NCBI GenBank assembly: GCA_017387565.1 | Contig: JAFOEY010000042.1 | Span: 1 to 62,766 of the forward strand | DNA length: 62,766 nt | Direction: 5' to 3' | Source of the DNA: Lachnospiraceae bacterium | GTDB lineage: Bacteria; Bacillota; Clostridia; Lachnospirales; Lachnospiraceae | Part shown: one piece after another, positions 1 through 62,766 of the stretch | Layout: each line of letters starts with the position of its first letter | Numbering within the stretch: the first letter of the stretch is position 1 | The notes under the pieces: generated by a model | What the model was told of the DNA's origin: nothing | The model's database searches: none | The model's input: only the letters and a program-made list of their open reading frames with translations | Made by a program: the position numbers and the translations under genes

Positions 1-148
1 CAACGGATTGCTACGCACTTTGTGCTCTCGCAATCCGTAAACAATCGAAATCCGCCCTAATCGGGCTACTTTCTCATGTTTTGCGGGTCCCAAAGTCATA
101 CTTTTTCATGCGAGCATGAAAAGTATGACCTTTTGACCCTAGTATCAT
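1..148 (+). repeat. MITE-like element, longest copy (copy 1)
   Basis: Left end is cut by the window start. Three modules are visible. Module A (1-38) has nested dyads GGATTGC/GCAATCC and GCAC/GTGC. Module B (about 39-90) contains GCCCTAATCGGGC. Module C (95-148) is a hairpin with arms at 95-110 and 115-129, ending in GACCCTAGTATCAT. Shorter derivatives recur across the window. No reading frame is conserved between copies, so it is noncoding. It lies downstream of serA. Confidence 0.8.
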
Positions 149-246
149 TTTATTACAATATATATCATACCATTATATGTAAAATTTTCATAATAAAAAC
201 TGTATAAAATATAAATATTTGTCCGCCGGCTTTTACGAGGCTTTGT

Positions 247-363
247 GACTTTCCTAGCGTCATGACGAACAAAAATATGCCCGGTTTCAACTGTTTGAAG
301 ACGAAGTCTGAGTTTTGAAACCGGGCATATAATATTTTTTGTGAGCATGTAGCTTAGAAAGTC
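247..363. repeat. Large imperfect palindrome
   Basis: The flanks 247-270 and 341-363 are imperfect inverse copies (GACTTTCCTAGC.. against ..GCTTAGAAAGTC). They surround a perfect 16-bp stem at 275-290/315-330. The whole 117-bp block could fold as one long hairpin. No coding potential is apparent. The remaining bases of the 1-427 gene-free stretch (about 149-246 and 364-427) are AT-rich and hold nothing I recognise. Confidence 0.6.
275..340 (-). terminator. Bidirectional terminator-like hairpin after serA
   Basis: A perfect 16-bp stem (arms begin ATATGCCCGG and end CCGGGCATAT) has a 24-nt loop. It is followed by a T-tract on the plus side (AATATTTTTT) and a shorter one on the minus side. It lies 3' of serA and probably ends the serCA transcript. 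Confidence 0.65.
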
Positions 364-427
364 TAAAAACCGAAGTACGAGGCTGCAAAGATATGTATTT
401 TTGCAAGAACGACTTGCATAACCATCC

Positions 428-1591
428 TTATTTTACAACACGGACACGGAATACACCTTCAACTGCATTTAATTTTTCAATTACATCGTCTGTTGCAGGT
501 GCTTCAATATCAAACATGGATACTGCATAATCACCACGTGATTTATTTGTCATATCAGAAATGTTGATATTTACATCGCCAAAACAAGCTGCAAGCTTGG
601 TAATGGTATTGGCAATATTTTTATGGAATACGGCAACTCGACCGGCCTTTGAACAAATTCCCATATCAATGGCAGGATAATTAACAGAATGTGTGATATT
701 ACCGTTTTCTAAATAATCAACCATTTCTTTAACGCCCATTACCGCACAGTTATCTTCAGATTCTTCTGTAGAAGCACCGATATGAGGCGTTACAATACAG
801 CCTGCTTTACCGGTTGTAATAGTATTCGGAAAATCTGTTACGTATTTACGAACCTTGCCCTCTTCTATGGCAGCGAGTACATCCTGTTCGTTGCATAATA
901 CATCTCTGGCAAAATTAAGGATTACAACACCGTCTTTCATCATATCAATGGCAGCTTTATTGATCATGCCTTTTGTAGAATCCAAAGCCGGTACATGTAC
1001 TGTAATGAAATCACATTCTTTATAGATATCCTCTACATTAACAACATGCTTAACGGCACGTGATAAACTCCATGCTGCATCTACAGAAAGGTAAGGATCA
1101 TATCCATATACTTCCATGCCTAAATTAATGGCTGCGTTGGCAATCTTTGCACCGATGGCACCAAGTCCGATGACACCAAGCTTTTTACCGTCAATTTCAG
1201 TACCGGCAAATTTCTTCTTTTCTTTTTCTGCAGCTTTTGCCACATCGGGGTTATCAGTCTGTGATTTTACCCATTCAATACCACCAACAACATCACGGGA
1301 TGCCAATAACATTCCGCAAAGAACCAGTTCTTTTACAGCATTGGAGTTTGCCCCGGGTGTATTAAATACAACCACACCTTTTTTTGCGAGTTCATCCAAA
1401 GGAATATTATTAACACCCGCACCTGCTCTGACAACAGCCAAAAGGTTATCAGAAAACTCCATGGAATGCATATCTGCACTTCTTACTAAGATACCCTGTG
1501 CTTCATTGATATCTTCTGTTTTTGTGTATCCTTCTCCAAAATGGTTAAGACCAACCTGGGCAATGGGATTTAAGCAATAATACTGATACAT
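428..1591 (-). CDS. serA: D-3-phosphoglycerate dehydrogenase, short ACT-type
   Basis: 387 aa. It oxidises 3-phosphoglycerate to 3-phosphohydroxypyruvate, the first step of serine synthesis in the cytosol. Visible features are an N-terminal substrate-domain RAGAGVNN (about 55-62), the Rossmann motif GLGAIG (142-147), Arg229 in NFARD, His270 in TPHIGAS, and a C-terminal ACT domain (about 317-387). The usual catalytic Glu of this superfamily (DVFxxEP context) is not seen: the equivalent stretch reads DFPNTITTG. It lies 124 bp downstream of serC in the same direction, so a serCA operon is likely. The start ATG follows an AGAAGGA-type ribosome site. Confidence 0.93.
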   Translation of the reverse strand: MYQYYCLNPIAQVGLNHFGEGYTKTEDINEAQGILVRSADMHSMEFSDNLLAVVRAGAGVNNIPLDELAKKGVVVFNTPGANSNAVKELVLCGMLLASRDVVGGIEWVKSQTDNPDVAKAAEKEKKKFAGTEIDGKKLGVIGLGAIGAKIANAAINLGMEVYGYDPYLSVDAAWSLSRAVKHVVNVEDIYKECDFITVHVPALDSTKGMINKAAIDMMKDGVVILNFARDVLCNEQDVLAAIEEGKVRKYVTDFPNTITTGKAGCIVTPHIGASTEESEDNCAVMGVKEMVDYLENGNITHSVNYPAIDMGICSKAGRVAVFHKNIANTITKLAACFGDVNINISDMTNKSRGDYAVSMFDIEAPATDDVIEKLNAVEGVFRVRVVK

Positions 1592-1715
1592 TTTTTATAA
1601 TCCTTCTTTCCTGAAACAAACTGTTCCATGATAATTTTGATATCTGACCGGCTCATTATCATCATAATATGAACCATTTAAATCCTAAAAAATTATACAA
1701 ATTGATGCACTTCAT

Positions 1716-2798
1716 TTATGAATTCTTTGCTTCGAAATCTTTCATAAATGCAACTAACTTCTCTACGCCTTCTTTGGGCATCGCGTTGTAGATAGATGCT
1801 CTCATACCGCCAACACTTCTATGCCCTTTTAAGTTTACAAATCCGGCTTCTGTTGCTTCTTTAACAAATTTAGCATCTAAATCTGCATCACCGGTAACAA
1901 ACGGAACATTCATTAATGATCTGTCTTCTTTTACAACCGTTCCCTTAAACATCTTGCTCTCATCAAGAAAATCATATAAGATTTTGGCTTTTTCTTCATT
2001 CTTTTCTTTCATGACAGAAAGGCCACCCATCTTCTTTAACCATTTGAATACTTTTCCGCAAATATAAATACCATAGCAGGGAGGTGTGTTATATAAAGAT
2101 TCTGCATCTGCATGGATTTTATATTTCATCATGGTAGGTGTACCGGGAAGTACATCTTCTGTAATTAAATCTTCACGGATAATCACAATTACGACACCGG
2201 CAGGTCCGATGTTTTTCTGAACGCCACCGTAAATCACACCATATTTGGTTACATCAACAGGCTCTGAAAGGAAGCAGGAAGAAAGGTCTGCTACCAGAGT
2301 TTTACCTTTTGTATTGGGTAACGTTTTATATTTTGTACCATAAATAGTGTTGTTTTCACAGATATATACATAATCTAAATCATCGGCAATATCCAAATCA
2401 CTGCAATCAGGAATATAAGAAAAAGTCTTATCTGCACTGGAAGCAAGTTCTACAGCCTCACCGTAGATTTTAGCTTCCTGATATGCTTTTTTCGCCCACT
2501 GTCCTGTTACAATATAGCCGGCTTTTTTATTTTTCATAAGATTCATGGGAATCATGGCGAACTGTAACGAAGCACCGCCCTGTAAAAACAACACTTTATA
2601 ATTATCGGGAATATTCATTAATTCTCTTAAATCTGCTTCTGCTTCTTTAATGATGTTGTCATATACTTTTGAACGATGGCTCATCTCCATAACGGACATA
2701 CCGCTTCCTTTGTAATCCAACATCTCATCTGCAGCTTCTTTTAATACTTCTTCAGGTAAAACTGCCGGACCTGCTGAAAAGTTATATACTCTAGACAC
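1716..2798 (-). CDS. serC: Phosphoserine aminotransferase
   Basis: 360 aa, the usual length. It transfers an amino group from glutamate to 3-phosphohydroxypyruvate with PLP and probably also serves PLP biosynthesis. It begins with the family signature YNFSAGPAVLPEEV. The PLP-lysine context is GGVQKNIGPAG, and the C-terminus has GHRSVGGMRASIYNA. The start is GTG at 2798, chosen because GGAGGG lies 7 nt upstream. It has its own sigma-A-like promoter (2869-2897) and precedes serA. Confidence 0.95.
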   Translation of the reverse strand: MSRVYNFSAGPAVLPEEVLKEAADEMLDYKGSGMSVMEMSHRSKVYDNIIKEAEADLRELMNIPDNYKVLFLQGGASLQFAMIPMNLMKNKKAGYIVTGQWAKKAYQEAKIYGEAVELASSADKTFSYIPDCSDLDIADDLDYVYICENNTIYGTKYKTLPNTKGKTLVADLSSCFLSEPVDVTKYGVIYGGVQKNIGPAGVVIVIIREDLITEDVLPGTPTMMKYKIHADAESLYNTPPCYGIYICGKVFKWLKKMGGLSVMKEKNEEKAKILYDFLDESKMFKGTVVKEDRSLMNVPFVTGDADLDAKFVKEATEAGFVNLKGHRSVGGMRASIYNAMPKEGVEKLVAFMKDFEAKNS

Positions 2799-2843
2799 TT
2801 AGAGTCCCTCCTCTATATTATATTATTAATCTATGTTACAGAA

Positions 2844-2857
2844 TGTGCAAATGCACA
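2844..2857 (-). promoter_or_regulatory. Leader hairpin of serC
   Basis: TGTGCA-AA-TGCACA dyad, extendable to about 9 bp with one G-T pair, lies in the predicted 5' leader between the promoter and the serC ribosome site. It is not followed by a T-run, so it may affect RNA stability or translation rather than terminate. Role unknown. Confidence 0.4.
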
Positions 2858-2868
2858 CTCCAAGAACC

Positions 2869-2897
2869 ATTGTAGTCTTGTATAAAATTTTCGTCAA
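2869..2897 (-). promoter_or_regulatory. Sigma-A-like promoter of serCA
   Basis: On the minus strand the -35 is TTGACG (2892-2897) and the -10 is TACAAT (2869-2874), with 17-bp spacing. Two direct copies of an AT-rich motif with core CTAACAGTTTT lie just upstream of the -35. Confidence 0.7.
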
Positions 2898-2900
2898 GAA

Positions 2901-2950
2901 AATATATAAAAACTGTTAGCATTAAAAATATATAAAACTGTTAGTATTAT
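2901..2950 (-). repeat. Two direct repeats upstream of the serC promoter
   Basis: Two about 25-bp units (2901-2924 and 2927-2950) share AATATATAAAACTGTTAG on the plus strand. They sit directly upstream of the serC -35, where an UP element or a regulator could bind. Confidence 0.5.
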
Positions 2951-2992
2951 AAAATCATGTCACATTTATTCGTCGCAAGCAGATAACTTGTA

Positions 2993-4396
2993 TCAATAAA
3001 ACATTACGACCGGTGTGCCCACTTCTGCCATATCATAAAGCTTACTTACCTCTGAAGTCGGCGTATTGATGCATCCGTGTGATCCGTTTGTCTTATATAT
3101 TTCTCCACCAAATTTTCCACGCCAGTTTGCATCATGAATACCAATGTGATTATAGACAGCCATCCAATATGAAACCGGTGTCTGATAATCCGGACCGATT
3201 AAAACACGATTACGTTGTTTATAATAAATATAGCATACCCGTTCCGGTGTTCCGTTGCCTCTGCCCGTACATCCGGTTACAACCGGAGTTTTGAGTTTTA
3301 GTTTTCCTTTGACATAGTAATAAAGCATCTGATTCGTCATATCCACCTCAATGTAGGTATTGCCGATATCGCTTGTTCCTTTCCCCCACCCCTTTTGACT
3401 GTAGATGGCATCAGAGGTTTCACTCTTTTGGGCATTAACCAATCCAATCAGATATTCTTTTTGCTTTTTTTGATTTAACTTATAACCATAGGTTCCCTCT
3501 TCAATGGTAACCGTACCACCTCGGGTCGGATGAAATGTCCATGGACCACCAACACTGTCATGCTTCTCGGCCCATCTTTCCACCGTTTTTGCGACTGCAT
3601 CCTCGTCAATCAGAAGGTTGCCATCTTCGTCCATGACAAAATCTTCATTTTCATCTATCTGTATCCAGGAAGCAATCACGGAAGCATCCACATTCTCATT
3701 TCCATTATAAAAACGGCAGACAATTTCTGTACTCTGCAGGTCATCAATTTTTTTCCAGAGCCTGAGTGTTTTTCTCATTTTTTCCGTGTATTCCATGGTT
3801 ATGTAACACGCTTCTTCTTCCAGATTGACATTGGGTTTTCCTGCCAAAACGGCGTCGACAATGGTATCAACCGTTAAATCGACATCTAAAAGATTTTGAG
3901 TTTCGTCAATCAGCTTATAACCATCCTGCGTTCGAACAATCTCTACCTTTACTTTCTTTGGATCTGTCTGATTTTTTATCAGATCCATCCCGGTAAGATA
4001 CTCCCGCAATTGTGTTTCATCACAAGTTCCTTTAGGCTCTAACGTTTCATTTTGAACTGTTCCGTTAATTAAATAAATTCCCCACATAAGCGGATTTTGT
4101 TTTTTCAAAATCCGTTTCAAATCATCCAGATAAGAATAGGTATAATCCATTTCATCAATAGGTATCTCTATTACATTTCCGAATTTGTCTTCTACAGAAA
4201 AAGTTGCCTTTTCAGTCTTTTCAACCAAATTATCATTTACTTCCACCGGTGTCATGCCTTCCGCATATATACCATTAATCATTACACCATTCATATACCT
4301 GCTTTGATATCTCCATGACATAAACAAATAAATGCCCAGACAAAGTATAATCGGAGTAAAAATGACAATTGCAAAAACTGTAATGACCTTTTTCAT
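2993..4396 (-). CDS. L,D-transpeptidase (YkuD) with peptidoglycan-binding region
   Basis: 467 aa from the chosen start. It cross-links or modifies peptidoglycan outside the membrane. After a short basic N-terminus there is one membrane segment (VITVFAIVIFTPIILCLGIY). A long middle region resembles the VanW-associated peptidoglycan-binding_4 domains. The YkuD domain follows, with catalytic SHGCIN (His440, Cys442). An upstream GTG at 4462 is in frame, but its extra 22 codons overlap an inverted-repeat element and lack a ribosome site. ATG 4396 has a weak AAGG 8 nt upstream, so I prefer it. It follows ilvB by about 200 bp, with no functional link evident. Confidence 0.85.
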   Translation of the reverse strand: MKKVITVFAIVIFTPIILCLGIYLFMSWRYQSRYMNGVMINGIYAEGMTPVEVNDNLVEKTEKATFSVEDKFGNVIEIPIDEMDYTYSYLDDLKRILKKQNPLMWGIYLINGTVQNETLEPKGTCDETQLREYLTGMDLIKNQTDPKKVKVEIVRTQDGYKLIDETQNLLDVDLTVDTIVDAVLAGKPNVNLEEEACYITMEYTEKMRKTLRLWKKIDDLQSTEIVCRFYNGNENVDASVIASWIQIDENEDFVMDEDGNLLIDEDAVAKTVERWAEKHDSVGGPWTFHPTRGGTVTIEEGTYGYKLNQKKQKEYLIGLVNAQKSETSDAIYSQKGWGKGTSDIGNTYIEVDMTNQMLYYYVKGKLKLKTPVVTGCTGRGNGTPERVCYIYYKQRNRVLIGPDYQTPVSYWMAVYNHIGIHDANWRGKFGGEIYKTNGSHGCINTPTSEVSKLYDMAEVGTPVVMFY

Positions 4397-4424
4397 CTTT
4401 TGTACCTTTTTTGTTACTTTTTTT

Positions 4425-4590
4425 AAATTGTGCATCTGGAGAACTTTGCGTATTCTACTCACAGACTGTATGTGGGCGTCAGCACTTAATGAGCAATTTA
4501 TTGCGAATTTAGTACTGTTACGTTGTCATACAAGTGAGAACGCGTCTGTGATAGAATATGCAAATTCGGAAGATGCACAATTTGAAAAAG
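4425..4590. repeat. Inverted-repeat element at the 5' end of the L,D-transpeptidase gene
   Basis: Imperfect terminal inverted repeats of about 38 bp (4425-4462 and 4553-4590) share AGAATAyGCAAA and AGATGCACAATTT. The inner 4503-4566 stretch recurs, without gaps, downstream of aroC. One arm runs into the possible upstream start of the L,D-transpeptidase. It is probably a small noncoding mobile repeat. Confidence 0.6.
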
Positions 4591-4601
4591 AGACTTTCTA
4601 T

Positions 4602-6281
4602 TTATTTATTTTCAGCCAGATCATCGGCATCAAATACATCACTGATTGGTGCACCGGGTGAAACCATGGGGAATACCTTATCGTCCTCATGGATGACAAC
4701 TTCAATAAGAGCAGGCTGTTTACATTCCAGTGCTGCCTGAATTGCCACGGGTACATCTTCTTTTGTCTCAACTTTAAATGCTTTACAGCCCAAAGCTTCC
4801 GCAACTTTGCAATAGTCAACCGAATCATTTAAAATCGTCTGTGAATAACGGTGACCATAGAAAAGCGTCTGCCATTGTCTTACCATACCAAGCACCTGAT
4901 TGTTGATAACAACTTCAATAATTGGGATATTGTATCGGGAAGCAGTTGCTAATTCCTGCATATTCATGCGGAAACAGCCATCGCCCGCAATATTGATAAC
5001 CGTTTTATCCGGTCTGCCGAGCTTTGCTCCAATGCAGGCTCCAAGTCCGTATCCCATAGTACCAAGACCGCCGGAAGATAAAAATGTACGTGGTTCTGAA
5101 TAGTGATAGAACTGTGCTGCCCACATCTGATGCTGACCAACATCTGTTGTAATAATGGCTTCTCCCTTTGTCTCCTGATCCAAAGCTTCAATAAAATACG
5201 GACAACTCAAAGTAGAATCATCATATTTTAACGGATATTTCTCTTTTAATTCTAAAATATGCGCCATCCAGTCTTTATGCTCTGTTTTACTTACCTTTTC
5301 ATTCAGCTTTAACAGAATTTCTTTTAAGTCACCTATTAAAGCGGCATCTGTTTTGATGTTTTTATTGATTTCTGCAGCATCAATATCTATATGTATAATC
5401 TTTGCACCTTCAGCAAATCTCTTCGGATTTCCGATAACACGATCTGAAAAACGGACACCGAGAGCAATTAAGCAGTCACATTCCGATACACCGAGATTGG
5501 ATGTCTTGGTACCGTGCATACCAAGCATTCCGGTATAATGAGAATCATTTCCATTAAAAGCGCCTTTACCAAGTAAGGAGTCACATACCGGTGCATCAAT
5601 TTTTTCGACAAGTGCTCTTACTTCATCAGAAGCACCGGAAAGAATTGCACCACCACCGACAAAAATGTACGGTTTTTCTGCCTCATTAATCATCTTAGCT
5701 ACTTCATCAATCTGATCAGCGGTATATTTGCTCTTTTTCTCAATTTTAAGCGGCTCTACTTTGGTATATTCGGTCGTGTTTGCCGTAACATCTTTGGTAA
5801 TATCAACAAGAACCGGTCCCGGTCTGCCGCTTTGTGCAATATAAAAGGCTTTTCGAATGGTATCGGCAAGCTTTGTAACATCTTTTACAATAAAACTGTG
5901 CTTGGTAATCGGCATAGTAACACCGGCGATATCTACTTCCTGAAAGGAATCTTTTCCAAGCGCAGGAAGAACAACATTTGCGGTAATGGCAACGACCGGA
6001 ATGGAATCCATATATGCCGTAGCAATACCGGTTACTAAATTGGTCGCACCCGGTCCACTGGTTGCCATGCAGACACCAACTTTTCCGGTAGCTCTTGCAT
6101 AACCGTCTGCCGCATGCGCAGCTCCCTGTTCATGGGAAGTCAGCACATGTCTGATTTCATCACTGTGTTTATATAATGCGTCGTATACATTTAATATGGT
6201 TCCTCCCGGATATCCGAAAACCGTATCAACGCCCTGTTCTTTTAAGCATTCAATTACAATTTCTGAACCTGTTAATTGCAT
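4602..6281 (-). CDS. ilvB: Acetolactate synthase large (catalytic) subunit
   Basis: 559 aa. It is a TPP- and FAD-dependent enzyme that condenses pyruvate (or pyruvate plus 2-oxobutyrate) in valine, leucine and isoleucine synthesis. Catalytic Glu51 sits in SHEQGAAHAADGYAR. The TPP motif is GDGCFRMNMQEL ending at INN. It retains QWQTLFYGHRYS near the C-terminus. The start ATG follows GGGAGAG. It lies downstream of leuB and ilvD. No small regulatory subunit (ilvN) is adjacent or elsewhere in the window, so the partner must be unlinked or absent. Confidence 0.93.
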   Translation of the reverse strand: MQLTGSEIVIECLKEQGVDTVFGYPGGTILNVYDALYKHSDEIRHVLTSHEQGAAHAADGYARATGKVGVCMATSGPGATNLVTGIATAYMDSIPVVAITANVVLPALGKDSFQEVDIAGVTMPITKHSFIVKDVTKLADTIRKAFYIAQSGRPGPVLVDITKDVTANTTEYTKVEPLKIEKKSKYTADQIDEVAKMINEAEKPYIFVGGGAILSGASDEVRALVEKIDAPVCDSLLGKGAFNGNDSHYTGMLGMHGTKTSNLGVSECDCLIALGVRFSDRVIGNPKRFAEGAKIIHIDIDAAEINKNIKTDAALIGDLKEILLKLNEKVSKTEHKDWMAHILELKEKYPLKYDDSTLSCPYFIEALDQETKGEAIITTDVGQHQMWAAQFYHYSEPRTFLSSGGLGTMGYGLGACIGAKLGRPDKTVINIAGDGCFRMNMQELATASRYNIPIIEVVINNQVLGMVRQWQTLFYGHRYSQTILNDSVDYCKVAEALGCKAFKVETKEDVPVAIQAALECKQPALIEVVIHEDDKVFPMVSPGAPISDVFDADDLAENK

Positions 6282-6331
6282 TTTCTACTCTCCCTTAATT
6301 ATAATACATATTTTAAATAACTATATGTAGT

Positions 6332-6385
6332 ATGATACCAGAATCAAAAGGTCATACTTTGTACGTAGTAATCCGTTGGTATCAT
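6332..6385 (-). repeat. MITE-like element, 54-bp copy (copy 2)
   Basis: Perfect 9-bp terminal inverted repeats ATGATACCA/TGGTATCAT. It retains the CAAAAGGTCATACTT end and the AATCCGT end and has lost the middle. It lies between ilvD and ilvB. Confidence 0.8.
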
Positions 6386-6425
6386 TTAGACATCTCTTGA
6401 ATTAGTTACTATGACATTCCTTAAA

Positions 6426-8099
6426 TTAGTCATTTTTCTTTACTTCCAGAATTGCACCTCTGTTACCGCTTGTAACAAGTTCTTTATATCTTGCAAGATA
6501 ACCAGTCGTTACTTTTGGCTCACGAGGCTGCCATTTTGCTTTTCTTGCTGCTAATTCTTCATCTGATACTTTGAAATCCAGTTTCATTTCCGGAATATTG
6601 ATTGAAATGATGTCGCCTTCTTCTACAAGCGCAATCGGTCCGCCTACAGCTGCTTCCGGTGAAACGTGTCCAATGGAAGCTCCTCTGGATGCACCGGAGA
6701 AACGACCGTCTGTAATCAGGGCAACACTCGCACCAAGACCCATTCCGGCAATCGCAGATGTCGGATTTAACATTTCTCTCATACCGGGACCGCCTTTCGG
6801 ACCTTCATAGCGAATGACAACAACATCTCCAGCAACAATCTTTCCACCTTTAATGGCAGCAATTGCATCTTCTTCACAATCAAATACTCTGGCAGGACCT
6901 TCATGTACCAGCATTTCCTCTGCAACAGCGGAACGCTTAACAACACTACCGTCAGGAGCCAGATTGCCTTTTAATACGGCAAGACCACCTGTCTTACTAT
7001 ACGGATTGTCGACAGGTCTGATTACTTCAGGATTTTTATTAACTGCATTTTTTATATTTTCACCAATGGTCTTTCCGGTTACTGTCATACAATCTGTATT
7101 TAACAATCCGATATCGGCCAGTTCTTTCATAACGGCATAAACACCGCCTGCTTCATTTAAGTCCTCCATATAAGTCGGACCGGCAGGAGCCAGATGGCAG
7201 AGATTCGGGGTTTTCTCACTAATCGGATTTGCAAATGCAATATCAAAATCAAATCCGATTTCGTGTGCAATTGCAGGAAGATGTAACATACTGTTTGTGG
7301 AACAACCAAGTGCCATATCCACAGTCAGTGCATTTAAAACTGCTTCCTTTGTCATAATATCACGGGGACGAATATTTTTACGGTACATTTCCATAACTGC
7401 CATACCGGCATGCTTTGCAAGCTTGATACGCTCAGAATAAACGGCAGGAATGGTTCCGTTACCACCAAGCCCCATACCTAATGCTTCTGTTAAACAGTTC
7501 ATGGAATTTGCAGTATACATACCGGAGCAAGAGCCGCAAGTAGGACAAACCTTTTCTTCAAATTCACGAACTTCTTCTTCACTCATCGTACCGGCAGCAT
7601 GAGAACCTACTGCTTCGAACATAGAAGAAAGACTTCTTTTTTGACCTTTTACATGACCGGCAAGCATCGGACCACCGGAAACAAATACGGTAGGCACATT
7701 AATACGTGCAGCAGCCATCAATAAACCGGGAACATTTTTATCACAGTTAGGAACCATGACTAAAGCATCAAACTGATGTGCCAAAGCCATACATTCGGTG
7801 GAATCGGCAATCAGATCTCTGGTAACCAAAGAATATTTCATTCCGATGTGTCCCATGGCAATTCCGTCACAAACAGCAATTGCAGGAAATACAACCGGCA
7901 CACCGCCTGCTTCTGCAACACCTAATTTTACGGCATTAACGATTTTATCCAGATTCATATGTCCGGGAACAATCTCGTTGTATGAACTTACGATACCTAC
8001 CATGGGCTTTTTCATTTCTTCTTCGGTAAAGCCCAATGCATTGAACAAACTTCTGTGAGGCGCCTGCGCCATCCCTGTTTTAACATTATCACTCTTCAT
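6426..8099 (-). CDS. ilvD: Dihydroxy-acid dehydratase
   Basis: 557 aa, matching the usual length. It is an iron-sulfur enzyme that dehydrates dihydroxy acids to 2-keto acids in branched-chain amino-acid synthesis. Cluster-ligand cysteines occur in PNCDKNVPG and [17 protein letters not shown]. The C-terminal [14 protein letters not shown] motif is intact. I place the start at ATG 8099 (MKSDNVKTG), with AGG 8 nt upstream, and not at in-frame codons further upstream. It sits between leuB and ilvB in the same direction, with MITE-like repeats in both gaps. Confidence 0.95.
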
Positions 8100-8177
8100 T
8101 ATCATTACCTGCCTTTTTCTTAACAAATCTCAAAACTTATATTTTCTAAAACATTTCAATTATATATGTATATCAAT

Positions 8178-8242
8178 ATGATACCAGGGTCAAAAGGTCA
8201 TACTTTTTATGCTCACATTGCGTAGCGATCCGTTGGTATCAT
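8178..8242 (-). repeat. MITE-like element, 65-bp copy (copy 3)
   Basis: Perfect ATGATACCA/TGGTATCAT ends, with the CAAAAGGTCATAC end and the GCGTAGCGATCCGT end kept. Directly beside it is a perfect 9-bp hairpin (8244-8265, GGATCAAAA/TTTTGATCC), just after the leuB stop. The repeat and hairpin together fill the leuB-ilvD gap. Confidence 0.8.
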
Positions 8243-8267
8243 GGGATCAAAATACCTTTTGATCCGA

Positions 8268-9368
8268 TTACACTCTCTGTGCCAGCAAATCTCCCATCTG
8301 TTTGCAGCCCACCAGAGTAAAGCTACTTCTTTGCGCTTCGTCCTGTGGCATGATATCAATGGTACGATAGCCTTCTTTTAATACCATGGAGACTGCGTTT
8401 TCTATCGCATCTGCTTCTTTATCCAGATCAAAGGTATAACGAAGCATCATAGCGGCGGAAAGAATTGTAGCAATCGGATTGGCAATGTCTTTTCCGGCAA
8501 TATCCGGTGCACTTCCGTGACTGGGCTCATATAAACCGAATTTAGTATCATTTAATGATGCAGATGCTAACATACCGATGGAACCGGTTACCATACTTGC
8601 TTCATCCGATAAAATGTCACCAAACATATTTTCCGTCAAAATCACATCAAACTGAGCCGGATCTTTAACAAGCTGCATTGCACAGTTATCAACCAGCATA
8701 TGTTCCAGTGTGACTTCCGGATAATCCTTAGCCACTTCCGTAACAATTTTTCTCCAAAGTCTGGAAGAATCCAAGACGTTTGCTTTATCAACACTAGTGA
8801 CTTTTTTGCGTCTCTTCATCGCAATGTCAAATCCCTTAATGGCAATGCGGCGAATTTCATCTTCGGAATAAGTCAGTGTATCCACAGCGACCATTTTTCC
8901 GTCAATCTCTTCTGTCTTACGTTCACCGAAATACAAACCGCCGGTCAACTCTCTCATAATCATCATATCAAAACCGGCTTTTGAAATTTCTTCTTTTAAC
9001 GGACATGCCGATGCAAGTTCATCATACAAAACTGCCGGTCGAAGATTGGCAAACAAATTCAGCTCTTTGCGGATTTTTAATAAGCCTGCTTCCGGTCTGA
9101 GATTGGGTGCCAGTTTGTACCAAGGGCTGGTTGTGGTATTTCCGCCAATGGACCCCATCAACACCGCGTCCGCCGATTTTGCTGTTGTAATCGCCTCATC
9201 CGTAAGCGGAACACCATGAACATCAATAGATGCCCCTCCCATCAGAATATCCGTATAATCCATTTCGTGTCCGAATTTTGCTCCGACAGCATCCAGAACT
9301 TTTTTAGCCTCATTCACAATTTCCGGGCCAATTCCATCACCTGGAATACATACAATATTTAATTTCAT
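8268..9368 (-). CDS. leuB: 3-isopropylmalate dehydrogenase
   Basis: 366 aa. It carries out the NAD-dependent oxidative decarboxylation in leucine synthesis. It has the N-terminal PGDGIGPEI, the substrate-loop arginines ([22 protein letters not shown] region), [11 protein letters not shown], and the metal/NAD region [12 protein letters not shown] and [12 protein letters not shown]. Two adjacent ATG codons are possible; the second (9368) has better spacing from AGGA. leuA, leuC and leuD are not in the window. Confidence 0.95.
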
Positions 9369-9510
9369 CATCTATCCTCATCTTTCTAAATGATCATCAT
9401 TCCAAATTTTAGCATTGATATCTTATCAGAATGCAATCATTTTTCATAATTTAACGCTTTTATCATATGTTCAAAAATATATAGATAATTTTTGACCCCT
9501 ATATCATACT

Positions 9511-9539
9511 ATCATAATAGAAACCGTTTCAAATATCAA
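9511..9539 (-). promoter_or_regulatory. Sigma-A-like promoter of leuB-ilvD-ilvB
   Basis: -35 TTGATA (9534-9539) and -10 TATGAT (9511-9516) with 17-bp spacing. The spacer carries a cre-like palindrome. The predicted leader of about 135 nt shows no T-box consensus. The 352-bp gap 9369-9720 holds this promoter, the leader and the yajC terminator. Confidence 0.65.
9518..9531 (-). promoter_or_regulatory. cre-like (CcpA) operator in the leuB promoter
   Basis: TGAAACGGTTTCTA lies between the -35 and -10. It contains the palindrome GAAAC-G-GTTTC and fits the catabolite-responsive element pattern fairly well. The position suggests repression, although CcpA activates ilv-leu in Bacillus. Another LacI-family regulator could also fit. 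Confidence 0.4.
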
Positions 9540-9649
9540 CATTTTTCATACTAATTAGTCATTCTATAACCTGGTGTAATAATTTATATAAATCATGGTT
9601 ATTGCGCTCCAAAAGACCAAAGGTTTTTACTAAAATGTCATTTTTTCTC

Positions 9650-9687
9650 CCAAAAGAAAATGGCTATGCGAACATCACATAGCCATT
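9650..9687 (-). terminator. Rho-independent terminator after yajC
   Basis: A 10-bp perfect stem (AATGGCTATG/CATAGCCATT, 9659-9668 and 9678-9687) with a 9-nt loop is followed on minus by TTTTCTTTTG. Confidence 0.8.
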
Positions 9688-9720
9688 ACCTGTCATTTCC
9701 CAATAAGCGAAATAACGCTT

Positions 9721-10089
9721 TTATTTATCTTTCTTTTTCTCTTTTTTATCTTCTGCAGGAGCAGGTGCGCCGGCTTTTTCAATCTGTGCAATTGCACTTT
9801 TGCTCATCGGAATACGACAGTTTTTATTGCTACCAAATTCCACAATAACAGTGTCATCTGTAATATCAATAATCATACCGTAAAATCCGCTTGTCGTTAA
9901 AACACTGTCACCAATCTGCATTTCAGCGAGCATTGCATTAATTCTCTTCTGTTCTTTTCTCTGTGAGCCACCCATCAACCAAAACATCGCTACAATTGCT
10001 ACAATCCATACAACTATATAAACAACGGTGTTCGTTGGGCTCATTCCTGCATTTGCTGCATCAGCTGTACCTGATAATAAAATTCCCAT
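9721..10089 (-). CDS. yajC: Preprotein translocase accessory subunit YajC
   Basis: 122 aa. Small Sec-associated membrane protein with one transmembrane segment (VVYIVVWIVAIVAMFWLMGG, about 23-42). It is followed by the conserved RKEQKRINAMLAEMQIGD and SVLTTSGFYGMI motifs and a Lys/Glu-rich tail. The start ATG follows GGAGG. It lies downstream of tgt, the common bacterial tgt-yajC order, and has its own terminator. Confidence 0.93.
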   Translation of the reverse strand: MGILLSGTADAANAGMSPTNTVVYIVVWIVAIVAMFWLMGGSQRKEQKRINAMLAEMQIGDSVLTTSGFYGMIIDITDDTVIVEFGSNKNCRIPMSKSAIAQIEKAGAPAPAEDKKEKKKDK

Positions 10090-10191
10090 AATTGGACCTC
10101 CTGTAAATTCAACTAAAAAACATCATACACAAAACCCTGCTTTTCTTCAAGTAGTTTTGTGAATTTCATAAGTTTTTTAGAATTATACCAA

Positions 10192-10230
10192 GATTGCAAT
10201 AGCACAAAGTGCATAGCAATCTGTTGTCAT
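10192..10230 (-). repeat. MITE-like element, module-A fragment (copy 12)
   Basis: The reverse complement matches module A: CAGATTGCTATGCACTTTGT and GCAATCTTGGTATAAT. Ends are degenerate. It lies between tgt and yajC. Confidence 0.6.
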
Positions 10231-10236
10231 CTAAAT

Positions 10237-11364
10237 TTATTGTTTCTTCATAGAATCCATCATTTCTTTTTTAAATTGTGAAAATCTGCCTTCATCGAGT
10301 GCCTGTCGGATTTGCTCCATCAGATGATTGTAAAAATACAAATTATGCATGACACAAAAACGCATACCAAGCATTTCTTTGGCTTTTAGCATATGTCTGA
10401 CATAGGCTCTGCTGTATCTGCGACACGCCGGACACTGACAGCCTTCTTCGATTGGTCTATCATCCAGTTCATATTTTGCATTTAATAGATTCAACTTGCC
10501 ATGTGCCGTATAAACATTGGCATGTCTGCCGTTTCTGGTCGGATATACGCAGTCAAAAAAGTCAATTCCACGATCAACCGCTTCCAAAATATTTTCCGGC
10601 GTTCCGACGCCCATTAAATAGGTTGGCTTATTCTGAGGCAGAAATGGAACTGTCTCATCCAATATATGATACATCTGCTCATGAGTTTCCCCAACAGCAA
10701 GACCACCAATTGCATAACCCGGAAGATCAAACTCTGCAATGCGCTTTGCATGTTCAATACGAACATCATCATAGATTGCTCCCTGATTGATACCAAACAA
10801 CATCTGTTCCTTGTTAATCGTATCATCTAGGCTATTCAACCGTGCCATTTCATTTTTACAGCGTTCAAGCCATCTGGTTGTACGCTCCACAGATTTTACC
10901 ACATAATTTTTATCAGCCAGTGCCGGTGCACATTCATCAAACGCCATTGCTATCGTTGATGCCAGATTTGACTGAATCTGCATACTCTCTTCCGGTCCCA
11001 TAAAAATTTTATGGCCATCGATATGAGACTGAAATGTTACCCCTTCTTCTTTGATGCTACGAAGCTTTGCAAGTGAAAAAACCTGAAATCCTCCCGAATC
11101 AGTTAAAATCGGTTTGTTCCAGCTCATAAACTTATGTAAACCGCCAAGTTTTTTTACAATTTCATCACCGGGACGCACATGAAGGTGATAGGTATTGGAT
11201 AACTGCACCTGTGTTCCAAGGCCTTCTAAATCTTCTGTTGAAACGGCACCTTTAATGGCAGCTACCGTACCCACATTCATAAAAACGGGGGTTTCAATCA
11301 CTCCGTGAGGCGTATGAAAACGACCTCGTTTTGCACGTCCTTCTGTTTTTAATAATTCATACAT
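10237..11364 (-). CDS. tgt: tRNA-guanine transglycosylase
   Basis: 375 aa. It exchanges guanine for preQ1 at position 34 of GUN-anticodon tRNAs (queuosine pathway). The proton-acceptor Asp is in ILTDSGGFQVFSL and the nucleophile Asp in DFFDCVYPTRNGRHA. Zinc ligands are CQCPACRRYS followed by a His (VMHNLYFYNHL). Of two in-frame ATG codons I chose 11364, which has GAG 8 nt upstream. yajC follows it. Other queuosine genes are not in the window. Confidence 0.95.
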   Translation of the reverse strand: MYELLKTEGRAKRGRFHTPHGVIETPVFMNVGTVAAIKGAVSTEDLEGLGTQVQLSNTYHLHVRPGDEIVKKLGGLHKFMSWNKPILTDSGGFQVFSLAKLRSIKEEGVTFQSHIDGHKIFMGPEESMQIQSNLASTIAMAFDECAPALADKNYVVKSVERTTRWLERCKNEMARLNSLDDTINKEQMLFGINQGAIYDDVRIEHAKRIAEFDLPGYAIGGLAVGETHEQMYHILDETVPFLPQNKPTYLMGVGTPENILEAVDRGIDFFDCVYPTRNGRHANVYTAHGKLNLLNAKYELDDRPIEEGCQCPACRRYSRAYVRHMLKAKEMLGMRFCVMHNLYFYNHLMEQIRQALDEGRFSQFKKEMMDSMKKQ

Positions 11365-11422
11365 ATGCATTTCTCTTTAACTTTCCTGTTTCATTCTAAC
11401 TTTCTTTTATTGTTTCATACGA

Positions 11423-11452
11423 ATTATATGAATGTCAAAAGGTATTTTACAA
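11423..11452 (-). promoter_or_regulatory. Possible sigma-A promoter of tgt-yajC
   Basis: -35 TTGTAA (11447-11452) and -10 TATAAT (11423-11428) with 18-bp spacing. The -35 touches the end of the upstream gene. Confidence 0.5.
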
Positions 11453-11458
11453 CTTTAA

Positions 11459-12409
11459 TCATTTATCGGGTGAATTTTCCTTTACCAATTCCGTAAATTC
11501 CTCCAGACAAAGATTCTGTTCTTTCATAACTTTTGCAGCTTTTTTCCCTACATATCGAAAGTGCCAAGGTTCAAATTCAATTCCGGTAATACTTTCTTTA
11601 CCAAGCGGATAACGAATGACAAAACCATATTCCGTACAGTGTTTTTCAAGCCATATTCCCGCATCCGTTGCTCCAAAGCCTTCATTTAAGCCGGAATACT
11701 TATCTGAAACAATATCCAGGGCAAGACCAATTTCATGCTCACTGGCACCCGGGATTGTAACAGCCTGCGCCGTCAGATAATAAGCATCCATATAGGAATT
11801 TCCTTGTTTTATATAGTTTTTAACTTTTTTATCAAATAAATAATCTTGTCGGCTGCTCGGTCGGTAAGGTGAGCAAACAACCAGATTAATTCCATCTTCT
11901 TTCGCATCCTCAAACATCTTATTCAGTTCAGAAATGATCCTTCGATCACATTTCATTCGACCGCGCGGAGTGCTGATACTTCCAAGCTTTAATTCATAAT
12001 CATCCGGTATCGGATGCTGTTTATTGACCAAAATCAAACGCCAGTCACCTGCTCTGAATTCTGAATAATCCACTTCTGACGAATCAATCTGTTGTTCCGT
12101 CTCTTCCGCGCCTTTTTCTTTTTGATTACTTTCACGAGATGCTTGTCCAATTGCTTGTTCTGCAGATTGCATTTTTTGTTCTGTAGTTTGTTCTTTAGCC
12201 TGTTCTTTTATTTGTTCTGATGTTTGATCCGAAAAAGTCTCAATAACAGCTTCGCCGCCTACAATTTCTTCTCCATAAAAATAATTCTGCAAAGCAGACC
12301 ACGTCACACTGCAATTACAAACAAAAAGAAAAACAGCAAAAAAAATGATAAGCCATCTCTCAAAAAAACTCCCAAAAATACAAGACTTCTCTTTTGTTTT
12401 TTCTTTCAT
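11459..12409 (-). CDS. VanY/DacB-type D-alanyl-D-alanine carboxypeptidase
   Basis: 316 aa. A membrane-anchored zinc peptidase trims the terminal D-Ala of peptidoglycan stem peptides outside the cell. A cytoplasmic basic start precedes a membrane segment (about 19-38). A Gln/Glu-rich linker (about 60-115) leads to the peptidase domain. The zinc signature SEHEIGLALD has His225 and Asp232, and EPWHFRYVG has His283. The substrate-binding SPYRPSSRQ motif is present. It is a lone gene with no van regulators nearby, so a housekeeping wall role is more likely than vancomycin resistance. Confidence 0.88.
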   Translation of the reverse strand: MKEKTKEKSCIFGSFFERWLIIFFAVFLFVCNCSVTWSALQNYFYGEEIVGGEAVIETFSDQTSEQIKEQAKEQTTEQKMQSAEQAIGQASRESNQKEKGAEETEQQIDSSEVDYSEFRAGDWRLILVNKQHPIPDDYELKLGSISTPRGRMKCDRRIISELNKMFEDAKEDGINLVVCSPYRPSSRQDYLFDKKVKNYIKQGNSYMDAYYLTAQAVTIPGASEHEIGLALDIVSDKYSGLNEGFGATDAGIWLEKHCTEYGFVIRYPLGKESITGIEFEPWHFRYVGKKAAKVMKEQNLCLEEFTELVKENSPDK

Positions 12410-12608
12410 GCTTCCACCATATAAATCACATATTTAACATGCATTGATTATTCTATCATGTTTTTTGATTTTTAGCAGTTATTTTTTCTCACTTCTTAAC
12501 CATTTCGGTTGTACAGCAAAAGTCAATTGCCAATTGTTTTATTAAAATCTCATTCATAGTTTTCTTCTTTATCATTCTTTCAAATTCTTTCAAATTTCAT
12601 TTACTTTA

Positions 12609-13316
12609 TCAAATCCGATTTACATCCTCTGTCTGCATGATGATTTCAGAATAATCCGGATATTCCCTTAAAAATCGGCTGATAATCTGCGGTTTATTCC
12701 AATAATGCATGGGGTAGATATGCTGTACATTAATCTTTTTCAAAAAGTAAAGCATTCCCTTTGCATAATCCTGCTCCTGTCTCGGGTCCAGTGGCAGAAA
12801 AGCTACATCCAGCGTACTGTCCTTGTCATTTTCTTTCAAGTAAGTATTCAACAAATCAATCTCATGGCGATAGTTTCCGGTCATTTGTTTATTATACTGT
12901 TCGCTTTCTCCTTCCCATACCCAGTCGTTTAAATCTCCTGCATGATAGATATTTCCTTCCGGACATTGCACCAAGAAAGCCACGCCGGCATCCGTAGAAT
13001 GTAATGTTCTTAAAATTGTGTGGCACGGCAGTTCATAGGTTTCATGAAATCTAACCTTTTGAATCTCCACGTTGTCAGGATATACCTTAGGCGAAATATC
13101 TTTTGCAAGCACGGCAGTCACATGTTTCATTCCCATATTTTTCAAAAGAGAAAAGACCTCTTTATTGTAATGGTCTCTATGACTGTGACTGGCAAAAACC
13201 AAAATCTGCTTATTCGTATCTAAAGATGGCAAAGAGCCTTTATAATAATCAAACAGATAATAGCATTCTTTCGTTTCCACCAAAAATCCACTGTGATAAA
13301 TATAGGTTATCTTCAT
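12609..13316 (-). CDS. Metallo-beta-lactamase-fold hydrolase
   Basis: 235 aa. The motif SHSHRDHYN (about residues 43-51) supplies the metal ligands of the MBL fold. A second His/Asp motif is in YHAGDLNDW, and a late His is in YPMHYW. It resembles the short UlaG-like/YtkL branch of metal-dependent hydrolases. The substrate cannot be predicted. The flanking gaps of about 200 and 60 bp show nothing recognisable. It is followed by no cotranscribed partner. Confidence 0.8.
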   Translation of the reverse strand: MKITYIYHSGFLVETKECYYLFDYYKGSLPSLDTNKQILVFASHSHRDHYNKEVFSLLKNMGMKHVTAVLAKDISPKVYPDNVEIQKVRFHETYELPCHTILRTLHSTDAGVAFLVQCPEGNIYHAGDLNDWVWEGESEQYNKQMTGNYRHEIDLLNTYLKENDKDSTLDVAFLPLDPRQEQDYAKGMLYFLKKINVQHIYPMHYWNKPQIISRFLREYPDYSEIIMQTEDVNRI

Positions 13317-13376
13317 TGTAAATTTACCTTTCTGCCAGTTCTTATATGTTCAATCTATGCCATTTGAAGTTTTATT

Positions 13377-14192
13377 TCAACTAAAATAAGCCCTCTGGGT
13401 TCGCTCCAACTCTGCAATGGAAACATAATGCTTTATATAGAATTCCTCATTTGTATTATCCATAAGCATTTCCCAATGTTCTTCATCCCATTTTTTCAAT
13501 TCTTCAGGTGACATGGAAGCTCCTACGCCCCTGCATGCTCGCATTCTTCCATGCCATGCCTCTCTTGAAAAAGGAATATCTACACGAAACTCTTCCTGTG
13601 ATATCAAATCAAAATACTCCATATATTCGTCCGGAACCCATACCGGATGTACAGTATCACCACAACCTGTCCACTTCGGATTGTATTTTAGGATAATCTC
13701 TTCACTTTTATAGGCAACTTGATCTTCATAGGGCAACCATCCCATATATAAAATCAGGAACTTGCCGTCCGGCTTAAGTATTTTGGCAAATTTGGGGGCA
13801 GTAATTTTATGATCCGGATACCAGATGCACTGGCAGGCAGTTATGACATCAAATGTTTCGTCCGGGAAATCCACATCCTCTGCTTTGCAGACAAAAAAAT
13901 CAATATCCATGCCACTCTCTTTAGCAAGTATTTTTGCCTGTTCAATCTGGTTTTCTGCGATATCCGTTCCCGTCCATTTTGCTCCGTATCGATACATATT
14001 TCGTGGCAAAACTCCTGTTCCTGTACCAATATCAAGAACTTGCTGTCCGTCTTTGCACAGACCAAGTCTTAATATGTACTGATAAAATTCATCCGGATAA
14101 ATATCCCGATATTTTGCATAGTCTGCGGAAGTCTTTCCCCAGTCAAAAGATTTTCCGTCATCTATGTATGAAATACTTTGTTTCTTGTCCAT
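13377..14192 (-). CDS. SAM-dependent class I methyltransferase
   Basis: 271 aa. The SAM-binding motif I is VLDIGTGTGVLPRNM (about 53-67), followed by the acidic GTDIAENQI and DETFDVITACQCIWY post-motifs. It belongs to the Methyltransf_11/25-like group. The substrate is unknown. ATG 14192 follows GAGGAG. The 204-bp gap upstream contains a loose TACCCCGC/GCGGGGTA inverted repeat but no gene. Confidence 0.82.
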   Translation of the reverse strand: MDKKQSISYIDDGKSFDWGKTSADYAKYRDIYPDEFYQYILRLGLCKDGQQVLDIGTGTGVLPRNMYRYGAKWTGTDIAENQIEQAKILAKESGMDIDFFVCKAEDVDFPDETFDVITACQCIWYPDHKITAPKFAKILKPDGKFLILYMGWLPYEDQVAYKSEEIILKYNPKWTGCGDTVHPVWVPDEYMEYFDLISQEEFRVDIPFSREAWHGRMRACRGVGASMSPEELKKWDEEHWEMLMDNTNEEFYIKHYVSIAELERTQRAYFS

Positions 14193-14396
14193 GAGTATTG
14201 CTCCTCATCATTTTTCTTTTTTGAGATTGTTAATTATATTTTGGTTTTGTCAAGTTTCTTTTAGGTTTATCAAATGTCTTTCGGGGTACATTTTTCGAAC
14301 TCTGCCTGTGTTTACCCCGCCAGTATATTTTCACGGGATATATCCGGCTTATTTCCTTTTCCCTTGCTCCGTCATCTAGTTTCCGCGGGGTATTGT

Positions 14397-14834
14397 TTAT
14401 ACTTCCTTTGCCATAAAAATCACATGTTCGCAATGAATGAAATCGTTTTTCTCATAGAATTTTGGTGCCGGTGCATATCTATTGGTAGATAATGTTATCC
14501 CGGCAAGACCATGTTCTTTCACATATTCTTCAATCTTATGTAGCAGTACTGTTCCAATCCCCATTCTCTGTCTATCGGGTTTTACAAACATCTCTTCAAC
14601 ATATACTTCGGAATTATTCCACCATACCTTCTCATGTGCAAAGATTCCACCCAATAATTCACCATCTTCTTCTGCAACATATCCAACAAATTTTCTATAC
14701 TCAAAAAAATCTATCAGATACTCTACGGCGGTTTTCTTATCCCATCTGCACATCCAAAGCTCGTTATTATAAACAGCGCACAATATTTCAGCACATTTCT
14801 CTATATCACTGGCCTTCATTCCTCTTACGTTCAT
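14397..14834 (-). CDS. GNAT-family N-acetyltransferase
   Basis: 145 aa. The acetyl-CoA loop is QRMGIGTVLL, preceded by the strand VEEMFVKPD and followed by GITLSTNRYAPAPKFYEKNDF. The order is typical of small GNAT enzymes. The start is taken at ATG 14834 because AAGGA lies 8 nt upstream; another ATG three codons earlier abuts the ribosome site. The acceptor is unknown. It is flanked by a MITE-like repeat on its upstream side. Confidence 0.82.
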   Translation of the reverse strand: MNVRGMKASDIEKCAEILCAVYNNELWMCRWDKKTAVEYLIDFFEYRKFVGYVAEEDGELLGGIFAHEKVWWNNSEVYVEEMFVKPDRQRMGIGTVLLHKIEEYVKEHGLAGITLSTNRYAPAPKFYEKNDFIHCEHVIFMAKEV

Positions 14835-14882
14835 CAATTTCATCCTTTCATTTGAGAACTATATTACTATATATTTTGCCCC

Positions 14883-14944
14883 ATGATACCAACGGATTGC
14901 TACGCACTTTGCGCTCTCGCAATCCTAGTATCATTATAGTTAAC
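14883..14944 (+). repeat. MITE-like element, module-A copy (copy 4)
   Basis: 62 bp with ends ATGATACCA and TAGTATCAT. The interior is the nested dyad GGATTGC..GCAATCC. Modules B and C are missing. It lies between the flavodoxin and acetyltransferase genes. Confidence 0.8.
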
Positions 14945-15018
14945 GTCCGTTTTCTCGTCAAGTTGATGAATATGGAAACCAATATATTATTTTTGGAAAA
15001 TGCTTATAAAAAATGCAC

Positions 15019-15552
15019 CTATTCCCCTCTCACATAATCTACAATCGGATTGATATACTTTTTATCTGCTATGTCATAAGACTTTGAAAGCATCTCTCCC
15101 ATGATTTTTTCCTGTTCGGTTGCATCCTTTTTCTTTCTTACCATGGATGCAAATGCCTTCATAGTCAATTTCATAGGCAGTTTCATCTTTTCATAGGCAA
15201 TTCCACCCTGACAATAAAATGCCTTCGCATACTTACGCTCTTCGTCAGTCAATGCATTATGAAGAGCCACATCAACTTCCGGATTTTCATTGGGACTTGC
15301 ACCCACACAGAAAAGTACCAGTTTTTTCTCCTTCCAGTCAGGAATACGTTGTGTAAACCATTCACTGTTTACAATTTTTCCGCCCATGGCCCAGCCACCA
15401 TATATGATAACATCCGCCGTATCGAAATATTGAGCATCCTGCTTCTTGGCCTCCTCTAATGTGATGACATTTGCCTGCAGTTCCTCTGCCAACCAGTCGG
15501 CATATCGTTTGGTAAATCCTGTTTGTGATGAATAAACTATTATTGTTTTCAT
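15019..15552 (-). CDS. Flavodoxin-domain protein
   Basis: 177 aa. The N-terminal FMN-phosphate loop YSSQTGFTKRYADWLA is typical of flavodoxins and of the HemG-like flavodoxin_5 family. A GGWAMGGKI loop would contact the isoalloxazine. The C-terminal half (about 120-177) is longer than in classical flavodoxins. The gene overlaps the end of the marR-family gene by 4 bp, so both are probably one transcript and this protein is the regulator's likely output. The electron partner is unknown. Confidence 0.82.
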   Translation of the reverse strand: MKTIIVYSSQTGFTKRYADWLAEELQANVITLEEAKKQDAQYFDTADVIIYGGWAMGGKIVNSEWFTQRIPDWKEKKLVLFCVGASPNENPEVDVALHNALTDEERKYAKAFYCQGGIAYEKMKLPMKLTMKAFASMVRKKKDATEQEKIMGEMLSKSYDIADKKYINPIVDYVRGE

Positions 15553-16019
15553 GATTTTTTTAAATTCCTTTCCATTTGTAATATTGTCTGTATTGTTGTA
15601 ATAATCTGTTCTTCCGTTATCCCTTCATACATCTGATTCATTTTTATTTCACTAGCTTTGTCATTTTTATTGCAAAAATCCATACATTTTTTTGTTGTAA
15701 CAATTCTCTGCTTTCTTCGATCCGTCTCGTCAGCCAGTATTTCTATAAATCCCTTTTTTTCTAATTTCAATAAAATCTGTTTGACATTCTGATGTGAACT
15801 TGCCATGATATCCGATAATTCATTTATGGTAGGATTGTCCTTGCATAAATTAATGCAGATGATGGCAAAAAACTGTTTCCAAGTAATCTCCTCAAAAAAT
15901 GAATCCGCAACCGTCTGAAAACAATTATCAAAGGCACTAAGTAAACCAATTAAAAAGGTTCCCGGCGGCATCTGTCCAAATTCAACATTGCTATTTTGAA
16001 CCATTGCATTATAATCCAT
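15549..16019 (-). CDS. MarR-family transcriptional regulator
   Basis: 156 aa. A winged-helix repressor: helix-turn-helix NPTINELSDIMASSHQNVKQIL (about 79-100), then the wing KKGFIEILADETDRRKQRIV. It is the first gene of a two-gene operon with the flavodoxin. Two copies of GTAACATATTAC lie in the divergent gap with aroC and are good candidates for its own operator. The inducing ligand is unknown, with redox or antimicrobial signals plausible from the family. Confidence 0.85.
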   Translation of the reverse strand: MDYNAMVQNSNVEFGQMPPGTFLIGLLSAFDNCFQTVADSFFEEITWKQFFAIICINLCKDNPTINELSDIMASSHQNVKQILLKLEKKGFIEILADETDRRKQRIVTTKKCMDFCNKNDKASEIKMNQMYEGITEEQIITTIQTILQMERNLKKS

Positions 16020-16134
16020 AAAGCCCCTCCTTTTTTCTTATTTTTATAAAATAAATTATCTAAATGCATAAAACATAATTATGTACCACCAAATGCATTA
16101 TCAAAATATAAACCGTTACCTATGCGCCACTTAT

Positions 16135-16171
16135 GTAACATATTACCTATATGATATATGTAACATATTAC
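16135..16171. promoter_or_regulatory. Paired operator-like sites between marR and aroC
   Basis: Two identical 12-bp dyads GTAACATATTAC (16135-16146 and 16160-16171) lie 25 bp apart centre to centre. They sit upstream of the marR-family gene and about 35-90 bp from the aroC promoter. Autoregulation by the MarR protein is the simplest reading. Confidence 0.55.
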
Positions 16172-16204
16172 ATATTTATTGTCAATATAAAACATCTTTC
16201 CTTA

Positions 16205-16233
16205 TTGCGACAGATTTAAAAATTCTATATAAT
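16205..16233 (+). promoter_or_regulatory. Sigma-A-like promoter of aroC
   Basis: -35 TTGCGA (16205-16210), 17-bp spacer, and a perfect -10 TATAAT (16228-16233), 53 bp before the aroC start. Confidence 0.7.
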
Positions 16234-16286
16234 GGATGAGTATAAATTGCAAATACCAAGATAAGAGTTAAAGAGAGGAAAACATA

Positions 16287-17393
16287 ATGGCCGGTTCTAT
16301 TTTCGGAAAACACTTTACAATACAAACATTTGGCGAATCACACGGAGAAGGTCTGGGAGTTGTTGTTGATGGTGTTCCCGCTGGTTTAGCTCTGTGCGAA
16401 GAGGACATCCAGACATACTTGGACAGAAGAAAACCCGGAAGTTCCCGCTATGCAACGAAACGTGCCGAGGGAGATCTGGTTGAGATTATATCCGGTGTAT
16501 TCGAAGGAAAAACAACCGGTACTCCGATTGCAATGCTTGTGAGAAATACCTCACAGCGTTCCGGAGACTACAGTGAAATTGCATCCTATTACCGTCCCGG
16601 TCATGCAGATTATACCTTTGATGAAAAGTTTGGTTTTCGTGATTATCGGGGTGGCGGACGTTCATCCGGCCGTGAAACAATCGGACGTGTGGCCGGTGGC
16701 GCCATTGCCATAAAAATATTAAAAGAACTGGGAATTGAACTCTATGCATACACCAAATCCATAGGTCCCATTTCGATTCAATACGACCGTTTCGATAAAT
16801 CTCTGATTACTCTCACACCGACTGCCATGCCGGACGCAAAAACCGATGCAGAGGCATCCGTTTTTTTGGAACAGTGTATGAAAGAAACTGATTCAGCCGG
16901 TGGCGTTATCGAATGCGTTATAAAAAATGTTCCCGCAGGTATCGGCGAACCTGTCTTTGATAAACTGGATGCCCGTTTGGGACAGGCGATTATGTCTATC
17001 GGAGCTGTGAAAGCTTTCGAAATCGGTGATGGATTTGAGGTATCACAGAAAAAAGGCAGTGAAAATAACGATTCTTTTGTTTTATCGGATGATGAGAAAG
17101 AGATTTGTAAAAAGACCAACCATGCCGGTGGAATCCTTGGTGGAATTAGCGACGGTGACGATATTGTTTTACGAGCACATTTCAAACCTACGCCATCCAT
17201 TTTCAAAACCCAGCAGACAGTCAATAAAGACCTCAATGAAATCGATATCAACATCAAAGGCAGACATGATCCGATTATCGTTCCACGTGCAGTTGTTGTT
17301 GTTGAGGCTATGTCGGCTCTTACCGTTCTCGATCTCATGATGGAAAATATGAATTCACGTATGGACTATTTAAAAACAATATATAAGAAATAA
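16287..17393 (+). CDS. aroC: Chorismate synthase
   Basis: 368 aa. It converts EPSP to chorismate with reduced FMN, the last shikimate step. Signatures are TFGESHGEGLG near the N-terminus, RRKPGSSRYATKR, the middle GGGRSSGRETIGRVAGG, and a C-terminal LKTIYKK tail. ATG 16287 has GAGAGG upstream. It is one of few plus-strand genes. It stands alone, divergent from marR and convergent with the lactonase gene, with a shared terminator between them. Confidence 0.95.
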   Translation: MAGSIFGKHFTIQTFGESHGEGLGVVVDGVPAGLALCEEDIQTYLDRRKPGSSRYATKRAEGDLVEIISGVFEGKTTGTPIAMLVRNTSQRSGDYSEIASYYRPGHADYTFDEKFGFRDYRGGGRSSGRETIGRVAGGAIAIKILKELGIELYAYTKSIGPISIQYDRFDKSLITLTPTAMPDAKTDAEASVFLEQCMKETDSAGGVIECVIKNVPAGIGEPVFDKLDARLGQAIMSIGAVKAFEIGDGFEVSQKKGSENNDSFVLSDDEKEICKKTNHAGGILGGISDGDDIVLRAHFKPTPSIFKTQQTVNKDLNEIDINIKGRHDPIIVPRAVVVVEAMSALTVLDLMMENMNSRMDYLKTIYKK

Positions 17394-17456
17394 CGAATGT
17401 TGTACTGTTACGTTTTTATAAAAGTGAGAATGTGTTTGTAATAGAATATACAAATT
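17393..17456 (+). repeat. Second copy of the TGTTACG repeat family
   Basis: Aligns without gaps to 4503-4566 at about 80 percent identity, including GTACTGTTACG, AAGTGAGAA and ATAGAATAT. It begins at the aroC stop codon. The long terminal inverted repeats of the other copy are not evident here. Confidence 0.6.
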
Positions 17457-17482
17457 TCACAGCTAAATATGATAAGAAAAAC

Positions 17483-17527
17483 AAAAAAAGACGGAAGCCT
17501 GTAATTTTACAACGCTCCGTCTTTTTT
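17483..17527. terminator. Bidirectional terminator between aroC and the lactonase gene
   Basis: Stem AAAAAAGACGGA/TCCGTCTTTTTT with A and T tracts on both sides, so it can serve both convergent genes. Confidence 0.8.
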
Positions 17528-17529
17528 AA

Positions 17530-18597
17530 TTACTCTTCGCAATCCAGTTTGTGGAAAATCACACAATTGGGTCGATCGATTTTTAACTCTTTTCCATTCA
17601 TCGCAATCACGCCCTTTGTGGTATCCACATGGAAAAATGTCATGGTATTTGATTCATGATTGAGGGAAACCAGATTTTTGTTATCCGGGAATAATGCTGC
17701 ATCCTTGGGATATTCTCCACTGATTGGCAGACAGAATAACTTATTTAATTTCCCGGTCTTGTGATCAATCTTAAATAAAACAACACTGTTATCTCCTGCG
17801 GTAGAACTTAACAGATATTTTTCATCCTCTGAAAAATTCAATGCGCTGGCTGCAGATCCTCCGGCATGATAATGATTTAATGTAGGATAGGTAGCTATTT
17901 TATTAAATTCCGGATTACCATCAGATATTTCTTCATAAGAATATACATCAATATAATTCTTTATTTCATGAACAATATAAACAAATTTTCCGTCCTTTGT
18001 CATTTTGATATGGCGCGGTGCCGACTCCTGTTCACTTCTAATTACATCTACCAGTCGTAATTTACCGGTTTCGTGGTTTAACTGATAAATATTGGTGTGA
18101 TCCATCCCCAAATCTGCAGCCATCAGATACTTATTGTCTCTGGTCATCTTCACACAACTGACATGTGGTCTGAAATTTCGCTCCGCAATACTTCCAAGAC
18201 CTTTGTGAAAAATCTCATCAGTGATTGCTCCGACACCACCATCCTCATTCAACTTTAATACCGTAATTTTTCCATCATGATATCCCGCAACAAACAAAAA
18301 TTGGTCTGTATAATCCGTTGATAAATAACATCCCCTCATTCCGTTAATGGATGCGTGATTAATCAATTCCAGACTTCCGTCTTTTAAAATCTTGAATGAT
18401 TCAACTCCGAAGTCGGTAATGGAATACAAATATTTCTGGTTGTGTGAAATTGTCAAATAAGAGGAATTGGTAATCTCAACCTGCGATTTTTTTTGAAAAC
18501 GTCCATTTTTGACATCCACATCATAAATGGTAATTCCATGATTATCATTCATTGTATAAGTGGAAACATAAGCTACATATTTGTCTTTACTACTCAT
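17530..18597 (-). CDS. Lactonase-family beta-propeller protein (6-phosphogluconolactonase-like)
   Basis: 355 aa. It shows the repeat pattern of the seven-bladed YbhE/Pgl fold: recurring NKYLMAADLGMD, RHIKMTKDGKFVYIV and EDEKYLLSS blades about 45-50 residues apart. In that family some members hydrolyse 6-phosphogluconolactone and others have different or no known substrates, so the function is a family guess. ATG 18597 follows CGGAG. It is downstream of the Cys-rich gene and has its own promoter at 18649-18677. Confidence 0.75.
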   Translation of the reverse strand: MSSKDKYVAYVSTYTMNDNHGITIYDVDVKNGRFQKKSQVEITNSSYLTISHNQKYLYSITDFGVESFKILKDGSLELINHASINGMRGCYLSTDYTDQFLFVAGYHDGKITVLKLNEDGGVGAITDEIFHKGLGSIAERNFRPHVSCVKMTRDNKYLMAADLGMDHTNIYQLNHETGKLRLVDVIRSEQESAPRHIKMTKDGKFVYIVHEIKNYIDVYSYEEISDGNPEFNKIATYPTLNHYHAGGSAASALNFSEDEKYLLSSTAGDNSVVLFKIDHKTGKLNKLFCLPISGEYPKDAALFPDNKNLVSLNHESNTMTFFHVDTTKGVIAMNGKELKIDRPNCVIFHKLDCEE

Positions 18598-18648
18598 TGG
18601 GTATCGCTCCGTTTCATATCTTATCTATTAGCCATAGCTGTTAAAAAA

Positions 18649-18677
18649 AGTATAGCATGTATCAAAAATCTTGTTAA
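18649..18677 (-). promoter_or_regulatory. Sigma-A-like promoter of the lactonase-like gene
   Basis: -35 TTAACA (18672-18677) and -10 TATACT (18649-18654) with 17-bp spacing. Confidence 0.6.
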
Positions 18678-18683
18678 GCAAAA

Positions 18684-18956
18684 TTATTCATCTGACTGCA
18701 TTTCACAGCAACGACTTGATCCGTCATTTCCTCTTTGGAAAGGCATTGTCTGCATTTGGTCAGGACGGTATTCTTTTTTACATCCGCAATCATTTTTGCG
18801 ATCATCGTCCCTCCGGCAATCGTCGTCTCTCCTGCAATCACAGTCTCTCCTGAGACCACAGTCATTTCTGCGACCACAATCATCTCTGTCGTCACAGTCG
18901 CAGTGATTGTGATTGCAACAACATAACAAAATTAAAATCCACCAGATACTATTCAT
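18684..18956 (-). CDS. Cys/Asp/Arg-rich small membrane-anchored protein
   Basis: 90 aa, not a family I recognise. A short hydrophobic start (SIWWILILL) runs into CCC, then a low-complexity stretch of Cys, Asp and Arg (about 15-60) with CD, DCG and RRD repeated. The tail is ordinary. There are 14 cysteines and a His pair (NHNH), suggesting metal binding, disulfide cross-linking or a surface or spore role; all of that is inference. The start ATG 18956 has AAGGAG 9 nt upstream, better than an in-frame start 21 bp earlier. The repeated codons support real, selected coding, but expression is unproven. Confidence 0.6.
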   Translation of the reverse strand: MNSIWWILILLCCCNHNHCDCDDRDDCGRRNDCGLRRDCDCRRDDDCRRDDDRKNDCGCKKEYRPDQMQTMPFQRGNDGSSRCCEMQSDE

Positions 18957-19047
18957 ATTTTCACTCTCCTTTACCATAACCTATGCGAACTTTGTGAAAA
19001 TGTGAATATTTACATAAGATTGTATCCGATATAAATGATTAAATATC

Positions 19048-19097
19048 ATGATACCAACGGATTAATAAAATGTATGACCTTTTGACCCTGGTATCAT
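19048..19097 (+). repeat. MITE-like element, 50-bp copy (copy 5)
   Basis: Perfect ATGATACCA/TGGTATCAT ends. It keeps AACGGATT on the left and TATGACCTTTTGACCC on the right. It is an internal-deletion derivative between the DUF5662 and Cys-rich genes. Confidence 0.8.
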
Positions 19098-19107
19098 ATT
19101 TATATTT

Positions 19108-19638
19108 TTATTTATTTAAAATAACATGCTTAACAAACCAAAAAGTATTTTCTTCTCCCTCGTCTGCCAGCATTTTTAACAAAATATACAACTGCTTTTT
19201 GGTTTTGGGATGCATGGCGCAGTCAATTCCTTTTTTGAAATACTTAAGCGGCGCATCATCTGTATACTTGTCCTTTAAATATACTTTTGATGCAGCAATG
19301 CGATCCATCATCATTTCCACTACATAACGAACCGGCATCGGTGCCGGAGCCATACCGCCTTCTATTTCATGTGCACTGTAATCAATCCAGTATTCAAAAT
19401 GATGTTTATTTCTTCCTTTATGATGTAACCAGGCAGAAGAATAACCAATATCCTCCCGTTCAGCATTATTTGGGCTCCGATCTCCCTGAAAATACTTTGC
19501 TCCAACCATAAATTCGGTAGGCGAAAACTTGGACAAATCATGACAAATTCCCTGTCTGTAAAGTCCAACCTTGAAGCATCCCTGCATAACCAGATATTTA
19601 TGATAACAAATCGTCTTTAGATGTTGTAATGCTTTCAT
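19108..19638 (-). CDS. DUF5662-like protein
   Basis: 176 aa, of unknown function. It looks like the DUF5662 family of Firmicutes: ICHDLSKFSPTEF (about 31-43), WLHHKGRNKHHFEYW (about 70-84), and a late MMMDRIAASKVYLKD. The conserved His/Asp pairs resemble a metal-binding, HD-like arrangement, but no enzyme activity is known to me. Its first 41 bp overlap the end of the GH13-like gene, with GGAG at the right distance, so translational coupling is likely. Confidence 0.7.
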   Translation of the reverse strand: MKALQHLKTICYHKYLVMQGCFKVGLYRQGICHDLSKFSPTEFMVGAKYFQGDRSPNNAEREDIGYSSAWLHHKGRNKHHFEYWIDYSAHEIEGGMAPAPMPVRYVVEMMMDRIAASKVYLKDKYTDDAPLKYFKKGIDCAMHPKTKKQLYILLKMLADEGEENTFWFVKHVILNK

Positions 19639-21601
19639 CTTTTTTCTCCATCAATGGTGTTTTACCGTTTTCTTTTTTGATACCAATACAGATTGCCATA
19701 GAACGTGGCGGCAATTTTATATGTTCTCCCCGTCCGTCTTTCTTTTCAAGATGCAGTTCCACCTTCGTATCCGGACAGGTTGATAAAGCAAATGTCCATT
19801 CTTCGTCATCCGGCAATGTCGGGAGGGCAAATTCATGATCAATCCAATGCGTATTATATGCGGCAAAAATGAAATTGTCCTCTGCTTTGTTACTTATCTT
19901 TACATCTTCTTTTATATCTGTATTTGCATTTGTCTCTGTATCTGACATGATATCTTTTTTAACAAACTTTCCGCAATACATAACCGCAAAATGGCGATTA
20001 TAATTCTGCATTCCGGTATACCATGCCTGTTCGCAATGATACGATAAGTCCGGATAACCGGCAGAAAGGTAATCACTTTGTCTAAATGCCTCTTCCATAT
20101 GCAAAATCGGATGCGCTTTACGGAAAGCAATCATTTTTTTTGTAAAATCCAATAATGCATTACCATAAGAAGTTTCTTTCCAATTGAGCCAGCTGATGGC
20201 ATTATCCTGACAATATGGATTATTATTTCCGTCTGCCGTATTACCAAATTCATCGCCCGCAAGCAAAATCGGCGTACCCTGTGCGCTTAAAAGCAAAAAT
20301 AGTGCATTTTTACTTTGCTGCTCACGCAAAGATAAAACGGCCTTTTTCCTCGTTTTGCCTTCAATACCACAGTTCCAGCTGAAATTATAATCACTTCCGT
20401 CCCGGTTTTCTTCTCCATTTAACTCATTGTGCTTGCGTTCATAAGAAACCAGATCCGCTAATGTGAAGCCCTGATATGACGTGATTTCATTTAAAACTGC
20501 ATACTCACAAGGATTCTCTCTAAGCCTTCCCATTACGGTACGAAGCATATCTTCATCGCCCTTTAAATACTTACGCATATCATAAAGGAAACCACCGGAA
20601 ATAACAGCCACATTTTTGTATTCGGAAACGGGTTCCAAAATCGTACCGTTTAACGATTCAAAAATCAGTTTGGTATGTTTTAAATACGGGTCGGTTGTAA
20701 GAAGCTTTATGGGGAGATTGCATCCCATCAGTTTAAAACCATCCAAATGATATTCTCTGACCCAGTATCTGCACACTTCCAGGATAAACCATTGTGGAAT
20801 CTCCGATGGAAAATAAAAGTCAGCCAAAAACTCCAGCCCTTCTTTGTGAAAAGCCTTAATCAGATCTTTTAATTCCAAATCAGGCCGATTCGATGCAGAA
20901 TAGGCTCTTTTTGGAGCAAAATAATAACCGTCCGTATACCCCCAGAAATTCACTTTATACTTCCATGCATTTTCTTCCTGGTCAAGATAAGGTAGCAAAT
21001 TATCCTCTATCTGTGAAAATAACGGATTATAAATAACATCATCAAATTCATAAATCGGCATGGTCTCGACTGCCGTAATCCCCAGTTCTTTTAAATATGG
21101 GATTTTTTCTTTTAAACCGGAAAAGGTTCCCTTTGCCGATACACGAGATGACGCATGTTTGGTAAATCCGCGCATATGAATCTTGTAAATAATTGTATCA
21201 TGATATGGTGTTTCCGGCATTTTATCATCTTCCCAATCAAAGGGTTCGGAAATAAACTGAGATACAACATCACAATGCTTTATTGTCGCATCACCGAATT
21301 TGGAAGACGCTTTTACCAGACGAGCATTTTTATCAGCGACTGGTTCATCATCCGCAAAAAATTGATATTCAAAATTGTTATATGGAAAATCCGGAAGAAA
21401 AACACAATACAATCCATTTACCAGATATTCCGGTGTAAACAAAATCTTATATTCTTTCTTAATCCTGTTATTATTTACATGCAGGATGATCCCGCTATTC
21501 TTTTTTCCTTTGATGTCACTGACAATTGATATTCCACCGTCTACTCTGTGCACACCCAGCGGATACAATTGCCCTTTTATGATACGTAAGCTTTCTTCCA
21601 C
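19598..21601 (-). CDS. GlgX-like GH13 protein, probably catalytically inactive
   Basis: 667 aa. The layout follows glycogen-debranching GH13 proteins: an N-terminal beta-sandwich, then a barrel with YKIHMRGFT, GYTDGYYFAPKRAY, GFTLADLVSYERKHN and the NGEENRDG block, then QGTPILLAGDEFG. The catalytic residues are altered. Region I reads DFYFPS instead of DVVYNH. Region II reads DGFKLMG, with Met292 where the nucleophile Asp should be. Region IV reads YQG instead of HDG. Glu315 (FES) may keep the acid/base position. The start is GTG 21601, chosen for AGGAG 7 nt upstream. It overlaps the DUF5662 gene by 41 bp. It may bind glycogen or starch without cleaving it. Confidence 0.75.
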   Translation of the reverse strand: MEESLRIIKGQLYPLGVHRVDGGISIVSDIKGKKNSGIILHVNNNRIKKEYKILFTPEYLVNGLYCVFLPDFPYNNFEYQFFADDEPVADKNARLVKASSKFGDATIKHCDVVSQFISEPFDWEDDKMPETPYHDTIIYKIHMRGFTKHASSRVSAKGTFSGLKEKIPYLKELGITAVETMPIYEFDDVIYNPLFSQIEDNLLPYLDQEENAWKYKVNFWGYTDGYYFAPKRAYSASNRPDLELKDLIKAFHKEGLEFLADFYFPSEIPQWFILEVCRYWVREYHLDGFKLMGCNLPIKLLTTDPYLKHTKLIFESLNGTILEPVSEYKNVAVISGGFLYDMRKYLKGDEDMLRTVMGRLRENPCEYAVLNEITSYQGFTLADLVSYERKHNELNGEENRDGSDYNFSWNCGIEGKTRKKAVLSLREQQSKNALFLLLSAQGTPILLAGDEFGNTADGNNNPYCQDNAISWLNWKETSYGNALLDFTKKMIAFRKAHPILHMEEAFRQSDYLSAGYPDLSYHCEQAWYTGMQNYNRHFAVMYCGKFVKKDIMSDTETNANTDIKEDVKISNKAEDNFIFAAYNTHWIDHEFALPTLPDDEEWTFALSTCPDTKVELHLEKKDGRGEHIKLPPRSMAICIGIKKENGKTPLMEKKDESITTSKDDLLS

Positions 21602-21684
21602 TATTTTTCTCCTGTGTTTTGGATCTATTATAATCATTTTTACTATTATCACATAAAAATAATCAGTTTATTATAGCATATTTC

Positions 21685-21936
21685 TCATATACACTCTACT
21701 TTTGAATCAAGTGAAATTGATTTATCATCAATATTTAGAAACATAATATCTTTACTTGTAAAGCATTGCTTGGGCATGGATAAATTATAATGTGCTATAT
21801 AAGAATTTCCATGTAAATCTGTAATTCTTAATTGTCCCGTAGTTTCAATTTCTTCCTTTTTGCATACTAAAGTAGTTTTTTCACCATATAAAACCTCCAA
21901 TACATTTATTGTTTTAAAATCTGTAATTGTATTCAT
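21685..21936 (-). CDS. Small protein, partner of the HExxxH gene
   Basis: 83 aa from ATG 21936, or 87 from an upstream GTG that abuts the ribosome site. Not recognised. It begins 9 bp after the stop of the HExxxH gene, so the two are almost surely one transcript. It has no signal peptide or membrane segment and a mixed, mainly beta-looking composition. The AT content is higher than in neighbouring housekeeping genes. By position it could be an immunity-type partner of the preceding protein; this is an inference only. Confidence 0.55.
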   Translation of the reverse strand: MNTITDFKTINVLEVLYGEKTTLVCKKEEIETTGQLRITDLHGNSYIAHYNLSMPKQCFTSKDIMFLNIDDKSISLDSKVECI

Positions 21937-21944
21937 ATACTTTG

Positions 21945-22415
21945 TCACCTCTCATTTATATGCATTTGTCTACGAGCATCTTTTAATTTAATTTTACCCT
22001 CATGAAGTCTTAAAAGTCCATCTTTTATTAAATTTATTCTCTCTTCCATTGATAAATCCGGTGCAAATCTAGCTGCCCGAATACTAGCTTGAGCCTCATC
22101 AATATAACGATTAGTACATTCAAAATCTCCAATCCATGCTTCATAATGACCAATTATTTCATGGGCAATTGCACCTCTATATGAAATTGATGCATTTGGA
22201 GTAGTAGGTGTATCTGTCGGGTACACATCAGTACCAATTACCAGCCTGCAATATTTCTCACCTTCTGATACAAATACAAAAGCAGTATTACTGTATTCTG
22301 AAAATGAAATATCATGCTTAAATCCTAGCAGTTCAATATATTCCAAACATTCCTTTCTTTGTTCATATGTTAATTTAGCTTCATTTCTTTTTCCATTTGT
22401 ATAAATATGCTTCAT
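21945..22415 (-). CDS. HExxxH protein resembling polymorphic-toxin C-terminal domains
   Basis: 156 aa from ATG 22415, chosen for AAAGGAG 6 nt upstream. The core is RGAIAHEIIGHYEAW (about 80-94) followed by DEAQASIRAARFAPDL (about 107-122). The His spacing is HExxxH, so it is not a standard HExxH zincin. From memory, this pairing occurs at the C-termini of RHS/polymorphic toxins of other bacteria. Here it stands alone without an RHS or secretion domain and is followed by a small gene. It could be an orphan toxin domain, a domesticated enzyme or an unrelated hydrolase. Confidence 0.55.
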   Translation of the reverse strand: MKHIYTNGKRNEAKLTYEQRKECLEYIELLGFKHDISFSEYSNTAFVFVSEGEKYCRLVIGTDVYPTDTPTTPNASISYRGAIAHEIIGHYEAWIGDFECTNRYIDEAQASIRAARFAPDLSMEERINLIKDGLLRLHEGKIKLKDARRQMHINER

Positions 22416-22464
22416 ATATCTCCTTTTATAATATATCAAATGATACAAATTATTCAATAATATG

Positions 22465-22522
22465 ATGATATCTGGGTAAAAAGGTCATACTTTTCATGCT
22501 CGCATGAAAAAGTGTAACTTGG
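22465..22522 (-). repeat. MITE-like element, module-C copy (copy 6)
   Basis: Carries AAGGTCATACTTTTCATGC and its inverse partner GCATGAAAAAGTGT. The module-A end is lost. It lies between the divergent HExxxH and DUF1292 genes. Confidence 0.65.
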
Positions 22523-22601
22523 GATCTATGTTTCCATATACTTTCTCCAAAACTTATGCTACAATTTTCAAAACAGATGAAAACACATGGAGGGAAATAA
22601 C

Positions 22602-22919
22602 ATGGCTGATGAAAATAAAATTGAAGAAATTGATGGGGAAGAAATGATCGTTACTCTTGAACTTGATAACGGAAGTGTAGATTGTGCGGTTGTAACTATT
22701 ATCACGGTGGAAGATAAAGATTATATTGCACTGATGCCCCTTGACGAAAACGGCGAAAACGAAGATGGTGAAGTCTGGTTTTACGGCTATAAAGAAAATC
22801 CGGATGATCCCAACGAAGAACCGGAATTAATCTATATTGAAGATGATGCAGAATATGAAAAAGTGGAAGAAGCATTTGATGAGTATCTGGATAACTGTGA
22901 ATTCGACGAATTAATCTAG
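22602..22919 (+). CDS. DUF1292 family protein
   Basis: 105 aa, very acidic. It has the family pattern LELDNGSVDCAVVTIITVED, DYIALMPLD, VWFYGYKE and IEDDAEYEKVEEAFDEYL. Such proteins are common in Firmicutes (Bacillus YrzB) and have no established function. The start is ATG 22602 with GGAGGG 7 nt upstream, five codons inside a longer frame. In many Firmicutes DUF1292 genes lie near alaS or mltG-type genes, but not here. It stands alone on the plus strand. Confidence 0.8.
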   Translation: MADENKIEEIDGEEMIVTLELDNGSVDCAVVTIITVEDKDYIALMPLDENGENEDGEVWFYGYKENPDDPNEEPELIYIEDDAEYEKVEEAFDEYLDNCEFDELI

Positions 22920-22967
22920 TTCTCTCAGACCATCATTTGAGCATATTATCTTGCTTAACAATTTTGC

Positions 22968-24785
22968 CTATTCATTTTTCTTATCAATTAATTCCTGCAA
23001 AAACGGAGAGCCGATCTGACTTGTATCACGCAAAAGCCAGAGGCTCTCCTTTGCTCTGGTACATGCTACGTAAAACATCCTTCTTTCTTCTTCTAAATCT
23101 TTTTCGGTCAGCATTCTTCCATGCGGTACTTTTCCATATTCCAGATCCGGCAGATAAACCCGGTCAAACTCTAAACCCTTCGATGCATGATAAGTCATCA
23201 CAAAAAAGTTTTCTGTCATTTGTACAGACTTTTTATCTGTCTCGTAGTCTCTTTTCAATTCTTCCAGACTATTACAGTTTTTCAATTTTCCCACAAAAAT
23301 AGCAAATGCATTATCTTCGATTTTTCTGTAATCATTTCTTTTCACATTCTCCTTATAATATGTTTCATAGCCCATGGCTTTATAAATATATCTTGCCTGC
23401 CCCGGTAAATCCAGTTTTTTTACATATTCCGTCTGCATTTCCAATTCTGCCAGACGTTGGGTAATCCATGGTTTATCGATTAATCTTTTTTTCAAAAGAG
23501 GAAAACTGACAACCGGCTCTGCCAATACTCCAAAAGGAATATATCGCACCGGCTTATTCATAATTTTTAAAAAATCCGAACGTTTTTGTCCACAATTGAT
23601 AAACTGCAGATAAGCTAGCATATCCAACGCCAATATCCGGTCCTCGCATTCCTCTGATGCCATATTTTGATAGGCATAGGCAAGATGATTGGTTCTGGTT
23701 AAAACAGCCTGTGTTTTTTGCGGATATTGTTTTTTATAATGTTGGATTTCATTTCGAATTGCAGATAACACTTCTTTCTTTGATGGCTTTTGTAAAAGAC
23801 GAATGCTGTTATCTTCCCGATTAATTGCAACAATACGCTTATCAAACCTATTTTTGTTGTGTGAAATTAAATGCATGGATGCTTCCACGATATCTTTATG
23901 ACTTCTGTAATTACAGGATAAACATATGGTTTTTGCCTGATAATCCTGCACAAATTTTTTCATCAGCTCCGGATTGGAACCACGAAATGAATAAATCGCC
24001 TGATCATCGTCTCCCACCGCAAAAATATTCTGATTTTTACTTAAGAGACGGATGGTTTCATATTGTATTTGGTTAATATCCTGAAATTCATCAATCAATA
24101 TGTGTGAAAAGCGATTTTGCCAATATTCTCTTAAACGGACATCCTGTTTCAATTGTTGATAACATAATTTAATCATATCGTCAAAATCGAGTTTCTGATT
24201 ATCCTCAAGCCATTCTGCATATAATTTATAAACATTTTGATATTTTTCTGATAAAATTCCCGTTCTTTCACTATCTATGTTTTCTGCATTTGTTTTCATA
24301 TTTATTTTGTATGTATTGTTTGCATCATCGTCCGTATTCTTTAGATCCGTAAAACATGAATTCTTATAAATACTGATTTCTTTGATACAGTTTTCTGTTT
24401 CCTGCATAAGATCGGCATTTTTTTCAAAAAAATCTTCTTTTTGGATAATCTCTTTTATAATGGATATTCGTTCCTGGTCGGTTGCCAATTGATAGGTTCT
24501 ATTGGGATTTGATAATTTCAGAATATGATAGAAAATCGAATGAAAGGTTCCGAACTGCACATAAGAACATGGTTTATAAGCTGAAGTCGCCCGATTTTGC
24601 ATTTCCAAAGCCGCAGCTTTTGTAAAAGTAATTACCAAAATATTGTTTGGGGGAATTTTACACTCAGATATGAGATGTATAATGCGATGTGTGATGACAT
24701 AAGTTTTGCCGGAACCGGGTCCTGCTAATACTAACAGTGGTCCGGTTCCGAACTGAATTGCCTGTTGCTGCTCTTTATTGTGCAT
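22968..24785 (-). CDS. UvrD/PcrA-type superfamily 1 DNA helicase, short form
   Basis: 605 aa, against roughly 720-780 for PcrA/UvrD. It has Walker A AGPGSGKT (about 21-28), motif Ia FTKAAALEM, motif [12 protein letters not shown], motif [15 protein letters not shown], and motifs [19 protein letters not shown] and [12 protein letters not shown]. It likely unwinds DNA in repair or replication restart. The short length makes it more like the UvrD-like accessory helicases of Clostridia than housekeeping PcrA. Its start overlaps the gltX stop by 11 bp with no clear ribosome site, suggesting coupling. Confidence 0.85.
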
Positions 24786-26247
24786 TAGTGAGCAGTTCTA
24801 TTCCTTTTTTTATACGTGCAAGGGATTCTTCCTTGCCGATAATTTCCATGATTTCCGTAGCACCGGCAGGTGTCATCTGCTTGCCGGATACAGCGGTACG
24901 GATTGGCCAGAGCACATATCCGTTTTTATATTCCTTTTCTGCCACAAAAGCAGAAATCGTTGCATAGATACTGTCATTGGAATAATCATCCAGTGCTTCC
25001 AGCACAGGTAATATTTCTTGTAACACCTGCAACGAAGATTCCGTATTCGTCTTCATCTTTTTATGTGTATACATCGCAACATCATATTCCGGTAACTCTT
25101 CAAAGAAATCGATCAAAGCCGGGATATCCGGGAAAATTTCAATACGCGTCTTTAGCATTTCTGCGATTTTTTTCACATCCAGATCCTTTTTAATCACCTG
25201 TCTGATATATGGAAGTGCTCTTTCATAGAAACGGTCAAAATCCATGGCCTTGATGTATTCCCCATTCATCCATTTGAGTTTGCCAAAATCGAAAACCGCC
25301 GGTGATTTGGACATATGATGATAATCAAAGGCCTTAATCAATTCATTAAGTGACATGATTTCCTGATTATCTTCCGGGCTCCAGCCGAGCAATGCGACAA
25401 AATTGACAACTGCCTCGGATACAAATCCCTGCTCAATCAAATCTTCATAAGAAGAATGTCCACATCTTTTGGATAATTTATGATGTTCTTCATCCGTAAT
25501 CAGCGGACAGTGAACGTAAATGGGAACTTCCCAGCCGAATGCCTCATATAACAGATTATATTTGGGCGAAGAAGATAAATATTCGTTACCTCTGACAACA
25601 TGCGTGATTCCCATCAAATGATCATCTACAACATTGGCAAAATTGTAGGTAGGAAAACCATCTGATTTAATTAAAATCATATCGTCTAATTCGTTATTAT
25701 TTACGGTAATATCTCCATAAATATCATCGTGAAAAGTTATGGTTCCTTCCGTCGGAACGTTTTGTCTGATAACATAAGGCTTGTTGGCAGCAAGATTTGC
25801 TTCTACTTCTTCTTTAGAAAGAGAAAGACAATGCTTGTCATATACATTAATTTCTTTGGTTTCACCATTTTCTAACTGAATGACTTTATGGCATTCTTCC
25901 AGTCTCTCTTTATCGCAGAAACAATAATACGCCTTTCCTTTTTCTACAAGCTCTTTTGCATATTTCAGATATAAGCCCTGAGCCTGACGTTCACTTTGAA
26001 CATAAGGACCATAACCCTTGTCTTTGTCGGGACCTTCATCATGTATCAGTCCGGTAGCAGATAAAGTACGTTTAATAATATCAACGGCTCCCTCTACTTC
26101 TCTTTCCTGATCTGTATCCTCGATACGCAAAATAAAATCTCCGCCTTCATGCTTGGTAATCAGATAAGCATAAAGAGCAGTTCTTAAATTACCCACATGC
26201 ATACGTCCGGTAGGACTTGGTGCAAAACGGGTTCTAATCTTTGTCAT
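24775..26247 (-). CDS. gltX: Glutamyl-tRNA synthetase
   Basis: 490 aa, class I synthetase charging tRNA-Glu, and tRNA-Gln in organisms with amidotransferase. HIGH-like motif is [10 protein letters not shown], and the KMSKS-like motif is HKLSKRCG. Cysteines in [15 protein letters not shown] resemble the zinc site of this family. The ATG overlaps the stop of the hydrogenase-like gene by one base and its own end overlaps the helicase, so the three form an operon. This is an unusual context for gltX. Confidence 0.95.
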
Positions 26248-27752
26248 TATTCTATTTCCTCCTGTTTCATGGCATCCATAGATGGTATTTTCACATCCGA
26301 CTCTGCCTTAAATGTATTGACTGCTTTTGTAGCCTGCGGAATTCCGATACAGGTTCCCGCACCGGCAACACATCCTCCCGGACATGCCATACCTTCAATC
26401 AGGCAACCGTTCTTTTTGCCAACCTTCGCCAGCATTAAAATCTTTTTACATTCTGCAAGACTTTCCGCATGTTCGATATTGACTTCAACATCCGGATAAT
26501 ATTCTCTGATGACGGATTCGATTGCACTTGCAACACCTCCGGCTACACCATAACCTCTTCCGGCTCCGGTAGCACCATCCAAAACTTCGTCATCTTCTAT
26601 CTCTGATAAAACAATGCCCTTTGCTTCAAATATTCCGCTTAATTCCTCAAAGGTAATGACAAAATCCACATCAGAACGAACGGTTCTGCGGGATGCTTCC
26701 AGCTTTTTGGACGCACAAGGTCCGATAAAAACAATTTTAGCATCGGGATGTTCTTTTTTGATCACACGGGCAGTTGCAACCATTGGCGTCAATTCATTGG
26801 AAATATTGCCAATGGTTTCCGGGAAAAATTTCTTGGCAAGCATGGACCAGGAAGGACAACAGCTGGTCAATAAAAATGGCAGTTCTTTTGTTGCAACCTT
26901 TTCCACATAATGATGTGCCTCAGCCATCGCTCCCATGTCTGCACCGATAGCTGTCTCATATACATCTGCAAAGCCAAGCATTTTTAATGCTTTTTTTAAT
27001 TTATTAGGTGTTACATCAGGACCAAACTGACCGACAAATGCGGGAGCAACCTGTGCAATAATCATGGCACCGCTTTGAATTGCCCTAATCAGCTGGAAAA
27101 TCTGTGACTTGTCGGCAATCGCACCAAATGGGCAACTTACCATACATTGACCGCATGATACGCACATATCACTATCAATACATGCTCGTCCATAGGTATC
27201 GTTTTTAATCGCATTGACTCCGCACGCAGCCGCACATGGACGAACCTGATGCGAAATTGCGTCATATGGGCACACGGCCTTACATTTACCACATTTAATA
27301 CATTTTTCCGGATCAATATGTGATTTTCCATGAATCATGGAAATCGCACCTCGCGGACAAACCTCACGGCAGGGATGAGCCGTACATCCCATGCAACGAT
27401 CCGTAATAATATAAGAATTTTCCGGACATTTATTGCACGCAGACGGAATAACCTGCATCAGCGGTGGCTCGTAATATTTTTCTGCAATATTACTTTCCTC
27501 AACACCCTCAGACACATGAACCGGTGCATTTTCCGGACGCAAAGACATTCCCATTGCCAGACGAACACGCTCCCTTACGATTGCGCGCTTGCGATATACA
27601 TCATCTGTACTATCCGGATCAATATTATCAACAATTTTATAAGGAAGTGCTTCCATATCATCAATCAGATTGGTTGAATCATATGCCAGCTTAGCAACTT
27701 CTTTAAATATTCTTTTTCGTGATTTACGAACTTCAGTATCTATCCCTCTCAT
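26247..27752 (-). CDS. Monomeric [FeFe]-hydrogenase-like protein
   Basis: 501 aa from ATG 27752 (GGAGG 6 nt upstream). An N-terminal ferredoxin part holds multiple Cys clusters ([38 protein letters not shown]). The H-cluster domain has L1 TSCCPSW (about 296-302), L2 IGPCASKK, and L3 EGMACPGGC (about 453-461). The L2 motif differs from the MPCxxKxxE of classical enzymes, as in the less-studied group B or sensor-like clades. It probably makes or consumes H2, or senses it. No maturases (HydE, HydF, HydG) or partner subunits are nearby. It heads the operon with gltX. Confidence 0.85.
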
Positions 27753-27811
27753 GCGAGACCTCCTACATTCGTTAATATTTTGACACAAACACAGCAGAAA
27801 ATCAAGACGCC

Positions 27812-27852
27812 CAACATAAAAAACTGCCAGGCAAAAACCTGACAGTTTAAAT
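27812..27852 (-). terminator. Terminator after the zinc-ribbon/SHOCT gene
   Basis: Imperfect stem AAACTGTCAGG/CCTGGCAGTTT (27819-27847) with T-run TTTTTT on minus. It separates this gene from the hydrogenase operon. Confidence 0.75.
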
Positions 27853-27894
27853 CTAAATTATTCTGATATTAAATATAAGTTTATATAAATATAC

Positions 27895-28575
27895 TTAGAA
27901 AATGCTAACCAGCTTTTTCTTTTCTTCAATATATTCTTCCTCACTCAGAATACCATTGTCACGTAATACTTTTAATTTCTTGATTTTTGTTTCAAATTCA
28001 GATAAATCTTCTGCCATTCCTGATAATGCTACTGTTGAAACATCTTCTACTTTTTCAACAGGTGTAGGTATTGAAACAGGTGCAGAAGTCGTTACAGGTG
28101 CAGAAGCAGCTGAAGCTGCCGGTGCAGAAGAACCTCCCGCAGGTGCAAGACCTTTCTGCTGGCGAATACGATCTGTCAGGGTCTCAGCTTTTGTCTTTGC
28201 ATCATTGATTGCAGCCTTTAAGCCTGCCATATCATCCAAATTGGGAAGATACAGATATCTTGTAAATTTCGTAGCAGGATTTTCAATTGTAACCATAATT
28301 GCTTTTTTACCTGAATATGTAGTCTCATCAACTGATTTAACATTTAACAAATAATGAGATACGTTATCAACTCTTGTATTTAATGCTTTTGGATTGTCAG
28401 ACATAGGTAATCTTCCACTGATACGAAGATTTGAAACCGCAACTCTTAAATCTTCTGCTTTACCAATCAGACCAGCTTTAAAAGACCATTCTTTCTGAAA
28501 CATGATTTTCTCAAGTCTGATACACTGATTACAAACCTCACCAGCTGACTCACCGCCACAGATTAAACATTTCAT
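27895..28575 (-). CDS. Zinc-ribbon and SHOCT-domain protein
   Basis: 226 aa, function unknown. The N-terminus is a CxxC/CxxC ribbon (Cys3, 6, 15, 18). A middle domain of about 100 residues (about 30-130) contains NVKSVDETTYSGKKAIMVTIENP. An Ala/Ser/Pro-rich linker leads to a C-terminal SHOCT domain (LRDNGILSEEEYIEEKKKL). SHOCT domains often mediate oligomerisation. It has its own promoter and terminator, so it is a monocistronic unit between the cotJ operon and the hydrogenase operon. Confidence 0.75.
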   Translation of the reverse strand: MKCLICGGESAGEVCNQCIRLEKIMFQKEWSFKAGLIGKAEDLRVAVSNLRISGRLPMSDNPKALNTRVDNVSHYLLNVKSVDETTYSGKKAIMVTIENPATKFTRYLYLPNLDDMAGLKAAINDAKTKAETLTDRIRQQKGLAPAGGSSAPAASAASAPVTTSAPVSIPTPVEKVEDVSTVALSGMAEDLSEFETKIKKLKVLRDNGILSEEEYIEEKKKLVSIF

Positions 28576-28638
28576 ATGTGTTCACTCCCTATTGCAATTA
28601 TTTTAAATCTCACTAATCTGGATTTATATACTACTATA

Positions 28639-28667
28639 ATTATAATCATGGAATAAAAATTTGTAAA
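28639..28667 (-). promoter_or_regulatory. Sigma-A-like promoter of the zinc-ribbon/SHOCT gene
   Basis: -35 TTTACA (28662-28667), 17-bp spacer, and -10 TATAAT (28639-28644). Confidence 0.7.
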
Positions 28668-28769
28668 CAACAAAGTTAGAATATTTTCAAATATATGATT
28701 AAAAATTAAGTATTATGTTAAGTTTATCACAAGCTCCTCTTTTATGCAAGAAAAGGGGGAAGATTTTGT

Positions 28770-28797
28770 TTCACATTTCGTCTATTCTACATAAATT
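28770..28797 (+). promoter_or_regulatory. Sigma-E-like promoter of cotJABC
   Basis: -35 TTCACATT and -10 CATAAATT with 12-bp spacing, close to the mother-cell sigma-E consensus (kTCATATT and CATACAnT). It is 31 bp before cotJA. Confidence 0.6.
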
Positions 28798-28827
28798 ATT
28801 AATAAAACGATATCGAAAGGAAAGGTT

Positions 28828-28995
28828 ATGAAAGAAACCGATTTTTTCAAAAACAAAACAGAGTTTCCGGTAGGAATGGCATATGTTCCCTGGCAAAACA
28901 TGGAACAGGTTTATGAAAATCTGGAAGAAGCTTTTGCAATCGGAACACTGTTTCCGGAACTCACCAAACCCTTCGAAGGGAGGCGCAGAAAATGA
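28828..28995 (+). CDS. cotJA: Spore coat-associated protein CotJA
   Basis: 55 aa. Small coat protein with the family motif FPVGMAYVPWQ and a downstream LEEAFAIGTLFPEL, matching CotJA. It is part of the inner coat assembled with CotJC in the mother cell during sporulation. ATG 28828 follows AAGGAAAGG. It overlaps cotJB by 4 bp (ATGA), so they are translationally coupled. It is too short for the usual length cutoffs but well supported by context. Confidence 0.88.
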   Translation: MKETDFFKNKTEFPVGMAYVPWQNMEQVYENLEEAFAIGTLFPELTKPFEGRRRK

Positions 28996-29285
28996 TATAT
29001 TCCGATCCTATGACCAGTCCCAATAGAGCAAGACAACAAAATATACTAAAAGAAATATCCATGGTTGATTTCGCCATCGTGGAATTGAGCGAATATCTGG
29101 ATACTCACCCGGATGATGAAGACGCCGTATCCTATGTCAAACAATATATGACTATTTTACGTAAGTTAAAAGAAGAATATGCATCATTATATGGCCCTCT
29201 TACTCTTTATGATTCAACTTTTTCCAGCAATAAAAACTGGGGCTGGGCCAAAATGCCGTTACCCTGGGAAGGAGGTATGTGTTAA
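28992..29285 (+). CDS. cotJB: Spore coat protein CotJB
   Basis: 97 aa. Matches CotJB in length and in the motif VDFAIVELSEYLDTHPDDEDAV, with a Trp-rich C-terminus (NWGWAKMPLPWEGG). It is a coat component of the CotJA-CotJB-CotJC complex. The start overlaps the cotJA stop and cotJC begins 1 bp after its own stop, so the three genes are one operon. Confidence 0.9.
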   Translation: MIYSDPMTSPNRARQQNILKEISMVDFAIVELSEYLDTHPDDEDAVSYVKQYMTILRKLKEEYASLYGPLTLYDSTFSSNKNWGWAKMPLPWEGGMC

Positions 29286-29894
29286 ATGTGGAACTATGAA
29301 AAAAGACTGCAATTTCCCATTGATATTAAAACTCCCAATGCAGAAATTGCAAAAGTAATCATTACACAATATGGTGGACCGGATGGTGAACTTGGTGCAT
29401 CCATGCGCTATCTTTCTCAACGCTATACCATACCCTATAAAGAAGTTGCCGGATTATTGACCGATATTGGAACGGAAGAACTGGCGCATTTTGAAATGAT
29501 TGGTGCCATTGTTTATCAGCTTACCAAGAATTTGAGTATGGAAGAAATTGAAAAACAGGGATTTTCACCTTATTACGTGGACCACACGCTGGCACTTTGG
29601 CCGCAGGCGGCAGGTGGTATACCGTTTAATGCATGCGAATTCCAATCCAAAGGAGATGTCATTACTGATTTGACCGAAGATCTGGCTGCCGAGCAGAAAG
29701 CCCGCACAACTTATGACAACATTCTGCGACTTGTTAAAGATCCGGAAGTCTGCGCTCCAATCCGCTTTTTACGTGCAAGGGAAATAGTACACTTCCAGCG
29801 TTTCGGAGAAGCATTACGAAGAGTTCAGGAAAATCTTGATCCTGTCAACTTCTATCAATATAATCCCGAATTTGATACAAATCCAAATAGATAA
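29286..29894 (+). CDS. cotJC: Spore coat protein CotJC, manganese-catalase family
   Basis: 202 aa. It belongs to the manganese-catalase ferritin-like family, with paired Glu and His ligands in TEELAHFEMIGA (about 60-71) and AREIVHFQRFGEA. It is a coat protein that may protect spores from peroxide. A GGAGG site lies 10 nt upstream. The gene ends beside a MITE-like hairpin that probably serves as terminator. Confidence 0.92.
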   Translation: MWNYEKRLQFPIDIKTPNAEIAKVIITQYGGPDGELGASMRYLSQRYTIPYKEVAGLLTDIGTEELAHFEMIGAIVYQLTKNLSMEEIEKQGFSPYYVDHTLALWPQAAGGIPFNACEFQSKGDVITDLTEDLAAEQKARTTYDNILRLVKDPEVCAPIRFLRAREIVHFQRFGEALRRVQENLDPVNFYQYNPEFDTNPNR

Positions 29895-29907
29895 ACATGA
29901 GAAAAAA

Positions 29908-30036
29908 GCCAGATTAGGGCGGATTTCGAATGTTTATCTATTGTGAGAGCACAAAGTGCGTAGTAATCCGTTGATACCATGATTAAAGGGTTATACTTTT
30001 CATGCTAACATGGAAAGTATAACCCTTTTTTATCAT
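29908..30036 (-). repeat. MITE-like element with rearranged modules (copy 7)
   Basis: Contains modules B and A in minus orientation (GATTAGGGCGGATTTCGAAT, GAGCACAAAGTGCG, AATCCGT). An almost perfect module-C hairpin is then placed next to the module-A end instead of beyond B. The module order differs from copy 1, so the element was rearranged. It sits between the convergent cotJC and hypothetical genes. Confidence 0.75.
29983..30032. terminator. Terminator-like hairpin within repeat copy 7
   Basis: About 20-bp arms with one mismatch (AAAGGGTTATACTTTTCATG / its inverse) are followed by TTTTTT on plus and by a shorter T-run on minus. It could end both cotJC and the convergent gene. Confidence 0.65.
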
Positions 30037-30042
30037 TCATGT

Positions 30043-30399
30043 TCAAATCTCTATTAATTCCAAATCCGGAATTGTATATTCTTTTTTCGCCTTTATTGTT
30101 TCGGAAGGATAACTGGTTTCCTCTAATATTTCTATATTGGAAATCCATGACATCATTCCTTTGTTTTTAAGCAGATACTGAACCTTTCCATAAAAAATAG
30201 TATTGGGATTATTGTTTTTCCCACGTTTATTGTTTCTGCCCTTTTTGTTTTGATTTTCAGCATGCTGAACAGCTGATGCGTATAATTTGCGTTGTTGCGC
30301 CGCATAATTATCGGAACTCACAACCGCAAAACTGTTTTTTGAAACAATATAAATCGTATGATCTGCATTTTTTTTATTGATATAATCCAAAACTTTCAC
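30043..30399 (-). CDS. Hypothetical basic protein beside ssrA
   Basis: 118 aa, not recognised. The middle is very basic and Asn-rich (NKKGRNNKRGKNNNPN), flanked by mixed alpha/beta sequence, with no signal peptide or membrane segment. An RNA- or DNA-binding protein is conceivable, but nothing proves it. The start is GTG 30399 with GAGGAG 7 nt upstream. The in-frame upstream extension runs into the tmRNA gene and is rejected. It lies directly downstream of ssrA and shares its direction. Confidence 0.55.
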   Translation of the reverse strand: MKVLDYINKKNADHTIYIVSKNSFAVVSSDNYAAQQRKLYASAVQHAENQNKKGRNNKRGKNNNPNTIFYGKVQYLLKNKGMMSWISNIEILEETSYPSETIKAKKEYTIPDLELIEI

Positions 30400-30504
30400 G
30401 CACATACTCCTCTTTTGCAGGTTGCTGATAAATGTAGTACCCTTATGATAAAACCTGTCACCACATGGATGTTCTTTTACGGATACCCAAGTGGGATGCC
30501 CGAT

Positions 30505-30532
30505 GTCAAAACCGAACAATAAGAGTTCGGTT
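30505..30532 (-). terminator. Terminator of ssrA
   Basis: 8-bp stem AACCGAAC/GTTCGGTT with a 7-nt loop, then TTTTGA on minus. It lies 14-40 bp 3' of the mature tmRNA end. Confidence 0.65.
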
Positions 30533-30545
30533 ACGAATACCAAAG

Positions 30546-30883
30546 TGGACCAGACGGGAGTCGAACCCGTGTCCAAAAGCCTATTCCCTGTCCTTCTACT
30601 ATCATAGTCTGTTTTTTGACATTCCCTTGATCAAACGGGAACAAACACCCTTTTGACTTTGGTAGCTTCATAATACGCCCATGACCGCAAAGCTTAAGCC
30701 ATGTCGTTTCCTACATAGTCGATGCCCGCATCTTAAAGTGTAGGTGCCCTAAGTCGGACAGCTGCCAATTAGGCAGCGTATGCTAAATTATCTTCAGCGT
30801 TTATATTTATTTTTGCCATTTAACGCATTGCATGCGGATAGCTTCTCCAGCTGCAAAACCCCTGTCGAAACCTTTACTGGCCC
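30546..30883 (-). ncRNA. ssrA: Transfer-messenger RNA
   Basis: 338 nt. It rescues stalled ribosomes with SmpB. The 5' acceptor strand GGGCCAG pairs with CTGGTCC at the 3' end, followed by A; the CCA end is not encoded. A T-arm-like GGGTTCGACTCCC and the 5' GGTTTCGACAGGG are typical. The tag frame at 30769-30816 reads AKININAEDNLAYAA then stop. smpB lies 150 bp upstream. Confidence 0.93.
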
Positions 30884-30925
30884 TAATATGAAATTGTATC
30901 ATCAGAGATAATCCCTGCGTTTTAA

Positions 30926-30954
30926 AATATAACTGAAACAACATTGTAAGTCAA
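30926..30954 (-). promoter_or_regulatory. Sigma-A-like promoter of ssrA
   Basis: -35 TTGACT (30949-30954) and -10 TATATT (30926-30931) with 17-bp spacing. It implies a precursor with a 5' extension of about 35 nt that RNase P would remove. Confidence 0.65.
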
Positions 30955-31032
30955 CCTGTTTCTAAGAATTAGACTACAAGTTTACTTATTTTTTACTATG
31001 AAAACCGGATATTGCAATTAAAGCAAATACAA

Positions 31033-31497
31033 TTATAAGTTACGTATTTTAAACTCTCTTTCTGTTTCCCTTCGTAAATCCTTTTTGGCGATGTCTTCAC
31101 GCTTGTCATAGAGTTTCTTACCTCTTGCAAGACCTATCTCCACTTTCGCTTTTCCGTCTTTAAAATAAACCTGAAGCGGAACGATGGTATATCCCTTTTC
31201 AGACATTTTTCCGCCCAGCTTACGGATTTCTACTTTGTGAAGAAGCAGTTTTTTAATCCGTAACGGATCCTTGTTGAAAATATTGCCCTTTTCATAGGGG
31301 CTGATATTCATACCGTAAATAAATGCTTCCCCATTTTCAATTCGTACAAAAGCCTCTTTAATACTGCATTTTCCCATGCGTAGTGATTTTACTTCCGTGC
31401 CGTGCAGTTCAATACCGGCCTCATATTTTTCATCAATAAAGAAATCATGGTATGCTTTTTTATTGTTTGCTACCAGTTTCAAGGATTCTTTTGCCAT
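31033..31497 (-). CDS. smpB: SsrA-binding protein
   Basis: 154 aa. RNA-binding OB-fold partner of tmRNA. It shows [50 protein letters not shown] and the basic C-terminal tail ([17 protein letters not shown]). It overlaps the end of rnr by 19 bp. The order secG-rnr-smpB-ssrA matches other Firmicutes. Confidence 0.95.
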
Positions 31498-33626
31498 TCC
31501 TCTTCCTCCTCATCATACAGTAAAAAATCAACCGTATTTGAAACAAAATCAACATCATTTACTATAACTTCGACGGTCTGACCGAGTTTAAATGTCTGTT
31601 TTGTCTTTTCTCCGTATATTTCATAATTCGTCTCATCAAAAATATAGTAATCACCCGGAATTTTGGAAATATGAATCAGTCCTTCAACAGTGTTATCCAA
31701 TTCCACGTAGATTCCCCATGCTGTCACACCGGAAACGACACCTTTATAATGTTTGCCAATCCTCTCTCCCATATACTGGGCTTTTTTACACTTCTCGGTT
31801 TCTCTCTCCGCTTCATCAGCACGTCGTTCCAATTCGGAGGATTTTTTACAAACAGTATCGAGAATGCTCCGGTAGTGTTCCATCCGTTCCTCTGTCAGCC
31901 GTCCTCGCAGATATTCTTTGATAATCCTGTGAATCTGCAAATCCGGATAACGGCGGATAGGTGAAGTAAAATGACAGTAATATGGACATGCCAGTCCAAA
32001 GTGTCCGGTACAATCCGGCGAATATCTTGCCTGCTTCATGCTGCGTAGTGTCAGGCGGCTGATTAAGTTTTCTTCTTCCGTTCCTTCTATGGAAGCCAAC
32101 AGCTTTTGCAATTCTTTCGGATGAATTTCATCCTGTGACGATTTCAGATGATATCCGAAATTGGAAATAAAAAGTGCCAGTTTCTTTATTTTTTCAGGAT
32201 CCGGCGATTCATGTGTCCGGTAGACAAACGGCGTCTCAAGCCAATAAAAATGTGAAGCCACGGTTTCATTGGCTATCAACATAAAATCCTCAATCAATTT
32301 TGTGGCAACATTCCGCTCATACGGCTTAATATCTGTCGGTCTGCCCTCTGAATCCAAAATAATCTTACTTTCTTCAAAATCGAAATCAATGGATCCCCTT
32401 TTCTTACGTTTGTTTCTAAGAATGGCAGCAAGCTTAGCCATTTCTTCAAACATCGGGACAAGGTCACGGTATTCTTCGCAAAGAGCCTTATCATGATTTT
32501 CCAGAATATCCGCAACCACGCGATAGCTCATACGTCTGTCTACGTTAATCACAGTTTCTTCGATCCGGTAGTCCACCACTTCACCTTTTTCATTGATATC
32601 CATCAGACAGCTTTGTGCCAGTCTGTCCTCTTTTTCATTCAGGGAACAGATTCCGTTTGATAAGGTATGCGGAAGCATCGGAATAACCCTGTCTACCAGA
32701 TATACACTCGTTCCTCTCTTCAAAGCTTCTCTGTCCAACGCGGAGTTTTCCTGTACATAGTTGGACACATCCGCAATGTGAACACCTAAGTGATATCCAT
32801 TTTCATCCACGGTAAGACTGACTGCATCATCCAAATCCTTGGCATCCTCTCCATCGATGGTAACCATTAAAACATTTCTTAAATCCAGTCTGCCTTCCAT
32901 ATCAGCTTTTGATACCGGATTAGATACCCGGACAGCCTGATTCAATACTTTTTCCGGAAATTCCATAGGCAAATCAAAGCCTTTTACGATTGAAAGGATA
33001 TCGACCCCGGGATCATTGATATGACCAAGTATTTCGGTAATCTTTCCTTCAGGATTTTTATTATCTTTTCCATAATTCAGAATTTCAACAACAACTTTAT
33101 GACCATCAACGGCACCGTTTGTATGTTCTTTTGCAATAAAAATATCCTGCGCAATCTTTAAATTATCGGGAACAACAAATCCGAAATTCTTCTGTTTTTG
33201 AAAAATACCGACGACGGATGTCACAGACCTTTCTACTATCCGGATAACTTCTGCTTCCTGTCTTTTCCCACGCTTCCCCGGCAAAAGACGGATTGTTACC
33301 TTATCCTGATGAAAAGCACCATTTACTTTGCTCTCCGGCACATAATAATCTTCATCATGCCCTTCTACCTCAACAAAACCAAAACCTTTTGCATTGGAAA
33401 TAAATGTACCGGTTAATATCTTTTCCTCGGGTTTAATATATCTACCTCTTTTTGTCAACTGCAAACGGTTTTCCACAAGAAGTTCTTCCAAAGCTCTTTT
33501 AAATTCGGTCCGGTCGTCCGGATCAACCTGAAGCATGATTGCCAGCTCTTTTTCCTTCATGGGAACATAGAGTTCACTTAAAACAAACTGTTCAATTGTC
33601 TTTTTTCTTTCTTCAAAATTTTTCAT
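31479..33626 (-). CDS. rnr: Ribonuclease R
   Basis: 715 aa. A processive 3'-5' exoribonuclease: N-terminal winged helix, cold-shock domains (about 70-220), the RNB catalytic domain with [16 protein letters not shown], and a C-terminal S1 domain ([19 protein letters not shown]). It works with SmpB and tmRNA on non-stop mRNA decay. Reading downstream from secG passes a terminator hairpin first, so it probably has its own promoter or relies on readthrough. The start ATG follows AGGA. Confidence 0.95.
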
Positions 33627-33642
33627 ATCTTTTTCCTACTAA

Positions 33643-33670
33643 AAAAGCACTCTTAATGAAGAGTGCTTTT
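33643..33670 (-). terminator. Terminator between secG and rnr
   Basis: 12-bp stem AAAAGCACTCTT/AAGAGTGCTTTT with a 4-nt loop, followed by TTTTTT-like bases on minus. Confidence 0.8.
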
Positions 33671-33672
33671 GT

Positions 33673-33912
33673 CTAAAACAGGTTTAAATTTAATACCACC
33701 GAAAATACCATAAACAAGACAGCAGAAATTGTCGTAAACATAACTAACTTGCCTTCCTTGGATCTGCCTTTGTTTTTGGACCAATAACTTTCGTTACCTC
33801 CACCGATGGCTCCCAGCCCCTGTGATTTGCCTTCTTGCATTAATACAAATACTAATAAAAATATACAGTCTATAATATAAAGAATCGTTAAAACTAAACG
33901 TAATGTACTCAT
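33673..33912 (-). CDS. secG: Preprotein translocase subunit SecG
   Basis: 79 aa. Two membrane segments (about 5-23 and 58-78) around the conserved loop VLMQEGKSQGLGAIGGG. It is a non-essential subunit of SecYEG. ATG 33912 follows AAGGAGG. A promoter with consensus-like elements lies just upstream. It precedes rnr. Confidence 0.93.
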   Translation of the reverse strand: MSTLRLVLTILYIIDCIFLLVFVLMQEGKSQGLGAIGGGNESYWSKNKGRSKEGKLVMFTTISAVLFMVFSVVLNLNLF

Positions 33913-33942
33913 TGATTGACCTCCTTATGTCACACAAAGGTA

Positions 33943-33971
33943 ATCATAGCATATCAAACTTATAATTTCAA
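33943..33971 (-). promoter_or_regulatory. Sigma-A-like promoter of secG
   Basis: -35 TTGAAA (33966-33971) and -10 TATGAT (33943-33948) with 17-bp spacing. Three 19-bp direct repeats lie just upstream. Confidence 0.65.
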
Positions 33972-33978
33972 GGACTAA

Positions 33979-34057
33979 TTTATGAAACATTGTCACATTG
34001 TCACAGGTACTGATTTATGAAACATTGTCACACAATATTTTATGAAACATCGTCACA
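33979..34057 (-). repeat. Three 19-bp direct repeats upstream of secG
   Basis: TTTATGAAACATTGTCACA at 33979-33997, 34014-34032 and 34039-34057 (one base differs in the last). A shorter ATTGTCACA follows the first. The position upstream of the secG -35 suggests binding sites for a regulator. Iterated ends of this kind also occur in IS21-type elements, so a relic of one is possible. Confidence 0.6.
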
Positions 34058-34127
34058 ATAAAACAAATCATATGATGAAATGAAAATGTTCAAATTAAGA
34101 ACCGCATCATATGATATTCCATATATT

Positions 34128-34598
34128 TTACATAACTTTGTTCATAAATCGATCCCATTCCATAATCGTCCGCTCACAAGAAATATCAATCCAATAGGTA
34201 TCATCCTCATTTAAATCAATCCCAACCTGATATACATAACCGCTGTCACTTTCGGACAAAGCAACCACATCATATAAAGCAACTTCTTTACACTTTTTAA
34301 GAAGTGCATCAATATTGGTCAGCAAAACAGGTTCATCGGCTTTTTCTTCTAATAAATTACCATTTGCATCGTAGTATTTATATCCTTCTTTTACTACATT
34401 GGTAATACTGGCGCCTACAAACCGCAGATTTGCCATATCCACAAATCGATCCACACACTCTTCATTATTCGGATTATTTCCCTTAACAATCAATCCCTTC
34501 AATACTAATGTTACACAACCGGAACTAACCTCAATATCCATAATAGTAACTTCTTCAAAGTTAAAATAGCGTAAATTGTTTTTGGTTTCAAATCTCAT
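34128..34598 (-). CDS. Conserved-looking hypothetical protein
   Basis: 156 aa, not recognised with confidence; perhaps one of the Lachnospiraceae-specific DUFs. It starts MRFETKNNLRYFNFEEVT and is mostly beta-strand-like and acidic, with no signal peptide or membrane segment. ATG follows GGGAG 9 nt upstream. It lies 37 bp downstream of spoIVB in the same direction, the place where spo0A sits in many spore formers. Confidence 0.6.
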   Translation of the reverse strand: MRFETKNNLRYFNFEEVTIMDIEVSSGCVTLVLKGLIVKGNNPNNEECVDRFVDMANLRFVGASITNVVKEGYKYYDANGNLLEEKADEPVLLTNIDALLKKCKEVALYDVVALSESDSGYVYQVGIDLNEDDTYWIDISCERTIMEWDRFMNKVM

Positions 34599-34635
34599 AA
34601 TACAGAACTCCCTTTCATGTGTGCTTTGCGAAGTT

Positions 34636-35904
34636 TTATTTTAGCATAGTTTCCGCAAAGATTCCATAACCCTTTGTCGGATCATTGACAAAAACGTGAG
34701 TTATAGCTCCAATGAATTTACCATCTTGCAAAATTGGTGAACCACTCATTCCCTGAATAATTCCTCCCGTTTTATTAATCAGTTCGGGATCCGTAACTTT
34801 AATTACCAGTCCTCTGTTTCCTTCGCTCTGACTATAATCAATATTCGTTATCTCTATGTCATATAAATTCCATTCATCTCCGGACATAAAAGCCATCTGG
34901 GCATCCCCAAGACGGATTTCCTGTTTTAATGCAACCGGATATTTATCTATCGATTCAAAATCCACCACCGTTTCATCTTCTATTGCCTTTCCATAAATAC
35001 CATTGGCCGTATTTTTTTCTATAGATCCGATTTTAGCACTATCTAAAAAGCGAATGACACCGGATATTTCTCCCGGTTCACCTGTCGTACCTTTTTTTAC
35101 GCTTACAATTTCTGTTTCATACAGACCTCCATAGTCAATGTCTAAAAGCTTCGCCGTATCAATATCATTAATGCCATGTCCCAATGCGCCAAAATCACCA
35201 TCTTCATCTACATAAGTCAGTGTGCCGATTCCCTGCGCCGAATCCCGCACCCAGACGCCAATCTGATATACACCTTCCAAATTCAAAACCGGCGAAACCT
35301 CCACCTGACTGATTTCTCCGTTTCTACGAATGGTTAGTACAACAGGATTCCCTTGCGATTCCCGGACCAGATTGATGATATCATTTTTTAAACTGACAGC
35401 TTGTCCGTTAACTTCCAAAATATAATCACCAGCCTGCAAAATATGATTACAGGGACATTCTTCCGTTGTCGGTGTGGTTTTTACATTACCAAGTCCTGCC
35501 ACTAAAACTCCTTCCGATTTCACATAGATACCGACCGGACAGCCAATAGGATACACATACATATCCTCAACAACCTCAAGTTTGATATCCTTTAACGGAA
35601 ACATTCCAAACAGCTTAATCTTCCAAATATATTGTCCATGCTCTGATTTCTTCTGATTTTGATAAGATATCAATTTATCGTTCTCATTTAATGGCTTTTG
35701 TGTATTTCCAAATGTCTCGACAGCCGGCACATTTTCTGTGATTTCTCCGGTAACCGGCAAAGAAAATTCAAATTCTTCCACGGTTCCATCCTTTAAATAG
35801 ATGACATCCGGAATTTGGCGATAGAACAGATACTCAAAAAGAACAATGCCCATACAGACCGAACAAATAAAAGCAATATATAAACAAATCTTATATTTCT
35901 TCAT
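34636..35904 (-). CDS. spoIVB: SpoIVB peptidase
   Basis: 422 aa. Serine peptidase made in the forespore that triggers pro-sigma-K processing in Bacillus. N-terminal membrane segment (about 5-24), a PDZ domain (about 120-200), and the S55 peptidase domain with GALGHGIND (His) and catalytic GMSGSPI (Ser389). ATG follows GAGGTG. A terminator separates it from recN, so it has its own promoter; I could not make a clear sigma-F/G call. Confidence 0.93.
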   Translation of the reverse strand: MKKYKICLYIAFICSVCMGIVLFEYLFYRQIPDVIYLKDGTVEEFEFSLPVTGEITENVPAVETFGNTQKPLNENDKLISYQNQKKSEHGQYIWKIKLFGMFPLKDIKLEVVEDMYVYPIGCPVGIYVKSEGVLVAGLGNVKTTPTTEECPCNHILQAGDYILEVNGQAVSLKNDIINLVRESQGNPVVLTIRRNGEISQVEVSPVLNLEGVYQIGVWVRDSAQGIGTLTYVDEDGDFGALGHGINDIDTAKLLDIDYGGLYETEIVSVKKGTTGEPGEISGVIRFLDSAKIGSIEKNTANGIYGKAIEDETVVDFESIDKYPVALKQEIRLGDAQMAFMSGDEWNLYDIEITNIDYSQSEGNRGLVIKVTDPELINKTGGIIQGMSGSPILQDGKFIGAITHVFVNDPTKGYGIFAETMLK

Positions 35905-35942
35905 AAAAACACCTCATGTATTAATAACAACATAAAATTGAC

Positions 35943-35974
35943 AAAAAAAAGAAGGAGATTTATTCTCCTTCTTT
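35943..35974 (-). terminator. Terminator after recN
   Basis: 11-bp perfect stem AAAGAAGGAGA/TCTCCTTCTTT followed by eight T on minus. It isolates the upstream operon from spoIVB. Confidence 0.85.
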
Positions 35975-36001
35975 AGTGTTTCAATGTTTTGATTTTTTAC
36001 T

Positions 36002-37681
36002 TTAGTATTGTTTTGTCTGCTTTGCCATATTTTTCATTTCCAATGCATTTTGTAAAACAGCATCGGTTAATTGATCGGTTCCCAATAATCTTCCGATTTC
36101 GGCAATGCTTTCATTTTCATCCAGTTTTTTTACAGTTGTGCTTGTCCTTTCATCGGAAGTTGTTTTTTCAATGCAAAAATGGACATCTGCCATCGCAGCG
36201 ATTTGCGGTAGGTGTGTAATGCAGATGACCTGATGATGATTTCGTAAAACGGCCAGTTTTTCCGAAACTTTCCATGCCGTCTTTCCGCTGATGCCGGCAT
36301 CAATCTCGTCAAATACAAGCGTTTCCGTCTGATCTTTATCTGCAAAAACAGATTTAAAAGCAAGCATGATTCTTGATAATTCACCGCCACTGGCAACAGT
36401 TGACAAGGGCTTTAACGGTTCACCGCAATTTAAAGAAATCATAAATGTAATATAACTGCATCCGTTCTTTTTCATTTGATTTTCTCTGTATTCACAGTCA
36501 ACGGCAAACTGACATTGTTCAAAGTTGAGTTCGGCAAGTGCCTGAATCATTTTATCGGACAATTCCTCAGCCATTTTCACTCGCATCTTGTGCAGTTTTT
36601 TGGAATAGCTTTCATATTCAGTCTTTATCTGCTCTAATTCTTTTTGCTTATCAATAAGGTATTGTTCCCGATTCTCAATCTGCTCAATTTTTTCGGATAA
36701 ACGCTCTGCATATTGCAGAATATCTTCCAGTGTTTTTCCATATTTATCTTTGAGATGATTAATCAGATTCAGCCGCTCAGTCACAGCCACTAAGTCACCG
36801 TTCTCCAATCCAAAACGATCCAGATAGCGGTCTAAAAAATGACTGCAATCCTGCAAACTGTTCTCAACGTCCGACAGTTGTTCAAAAACATCAGCTAACT
36901 CCGTATCATAATCCTTAACCTGACTTAAATCGCGAAGTGCCAAAGAAAGACTGTTTAAAATGCCTTGATTAGAACTGCATAACACTTCATGGGCATTACC
37001 GACACTATCTTCAATTTTTTTAGCATTAGATAAGCGTTCATATTGTTCCTGCAGTTCTTCGTCTTCATGAAGTTTTAGTTCAGCTTTCTCGATTTCATCC
37101 AATTCAAATCTGGCAAAATCCAGTTCTCTTTCCCGGTCTGTATCCTGTCCCTCCAACTCAAACAACTGCTTTTCCAAAGCTTTGTATTCCTGATATAAAA
37201 GCTTTGTTTTTTCCAAATCCTCTAAGATACCATCCATACAATAAGCATCCAGCATTTCTTCCTGGACAGAAGCTTTTAGTACAGCCTGATGTTCTCTTTG
37301 ACCATGAATATCAATTAATAGTTCCGCCACAGACTGCATTGTTTTTTGAACAACCGTTTCGCCGTTGATTTTACAGACACTTTTGTTCGGATATATTCTT
37401 CTTTGCAAAATCAGAATATCATCTTCACAATCAATATCCAGATTATGTAATTGCTCTCTCTGAGCTTTGCCGGGAGAAAAAGACAAAGTAACGGACGCAT
37501 ATTCCGCTCCCTGTCTGATCAGACTTTTATCCGCCTTTGCTCCAAGTGCCAATTGCACCGATGATAACAAAATGGATTTTCCGGCACCGGTTTCTCCGGT
37601 CAGAATATTCAGTCCTTTTCCAAATTCGACCTCAGCAGCATCAATTAAAGCTACATTTTTTACCTGTATACTATCTAACAT
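36002..37681 (-). CDS. recN: DNA repair protein RecN
   Basis: 559 aa. SMC-like ATPase for double-strand-break repair. Walker A is GETGAGKSILL (about 30-40), a long coiled coil lies in the middle (about 160-370), and the signature and Walker B are SGGELSRIMLA and VFDEIDAGISG. ATG has GGAG 7 nt upstream. It is last in the nusB-to-recN block. The 168-bp gap to nadK shows no argR gene. Confidence 0.95.
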   Translation of the reverse strand: MLDSIQVKNVALIDAAEVEFGKGLNILTGETGAGKSILLSSVQLALGAKADKSLIRQGAEYASVTLSFSPGKAQREQLHNLDIDCEDDILILQRRIYPNKSVCKINGETVVQKTMQSVAELLIDIHGQREHQAVLKASVQEEMLDAYCMDGILEDLEKTKLLYQEYKALEKQLFELEGQDTDRERELDFARFELDEIEKAELKLHEDEELQEQYERLSNAKKIEDSVGNAHEVLCSSNQGILNSLSLALRDLSQVKDYDTELADVFEQLSDVENSLQDCSHFLDRYLDRFGLENGDLVAVTERLNLINHLKDKYGKTLEDILQYAERLSEKIEQIENREQYLIDKQKELEQIKTEYESYSKKLHKMRVKMAEELSDKMIQALAELNFEQCQFAVDCEYRENQMKKNGCSYITFMISLNCGEPLKPLSTVASGGELSRIMLAFKSVFADKDQTETLVFDEIDAGISGKTAWKVSEKLAVLRNHHQVICITHLPQIAAMADVHFCIEKTTSDERTSTTVKKLDENESIAEIGRLLGTDQLTDAVLQNALEMKNMAKQTKQY

Positions 37682-37849
37682 CCTTTATCTCCTTATCTTT
37701 GCATCATCTCTCCCAATTATGAATCTGCGTAAGATAAATTAAAAGTGCTTTTCATACTCACTGATGTAACGGGAATTTCTCATTGATTTGCAATATCCAC
37801 AATCCCCGAACATCATTTTATATGAAATCAGCCAAAAAGAAAAACTATT

Positions 37850-38665
37850 TTAATCGTTAAATTTTTTATTTAATATTTCCAAAAAACTGACATGACTTAA
37901 CCGGATAAACTGCGTAACTTTCTCGGATTTTGTGATTTTAATCTCATCTCCGGTCATCAGATTCCTTGTTACGGAGCCGTCAAAATTCACTTCCATTTCC
38001 TGTTTTTCGCCATTTCTGCCATTTGTAATCTTAATAACAATTTCATCATCCGCAGACAAAACAATGCTTCTTGCATTTAGTGTATGCGGACAAATCGGTG
38101 TCAGTAAGATCATTTTTGCTTTCGGTTCGATGATGGGTCCCCCCGCAGACATATTGTATCCGGTCGAACCGGTCGGTGTTGATACAATCATACCATCTGC
38201 CTTGTAGCTATTTAAAAAACGACCGTTGACAAAAATATCAAATGCGAGAATGCGCAAAGATCCTTTTCTTGTCAGAACAATATCGTTTAAGGCATGACCA
38301 AAAAAACTTTCTCCTGATCCCAATTGGATACTCCCATTTAACATCATACGTTCTTCTATTGTATAAGTCTGATTCAAAAGTGCACGAACGGCAGAATCCA
38401 TCTGACTGATTTCGACCTCCGTCATAAAGCCAAGAGTTCCTAAATTGATTCCAAGAAATGGGATATTTTTATCTGCATAATCCGTTGCCGCCTTTAACAG
38501 GGTACCATCTCCGCCCAAAACAAGGATACACTCAACATCATCCGAAAGCGGTTTTGGTGCCAAAACACTCTCTATCTCATATTCTTTCAACAAAGAAACA
38601 AGATTATGCGTAACGGATAATGACGGATCTTTTGCCGTATTTGTAATAATATATACTTTTTTCAT
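37850..38665 (-). CDS. nadK: NAD kinase
   Basis: 271 aa. Phosphorylates NAD to NADP. The motif GGDGTLLKAA, NLGTLGF, and the NAD-binding STPTGSTGYNMSAGGP are intact. I chose ATG 38665 (AGGA 5 nt upstream), which puts the start 8 nt into the end of tlyA. It sits between tlyA and recN as in other Clostridia. Confidence 0.95.
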   Translation of the reverse strand: MKKVYIITNTAKDPSLSVTHNLVSLLKEYEIESVLAPKPLSDDVECILVLGGDGTLLKAATDYADKNIPFLGINLGTLGFMTEVEISQMDSAVRALLNQTYTIEERMMLNGSIQLGSGESFFGHALNDIVLTRKGSLRILAFDIFVNGRFLNSYKADGMIVSTPTGSTGYNMSAGGPIIEPKAKMILLTPICPHTLNARSIVLSADDEIVIKITNGRNGEKQEMEVNFDGSVTRNLMTGDEIKITKSEKVTQFIRLSHVSFLEILNKKFND

Positions 38666-38672
38666 ATTCATC

Positions 38673-39482
38673 CTACTTATGTGAAAGTGCATTTTGTGAA
38701 GCAGTCACAACCGCTTCAATTTCTGATAATGGAGCCTTCGTCTCTGTATCCGATACATTTTTTAACAACAGCAAGTATTCAATATTTCCTTCCGGTCCTT
38801 TAATCGGGGAAAAATCCAGCGAAACGACTTCAAACCCTATGGATGCGGCAAATAATTCCACATGTTCGATTACTTCTTTATGAACTTTAGGATCCGTCAC
38901 AACTCCTTTTTTTCCTACTTTTTCCCTACCGGCTTCAAACTGCGGTTTAATCAGGCAGACCATATAAGCATCTTTTTTTAATAAAGCCTTTGCAGGCGGA
39001 AAAATTTTGGTTAACGAGATAAACGAAACATCTGTTGCCGCAAAGTCTAACATTTCCGGTATCTGTTCATTGGTCACATAGCGGAAATTGGTCTTTTCCA
39101 TACAGATAACACGTTCATCATTGCGCAGTTTCCAGTCGAGCTGACCGTGACCGACATCAACAGCATATACCTTTTTAGCTCCGTTTTGTAGCATACAGTC
39201 CGTAAACCCTCCGGTGGAGGCTCCGATATCGATACATGTATAATCTTTCACCTGTATGGGAAAAACCTCAAAAGCTTTTTCTAACTTCAAACCGCCTCTA
39301 CTGACATACGGTAAGGTATTTCCCCGAACCTCAATATTGACCGTATCTTCAAAAACAGATCCTGCTTTATCTTCTTTTTGTCCATCCACATAAACAATGC
39401 CTGACATAATGACTGCTTTTGCTTTTTCTCTGGACGGCGCCAAATTTCGTTTTACCAAAAGAATATCTAAACGTTCTTTCAT
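38673..39482 (-). CDS. tlyA: TlyA-family rRNA 2'-O-methyltransferase
   Basis: 269 aa. An N-terminal S4 RNA-binding domain (RLDILLVKRNLAPSREKAK) is followed by an FtsJ-type methyltransferase domain with the SAM motif CIDIGASTGGFTD. Family members methylate rRNA (C1409/C1920 in Mycobacterium). The start has only a weak ribosome site. It follows dxs. Confidence 0.9.
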   Translation of the reverse strand: MKERLDILLVKRNLAPSREKAKAVIMSGIVYVDGQKEDKAGSVFEDTVNIEVRGNTLPYVSRGGLKLEKAFEVFPIQVKDYTCIDIGASTGGFTDCMLQNGAKKVYAVDVGHGQLDWKLRNDERVICMEKTNFRYVTNEQIPEMLDFAATDVSFISLTKIFPPAKALLKKDAYMVCLIKPQFEAGREKVGKKGVVTDPKVHKEVIEHVELFAASIGFEVVSLDFSPIKGPEGNIEYLLLLKNVSDTETKAPLSEIEAVVTASQNALSHK

Positions 39483-39527
39483 TTATGTTTCTCTTTTTTC
39501 TGATTAATATTATCTCTGTTTTATTAT

Positions 39528-39599
39528 ATGATTCCAGAGTTAAAAGGTCATACTTTTCATGCTCAAATAAAAAAGTATATCTTTTAAATCCAACATCAT
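39528..39599 (-). repeat. MITE-like element, module-C copy (copy 8)
   Basis: ATGATTCCA end then AAAAGGTCATACTTTTCATG with a degraded inverse arm. It lies between dxs and tlyA and could form a weak attenuator in the operon. Confidence 0.6.
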
Positions 39600-41473
39600 T
39601 ATATTGTATTGGTATTTGTTACTTCTGCTTTAATTCGCCCGGCAATCGTTTCAGCATCAATACCCAATTCTTTTTTCAGCAAATCAACATTGCCGTGCTC
39701 GATATAAGCATCCGGAAGTGCAATGGGAATTACTTGCATTTTTCTGTTTTTATCCTGTATATAGGTTAAAACTTTTTCACCAAAACCTCCGCATAAGACA
39801 TTTTCTTCCATCGTCACAATGACACTGTGATTTTCCATAAGCCGGTCAATCATTTCCGTATCAATCGGTTTTACAAAACGGGCATTGACTAGTGTAGGAT
39901 TCATCCCATCGGCTTCTAAAAGTTCCTTAACTTTATGTGCTGTTTCAACCATACTGCCGACTGCTAAAATCGCAATATCTTTTCCTGTTTGTAAAAGCTC
40001 GGCTTTACCATATTCGATGGGAGCACGGTATTCTTTCATAAGATCACAGGCCGTCCCTCTGGGATAACGAATAGCAATCGGTCCATCAAAACGAACGGCA
40101 AATTTCAACATATCCGATAATTCCCATTTATTTTTTGGAGCCATGATATGCATATTGGGAATGCCGGACAAATAGGAAAGATCAAAAATACCCTGATGCG
40201 TCTCGCCATCACTGCCTACAAGACCTGCCCGGTCAATCGCAAATACAACCGGAAGATTTTGAATACATACATCGTGCACAATCTGGTCATAGGCACGCTG
40301 CAAAAAAGAGGAATAAATAGCAACCACCGGTTTTAAACCGCCTGCCGCTAACCCCGCAGCAAAGGTAACCGCATGTTCTTCCGCAATACCGACATCAAAA
40401 AAGCGATCCGGATAACGACTGGAAAACCGTTTTAAACCGGTGCCATCCGGCATGGCTGCCGTAATAGCGACAATTTTATCATCTTTTTCAGCCAGTTTAT
40501 TGATAACCGTTGCAAATACATCTGTATAAGAAGCCTGTTCCTTCTGCTTTTTCGGAATGCCTGTTTCAATATCAAAAGGCTCGGCACCATGAAATCTGGA
40601 AGGATGTTTTCTCGCCGGTTCATATCCCTTTCCTTTTTGTGTAATCACATGAATCAGAACCGCATTTTTAACGCTTTTAGCTTCATTAAAAACCTTCCTC
40701 ATGGCTCTGATATCATGTCCGTCCACCGGACCCAGATAGGTAATACCCATATCTTCAAAAAACATTCCGGGAATCACCAGTTGTTTAATACTGTTTTTTA
40801 CGTTCTGGATGCCTTTTACAACTTTCTGACTCTGTTTGGAGCCATCCTTTAAACCGTAATAAATGCTATCCTTCAATCCAAGATATTTTTCATTGGTTCG
40901 AATCCCGTTTAAATAATTGGAAATTCCGCCGATATTTTCCGCAATCGACATATTATTGTCATTTAATACAATCATAAAATTGGAGCCCATACGGGAGGCA
41001 TTGTTCAAGGCTTCATATGCCATTCCTCCGGTTAAGGATCCATCTCCTATAACGGATACAACCTTATAATCTTCATGCAGGATATCTCTGGCTTTTACCA
41101 GTCCCAATCCGGCAGAAAGCGATGTAGAACTGTGTCCGGTATCAAACGCATCACACTGACTTTCTTTTCGCTTTGGAAAACCACTCATGCCTCCAAATTT
41201 TCGCAATGAATCAAAACCATCACGACGTCCGGTCAAAAGCTTATGTGTATAGGACTGATGTCCGACATCCCAGATAATTTTATCCTTTGGCAGATCCAAC
41301 ACCAGATGCAGAGCCATTGTCAGTTCAACAGTTCCCAGATTAGAGCCAAGATGACCTCCGTTTTCGCTGATTTTTTCAATCAGAAACTTACGGATTTCCT
41401 CTGCCAGCAATTTATAATCCTTGGGATCTATTTTTTTGATATCATTTTCTTTCTGTATTTGTTCTAAAATCAT
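39599..41473 (-). CDS. dxs: 1-deoxy-D-xylulose-5-phosphate synthase
   Basis: 624 aa. First enzyme of the MEP isoprenoid pathway, TPP dependent. It has GHQSYTHKLLTGR, the TPP motif GDGSLTGGMAYEALNNA, and the catalytic EEHAVTFAAG. I place the start at ATG 41473 (MILEQIQK). A TTG further upstream lies in the tandem repeats. The ribosome site AAGG is close to the start and is part of the first repeat unit. Product feeds ispA in the same operon. Confidence 0.94.
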   Translation of the reverse strand: MILEQIQKENDIKKIDPKDYKLLAEEIRKFLIEKISENGGHLGSNLGTVELTMALHLVLDLPKDKIIWDVGHQSYTHKLLTGRRDGFDSLRKFGGMSGFPKRKESQCDAFDTGHSSTSLSAGLGLVKARDILHEDYKVVSVIGDGSLTGGMAYEALNNASRMGSNFMIVLNDNNMSIAENIGGISNYLNGIRTNEKYLGLKDSIYYGLKDGSKQSQKVVKGIQNVKNSIKQLVIPGMFFEDMGITYLGPVDGHDIRAMRKVFNEAKSVKNAVLIHVITQKGKGYEPARKHPSRFHGAEPFDIETGIPKKQKEQASYTDVFATVINKLAEKDDKIVAITAAMPDGTGLKRFSSRYPDRFFDVGIAEEHAVTFAAGLAAGGLKPVVAIYSSFLQRAYDQIVHDVCIQNLPVVFAIDRAGLVGSDGETHQGIFDLSYLSGIPNMHIMAPKNKWELSDMLKFAVRFDGPIAIRYPRGTACDLMKEYRAPIEYGKAELLQTGKDIAILAVGSMVETAHKVKELLEADGMNPTLVNARFVKPIDTEMIDRLMENHSVIVTMEENVLCGGFGEKVLTYIQDKNRKMQVIPIALPDAYIEHGNVDLLKKELGIDAETIAGRIKAEVTNTNTI

Positions 41474-41666
41474 AATCCTTACCCGATTAGTTCTATCTAA
41501 ATTCTTAAATTGCAATCCCTACCGATTGTTCTATCTAAATTCTTAAATTGCAATCCATATCGATTATTCCATCTAAATTATTAAATTGCAATCCTTACCG
41601 ATTAGTTACAACTAAATTCTTAAATCACAATCCATACCGATTGTTCCATCTATATTCCGAAATCAT
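41474..41666 (-). repeat. Minisatellite-like array between ispA and dxs
   Basis: Five tandem units of 38-40 bp: 41474-41513, 41514-41551, 41552-41589, 41590-41628 and 41629-41666. Shared core on plus is AATCCnTACCGATTrTT and ATCTAAATTCTTAAATTGC. It ends exactly at the dxs start codon, so the last unit supplies the ribosome site. It fills nearly the whole 218-bp ispA-dxs gap. Confidence 0.85.
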
Positions 41667-41691
41667 TATACTAAGCCAATTGTTTCATAAA

Positions 41692-42585
41692 TTAACTTCT
41701 TCTTTCTACTAAGGACATAACAAGTTCTTCCAGAAATTCATTGCGGTTTGGCATCTGTCCAAGAATATCAACAGCCTCTTTTGAGAGACGCTTTACATCA
41801 TCCACCGATTTTTCCATTCCCTGAAGAGAAAGGTAGGTAGCCTTTTGATTTTTTGCATCACTACCAATCGGTTTTCCTAATTCCTCAAAAGAACCGGTAG
41901 CATCCAGAATATCGTCCTGAATCTGGAATGCAAGACCAATATTGGAACCCACTTTTTCCATCTGTGAAATCTGTTCATCGTTAGCACCTGCTAACGCAGC
42001 CCCACACATCAATGCACATTCAATTAGAGCAGCCGTCTTATTTTCATGGATGAACAGAATATCATCCATATTCATCTCGCTGTTATTATTTTCATTGATG
42101 ACGTCTACGCTCTGTCCACCAACCATTCCGAAAATCCCGGCTTTTTTAGCAAAAATCCGAAACGCTCTTACCATATCGGCATCTGACGGATAATCTGCCA
42201 TTCCCTCGGCAATAGTTTCAAATGCATAATTTAACAGGGCATCTCCGGCAAGAATTGCTAAATCCTCACCATAAACAACATGCGTCGTCTTTTGGCCTCT
42301 CCGATATTCATCATTATCCATCGCAGGCAAATCGTCATGAACCAGAGAATAATTGTGAATATACTCCAGCGCAGCCATAAACGGATACACCTTGGAATCC
42401 TCTTTACCAAACAAACGATAAGTTTCCTGCATTAATAAAGGTCTTAATCTTTTTCCACCTGCCATTACACTGTAGCGCATAGCCTGAATTAATGTTTTTT
42501 GAGGCCCTTCTTCTTTAGGAAGCTTTGAAAAAATCATATTGTCAATATTTTTCACTTTTTGATTCAGCTCGTCTTTAAAGTTCAT
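41692..42585 (-). CDS. ispA: Farnesyl diphosphate synthase-type prenyltransferase
   Basis: 297 aa. Builds the short prenyl chain used by UppS. First Asp-rich motif is HDDLPAMDND, and the second is QIQDDILDATG. ATG 42585 has GGAG 6 nt upstream and overlaps xseB by 11 bp. It is part of the nusB-recN block. Confidence 0.92.
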   Translation of the reverse strand: MNFKDELNQKVKNIDNMIFSKLPKEEGPQKTLIQAMRYSVMAGGKRLRPLLMQETYRLFGKEDSKVYPFMAALEYIHNYSLVHDDLPAMDNDEYRRGQKTTHVVYGEDLAILAGDALLNYAFETIAEGMADYPSDADMVRAFRIFAKKAGIFGMVGGQSVDVINENNNSEMNMDDILFIHENKTAALIECALMCGAALAGANDEQISQMEKVGSNIGLAFQIQDDILDATGSFEELGKPIGSDAKNQKATYLSLQGMEKSVDDVKRLSKEAVDILGQMPNRNEFLEELVMSLVERRS

Positions 42586-42787
42586 CTGTTTCTCCATTCT
42601 CACGTATCAGCATAACCTTCTTTTCAACTCCGGTGATTGCTTCATGACACGACTTAATATATTTCATTCCCTCTTCGTATGCTGTAAGTGATTCTTCTAA
42701 GGGAACATCTTCTCTTTCCAATATCTGAATCTGATCCTCAATTTTCTGAAACATCTCATCTATGTTCAATTTCTTTTTCGTTGCCAT
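42575..42787 (-). CDS. xseB: Exodeoxyribonuclease VII small subunit
   Basis: 70 aa. MATKKKLNIDEMFQKIEDQI, then REDVPLEESLTAYEEGMKYI, the usual family pattern. The start at 42787 has GGAGGAG 4 nt upstream and overlaps the xseA end by 32 bp. It pairs with XseA. Confidence 0.92.
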   Translation of the reverse strand: MATKKKLNIDEMFQKIEDQIQILEREDVPLEESLTAYEEGMKYIKSCHEAITGVEKKVMLIRENGETDEL

Positions 42788-44066
42788 TTTTCTCCTCCAA
42801 ATCCATATGGACATCTTTGATAACCGCATCCGCAAATCCATCCAGATAATGCAGTGATACAACATCCTGTTTGTGCAACTGTGAAGCGCTTGTTATCTTT
42901 TTTCCTTTTTCATTTTTTACAAAAGCGTAACCACTTGCAAGCCTTTTCATAGGAGATACTGATTCCATCTTACCGGCAAGAATTGCAAAATGATGTTTAT
43001 ACTGCACAAAACACCGGTTGAAATCACGTTCCAGCCTGTCTGCATTTCGTTGCAGGCGGTACTTATCTTTTTCCAGACGCACCTTCATATTTTGTTCCAT
43101 ACGTTCTTCGAAATGACGCAGACGTATTTTTTGTTCTTTTAATTTATTTTTGGGTGACAATGACTGCAGTCGTTTCTCATTACTTTGAAGCTGCATTTTC
43201 ATTATTCCAACCTTACGGCTCATAATCTGAAAACATCGTCTCTCATATGCCTCAAACTGTAAAAAAATTTCAGAAACATCCTGTGTTGCGGCAACAGCAG
43301 CTGCTGTTGGTGTCGATACTCTGACATCAGCAACCAGATCAGCGATAGGCACCTGCTTTTCATGTCCGATTGCAGATATAATAGGTATTTCACAATTAAA
43401 GATGGCTTCTGCAACAAGCCTCTCATTAAAGGCCCAAAGATCTTCTACCGAACCCCCGCCACGTCCAAGAATAATGGTATCAACTTCCATTTTCTCCAGT
43501 GCATGAATTCCGTTTACTATACTCTGCACAGCCTGTTCTCCCTGGACATAAGACGGATAAACAAGAATTTCGATATAGGGATTTCTTTTGGTTGCATTTT
43601 CAATAATATCATGCACAGCTTCTCCGGGATATGCAGCCACAACACCGATACGGTTTACATACTGCGGAAGCTCTCTTTTATAACAGGGATCAAACATCCC
43701 CATTTCTTCTAATTCGGCTTTAAGTTTTTCATATGCCTCATTAATTTTTCCGGCACCGGCCGGATACATCTCTGTAACTTTTAATTTGTAGGTTCCACCC
43801 TTTTCATATAAATCAACGCTGCATCGGACAATCACTTCATCTCCGTCTTTTAACCGGAAACTCAGTCCCTTTTTTTGATAGCCTGAAAACATGGCACACT
43901 GGATAATGGCATCTTTTTCCTTTAATGTAAAATAAAGGTGACCCGAGGAATGATATTTCACATTGCTCGCTTCACCCTTTACATACAAGGACTTTAAAAG
44001 AATATCATTGGAAATCATATCCTTCAGATAAGCATTTACCCATGATACAGAATAAACATTTTTCAT
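42756..44066 (-). CDS. xseA: Exodeoxyribonuclease VII large subunit
   Basis: 436 aa. N-terminal OB-fold (YLKDMISNDILLKSLYVKGE), then LGRGGGSVEDLWAFN, the catalytic-domain signature, then a basic coiled region and a C-terminal LASGYAFVKNEKG. Cuts single-stranded DNA. ATG 44066 was chosen over an ATG two codons upstream for ribosome-site spacing. It overlaps xseB. Confidence 0.94.
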   Translation of the reverse strand: MKNVYSVSWVNAYLKDMISNDILLKSLYVKGEASNVKYHSSGHLYFTLKEKDAIIQCAMFSGYQKKGLSFRLKDGDEVIVRCSVDLYEKGGTYKLKVTEMYPAGAGKINEAYEKLKAELEEMGMFDPCYKRELPQYVNRIGVVAAYPGEAVHDIIENATKRNPYIEILVYPSYVQGEQAVQSIVNGIHALEKMEVDTIILGRGGGSVEDLWAFNERLVAEAIFNCEIPIISAIGHEKQVPIADLVADVRVSTPTAAAVAATQDVSEIFLQFEAYERRCFQIMSRKVGIMKMQLQSNEKRLQSLSPKNKLKEQKIRLRHFEERMEQNMKVRLEKDKYRLQRNADRLERDFNRCFVQYKHHFAILAGKMESVSPMKRLASGYAFVKNEKGKKITSASQLHKQDVVSLHYLDGFADAVIKDVHMDLEEKNGNEKEIEHR

Positions 44067-44075
44067 GATCATCCT

Positions 44076-44474
44076 CTAGTTAACAAACTTGGCAAGAATA
44101 CCGTTAATAAAAGACGGCGATTCATCCTGTCCAAATTTTTTTGCAATTTCTACAGCTTCGTTTATGGCAACGGAAGCCGGAACCTTATCATCGTACAGTA
44201 TTTCATATAGCGCAAGCCTCAATATGGCTAAATCAACCTTTCCCATACGCGCCGTCGTCCATCCGGTAGCTTTTTCATTAAGCATCCGGTCAAGCTCAGA
44301 AAGCTTTCCGGCAATTGCTTCATATTTTTCCTGTATTTCTGCCTGTGCGGCTTCATCAATGGTTTCCTCGGTATCAAAAAACAAGGTCATCTGTTCCGGC
44401 ATTTCTTCCGGTTGATTGAACTCCACACGAAACAGGAGCTTAAATATCTGTATTCTTAAATTTCTTCTGGTCAT
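44076..44474 (-). CDS. nusB: Transcription antitermination factor NusB
   Basis: 132 aa. All-helical RNA-binding factor of rRNA antitermination. MTRRNLRIQIFKLLFRVEF, then VDLAILRLALYEILYDDKVP and SFINGILAKF match the family. It lies 9 bp upstream of xseA and 19 bp downstream of the Asp23-family gene. Confidence 0.94.
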   Translation of the reverse strand: MTRRNLRIQIFKLLFRVEFNQPEEMPEQMTLFFDTEETIDEAAQAEIQEKYEAIAGKLSELDRMLNEKATGWTTARMGKVDLAILRLALYEILYDDKVPASVAINEAVEIAKKFGQDESPSFINGILAKFVN

Positions 44475-44493
44475 GATGTTTCCTCGGTAAAAA

Positions 44494-44874
44494 TCAATCT
44501 TTCATATTAATGCCGCCGATGCGGATATTCACAACATCAACATCTAAACCGGTCATATTTTCAATAGCAGCTTTGACCTTACTCTGGACACTCTGACATG
44601 TCTCGGGAATATTGTAACCATAATCAATAGTAATTGCCAGATCCACATTGACTTTGCCGTCTATTACAGAAACCTTAACACCTTTGGTTAATTTTTTCAT
44701 GCCAACGCGGCTCATCAGCTCATTGGTAATGTTACCGACCATGGAAGCAACTCCATCAACCTCCGTTGCAGCAATCGATGCAATCATCGCAACAACATCA
44801 TCCGCAATGGAAACAACACCGTCGTTACCATCTTCTTTTAAGGTATAAGCTTCTCTTTCCAACTCTTTTTCCAT
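44494..44874 (-). CDS. Asp23/Gls24-family envelope stress protein
   Basis: 126 aa. It has the family pattern GVVSIADDVVAMIASIAATEVDGVASM, then GVKVSVIDGKVNVDLAITIDYGYNIP. Asp23 proteins anchor at the membrane and relate to cell-wall stress; the role of this copy is not known. It precedes nusB, the usual place for this gene in Clostridia, and is first in the long operon that may run to recN. Confidence 0.88.
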   Translation of the reverse strand: MEKELEREAYTLKEDGNDGVVSIADDVVAMIASIAATEVDGVASMVGNITNELMSRVGMKKLTKGVKVSVIDGKVNVDLAITIDYGYNIPETCQSVQSKVKAAIENMTGLDVDVVNIRIGGINMKD

Positions 44875-44893
44875 AGAATACTCCTTCCCTATA

Positions 44894-44957
44894 TGTGAAA
44901 CCCTGGTCTAAAGGCCATACTTATCATGCTCACATAAAAAAGTATGACTTTGAGATT
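44894..44957 (-). repeat. MITE-like element, module-C copy (copy 9)
   Basis: CTGGTCTAAAGGCCATACTT and CATAAAAAAGTATGACTTT form an imperfect hairpin. It lies in the predicted 5' leader of the asp23-nusB operon, just downstream of the -10. Confidence 0.65.
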
Positions 44958-44975
44958 CGCAAAATAACTTTGAAC

Positions 44976-44984
44976 CTCATTATA
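44976..44984 (-). promoter_or_regulatory. Extended -10 promoter of the asp23-nusB operon
   Basis: TGCTATAAT on minus, a perfect extended -10 with no good -35. The transcript would include the module-C hairpin at 44894-44957. Confidence 0.5.
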
Positions 44985-44996
44985 GCAAAAAACTCC

Positions 44997-46298
44997 TTAA
45001 TTGAAAAGCCAAAAACAAAATGTATTCGCGTCATCATCAGCAACATAGGTAATATGGTTATCCACGTCCAAATAATCAAAGGCATGCTGCTCATCTACCA
45101 GGTAGTTGTAAATTTCATCATATACCGCATCATTTGCGCACTTAAACTGTACAACCTGCGCCCCAGAATCATATCCTCTGGCAAAAATATCACCAATCTG
45201 TTCCGGATCAAGACCATTTAGATACAAATTCTCATGTATATAATAATTGCATTCTCTTGCAACACAATCCGGCAATGCAACCAGTCTGTCGACCGTATGT
45301 GTTTTACTAAGTGACTGGGAATCAACCATAAAATAGTCATAATTAATGGGATTTACTTCCTGATAACGGTTGTCCTTAAAGTCGGCATCTCCCCATGTTG
45401 TATCCAGATAATACCAGGCTCCGTCAGCCTTAACCAGATTCCATGCATGGGACTCACCATCAGCAGTTCCGTTCACAACCACCGATTCAATCCCCAGTCT
45501 GTTCAGAAGTAATTGTGTTGCTTTTGCATATCCGTTACAGACAGACTGATGATATAAAAATACAGAAAGAATATTTTGGTTATCTACGCAGTTCATAACA
45601 TAATCCGTATTGGTTATAATGGTATCAAAAACATATTTTATTTTATCATAATCACTTCCATGCATTGGAGCTGAAAGTAAGAGTGCCTCTATCTCACCAT
45701 CCAGTTTCTGCTGATATTCCTTAGTTTCCTCTTCATCATAAATATAATTTGCCTTAAAGGATAACGAAACCGTAACATCATCTCTGGATCTGGTCGTATA
45801 CTGATATCCATCCAGATAAAACAATTCCGGATGATCATAGAGCACACAGTTAAACACTTTGTCCAAAAACTCCGCAGACAATGTGGACACCGATACTTCC
45901 AATCGCTCTGTGACACCATGATAAACCTCATTATAAACAGTCTTTTCTTCTTCGGAAAGCTGTGAATAACAATATCCCTTTTCATCATATTCATCTGTTG
46001 TCGGCTCTTCATCTTTATTCTCTTCTATAATGGCAGAGTTTTCTTCTTTTTCTTCCGACAAAAGTTTTGAAACATGCTCCTTAAGTGTAACATTCTGTTC
46101 CAATGTTTTATCATCGGATATTGCTTCACTGGAGATTTCTTCATCGGACATTTCTTCATCAGATGTTTCTATATCTGCATTTTCTGAAGAAATGTTTTGA
46201 AAAGTTGGCGTTTCTGCATTATCAACCCCAAAAACACAGCCCTTTAACAAAAGGACAAGACAAGCGAGCAAACAGATAATTGATTTTGATTTTTTCAT
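44997..46298 (-). CDS. Transglutaminase-like lipoprotein
   Basis: 433 aa from ATG 46298 (GGAG 5 nt upstream). A signal peptide ends in lipobox LKGC (Cys21), so it is likely a membrane-anchored lipoprotein. A long acidic region with DEEMSDEE-type repeats (about 40-100) follows. The transglutaminase-like core has Cys254 (SVCNGYAK), His284 (SHAWNLV) and Asp299 (LDTTWGD), forming the Cys-His-Asp triad. It may be a peptidase or a cross-linking enzyme at the surface. It sits between prfC and the Asp23-family gene. Confidence 0.8.
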   Translation of the reverse strand: MKKSKSIICLLACLVLLLKGCVFGVDNAETPTFQNISSENADIETSDEEMSDEEISSEAISDDKTLEQNVTLKEHVSKLLSEEKEENSAIIEENKDEEPTTDEYDEKGYCYSQLSEEEKTVYNEVYHGVTERLEVSVSTLSAEFLDKVFNCVLYDHPELFYLDGYQYTTRSRDDVTVSLSFKANYIYDEEETKEYQQKLDGEIEALLLSAPMHGSDYDKIKYVFDTIITNTDYVMNCVDNQNILSVFLYHQSVCNGYAKATQLLLNRLGIESVVVNGTADGESHAWNLVKADGAWYYLDTTWGDADFKDNRYQEVNPINYDYFMVDSQSLSKTHTVDRLVALPDCVARECNYYIHENLYLNGLDPEQIGDIFARGYDSGAQVVQFKCANDAVYDEIYNYLVDEQHAFDYLDVDNHITYVADDDANTFCFWLFN

Positions 46299-46311
46299 TC
46301 TTTCTCCAAAC

Positions 46312-47907
46312 TTAATCGTTCTTTCCAAATTCGGCAAGCTCTAAACCTTTATTTCGGTCGAGTGTCATGCCGATACTCCATTCATGGGAAAATAAAAGCA
46401 AAGGATTTCCTTTTAAATCTTTGATTTTCTTCATATCGGATGTACCTGAAATCTGATTGAGGTCCAGATCTTTATTCACAATCCATCGTATATATTCATA
46501 CGGAAGATTTTCCAGTTTGATTTCTACATTATACTCATTTTCCAGTCGGAATTTCAAAACATCAAACTGCAGAACACCAACAACACCAACAATGATTTCT
46601 TCCATTCCGGTATTAAATTCCTGAAAAATCTGAATGGCACCTTCCTGTGCAATCTGTGTAATTCCTTTTACAAATTGCTTTCTTTTCATAGTATCAAGCT
46701 GACGCACTCTTGCAAAATGCTCCGGTGCAAAAGTCGGGATACCTTCATAACGGAACTTGTCCTTTGGCATACAAATGGTATCTCCGATGGAAAAGATACC
46801 CGGATCAAACACTCCAATGATATCACCGGCATAGGCCTCGTCTAAAATTTTACGGTCGTTGGCCATTAGCTGCTGGGGTTGTGAAAGTCGCATCGTTTTG
46901 TTTCCCTGTACATGTTTTACTTCAGCTGATGCATCAAACCTGCCGGAACAAATTCTCATAAATGCAATCCTGTCACGGTGCGCTTTATTCATATTTGCCT
47001 GAATCTTAAAAACAAATGCCGAAAAATCATTTTTTACCGGATCGATGTATCCGATATCAGACTTTCTGGGAAGCGGTGTTGTTGTCATTTCCAGAAAGTG
47101 TTTCAAAAAGATTTCCACACCAAAGTTGGTAAGTGCTGAACCAAAGAATACCGGTGTCAAATCGCCGCTCTGAATTAATGAAAGATCATATTCAGCACTG
47201 GCACCGTCAAGCAGTTCGATTTCTTCCATCAGCTTATCTTCTGCAGCCTGTCCGATGTGGTTTAACAACTCTTCCCTGTTCTCAACCGGAATTACCTGTG
47301 TTTCTCCTTCTTTTGTACCTTTCTGAGTATCAGAATAAGTAATGACGCTCTTGCTCTTTCTGTCATATACCCCTTTAAATTCTTTACCGGAACCAATTGG
47401 CCAGTTGATGGGACATGTAGCAATTCCAAGTTCTTTTTCAATTTCATCTAAAAGATCAAAGGTGTCATTAGCATCGCGGTCCATTTTATTGATAAATGTA
47501 AAAATCGGGATATGACGCATGACACAGACCTTAAACAGTTTTCTGGTCTGCGCTTCCACACCCTTTGATGCATCAATAACCATGACTGCGGAATCAGCTG
47601 CCATCAAAGTACGGTAAGTATCCTCCGAAAAATCCTGATGTCCGGGAGTATCCAGAATATTAATACAATAATTATCATATTCAAACTGAAGTACTGAAGA
47701 GGTAACCGAAATACCCCTTTCTTTTTCGATTTCCATCCAGTCGGAAACCGCATGTCTGGCAGTTGCTTTTCCTTTTACACTTCCTGCCAGATTGATGGCT
47801 CCTCCATATAGCAGAAACTTTTCTGTCAATGTCGTTTTACCGGCATCGGGATGCGAAATAATCGCAAATGTTCTTCTTCTGTTTATTTCATGCTCAAGGT
47901 TACTCAC
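46312..47907 (-). CDS. prfC: Peptide chain release factor 3
   Basis: 531 aa. A GTPase that recycles RF1/RF2. G1 is SHPDAGKTTL, then DTPGHQDFSEDTYR and NKMDRD. The start is GTG 47907 with GGAGG 8 nt upstream; an upstream in-frame TTG lies on the ribosome site. It follows deoB by 18 bp. Confidence 0.94.
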   Translation of the reverse strand: MSNLEHEINRRRTFAIISHPDAGKTTLTEKFLLYGGAINLAGSVKGKATARHAVSDWMEIEKERGISVTSSVLQFEYDNYCINILDTPGHQDFSEDTYRTLMAADSAVMVIDASKGVEAQTRKLFKVCVMRHIPIFTFINKMDRDANDTFDLLDEIEKELGIATCPINWPIGSGKEFKGVYDRKSKSVITYSDTQKGTKEGETQVIPVENREELLNHIGQAAEDKLMEEIELLDGASAEYDLSLIQSGDLTPVFFGSALTNFGVEIFLKHFLEMTTTPLPRKSDIGYIDPVKNDFSAFVFKIQANMNKAHRDRIAFMRICSGRFDASAEVKHVQGNKTMRLSQPQQLMANDRKILDEAYAGDIIGVFDPGIFSIGDTICMPKDKFRYEGIPTFAPEHFARVRQLDTMKRKQFVKGITQIAQEGAIQIFQEFNTGMEEIIVGVVGVLQFDVLKFRLENEYNVEIKLENLPYEYIRWIVNKDLDLNQISGTSDMKKIKDLKGNPLLLFSHEWSIGMTLDRNKGLELAEFGKND

Positions 47908-47925
47908 AAATCGTTCCTCCAAATG

Positions 47926-49077
47926 TTATAACAGACTCTTTCCGTCTGTATTATTTTCCAAATCCAACAGATGTAATACGGTTGCCGCAATGTCTGCAAA
48001 AGTATCTTTCGTACCGTAATTGCCGGATTTAATATTTTTCCCATAAAAGATATAAGGGGTGTATTCCCTGGTATGATCCGTAGAAAGCTGATATCCCGGA
48101 TCACATCCGTGGTCTGCGGTCAACATCAGTACATCATCATCCTTTAATCCGGATAATATCATCGGCAGTTTTTCATCGAAATAAGCCAGTGCTTTGGCAT
48201 ACCCGTCAATATCCCTTCTATGACCATACAACATATCATAATCCACCAGATTAACAAATAAAAGACCATCAAAATCTCTTTTTAAATATTCCAGTGTTTT
48301 ATCAATGCCCTCTTCATTGCCGGAGGTATACACAAATTCCGTAATTCCGCTTCCTGCAAAAATATCATTGATTTTGCCGATTGCAAGAACATCCTTTCCG
48401 GCTTTCTGTATCTGATTTAACATCGTATCCCGCGGTGGCTTCAAGGAATAATCATGTCTTCTGGGAGTACGGGTATAATTGCCGCTTTCTCCGATAAACG
48501 GTCTGGCAATCACACGACCGACACCGTGCTCGCCCTGCAAAATTTCCCTTGCTATATGGCAATATTCATACAGGGTTTCTACGGGAACCACATCTTCATG
48601 GGCAGCAATCTGAAAAACACTGTCGGCAGATGTATAAACAATCAGATCCCCGGTCTTAACATGCTCATCACCATAATCTTTAATAACCTCCGTCCCGGAA
48701 TAAGGCTTATTGCATAAAACACCCCTACCTGTTCGTTTGGAAAATTCATCAAGAATTTCTTTCGGAAATCCGTCAGGATATGTCGGAAGCGGACGAAGAG
48801 ACTTAATTCCCGCAATTTCCCAATGACCGATGGTTGTATCTTTTCCCATGGAAGCTTCTTTCATTCTGGCAAATCCGGCAATCGGATTTGGTTCTTTCTG
48901 TCCTACTGTCACACCGTCAATATTAAATAATCCCATTTTTTTCAGATTGGGTAAGTTAAAAAATGGGCTTTTGGCACATGATCGGATCGTAGATGTACCT
49001 GCATCGTGAAAAGCTTCAGCATCTGGAGCCGCTCCAATTCCAAAACTGTCCAATACGATTAAAATTACTCGTTTCAT
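47926..49077 (-). CDS. deoB: Phosphopentomutase
   Basis: 383 aa. Interconverts ribose-1- and ribose-5-phosphate. Binuclear metal ligands are VLDSFGIGAAPDA at the N-terminus and LTADHGCDPGYQLSTDHTREYTP near the C-terminus. ATG 49077 has GAGGAG upstream. A MITE-like copy lies in the gap to the spoIIIA operon. Confidence 0.94.
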   Translation of the reverse strand: MKRVILIVLDSFGIGAAPDAEAFHDAGTSTIRSCAKSPFFNLPNLKKMGLFNIDGVTVGQKEPNPIAGFARMKEASMGKDTTIGHWEIAGIKSLRPLPTYPDGFPKEILDEFSKRTGRGVLCNKPYSGTEVIKDYGDEHVKTGDLIVYTSADSVFQIAAHEDVVPVETLYEYCHIAREILQGEHGVGRVIARPFIGESGNYTRTPRRHDYSLKPPRDTMLNQIQKAGKDVLAIGKINDIFAGSGITEFVYTSGNEEGIDKTLEYLKRDFDGLLFVNLVDYDMLYGHRRDIDGYAKALAYFDEKLPMILSGLKDDDVLMLTADHGCDPGYQLSTDHTREYTPYIFYGKNIKSGNYGTKDTFADIAATVLHLLDLENNTDGKSLL

Positions 49078-49150
49078 ACTGTTATCTCCTCGTATCTTCA
49101 TCATTTTATGTATATGGATTGCTTCAATGACACGCAATTTTAGCAACCCT

Positions 49151-49247
49151 GATTTAGCAACAGATTGCTACTCCATTTGTTGTTCTCGCAATCCTAAAAA
49201 CATTCGAAATCTGCCCTAATCGGGCAACTTTTGACTCTAGTATGATA
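49151..49247 (+). repeat. MITE-like element, modules A and B (copy 10)
   Basis: Degenerate module A (AACAGATTGCTACTCC..CTCGCAATCC), then module B (CATTCGAAATCTGCCCTAAT), then the element end (TTTGACTCTAGTATGATAT) without the module-C hairpin. It confirms the order seen in copy 1 and lies between spoIIIAH and deoB. Confidence 0.7.
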
Positions 49248-49306
49248 TTATTACACAAAGACAGATAAATTATACCACATTCCATAAATTGTATAAAGTA
49301 TGGATT

Positions 49307-50164
49307 TTAATTCTGTCCTACCGGAGAAATCGTAATGTTTTCCGCCGGTATTCCTGTTTTTCTTTTTACAATATCTTCAATCTGGGCAATCTGAACCTGA
49401 CTTAATTCATTCATTCCTATACAGACATCCGCATATTCTCCATTAATGCTCACCACATTTTCCGAAAAACCTTTTGCCTGTAACATAACCATTGCATCAC
49501 ATTCTTTCTGTGCCACATCTGTCAAGGCAATCATGCTGTTGATGGCATCCTGCTTGGCTGCTTCCGAAACATTTTCATTATTAATAATATCAAGCAGTAC
49601 CGCTTTGTTTTGTGCTCTTGTCTGTTCTTTTATCAAGTTAGCCTCTGCTAACGAAGTTACGGACATGGTATTTGTAAACACCGCTTCTCCGGGAATATCA
49701 ACATTTTGAGAACTGCTATCTGCCTGTTCTGTTTCCGGTATTTCCTCTATGACAGCAGAAGCCGATTCCGCATTTGTTTCCATCGTTTCATCCGACATAT
49801 CCAAATCTGCATCAGCAAACATCTCAGCTTCCTCTTCATCCATTCCTTCCATGGAAGCAACGTCAAAATCTTCATCCAGACTTTCTATTTCCGTATAATA
49901 TGTATCATCCTCATCGGAAATATCATATAAAGATGTCTCATCATAGGTCACGGTTGCATCCTCTAACAAATTGTTGTTCATGGTTTCTTCTACCGTTTCT
50001 GCATCAGCTTCTTCAAACTGAGCCGAAGTTGTAAACAATACATCTTCATCGATTTGTTTTCCTGTAAAATTCAGATATCCGGCAATGGCAATCATGAGCG
50101 CCAGAGCTGTAATCATAATCTGATTTCTCTTCCATAATTTTTTTACTGAAAATTCTTTTTTCAT
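49307..50164 (-). CDS. spoIIIAH: Stage III sporulation protein AH
   Basis: 285 aa. Membrane anchor (about 17-30) and a C-terminal YscJ/FliF-like domain (about 160-285: NLIKEQTRAQNKAVLLDII, ECDAMVMLQAKGF). It is the mother-cell part of the SpoIIIA-SpoIIQ feeding channel. A long acidic region (about 55-150, rich in Asp, Glu and Thr) is longer than in Bacillus. It is last in the operon, with ATG after AAAGGGG. Confidence 0.9.
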   Translation of the reverse strand: MKKEFSVKKLWKRNQIMITALALMIAIAGYLNFTGKQIDEDVLFTTSAQFEEADAETVEETMNNNLLEDATVTYDETSLYDISDEDDTYYTEIESLDEDFDVASMEGMDEEEAEMFADADLDMSDETMETNAESASAVIEEIPETEQADSSSQNVDIPGEAVFTNTMSVTSLAEANLIKEQTRAQNKAVLLDIINNENVSEAAKQDAINSMIALTDVAQKECDAMVMLQAKGFSENVVSINGEYADVCIGMNELSQVQIAQIEDIVKRKTGIPAENITISPVGQN

Positions 50165-50176
50165 AGTTATGCCCCT

Positions 50177-50806
50177 TTACCCGGTTTTGCTTTTCATTTT
50201 TACTATTGTTATTTTATGCTCATCCAATTCAAATAATGACAACACAGCCTCCTTCATTTGATTTTTCACTTTTGCATTGTCTCCGCCTTCTGCGACAATC
50301 AGAATTCCTTCTATGGACGGTAAAATCTGTTTTGTGACAAAGGGAACATCATTTCCGCTTTCATCCACAGTGTATACGGTCTTTTGCGTATCCTCATATT
50401 CTGCGGAAGAAGTCGTAGTTCCACCTTCATTTTTGCTGTCATTATTCCGTCGATAAGAAATATCTTTTTCCACAATGGTACTTCCGGCATCATGCAATGT
50501 GATAAAGACTTCCACCTTCCCTGCCCCATTCATATTCTGCAGAATTGAACACAACTTCTTTTCCAAATATTCCGAATATAGATCATAAGTTTCCAATGCA
50601 TTTTTTGACATCTTAAAACCACTTTTATACGTATTGCTGCTTCCGGTCTGGCTTTGACTCTGATTCTGTTTTGTTGCATATAATACAGACTGTTCATCCT
50701 CTTTTTTTGTAGGAATCGTAACAACTAGTAGTAAAAGCCCTCCGATTAATAAAATTGCAAGTCTGTCTTTTCCCAATTTTTCGATGATTATTTTTAATTG
50801 TTTCAT
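50177..50806 (-). CDS. spoIIIAG: Stage III sporulation protein AG
   Basis: 209 aa. An N-terminal membrane segment (about 16-32) and a ring-building domain, part of the channel between mother cell and forespore. Its start ATG overlaps (ATGA) the end of the original, longer spoIIIAF frame, and its ribosome site GAGGT lies in the last 15-bp repeat unit. Confidence 0.9.
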   Translation of the reverse strand: MKQLKIIIEKLGKDRLAILLIGGLLLLVVTIPTKKEDEQSVLYATKQNQSQSQTGSSNTYKSGFKMSKNALETYDLYSEYLEKKLCSILQNMNGAGKVEVFITLHDAGSTIVEKDISYRRNNDSKNEGGTTTSSAEYEDTQKTVYTVDESGNDVPFVTKQILPSIEGILIVAEGGDNAKVKNQMKEAVLSLFELDEHKITIVKMKSKTG

Positions 50807-50937
50807 TCTTCTACCTCAAAATTTTCTGACCCAAAACTATCTACATCAAAACTATTTGTTTCAAAACTTTCTGTCTCATATTAATCTGTCTTAAATTTAT
50901 CTGTCTTAAGACTATCTTCCTCAAAATTATCTGTCTT
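50803..50937 (-). repeat. 15-bp tandem array across the end of spoIIIAF
   Basis: About nine 15-bp units, consensus GAGACAGATAGTTTT on minus. They cover the last codons of spoIIIAF, its TAA stop (50881-50883) and the whole 74-bp gap to spoIIIAG. All units stay in frame. Confidence 0.8.
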
Positions 50938-51270
50938 AGTTTCATCTTCCGCATATTCGTCTACTGCATCCTGAATATACTGCTCCAACAATTTCTGTGA
51001 TTCTTCACTGATTTCGTTCATATTTTCTGACCGGATATCCCAGATTTGACCGCTTTTTTGCAGATTTTCTTCAAATTGTGTCATTAATTCCTGATCCGAA
51101 AATTCTGTGATATCGATAAATTGCCTGCCAAACGGATAAAGTAAAAATAAAATCACAAAAACTCCGGAAATATTCCGATACAAGCCCATAAACTTTTCCG
51201 ACAAAAACAACTGGGAAATAAAATCACACAAACAAACAAAGATACAGATGTTCCTGATATATTCATTCAT
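50881..51270 (-). CDS. spoIIIAF: Stage III sporulation protein AF, probably shortened
   Basis: 129 aa, shorter than Bacillus (about 206). It has two membrane segments (about 7-27 and 32-46) and an acidic C-terminal tail (about 90-129) made of repeats such as TDNFEEDSLKTDKFKTD. The TAA stop is inside a repeat unit. Reading on in the same frame gives 25 more residues and a TGA that overlaps the spoIIIAG ATG. This is the expected operon overlap, so an ancestral longer protein is likely. ATG 51270 follows GGGAGG. Confidence 0.85.
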   Translation of the reverse strand: MNEYIRNICIFVCLCDFISQLFLSEKFMGLYRNISGVFVILFLLYPFGRQFIDITEFSDQELMTQFEENLQKSGQIWDIRSENMNEISEESQKLLEQYIQDAVDEYAEDETKTDNFEEDSLKTDKFKTD

Positions 51271-51299
51271 AAAATGCCTCCCTTATTAACCGAAAAATA

Positions 51300-51405
51300 C
51301 ATTCATAAATTTTTTCAAGCACTTTTACAAAACATTTTTCAGACGATTTTTTCAGACACTTTTTTTCAAACGATTTTTTCAGACACTTTTTTCAGACACT
51401 TTTTC
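51300..51405 (-). repeat. 12-14-bp tandem array between spoIIIAE and spoIIIAF
   Basis: About eight units of GAAAAAAnTGTCT type on minus. Unit length varies by 1-2 bp, so they are out of frame with each other and not coding. They fill the 145-bp gap. Confidence 0.75.
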
Positions 51406-51415
51406 ATTCACTATA

Positions 51416-52471
51416 TTAATGACCTGAATTCATCCCTAAGGTTGCAACAGCGATGGCAATAAAAAACATACCACTTGAAAACAACTGGATACGTGATAGT
51501 AAAAAAAAGCAGTCTGCCATTTTCCATACATGTGCAGTAAACTTTTTTTCGCCTGATATCTGCAAAATAGCCGATGCTAACCGGACAACAAATCCATACA
51601 TCAGGGTTGTGACTGCCGGCTTAAAACACATAATAAACAAGATAAAAATACCGATGAAACCAATACTGTTTTTGACCAGAATTGCTCCCCTTAATACAGT
51701 TTCCGTTATTGTCGTTGCATAATCTCCCAATCCTGGAATCAAAGAAACCGTCTTAATAATCATTTTACTTTGTACCCCATCTATAGCCGGCATCAGTCCT
51801 GCCTGCAGCATACTTCCTCCAATGGCAGCAAATATAGCGGAACGGGTCAGAAATATGATAATTTTTTTTAAAAGTGCAATAACTCCGCCAAAACGGTTAC
51901 CCTCAGGTAACTGATTTAAAACATACAGAACACAAACCAGCCTTGCCATCGGCATCACAAATATGGTCATGACATTTTCAATTACGAATAGCAGAAGTAA
52001 TTGAAATTCGTAATACGCGGCAGCTGTAACAGGACCACCTGAAATTCCCAGCACCATGCACAAAGATGGCATCAGGATTGCGCAGAAACTTTTCATTTCC
52101 TCAAGAAATGTCAGACATTGCTCATAAGAACGCAAAAAGCATTTCATTAAAATCAAAGAAACAAATAAAAATATAAAATAGCCCGAAAAAATTGTAATTT
52201 TTTTATCAGAAAACAAATCAGACAGTCCATGTAACAGCAATGCAAAAATGCCAAGCAGAAAAATTCCAAGGAACAAGCTTTTACATTGTTCTAAATTTCC
52301 GAAAAAGACATCTTTAAAATACTGCAAGGAAATTTCTTTGATTGAATCCAGATCACCATGCATCAACTCTTCCAACAAATCTTCAAAAGAAATAAACTGA
52401 TGTCCAAAAATCTGATCCAGAAAATGATCTATATTGGTAAAATCCATTCCTTCCACAAAAGTATCCGTCAT
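51416..52471 (-). CDS. spoIIIAE: Stage III sporulation protein AE
   Basis: 351 aa. Several membrane segments (for example LFLGIFLLGIFALLLHGL and FIFLFVSLILM) and the conserved loop QAGLMPAIDGVQSKMIIKTVSLIPGLG. A subunit of the feeding channel. No obvious cleavable signal peptide, unlike Bacillus. ATG follows GGAG and overlaps the spoIIIAD stop. Confidence 0.92.
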   Translation of the reverse strand: MTDTFVEGMDFTNIDHFLDQIFGHQFISFEDLLEELMHGDLDSIKEISLQYFKDVFFGNLEQCKSLFLGIFLLGIFALLLHGLSDLFSDKKITIFSGYFIFLFVSLILMKCFLRSYEQCLTFLEEMKSFCAILMPSLCMVLGISGGPVTAAAYYEFQLLLLFVIENVMTIFVMPMARLVCVLYVLNQLPEGNRFGGVIALLKKIIIFLTRSAIFAAIGGSMLQAGLMPAIDGVQSKMIIKTVSLIPGLGDYATTITETVLRGAILVKNSIGFIGIFILFIMCFKPAVTTLMYGFVVRLASAILQISGEKKFTAHVWKMADCFFLLSRIQLFSSGMFFIAIAVATLGMNSGH

Positions 52472-52848
52472 CAGTAAAACTCCTTTATTACATCAACCAA
52501 ATTCAGAAAAATAGGCATACCAATCAGCAGTACACTGAATTTACCGGCCGTTTCCACACCTTTGCCTATTGAAGCATATCCCGCATCTTTACACATTTCT
52601 CCACAAAATTCACTGATATAAGAAATTCCGACAATCCGTAAAAGCGTATAAATATATGCATCAGCATTTTCAATTTGTGAAGAAACCAGTCGAATCATAT
52701 CTGCAATATTCAGAAAAGAATCCATACAGAGCATAAACAGAAAAACACCGACGCATAATGAAAAAATATAAGCATATTCCGGTTTTGTCTGCTTGATGAA
52801 CATTGTTATAGCAACCGCAACAATCGCTAATAAACCTATTTTAATCAT
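52471..52848 (-). CDS. spoIIIAD: Stage III sporulation protein AD
   Basis: 125 aa. Small polytopic protein with three or four hydrophobic segments. ATG 52848 has GGAG 8 nt upstream. Longer in-frame extensions upstream overlap spoIIIAC and are rejected. Confidence 0.9.
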   Translation of the reverse strand: MIKIGLLAIVAVAITMFIKQTKPEYAYIFSLCVGVFLFMLCMDSFLNIADMIRLVSSQIENADAYIYTLLRIVGISYISEFCGEMCKDAGYASIGKGVETAGKFSVLLIGMPIFLNLVDVIKEFY

Positions 52849-52859
52849 GCAATCGTCTC

Positions 52860-53054
52860 CTAAAATGAAAACAACTCTTCCATTGTGCGAAATAAATCGA
52901 CCAGATAAGGAAGCACCCATGTAAGCACCAGGATAAATCCGCAGAGACTTACCAGATAGGCATGCTCCTCTTTTCCGCTATGCTTTAAAACCTGATTTAA
53001 CAACGTAACCAGAATCCCCACCGCTGCAATTTTAAATAAAATTCCGACACCCAT
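52860..53054 (-). CDS. spoIIIAC: Stage III sporulation protein AC
   Basis: 64 aa, close to the Bacillus length (68). Two membrane segments around KHSGKEEHAYLVSLCG. Start ATG 53054 has GGAG 6 nt upstream. Confidence 0.9.
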   Translation of the reverse strand: MGVGILFKIAAVGILVTLLNQVLKHSGKEEHAYLVSLCGFILVLTWVLPYLVDLFRTMEELFSF

Positions 53055-53065
53055 GGAACACTCCT

Positions 53066-53575
53066 TTACCAAAGTAAAATAATCACAAATAAACTGATTA
53101 AAAACCCCATTGACTGATACAATCTGCATTTTTCTTTTTTTTGCTTATCCATTTGTTCATATTCATCCTTCATGATCTCGTACACATATTGCAATTGCTT
53201 CAGCTGTGCATCTCTGTCATAAAAACCGGTCTGATCAAACAGATGTATCCATTCTTTTTCGATTTTTGTCGGCAGAGCCATTGGCATATGATTCATCTGT
53301 TCTTTCCAAATCAAATTTAACTCTTTTCCTTCATTTATTTTGATAGATGCTGCAGCATCCTGTAAAACTTTTCCGATTGCTCCATCCTGCCTGAAAGAAA
53401 CCTTGCAAATTGCTTCGGGAAGTGTAGCCCCTTCCGTCTTGATCTGGGCAATCATAAGTTCAATAATTTTCATGAAATGTTGTAGATTTACATGCATTTC
53501 TTCATATGTAAAAGCCTTCTCAAATCCTAAAAAAACACCGGACAACAAGACCAGTATTCCTGCGATTATCCGCAT
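53066..53575 (-). CDS. spoIIIAB: Stage III sporulation protein AB
   Basis: 169 aa. N-terminal membrane segment (MRIIAGILVLLSGVFLGFE), a long soluble helical part (about 20-145) and a second segment at the end (SMGFLISLFVIILLW). ATG 53575 has GAGGG 8 nt upstream and lies 6 bp after the spoIIIAA stop. Resembles a T2SS GspF-like subunit. Confidence 0.9.
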   Translation of the reverse strand: MRIIAGILVLLSGVFLGFEKAFTYEEMHVNLQHFMKIIELMIAQIKTEGATLPEAICKVSFRQDGAIGKVLQDAAASIKINEGKELNLIWKEQMNHMPMALPTKIEKEWIHLFDQTGFYDRDAQLKQLQYVYEIMKDEYEQMDKQKKEKCRLYQSMGFLISLFVIILLW

Positions 53576-53580
53576 TTTTA

Positions 53581-54546
53581 TCACCCTCTCTTCGCCAAAA
53601 GCTTTTGTGCGTTATCGTAAATACTCCATACCTGCTTTTTCGTTTTGTCATTTTCTTTTTCCCAGCGAAGTAAAATCAATCTGTGAAATACCTTCTTTAT
53701 GATTGAAAAAAATGCATTCTTTTCCGAATATATCTCATCAAGACTGTCACCATGTACCGATGCCAGAATTTTAATTCCACATACCGAAGCTTTCTCCACT
53801 GCTTCATAATCCCTTTGTAGTCCCAGTTCGTCCACGACAATTATTTCAGGCCCCATAGACCTTATTGCCATCATCATCCCTTCTGCCTTTGGACAGGCAT
53901 CTAAGACATCCGTTCTTTTTCCCACGTGATTTTGCGGAATCCCCATATAACAACCGGCCAGTTCCGATCGTTCATCTACCATACAAATCTGCTTTCCATC
54001 TGCATATCGGTTACCATCCGAAAGACTTTTTGCTAAATCCCGCAGCATCGTGGTCTTGCCAACTCCCGGAGATGAAATGATCAAAGTGTTCAGGAACTGT
54101 CCATGATCAAACAGATATGGCAGTATCTCATTTCCCACTCCCGGAATTTCATGCACAATCCTGATATGCAGAAACTGTACCTGTTTCATCAATAAAATCT
54201 TTCCATCCTGTAGTACAACCTGTCCACATACACCAACTCTGTGACCTCCCGCAACAGTTAAAAATCCCTGCTTAAGCTGACTTTCATACGCATATGGAGA
54301 ATAGTTACAGATGTGATTGAATAAAACATCAACATCTTCTTTGGAAAAGACAAACCCTTTTTCCATCTCTTTATGTAATCTTCCGTTTTTATCCGGAAAA
54401 AATTCCATTCTTCCAATCACAAAGATACAGGGACAATTGACTCTTATCCGGATTTCCTGCAGCTCATTTTCAATCTGATTTAAAGCTGAAAGCATACTGT
54501 GAAACTGTTTGGGAAACATATTTCTGATTTGATCTGATTTATTCAT
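53581..54546 (-). CDS. spoIIIAA: Stage III sporulation protein AA, ATPase
   Basis: 321 aa. A secretion-type ATPase that powers the SpoIIIA channel. Walker A is SSPGVGKTTMLRDL (about 158-171) and Walker B is IIVVDELG (about 235-242). First gene of the operon, with GGAGGA before ATG and a sigma-E-like promoter upstream. Confidence 0.93.
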   Translation of the reverse strand: MNKSDQIRNMFPKQFHSMLSALNQIENELQEIRIRVNCPCIFVIGRMEFFPDKNGRLHKEMEKGFVFSKEDVDVLFNHICNYSPYAYESQLKQGFLTVAGGHRVGVCGQVVLQDGKILLMKQVQFLHIRIVHEIPGVGNEILPYLFDHGQFLNTLIISSPGVGKTTMLRDLAKSLSDGNRYADGKQICMVDERSELAGCYMGIPQNHVGKRTDVLDACPKAEGMMMAIRSMGPEIIVVDELGLQRDYEAVEKASVCGIKILASVHGDSLDEIYSEKNAFFSIIKKVFHRLILLRWEKENDKTKKQVWSIYDNAQKLLAKRG

Positions 54547-54580
54547 ATATCCTCCGTGTACAAACTATGTTTGTCCTTTA

Positions 54581-54609
54581 AATATATGAAATAGATATGA
54601 AAATAGAAC
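54581..54609 (-). promoter_or_regulatory. Sigma-E-like promoter of spoIIIA
   Basis: -35 GTTCTATT (54602-54609) and -10 CATATATT (54581-54588) with 13-bp spacing, matching the mother-cell expression of this operon in Bacillus. Confidence 0.55.
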
Positions 54610-54699
54610 TTAAAACTCTCATTTGAATTTGCGTTCACGGTATTTAACAATATATTCACATTTTACAAAATACTGAGAGCGTAAATCCGAAAGGAAGAT

Positions 54700-54733
54700 A
54701 AAAAAGGATTGTCACCCTCCGGTAACAATCCTT
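54700..54733 (-). terminator. Terminator overlapping the end of rseP
   Basis: 9-bp stem AAGGATTGT/ACAATCCTT (54704-54712 and 54725-54733), followed by TTTTTATC on minus. The stem includes the last codons and stop of rseP. Confidence 0.8.
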
Positions 54734-55815
54734 GCAATATCATTATATAAAACAACAACCATCAATAACATCAGCAGTGCAAAACCAACAAAATTAATAA
54801 TTCCTTCCTTTTCAAGTGGCAACGGTTTCCGCCTGATCAGTTCAATAAGATATATGAAAAGCCTTCCACCATCCAGAGCGGGGAACGGAATCAAATTTAA
54901 AACACCCAGATTGGCACTTAACAGAATGGCAAAATTAAGCATATTCAGCCAAACGTAAAATGCTCCGTCTGATTTCGATTCATTATAGATGTCACCTACC
55001 GTATCTGCCATCCCGACCGGACCGGATAAATCTTTTACGCCGGCCTTTCCGCTAAACAACATACCTAGACTTTTAATAGTCGTATCAATCCAGTATTTTA
55101 CCTCATATCCGCTATATAAAATAACCTTAGGCGGAGAAAGCTTTGTATAACCGCCGGTCATGGAAATGCCGTAATAGTATCTGCCTGCTTCATCTGAATA
55201 TACAGGGGTCAGGACAGTATCATACAATTCTCCATCTCTTTCATATTTGACATACACCGGACTGCCATCCGATAGCATGGCCTCTATAGAAATCTCACGG
55301 AACAGGTGAATGTTATGACGATTCAACTTTACAATCACGTCGCCGGGCATAATACCTGCCGCCTCAGCACCCCCACCTTCCAAAACATTTCCTACAACCG
55401 GAAGATCCGTTCCGATACTGCCAACAATAAAAAGTGATAAAAAGAAAGCAAGAATAAAGTTAAAAATCGGACCGGCAAGGACTGTTGCAATTCGGGCAAA
55501 CACCGGTGCATCCGGAAAGGCTTTTCCATATTTGCCTTGATTGGCAAAATCAGCAGTTTCTGATCCCTGCTCTCCGGACTGTACGGCATCATCCTGATTT
55601 AATCCGTCCTCACCTTCAAACATACATGCCCCGCCGATTGGCAGTAATTTTAACGAATAGCGTGTGCCGTTTCTATCAAAGTGTAATAGTGTCGGTCCCA
55701 TTCCGATGGAAAACTCCACTACATGTATTCCGTTTGCTTTTGCAACAATAAAATGTCCAAATTCATGTGCTACAACTACAACACAAAAAATTAAAATAAA
55801 AAATATAATTCCCAA
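54712..55815 (-). CDS. rseP: Site-2 protease RseP
   Basis: 367 aa. Intramembrane zinc protease for regulated proteolysis. HEFGH (residues 17-21) is in the first membrane segment. A PDZ domain (GGAEAAGIMPGDVIVKLN) and the second metal motif NLIPFPALDGGRL follow. The start is TTG 55815, one base after the dxr stop, with AGGTG 8 nt upstream. The last codons form part of a terminator. Confidence 0.92.
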   Translation of the reverse strand: MGIIFFILIFCVVVVAHEFGHFIVAKANGIHVVEFSIGMGPTLLHFDRNGTRYSLKLLPIGGACMFEGEDGLNQDDAVQSGEQGSETADFANQGKYGKAFPDAPVFARIATVLAGPIFNFILAFFLSLFIVGSIGTDLPVVGNVLEGGGAEAAGIMPGDVIVKLNRHNIHLFREISIEAMLSDGSPVYVKYERDGELYDTVLTPVYSDEAGRYYYGISMTGGYTKLSPPKVILYSGYEVKYWIDTTIKSLGMLFSGKAGVKDLSGPVGMADTVGDIYNESKSDGAFYVWLNMLNFAILLSANLGVLNLIPFPALDGGRLFIYLIELIRRKPLPLEKEGIINFVGFALLMLLMVVVLYNDIARIVTGG

Positions 55816-55816
55816 A

Positions 55817-56965
55817 TCAGCAACACCTTTCTGCTATTTGTTCATAACACCATTGTTCTGTCATCAAAATCTGTTCAACATCCGGATGTGCAATTACCTG
55901 ATGTCTCGACATCGTTTCTGCAATTATGTCCGCAATATCCAGAAACCTGATTTTTTCATGCAAAAACAGACTGACGGCTTTCTCATTAGCGGCATTAAAT
56001 ACAGTAGGCATACTTCCGCCTTTTTTAAAAGCCTCATAAGCCAGTTTTAAGCCCTGAAAAGTTTCCAAATCGGGTTTCTCAAAACTAACCTGACCAAGTT
56101 GAAAGAAATCAATTCCCTCTGTATTCATCGGTAAGCGATCCGGATAAAACAACGCATATTGAATGGGTAATTTCATATCCGGAAGTCCTAACTGTGCGAT
56201 AACGGCACCATCCACATACTCTACCATAGAATGTATGATACTTTGAGGATGTACTACAACCTGAATCTGATCATAATTTACATCAAAAAGCCAGCCTGCT
56301 TCCATAACCTCTAATCCTTTATTTACCATCGTTGCAGAATCTATGGTAATCTTAGGTCCCATCGACCAGTTGGGGTGCTTTAGTGCATCCTTTACAGTCT
56401 TATCTGCCAATTGCGCTTTTGACATTCCTCTGAATGGGCCTCCGGATGCCGTTAATAAAATCTTCTTTAATCTGTTTTTCGGTTCCCCATTTAACGATTG
56501 AAAAATAGCGCTATGCTCACTGTCAACCGGCAAAATGGATACTCCCATTTGTTTTGCCAGTGGCATAATAATATGTCCCGCTGTGACCAGAGTTTCTTTA
56601 TTGGCTAACGCAATATCTTTTCCTGCTTTTATTGCTTCAATTGTAGGCATAATACCAATCATTCCTACAACTGCCGTTAAAACAACATCCGCCTCTTCCG
56701 TGGTACAAATTTCAATTAAACCGGACATTCCGGCAAGAATCGTCACATCGAGATCTGCCACTTTTATTTTTAAAGCTTTCGCAGCCGCCTCATCAAACAT
56801 AACCACTTTTTTCGGATGATACTTGCGTATCTGTGGTTCTATTTTTTCCACATTGCTTCCGGCCGCAAGCGCAACAACCTGCAGTCTGTCCGGATATGCA
56901 TCAACGATTTCCAAAGTCTGTGTTCCAATGGAACCGGTAGAACCTAAAACAACAATATTTTTCAT
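55817..56965 (-). CDS. dxr: 1-deoxy-D-xylulose-5-phosphate reductoisomerase
   Basis: 382 aa. Second step of the MEP pathway. The NADPH motif is GSTGSIGTQTLEI, with VDSEHSAIFQ and the substrate loop ASGGPFRGM. Part of the uppS-cdsA-dxr-rseP cluster. Confidence 0.95.
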   Translation of the reverse strand: MKNIVVLGSTGSIGTQTLEIVDAYPDRLQVVALAAGSNVEKIEPQIRKYHPKKVVMFDEAAAKALKIKVADLDVTILAGMSGLIEICTTEEADVVLTAVVGMIGIMPTIEAIKAGKDIALANKETLVTAGHIIMPLAKQMGVSILPVDSEHSAIFQSLNGEPKNRLKKILLTASGGPFRGMSKAQLADKTVKDALKHPNWSMGPKITIDSATMVNKGLEVMEAGWLFDVNYDQIQVVVHPQSIIHSMVEYVDGAVIAQLGLPDMKLPIQYALFYPDRLPMNTEGIDFFQLGQVSFEKPDLETFQGLKLAYEAFKKGGSMPTVFNAANEKAVSLFLHEKIRFLDIADIIAETMSRHQVIAHPDVEQILMTEQWCYEQIAERCC

Positions 56966-57057
56966 CTTTTTATCCTCATCTGACAGAATATCATACTTCT
57001 ATCACAGTATAATGTTATTTTATCTCTCTTTGTTTATTTCATACGTATTTATTTTAA

Positions 57058-57094
57058 TGATATTGTAGGGCAAAAAGGTATTTTTCTGTTATCA
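57058..57094 (-). repeat. Possible degraded MITE-like element (copy 13)
   Basis: ATGATATTGTAGGGCAAAAAGG to TATCAT. Similar ends to the family but poorly preserved, and it overlaps the cdsA stop codon. Confidence 0.35.
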
Positions 57095-57913
57095 TTTTAA
57101 TAATAAAACAGCCATGTAATAAATCATCGGCGAAGTAAAAATCACACTGTCGAAACGATCCATAATACCACCATGTCCGGGAATGAGCTTGCCATAATCC
57201 TTGATGTTAAAATTTCTTTTGATTGCTGATGCGGCAAGATCACCGACCTGACTAATCATAGCTCCAACTGCCGAGATAACCGGGAATACCCAAAGCATAT
57301 TTTCATTGCTGGCTCCGGCGCGAATAAGGACAAAAGCATATAACAAACCTACAACAGCACTTCCGATTACACCACCAACAGCACCTTCTATTGATTTTTT
57401 CGGACTTAAAATCGGTGCTAACTTATGCTTGCCAATAGCCATTCCAACCAGATAAGCACAGGTATCACAAATCCAGGAGCTGATGAAAATGAGCCATACA
57501 ATATAGAATCCATTTTCCAAGCATCTGGTCATATATAAATAAGACAGCATGATTGGTGCATAGATAAAAGAAAATACAGCAGCCATAATCTGTTTTGCTT
57601 CATATTTTGGAAATGTAAATACATATACAAATAAAATAGAAACAATCGTCAGAGTGATGGTTAACATAACAAACGTTTCTGTGTTTGCAAAATAAATAAT
57701 CAGATAATATCCAATGATACCAAACAAACCAAACCACTCAATCAGACAAGGCTTTTTCATTTCTCCTCTGACTTTCATCGCCTTTGTCATTTCAAAATAA
57801 GCAATGGCAGAAATTGCCAGAGTAAAAAGATATAACCAAGATCCTCCTAAAGTCAGAACCGTTCCGATTACAAGTACCAAAACAACGGCACTCCAAAATC
57901 TGGCCTTAAACAT
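57092..57913 (-). CDS. cdsA: Phosphatidate cytidylyltransferase
   Basis: 273 aa. Makes CDP-diacylglycerol for phospholipids. About eight hydrophobic segments and the signature SAIKRNFNIKDYGKLIPGHG followed by GIMDRFDS. ATG is 2 bp after the uppS stop, preceded by AAGGAGGAG. Confidence 0.94.
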   Translation of the reverse strand: MFKARFWSAVVLVLVIGTVLTLGGSWLYLFTLAISAIAYFEMTKAMKVRGEMKKPCLIEWFGLFGIIGYYLIIYFANTETFVMLTITLTIVSILFVYVFTFPKYEAKQIMAAVFSFIYAPIMLSYLYMTRCLENGFYIVWLIFISSWICDTCAYLVGMAIGKHKLAPILSPKKSIEGAVGGVIGSAVVGLLYAFVLIRAGASNENMLWVFPVISAVGAMISQVGDLAASAIKRNFNIKDYGKLIPGHGGIMDRFDSVIFTSPMIYYMAVLLLK

Positions 57914-57915
57914 TT

Positions 57916-58623
57916 CTACTCCTCCTTAACATTTCCATAACGACGATCTCTTGCATTATAGACTGCAATCGCTTTTTCCAATTCTTCTTTTGTAAAAGCA
58001 GGCCACGGAACATCCGTAAAATAAAATTCCGAATATGCAAGCTGCCATAAAAGGAAATTGGATATACGTTCTTCGCCACTGGTTCGAATCATAAGATCCG
58101 GCTCCGGAATACCTTTAGTATCCAGATAAGTTGAAAATAACTCTTCCGTCATATCTTGCAAATCAATCACACCGTTTTTTGTATCCAGCATAATTTTTTT
58201 AACTGCACGGATTATTTCGTCACGGCTTCCGTAATTAAGCGCAATTTGAAAATGTAGACCATCATTGTTTACGGTTGCTTTTTCTAATTCATCAATCCGA
58301 TTGCGGATGTCCTCATCCAATCCACTCTTGTCGCCGATGACACGTACACACATCCGGTTCTTTTCAGCCGTTTTCAGACAGGTCTTCATATAATTACGCA
58401 AAAGTTTCATCAATGCATCGACTTCTTCTTTGGGACGATTCCAGTTTTCGGTAGAAAACGCATAGACAGTCAAATACTGTATTCCCATCTTATATGCTTC
58501 TTCACATATAATCTCTACATTTTTACTACCCTGTGCATGCCCATAATTTCTGGGCATCCCTTTGCTTTTCGCCCATCTTCCGTTTCCATCTAATATAATT
58601 GCAACATGATTCGGTACATTCAT
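57916..58623 (-). CDS. uppS: Undecaprenyl diphosphate synthase
   Basis: 235 aa. Extends farnesyl diphosphate to the C55 carrier used in wall synthesis. N-terminal IILDGNGRWAKSKGMPR and the C-terminal DLMIRTSGEERISNFLLWQ. First gene of the cluster, with GAGGA upstream. Confidence 0.95.
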   Translation of the reverse strand: MNVPNHVAIILDGNGRWAKSKGMPRNYGHAQGSKNVEIICEEAYKMGIQYLTVYAFSTENWNRPKEEVDALMKLLRNYMKTCLKTAEKNRMCVRVIGDKSGLDEDIRNRIDELEKATVNNDGLHFQIALNYGSRDEIIRAVKKIMLDTKNGVIDLQDMTEELFSTYLDTKGIPEPDLMIRTSGEERISNFLLWQLAYSEFYFTDVPWPAFTKEELEKAIAVYNARDRRYGNVKEE

Positions 58624-58741
58624 ATTCCGATTCCTCTTCTAATATTCCAATTTTGCCAATTCTCTACTATTTCAAAAAGCGTGGTCACCAAAACCGTCAC
58701 AACCACCGCTCATGGTTTTAATCGGATTAGTGCCATAACAC

Positions 58742-58768
58742 AAAAGAAGGGGCAGAATGCCCCCTTTG
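58742..58768 (-). terminator. Terminator after frr
   Basis: GC-rich stem GGGGC/GCCCC extended by AA/TT pairs, followed by CTTTTGTG on minus. Confidence 0.7.
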
Positions 58769-58779
58769 TTATGATCTGA

Positions 58780-59331
58780 TTATACTGTCAGAATTTCTTT
58801 TGACTTTTCTTCCACCATTTGGTCAATGGTTTTAATATATTTGTCTGTTAATTTCTGCAGTTCATCGGCAAGCTGTTTTGCTTCATCTTCAGATATTTCG
58901 CCTTTTCCAAGCTTTTTAAAGGCATCGTTACCGTCACGACGGGCATTTCTTACCACAACTTTATTTTCTTCACCTTTTTTCTTAATATCTTTCACTAAAT
59001 CTTTACGACGCTCTTCTGTCAATTCCGGAAAAACGATACGAACAACATTTCCGTCATTGGAAGGTGTAATACCTACATCAGACATCATAATGGCTTTTTC
59101 GATTTCTTTGATTAAACTCTTTTCCCAAGGCGCAATCTGAATCATTCTCGGTTCAGGAACACTGATATTACCTACACTCTGAATCGGTGTAGGTGTTCCG
59201 TAATAATCTACTTTTATTTTGTCGAGTACATGAGGATTGGCTCTTCCGGCACGAATCGAAGCAAAATCCGAAGCCAGAAAATCAATCGCTTTCTGCATTT
59301 TTTCATCATAAACTTTTAATCTTTCATCCAT
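58780..59331 (-). CDS. frr: Ribosome recycling factor
   Basis: 183 aa. Three-helix bundle plus domain II: RAGRANPHVLDKIKVDYYGTPTP, then VRNARRDGNDAFKK and a C-terminal helix. Lies 13 bp downstream of pyrH, the usual order. ATG follows GGAGG. Confidence 0.95.
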   Translation of the reverse strand: MDERLKVYDEKMQKAIDFLASDFASIRAGRANPHVLDKIKVDYYGTPTPIQSVGNISVPEPRMIQIAPWEKSLIKEIEKAIMMSDVGITPSNDGNVVRIVFPELTEERRKDLVKDIKKKGEENKVVVRNARRDGNDAFKKLGKGEISEDEAKQLADELQKLTDKYIKTIDQMVEEKSKEILTV

Positions 59332-59344
59332 TTTTATTATCCTC

Positions 59345-60040
59345 CTAAACCGTCACTTTCGTGCCGTTAAATTTTCCTTTCACGGTATTCACAATACTGT
59401 TTTCTTCATTCAGACTAAAAACCCACATAGGCATTTTGTTATCTCTTGCCATAATGGAAGCGGTCATATCAACAACCTGAAGGTTTTTCTCAACCACCTC
59501 TTCAATAGATAGTTCATCATATTTTTTAGCCTGTGGATTAACCTTTGGATCTGAATCATATACACCATCAATTGCCTTTGCTAACAAGACAACTTCAGCC
59601 TCTACTTCAATAGCTCTTAATAATACGCCTGTGTCTGTAGAAAAATAAGGATGACCTGTTCCCCCTGCAAAGAATACTACTTTTCCCTGTTTAAAATATT
59701 TATTTGCCCGGTCTTTGGAAAACAACTTTGTAAACGATCCACACGAAAAAGGGGTCAATATTTCTGTTTCCATTCCAACAGATCGGAATATTTCGGATAC
59801 ATAAATACAATTCATAACCGTCGCGAGCATACCAATCTGATCTGCCTTTGTGCGATCAATATTTTCACTCGTACGGCCTCTCCAGAAGTTTCCTCCGCCG
59901 ATAACAATTCCGACTTCAATGTTATCATCCACCAGTTGCTTTACCTGTTTTGCAACTCCTCTTACCGTTTCTTCATCAAAACCGGTCTTTTTCTCACCTG
60001 CCAGTGCTTCCCCACTGAGTTTTAACATAATTCTTTTCAT
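59345..60040 (-). CDS. pyrH: UMP kinase
   Basis: 231 aa. Amino-acid-kinase fold: MLKLSGEALAGE, GIVIGGGNFWRG and TGHPYFSTDTGVLLRA. Phosphorylates UMP to UDP. In many bacteria rpsB and tsf come before it, but here a bactofilin gene does. Confidence 0.95.
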   Translation of the reverse strand: MKRIMLKLSGEALAGEKKTGFDEETVRGVAKQVKQLVDDNIEVGIVIGGGNFWRGRTSENIDRTKADQIGMLATVMNCIYVSEIFRSVGMETEILTPFSCGSFTKLFSKDRANKYFKQGKVVFFAGGTGHPYFSTDTGVLLRAIEVEAEVVLLAKAIDGVYDSDPKVNPQAKKYDELSIEEVVEKNLQVVDMTASIMARDNKMPMWVFSLNEENSIVNTVKGKFNGTKVTV

Positions 60041-60071
60041 ATGTCTTACCTTCTTTTATTGAAAAAATATT

Positions 60072-60118
60072 ATGATGTTGGGGTCAAAAGGTATTATACT
60101 CCTAATGATACCAACGGA
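60072..60118 (-). repeat. MITE-like element, partial copy (copy 11)
   Basis: GGGGTCAAAAGGTAT (module-C end) joined to AATGATACCAACGGAAT (module-A end) in the opposite orientation. A rearranged copy between pyrH and the bactofilin gene. Confidence 0.6.
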
Positions 60119-60131
60119 ATACATCGCCTGT

Positions 60132-61511
60132 CTATTTAATATCTTTAAAAAATGATGCCGGACTGACATCCGCATAGCATTGAGAACACATACCTTCAAT
60201 CACCGCACCGTTATTCATCTGTACAGATTTCGATTTGATATTACCCATAACAATTGCACTGGAATCGAGAACAACGGGGCCGTGAACATCAATGTCTCCC
60301 TTTACAGCTCCGGCAATAACAGCACTTGTTGCAAAGATATTACCGATAATAACCGAATTAATTCCAACCTTTACCGTGCCGGTTGCATGGATTTCACCTG
60401 TAATGTGGGCTGAATCTGCATAAACTTCTGCCGCATTGGAATTTCCTTCAATTTCTCCCGCAACATTTAATTTTCCTAAAACTTCAATATTTCCTTTAAT
60501 ACTGCCAAGAACATCAAGGGAACCCTGACTGGAAATATCACCATTCACTTTCATTCCCTTTGTTACAATTGCCGTCTCGTCCAAAACATCCTGACTCATA
60601 ACTGATTCTACCCTTTCACTTACCACTTCGTCTACGGCTTTTTCCAATTCATTCTTCACTACTTTATCTTTTCCGGTATCTTCTTTCATAATTTCCTCAT
60701 ACACTTCTTTTTCAAAGGAATTATCATTACGGATCAACATTTCCTTTCCCTCCGGTTCTTTTGGTACTGTTTCTACTGCTTCCTGTATATCTCCCGGTTT
60801 CTCAGTCCCTTCAGCATCTTCCATGGGCACTGCTTTCTCCGGTTCTGCAACTTCTTTTGCAATCACTTCTGCCTCCGGTTCTGTGGTTTCTATCATAACC
60901 GCTTCTGCCGGTTCTTCCTGCTCTGCGGCTTCTTTTGCAATCACTTCTGCCTTCGGTTCTGTAGTTTCTTCCATAACCGATTCTGCCGGTTCTTCCTGCT
61001 CTGCAACTTCTTTTGCAATCACTTCTGCCTCCGGCTCTGTGGTTTCTTCCACAACAAATTCTTCCTCCGGTTCTGTAATTTCTTCCTCAACAAATTCTTC
61101 CTCCGGCATTACCGGCTCTTCGGTTTCTTCTACAGCCACTTCTGTCGGTTCATTGAGTTCCTTCATAATGTCATAATTTGCAGGTATCTCATCTTCAATC
61201 ATATCCGATACTTCTTTAGACACAGATTGTTCAACCGCAGCTACCAATTGTTCAACCGTTAACGTCGCTGTCTCTTTTGATGCTTTTGGTTGCAGCGCTG
61301 CATCAATTAGTTCTCTGGCAAATGCTTCTGCATCCGAATCATTATCTTCTACTGTATCATATAATGCCTTATCGTCTTTGTCGGTATCTTTCTCTTTTAA
61401 ATTTTTCTTTTTTTCTTCCGGATTTTCAATTTCTTCATCCATGCCATCATTTGGAAGCAATTCATTCATTGCCAACGATAAATCTTCTTTTAAATCCTGA
61501 AAAAAACCCAT
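60132..61511 (-). CDS. Bactofilin-family protein with long acidic repeat tail
   Basis: 459 aa. The C-terminal domain (about 310-450) is the bactofilin beta-helix: MKVNGDISSQGSLDVLGSIKG and repeated IxGNI and VxGDI turns. The N-terminal 300 residues are acidic and low complexity, with three tandem repeats of 26 residues starting ETTEPEAEVIAKE (156-181, 182-207 and 208-226). Bactofilins form cytoplasmic or membrane-linked filaments with wall or shape roles. ATG follows AAGGAGG, 19 bp after the deacetylase stop. Confidence 0.85.
   Translation of the reverse strand: MGFFQDLKEDLSLAMNELLPNDGMDEEIENPEEKKKNLKEKDTDKDDKALYDTVEDNDSDAEAFARELIDAALQPKASKETATLTVEQLVAAVEQSVSKEVSDMIEDEIPANYDIMKELNEPTEVAVEETEEPVMPEEEFVEEEITEPEEEFVVEETTEPEAEVIAKEVAEQEEPAESVMEETTEPKAEVIAKEAAEQEEPAEAVMIETTEPEAEVIAKEVAEPEKAVPMEDAEGTEKPGDIQEAVETVPKEPEGKEMLIRNDNSFEKEVYEEIMKEDTGKDKVVKNELEKAVDEVVSERVESVMSQDVLDETAIVTKGMKVNGDISSQGSLDVLGSIKGNIEVLGKLNVAGEIEGNSNAAEVYADSAHITGEIHATGTVKVGINSVIIGNIFATSAVIAGAVKGDIDVHGPVVLDSSAIVMGNIKSKSVQMNNGAVIEGMCSQCYADVSPASFFKDIK
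60834..61046 (-). repeat. 78-bp in-frame repeats in the bactofilin gene
   Basis: Two full units plus a partial one encode 26 residues each (ETTEPEAEVIAKEVAEQEEP and variants). DNA copies are still close, pointing to recent duplication. Confidence 0.8.
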
Positions 61512-61530
61512 CGCTCTTCCTCCTTAGTCT

Positions 61531-62529
61531 TTACAATGAAATATGCAAAATTACAGGAGTATTCTCTGTAATTTTTTCTATGATAATTTCATCATTTTCT
61601 GTCAGTTCTTTTAAAATCATATCCAACGCCTCAACGGTACTGTCCTTATCCGCACCATCGTGTAACAATACCACTGCCGTCTGAAAACGATCAATCCCTT
61701 TTAATACATTATCCGTAATTGCACTGGCGGAAAGCTTTTGTCCGCTTGCATCACCACCGGATATATTCCAATCAAAACACTTAATATTTTTCTCATTCAA
61801 AGAACGAACAAGTTCTGCCATGCTGATGGTACTGACGGTATTACTACTTCCGCCAGGCAACCTGCAAATTTGCGGCCTTACACCGGTTGTATCATAAATA
61901 TAATCGGATAATCTGTTGAAATCTTCAAAATATGATTCCTCCGAATCATAGATGGTTGAATACTTATGACTATAGGAATGAATACCGATACTGTGACCTT
62001 CTTCTACAATTCTTTTTAATAATTCCTGTCCATGTTCGGAAGTATTACCAACAACAAAAAAAGTAGCTTTTACATCATATTTTTGTAAGATATCCAGTAT
62101 TTCCTCGGTATTATCACTCGGACCATCATCAAAGGTCAGGTATACCCTTTTCTTTCCGTCAGCATTCTCAGCATCCTGACTGGAATTAGCATTTTCATTT
62201 CCGGTACTTGTCAGTGTTGTACTGCTGTTAATACCGGATCCTTTCCCATCAATAGTATGTGTTACAGACTGCTGATTATTTTGACTTTCCACAAGTACAG
62301 AATCCTCCACCACAGATGTATAGCGGTCAAGCTCCGCCTGCATTTCTTCCATCTGTGCTTTCGAATTGTCCAAATCTTTTTTTACAATATGTAAACGGAT
62401 TCCTAAAAAAATACAAAGCATAACCGGAATAACAATTGCAGCAATTACGGTTCCTACAATGATCTTTTTTAACCGTTCAATTCTTTTACGCCGATCTTCG
62501 GGCAAGCGCTCTATTTCCTGCTTTGCCAT
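61531..62529 (-). CDS. Polysaccharide deacetylase (NodB domain)
   Basis: 332 aa. Membrane segment at about 25-50, a linker rich in Ser, Asn and Thr, then the NodB domain: YLTFDDGPSDNTEE (catalytic Asp), GIHSYSHKYS (metal His pair), and RLPGGSSN. Probably removes acetyl groups from peptidoglycan or surface polysaccharide outside the membrane. ATG has GGGGAG 5 nt upstream. It is followed by the bactofilin gene, so the two may be co-expressed. Confidence 0.88.
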   Translation of the reverse strand: MAKQEIERLPEDRRKRIERLKKIIVGTVIAAIVIPVMLCIFLGIRLHIVKKDLDNSKAQMEEMQAELDRYTSVVEDSVLVESQNNQQSVTHTIDGKGSGINSSTTLTSTGNENANSSQDAENADGKKRVYLTFDDGPSDNTEEILDILQKYDVKATFFVVGNTSEHGQELLKRIVEEGHSIGIHSYSHKYSTIYDSEESYFEDFNRLSDYIYDTTGVRPQICRLPGGSSNTVSTISMAELVRSLNEKNIKCFDWNISGGDASGQKLSASAITDNVLKGIDRFQTAVVLLHDGADKDSTVEALDMILKELTENDEIIIEKITENTPVILHISL

Positions 62530-62562
62530 TCATTCTCCCCGCTTCCATACGCACTACGATTT

Positions 62563-62591
62563 ATTTTATCACATCTTTTCTATTATGACAA
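62563..62591 (-). promoter_or_regulatory. Sigma-A-like promoter of the deacetylase-bactofilin unit
   Basis: -35 TTGTCA (62586-62591) and -10 TAAAAT (62563-62568) with 17-bp spacing. The last 175 bp of the window show only short imperfect hairpins and no gene. Confidence 0.55.
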
Positions 62592-62766
62592 ATTAGAATT
62601 GCCTTACTTTTACAGAAAAACAGCCAACTGAAGTGAAAAGTTTATTTCCACTTTGAAGGGGATAAAGTAGATTTTAGTCTTTCACCTACTTCCACTTGAA
62701 CAAATGTAGTATTTTGTCTTACACTTCATATACCTGACAGCTGCCAGAAAGGCAGGCATATATATG

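What the first reader, a model, noticed from the sequence alone, without database searches (positions are those of the whole stretch)
1..60118. A family of MITE-like intergenic repeats with 9-bp inverted ends
Ten clear and two or three degraded copies (1-148, 6332-6385, 8178-8242, 10192-10230, 14883-14944, 19048-19097, 22465-22522, 29908-30036, 39528-39599, 44894-44957, 49151-49247, 60072-60118) share ATGATACCA/TGGTATCAT ends and three modules: nested-dyad A, GCCCTAAT-containing B and hairpin C. Short copies are internal deletions with intact ends (50-65 bp), as expected of nonautonomous elements. None interrupts a gene. No transposase is in the window, and no target-site duplication beyond a possible AT is clear. 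I do not know a described family with this sequence.
Basis: partly seen in the sequence, partly recalled or inferred. Interest (0 to 1): 0.75.

Follow-up and report, generated by a model that had tools for sequence, protein, structure and literature searches.

The report
Mobile MITE carrying Clostridiales-1 RNA
The scattered short repeats are copies of a small jumping DNA element whose interior is a structured RNA already catalogued as a gut-bacterial small RNA, so in this genome that catalogue entry is spread by transposition, and it may travel as a portable messenger-RNA leader.

Summary
The repeats are real. All 12 places match a profile of the full element at E<0.01; the reversed window gives none. 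They belong to Rfam RF01699, "Clostridiales-1 RNA". The genome has 140 listed matches at E≤1, 90 over Rfam's cut-off. It runs from TGATACCAGGGTCAAAAGG to an inverted TGATGTTGGGGTCAAAAGG, and the TGGTATCA taken for its right end is internal. Of 22 copies with both ends, 20 carry an exact 5-6 bp target duplication (shuffle mean 1.6). Six of 12 tested insertion sites are empty in sister species by alignment. It is therefore a mobile MITE. A likely helper was found elsewhere: IS1182-like insertion sequences with matching ends in a sister species and other genera. One end is 18/18 identical and one copy has a 6-bp duplication. None was found in this draft genome. The interior hairpin covaries (99 of 100 strings at one position). 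In other genomes, copies between co-directional genes are sense 44 to antisense 8. My searches showed no report linking RF01699 to transposition. An RNA-level function is plausible but unproven.

The parts
1..147 (-). near-complete copy (model 1-147 of 185), cut by the contig edge; RF01699 105 bits
6333..6388 (+). internal-deletion copy (model 1-28 + 130-157); an element is also at this place in G008 and G002
8179..8267 (+). internal-deletion copy (1-40 + 128-179); G008 and G002 have other AT-rich sequence of similar length there
10190..10231 (+). fragment (model 111-152); present in G002, absent in G008 and G006
14872..14943 (-). internal-deletion copy (3' hairpin, model 109-166, joined to the left end by eye)
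19047..19096 (-). internal-deletion copy (1-31 + 139-155); G002 has a different deletion derivative at the same place
22466..22523 (+). left-half copy (model 1-58)
29893..29981 (+). RNA-module copy lacking the left hairpin (model 67-155); RF01699 52 bits (called at 29853-29976)
29972..30028 (+). second partial copy joined to the previous one (model 1-54), ending with its hairpin; this hairpin is shared with G008 and G002
39529..39598 (+). internal-deletion copy with both true ends (TGATTCCA...CAACATCA); G008 has another piece of the element at this place
39524..39528 (+). target-site duplication TTATA, left copy
39599..39603 (+). target-site duplication TTATA, right copy
44896..44965 (+). left-part copy (model 1-70); G008 has 21 other bases there
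49146..49231 (-). degraded copy of the RNA module (model 76-157)
60073..60127 (-). right-end copy (model 132-185), true right end TGATGTTGGGGTCAAAAGG

Best explanation
The repeats are copies and internal-deletion derivatives of a 185-bp nonautonomous DNA transposon (a MITE) whose interior is the Rfam RF01699 Clostridiales-1 RNA fold. Shown: about 19-bp imperfect terminal inverted repeats, 5-6 bp AT-rich target duplications, empty sites in sister species, many copies, and patchy presence in the genus. Shown in a sister species and other genera, not in this genome: IS1182-like DDE insertion sequences (about 1.7-2.0 kb) whose ends match the MITE ends. Inferred: such a transposase binds the TGAT....GGGTCAAAAGG ends in trans, cuts and pastes the element, and leaves the duplication. 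Inferred: the interior hairpins persist because their sense-strand transcript is tolerated or useful in mRNAs, which would explain the sense-strand bias of copies in other genomes.
For: Profile hits at all 12 places, none in the reversed control. RF01699 matches, with 140 listed genome matches at E≤1, 90 over cut-off (150 of 192 first-look candidates were scored). TSD of at least 5 bp at 20 of 22 distinct both-end elements, shuffle mean 1.58, maximum 7 in 2000. Joined-flank test of 12 loci: the site is empty by alignment for 6 (L012, L013, L020, L025, L032, L034). It has the same length across the junction for L020, L025 and L032 in both G008 and G002 and for L012 in G008, and small differences for L013 and L034. 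L016 (G008) and L026 (both) also lack the element, but the site has changed. Four of 9 genus genomes carry the family and 5 have no match at E≤0.001. Of 6 IS loci, 4 have both ends within 3 mismatches of the MITE end pattern (L241/L218, L220, L221, L223), and the other two run into contig ends. Shuffled patterns hit a mean of 0.035 of those 4 loci, with a maximum of 3. The right end of L221 is 18/18 identical to the MITE right end. L220 has the duplication TCAATA. The transposase has DDE_Tnp_1_6, DUF772 and DDE_Tnp_1 domains above cut-off.
Against: No transposase with these ends was found in G000: IS630 gave 0 matches, the two rve hits and two DDE_Tnp_1 hits lack the ends in the flanks held, and a protein search for the IS1182-like transposase gave none at E≤1e-60. 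The assembly is a 69-contig draft. The IS scores 136 bits against NCBIfam IS1182, below its cut-off of 270. L221 and L223 show no exact duplication, and the right flank of L241 is missing because the contig ends there. L221 also has a stop inside its transposase match. One known IS1182-family member, IS1272, replaces palindromes without a duplication (PMC5678879, passages). Of the 12 empty-site queries, 1 was occupied in G002 (L033) and 3 were unresolved (L017, L018, L036). Only 2 of 27 RF01699 copies in other genomes have TGAT ends with a duplication of at least 5 bp, so not every RF01699 copy is a recent transposition.
Confidence: 0.78

Rival explanations
1. A MITE moved by a different transposase (IS21-, IS1634- or IS3-like, or one not held), with the IS1182-like match to its ends a coincidence of short sequences.
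For: No transposase with matching ends was found in the genome with most copies. IS1634 transposases are present in G000 and G008. I recall 5-6 bp duplications as typical of IS1634 (recalled, no call).
Against: The IS1634 loci L217 and L219 and the rve loci lack the ends in the flanks held. Four of 6 IS1182-like loci have both ends, against a mean of 0.035 of 4 loci for shuffled patterns (maximum 3), and one end is 18/18 identical.
Confidence: 0.15
2. A REP/BIME-like palindromic repeat copied by a Y1 (RAYT) transposase that recognises the hairpin.
For: The interior has hairpins and a GNAG motif at a hairpin foot. REP elements carry a GTAG-type guide (recalled).
Against: G002 and G008 carry many copies but no Y1 transposase hit. 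Clean 5-6 bp duplications are not expected of a Y1 mechanism (recalled). G000 and G006 do have Y1 genes.
Confidence: 0.03
3. An IS630/mariner-type TA-duplicating MITE such as ERIC, Correia or RUP.
For: The outermost bases often read TA next to TGAT.
Against: Duplications are 5 or 6 bp. PF13358 gave 0 matches in all four carrier genomes of the genus.
Confidence: 0.01
4. RF01699 is first of all an mRNA-leader RNA with its own conserved role, and the MITE is one lineage that captured it. Many copies are not mobile at all.
For: In other genomes copies between co-directional genes are sense 44: antisense 8, and 37: 0 if the five genomes that have antisense copies are set aside, a split made after seeing the data. 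A ribosome site plus start lies within 160 nt downstream in 52 of 87, against 12 of 87 for the mirror position. The hairpin covaries. Only 2 of 27 copies in other genomes have a duplication.
Against: Neighbouring genes are diverse. In G000 co-directional orientation is 17: 8 (p 0.11) and starts are 18: 16, as for a recent mobile element, although there too the gene downstream of the RNA is on the same strand in 33 of 46. Selection against antisense copies could give the bias without a function.
Confidence: 0.35

Closest known systems
Rfam RF01699 Clostridiales-1 RNA (Weinberg et al. 2010, PMC2864571; passages and the Background section with Table 1 read)
   Same: Same sequence and fold; 90 matches above the curated cut-off in this genome.
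   Different: Table 1 lists it as probably an RNA, probably not cis-regulatory, in Clostridiales and human gut. It is named once in the main text, which has no 'inverted repeat' and one 'transpos-' word, for another motif. Its supplement could not be read. Here it is the interior of a duplication-flanked element 32 bp longer than the model match.
Bacterial MITEs with a helper insertion sequence (general class, recalled)
   Same: Short, no transposase gene, terminal inverted repeats, target duplications, empty sites, internal-deletion derivatives, ends shared with an IS.
   Different: The interior is a covarying structured RNA that is also present in copies without MITE ends, with a sense-strand bias in other genomes.
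IS1182-family insertion sequences, including IS1272 (PMC5678879, passages read)
   Same: The candidate helper has DDE_Tnp_1_6 and DUF772 domains and its best NCBIfam match is IS1182.
   Different: It scores below the IS1182 cut-off. The MITE, and the L220 insertion sequence, have a 5-6 bp duplication, whereas IS1272 replaces an inverted repeat without one.
ERIC, Correia and RUP repeats (recalled)
   Same: Intergenic, palindromic, internally deleted, high copy number.
   Different: They are TA-duplicating, IS630-type elements as I recall; no such transposase was found in the four carriers here.

Membership tests
Rfam RF01699 Clostridiales-1 | covariance-model score at or above 48 bits | tested here: met
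   Window 1-147 (105 bits) and 29853-29976 (52 bits); 90 of 140 listed genome matches. The other window copies fall below the cut-off.
MITE | short, with terminal inverted repeats and no transposase gene | tested here: met
   185-bp elements with about 19-bp imperfect inverted ends
MITE | target-site duplication of constant length class | tested here: met
   20 of 22 with 5 or 6 bp
MITE | empty sites in relatives | tested here: met
   6 of 12 queried loci by alignment, 2 more element-free but changed, 1 occupied, 3 unresolved
MITE | ends shared with an autonomous element | tested here: met
   4 of 6 IS loci (L241, L220, L221, L223); none found in the own genome
IS1182 family (helper) | NCBIfam NF033551 score at or above 270 | tested here: not met
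   136 bits; it is IS1182-like, not a filed member
IS1182 family (helper) | DDE_Tnp_1_6 and DUF772 domains above Pfam cut-offs | tested here: met
IS1272-type transposition | replaces a palindrome, no TSD | tested here: not met
   5-6 bp duplications and empty sites
REP/RAYT | Y1 transposase in carrier genomes | tested here: not met
   0 in carriers G002 and G008; 1 in G000, 2 in G006
IS630-type MITE | TA duplication and DDE_3 transposase | tested here: not met
IS1634-type helper | same ends on an IS1634 element | tested here: not met
   L217 and L219 lack the ends in the flanks held

The most novel reading that the evidence does not exclude
RF01699 is a mobile mRNA-leader cassette. A structured RNA hairpin (CATGA-GNAN-GNAGC...GCGGA-NTNC-GAATG, with covarying GNAN/NTNC) is spread by IS1182-like transposition through this order of gut Clostridia. 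After insertion it is kept mainly on the sense strand ahead of many unrelated genes, where it acts on the transcript, for example by binding a protein or by protecting or processing the mRNA. The same hairpin has been taken up by at least one other repeat family of these bacteria.
Probability: 0.35. Interest if true: 0.82.

Novelty: new variant of a known kind. Interest (0 to 1): 0.63.

Why it matters
A candidate small RNA published in 2010 without a role is placed on a transposon with defined ends, duplication and a candidate helper, so its copy number in genomes such as this one can be read as that of a mobile element. The sense-strand bias in other genomes makes a concrete question testable: do bacterial MITEs carry and spread a working RNA leader? 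It also gives an annotation warning, since RF01699 calls in a genome like this one are largely transposon copies and their remains.

Tried and rejected
IS630, Y1, and rve and DDE_Tnp_1 genes of the own genome were examined as helpers and set aside for absence, lack of co-occurrence, or lack of matching ends. A 5.7-kb interval between two MITE ends in L056 looked like a composite element, but it holds housekeeping genes. Plasmid records at E≤1e-40 and a pattern-based scan of viral contigs gave no relatives of the transposase. Automatic TSD finding in 105 pattern matches with enough flank gave 7 with a duplication, at least one of them doubtful. A loose end pattern (4 mismatches) was too permissive as a control: 16 pairs in 1.36 Mb, and 32 of 900 shuffled tests. 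It was replaced by 3 mismatches, where 3 pairs in 1.35 Mb all lay in loci that hold MITE copies. In one copy (L012) no sense-strand promoter-like site was found; 2 lie on the other strand, against 1.2 in shuffles.

A first, cruder orientation count gave starts downstream on the same strand against the mirror position of 7: 9 in 25 own copies, 7: 2 in 10 of G006/G002/G008, 8: 0 in 15 of other genomes and 29: 11 in 63 pattern loci. Searches replaced it.

Rows dropped before counts: 126 matches reduced to 100 distinct strings., 2 of 29 loci skipped as short. One search, short-motif and off-centre matches left out., 10 of 48 own loci and 13 of 87 other loci had a side without a called gene. The orientation sets are chosen from the listed matches, not all matches. 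The 37:0 subset was chosen after seeing the counts.
Full report
What is there. Rfam places the repeats in RF01699, Clostridiales-1 RNA: window 1-147 on the minus strand with 105 bits and 29853-29976 on the plus strand with 52 bits, against a cut-off of 48. Weaker matches lie at 14884-15037 and 49152-49270. The whole genome (2.9 Mb, 69 contigs) has 140 listed matches at E≤1, of which 90 reach the cut-off; 150 of 192 first-look candidates were scored. The window is the complete contig C49, so the first copy is cut by the contig edge. Fourteen other contigs also begin in, or within 7 bases of, a copy.

Anatomy. The full element is 185 bp: TGATACCAGGGTCAAAAGG, a long hairpin, an RNA module with the motif CATGAG...CGAATG, a second hairpin, TGGTATCA, and then a terminal hairpin TGGGGTCAAAATACCTTTTGACCCCAACATCA. 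The true ends are TGATACCAGGGTCAAAAGG and, read inward from the other side, TGATGTTGGGGTCAAAAGG. Folded alone, one copy has -87.1 kcal/mol as RNA, with z = -9.6. As DNA it folds almost the same way, z = -9.65, so structure by itself does not say which strand type matters. Two diverged subfamilies with other ends occur in the same genome (L011 and L027).

Mobility. Among the fetched own-genome loci (L001-L038, L050-L069) and the window there are 22 distinct elements with both ends. Twenty have an exact duplication of 5 or 6 bp, one has 4 and one has none. Shuffled flanks give a mean of 1.58 and a maximum of 7 in 2000 trials. In the window, 39529-39598 has TTATA on both sides. I joined the flanks of 12 such loci, with one duplication removed, and searched three sister species. 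Alignments show the site empty for 6 of the 12. It has the same length across the junction for L020, L025 and L032 in both G008 and G002 and for L012 in G008. L012 in G002 has diverged, L013 in G008 differs by two bases in length, and L034 in both is 6 bases shorter. L016 in G008 and L026 in both also lack the element, but the site has changed. L033 is occupied in G002. L017, L018 and L036 were unresolved. In the genus, 4 of 9 genomes have the family (115, 46, 37 and 15 matches at E≤0.001) and 5 have none. Within the window I tried 11 of the 12 copies against G008, G002 and G006. G008 gave both flanks for 8 of 11. Some copies are shared (6333; 19047 with a different internal deletion in G002; 39529, where G008 has another piece of the element). 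Others are absent from one or both relatives (10190, 44896, the left half at 29893). At 8179 both relatives have unrelated sequence of similar length.

The likely helper. Among DDE transposases of the carrier genomes, one in G006 (L218, the same stretch as L241:3430-5300) lies between TGATTTAAGGGTCAAAAGG and an inverted TGATTTGAGGGTCAAAA, 1871 bp apart, and has a 546-aa reading frame. Its domains are DDE_Tnp_1_6, DUF772 and DDE_Tnp_1, and its best NCBIfam family is IS1182 with 136 bits, below that model's cut-off of 270. A protein search found strong relatives (E≤1e-60) in 5 of 150 genomes of the family. In L220 the element of 1850 bp begins TGATGTTGGGGTCAA at both ends and is flanked by TCAATA on both sides. 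In L221 (2019 bp) the right end is identical to the MITE right end over 18 of 18 bases, but its flanks show no exact duplication and its transposase match has a stop. Four of the 6 IS loci have both ends within 3 mismatches; the other two, L222 and L224, run into contig ends. Shuffled patterns hit a mean of 0.035 of the four IS loci, with a maximum of 3. No such helper was seen in the own genome, so movement in trans, or by a helper now lost or unassembled, is inferred.

The RNA. The titles are Lachnospiraceae, its genera as I recall them, or other Clostridia. The motif pattern fixes neither partner of two facing positions. Over 100 distinct strings, 99 pair at the first position (G-C 42, C-G 30, A-T 23, T-G 2, T-A 2; shuffle mean 43.9, maximum 61) and 94 at the second (shuffle mean 67.7, maximum 79). 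Relatedness of the sequences inflates such numbers, but the first position uses all four Watson-Crick types. The same hairpin also occurs in a different repeat (TTGAACGCAG...CTGCGTT, hairpin, TCCGCTTTAC) in Acetitomaculum, Lachnospira, Blautia and others, and in stand-alone form. Rfam at its gathering scores gives nothing at the stand-alone motif in the loci that I scanned (18 loci in all).

Orientation. RF01699 occurs in 50 of 295 genomes of the order at E≤1e-5, in 24 of 130 genera. I compared the direction of flanking genes for 48 own copies and 87 copies of other genomes. Between co-directional genes the RNA strand is sense in 17 and antisense in 8 of the own copies (p 0.11), and sense 44 to antisense 8 elsewhere. 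Five genomes (G035, G147, G397, G425, G432) hold all 8 antisense cases; the rest are 37 to 0, a split made after seeing the data. In the own genome, too, the gene downstream of the RNA is on the same strand in 33 of 46, while the upstream gene is 18 to 22. A ribosome-site-plus-start within 160 nt downstream on the same strand is found for 52 of 87 against 12 of 87 for the mirror position, and for 18 against 16 of 48 in the own genome. The genes ahead are diverse by eye, so this is no gene-specific riboswitch. Gene calls are heuristic. The bias fits either a function in mRNA or removal of antisense copies. That the sense copies are older is an inference, not a measurement.

Literature. The main text of Weinberg et al. 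2010 (PMC2864571; passages and the Background section read) names Clostridiales-1 once, in Table 1, as probably an RNA, probably not cis-regulatory and probably not a switch. Searches for the names Clostridiales-1 and RF01699 returned that paper and three others (PMC7302867, PMC3466250, PMC7682815), which I saw only as listings. Searches for MITEs with Lachnospiraceae, IS1182 with MITE, structured RNA with MITE, and Roseburia or Butyrivibrio repeats showed no description of this element in their listings. PMC5678879 (passages) describes IS1272, an IS1182-family member that replaces inverted repeats without duplication, unlike the element here. Rfam 12.0 (PMC4383904, passages) already warns that MITEs can confound microRNA annotation in eukaryotes.

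Verdict. The element is a real, mobile MITE with a known RNA fold inside. Transposition is well supported, the IS1182-like helper is likely, and an RNA-level role is open.

Noticed in passing
L078, L081, L096, L114, L142, L162: A second, different repeat of about 165 bp (TTGAACGCAG...CTGCGTT, the same hairpin motif, TCCGCTTTAC) in Acetitomaculum ruminis and Lachnospira; shorter derivatives keep the 3' part. In L142 it seems to sit inside a transposase-like gene (read by eye, not tested).
   Followed up: partly
L116:7220-7364, L126:4-340, L129:4600-4995: Tandem arrays of the hairpin or element with 57, 150 and 175 bp periods.
   Followed up: no
L054, L065, L067, L068 (own genome): One-ended truncated copies whose inner edge lies at or within a few bases of what looks like a neighbouring gene's stop codon (by eye), as if deletions ran up to the reading frame and stopped.
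   Followed up: no
contigs C2, C4, C7, C13, C16, C19, C21, C27, C29, C30, C43, C44, C48, C49, C56 of G000: Contigs begin in, or within 7 bases of, a copy: the repeat breaks the assembly.
   Followed up: no
window 33982-34140: A 157-bp stretch with repeated TTATGAAACATTGTCACA-like units is replaced by 4 bases in G008.
   Followed up: no
window 30543-30883 (-): tmRNA gene near the composite copy at 29893-30028.
   Followed up: no
L220:1117-1389: A further pair of similar inverted ends (273 bp apart) lies directly beside the IS1182-like element, perhaps another nonautonomous relative.
   Followed up: no
phage records MT835871.1 and six others; Butyrivibrio fibrisolvens plasmid NZ_CP146964.1: Sequences 70-89% identical to all or part of the element on human-faecal phage records and, at 75%, on a plasmid: possible vehicles between hosts.
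   Followed up: no
G161 L246 and G302 L289: Copies lie ahead of the same gene (saccharopine-dehydrogenase-like by eye) in two species placed in one genus, so some insertions may be old and kept.
   Followed up: no
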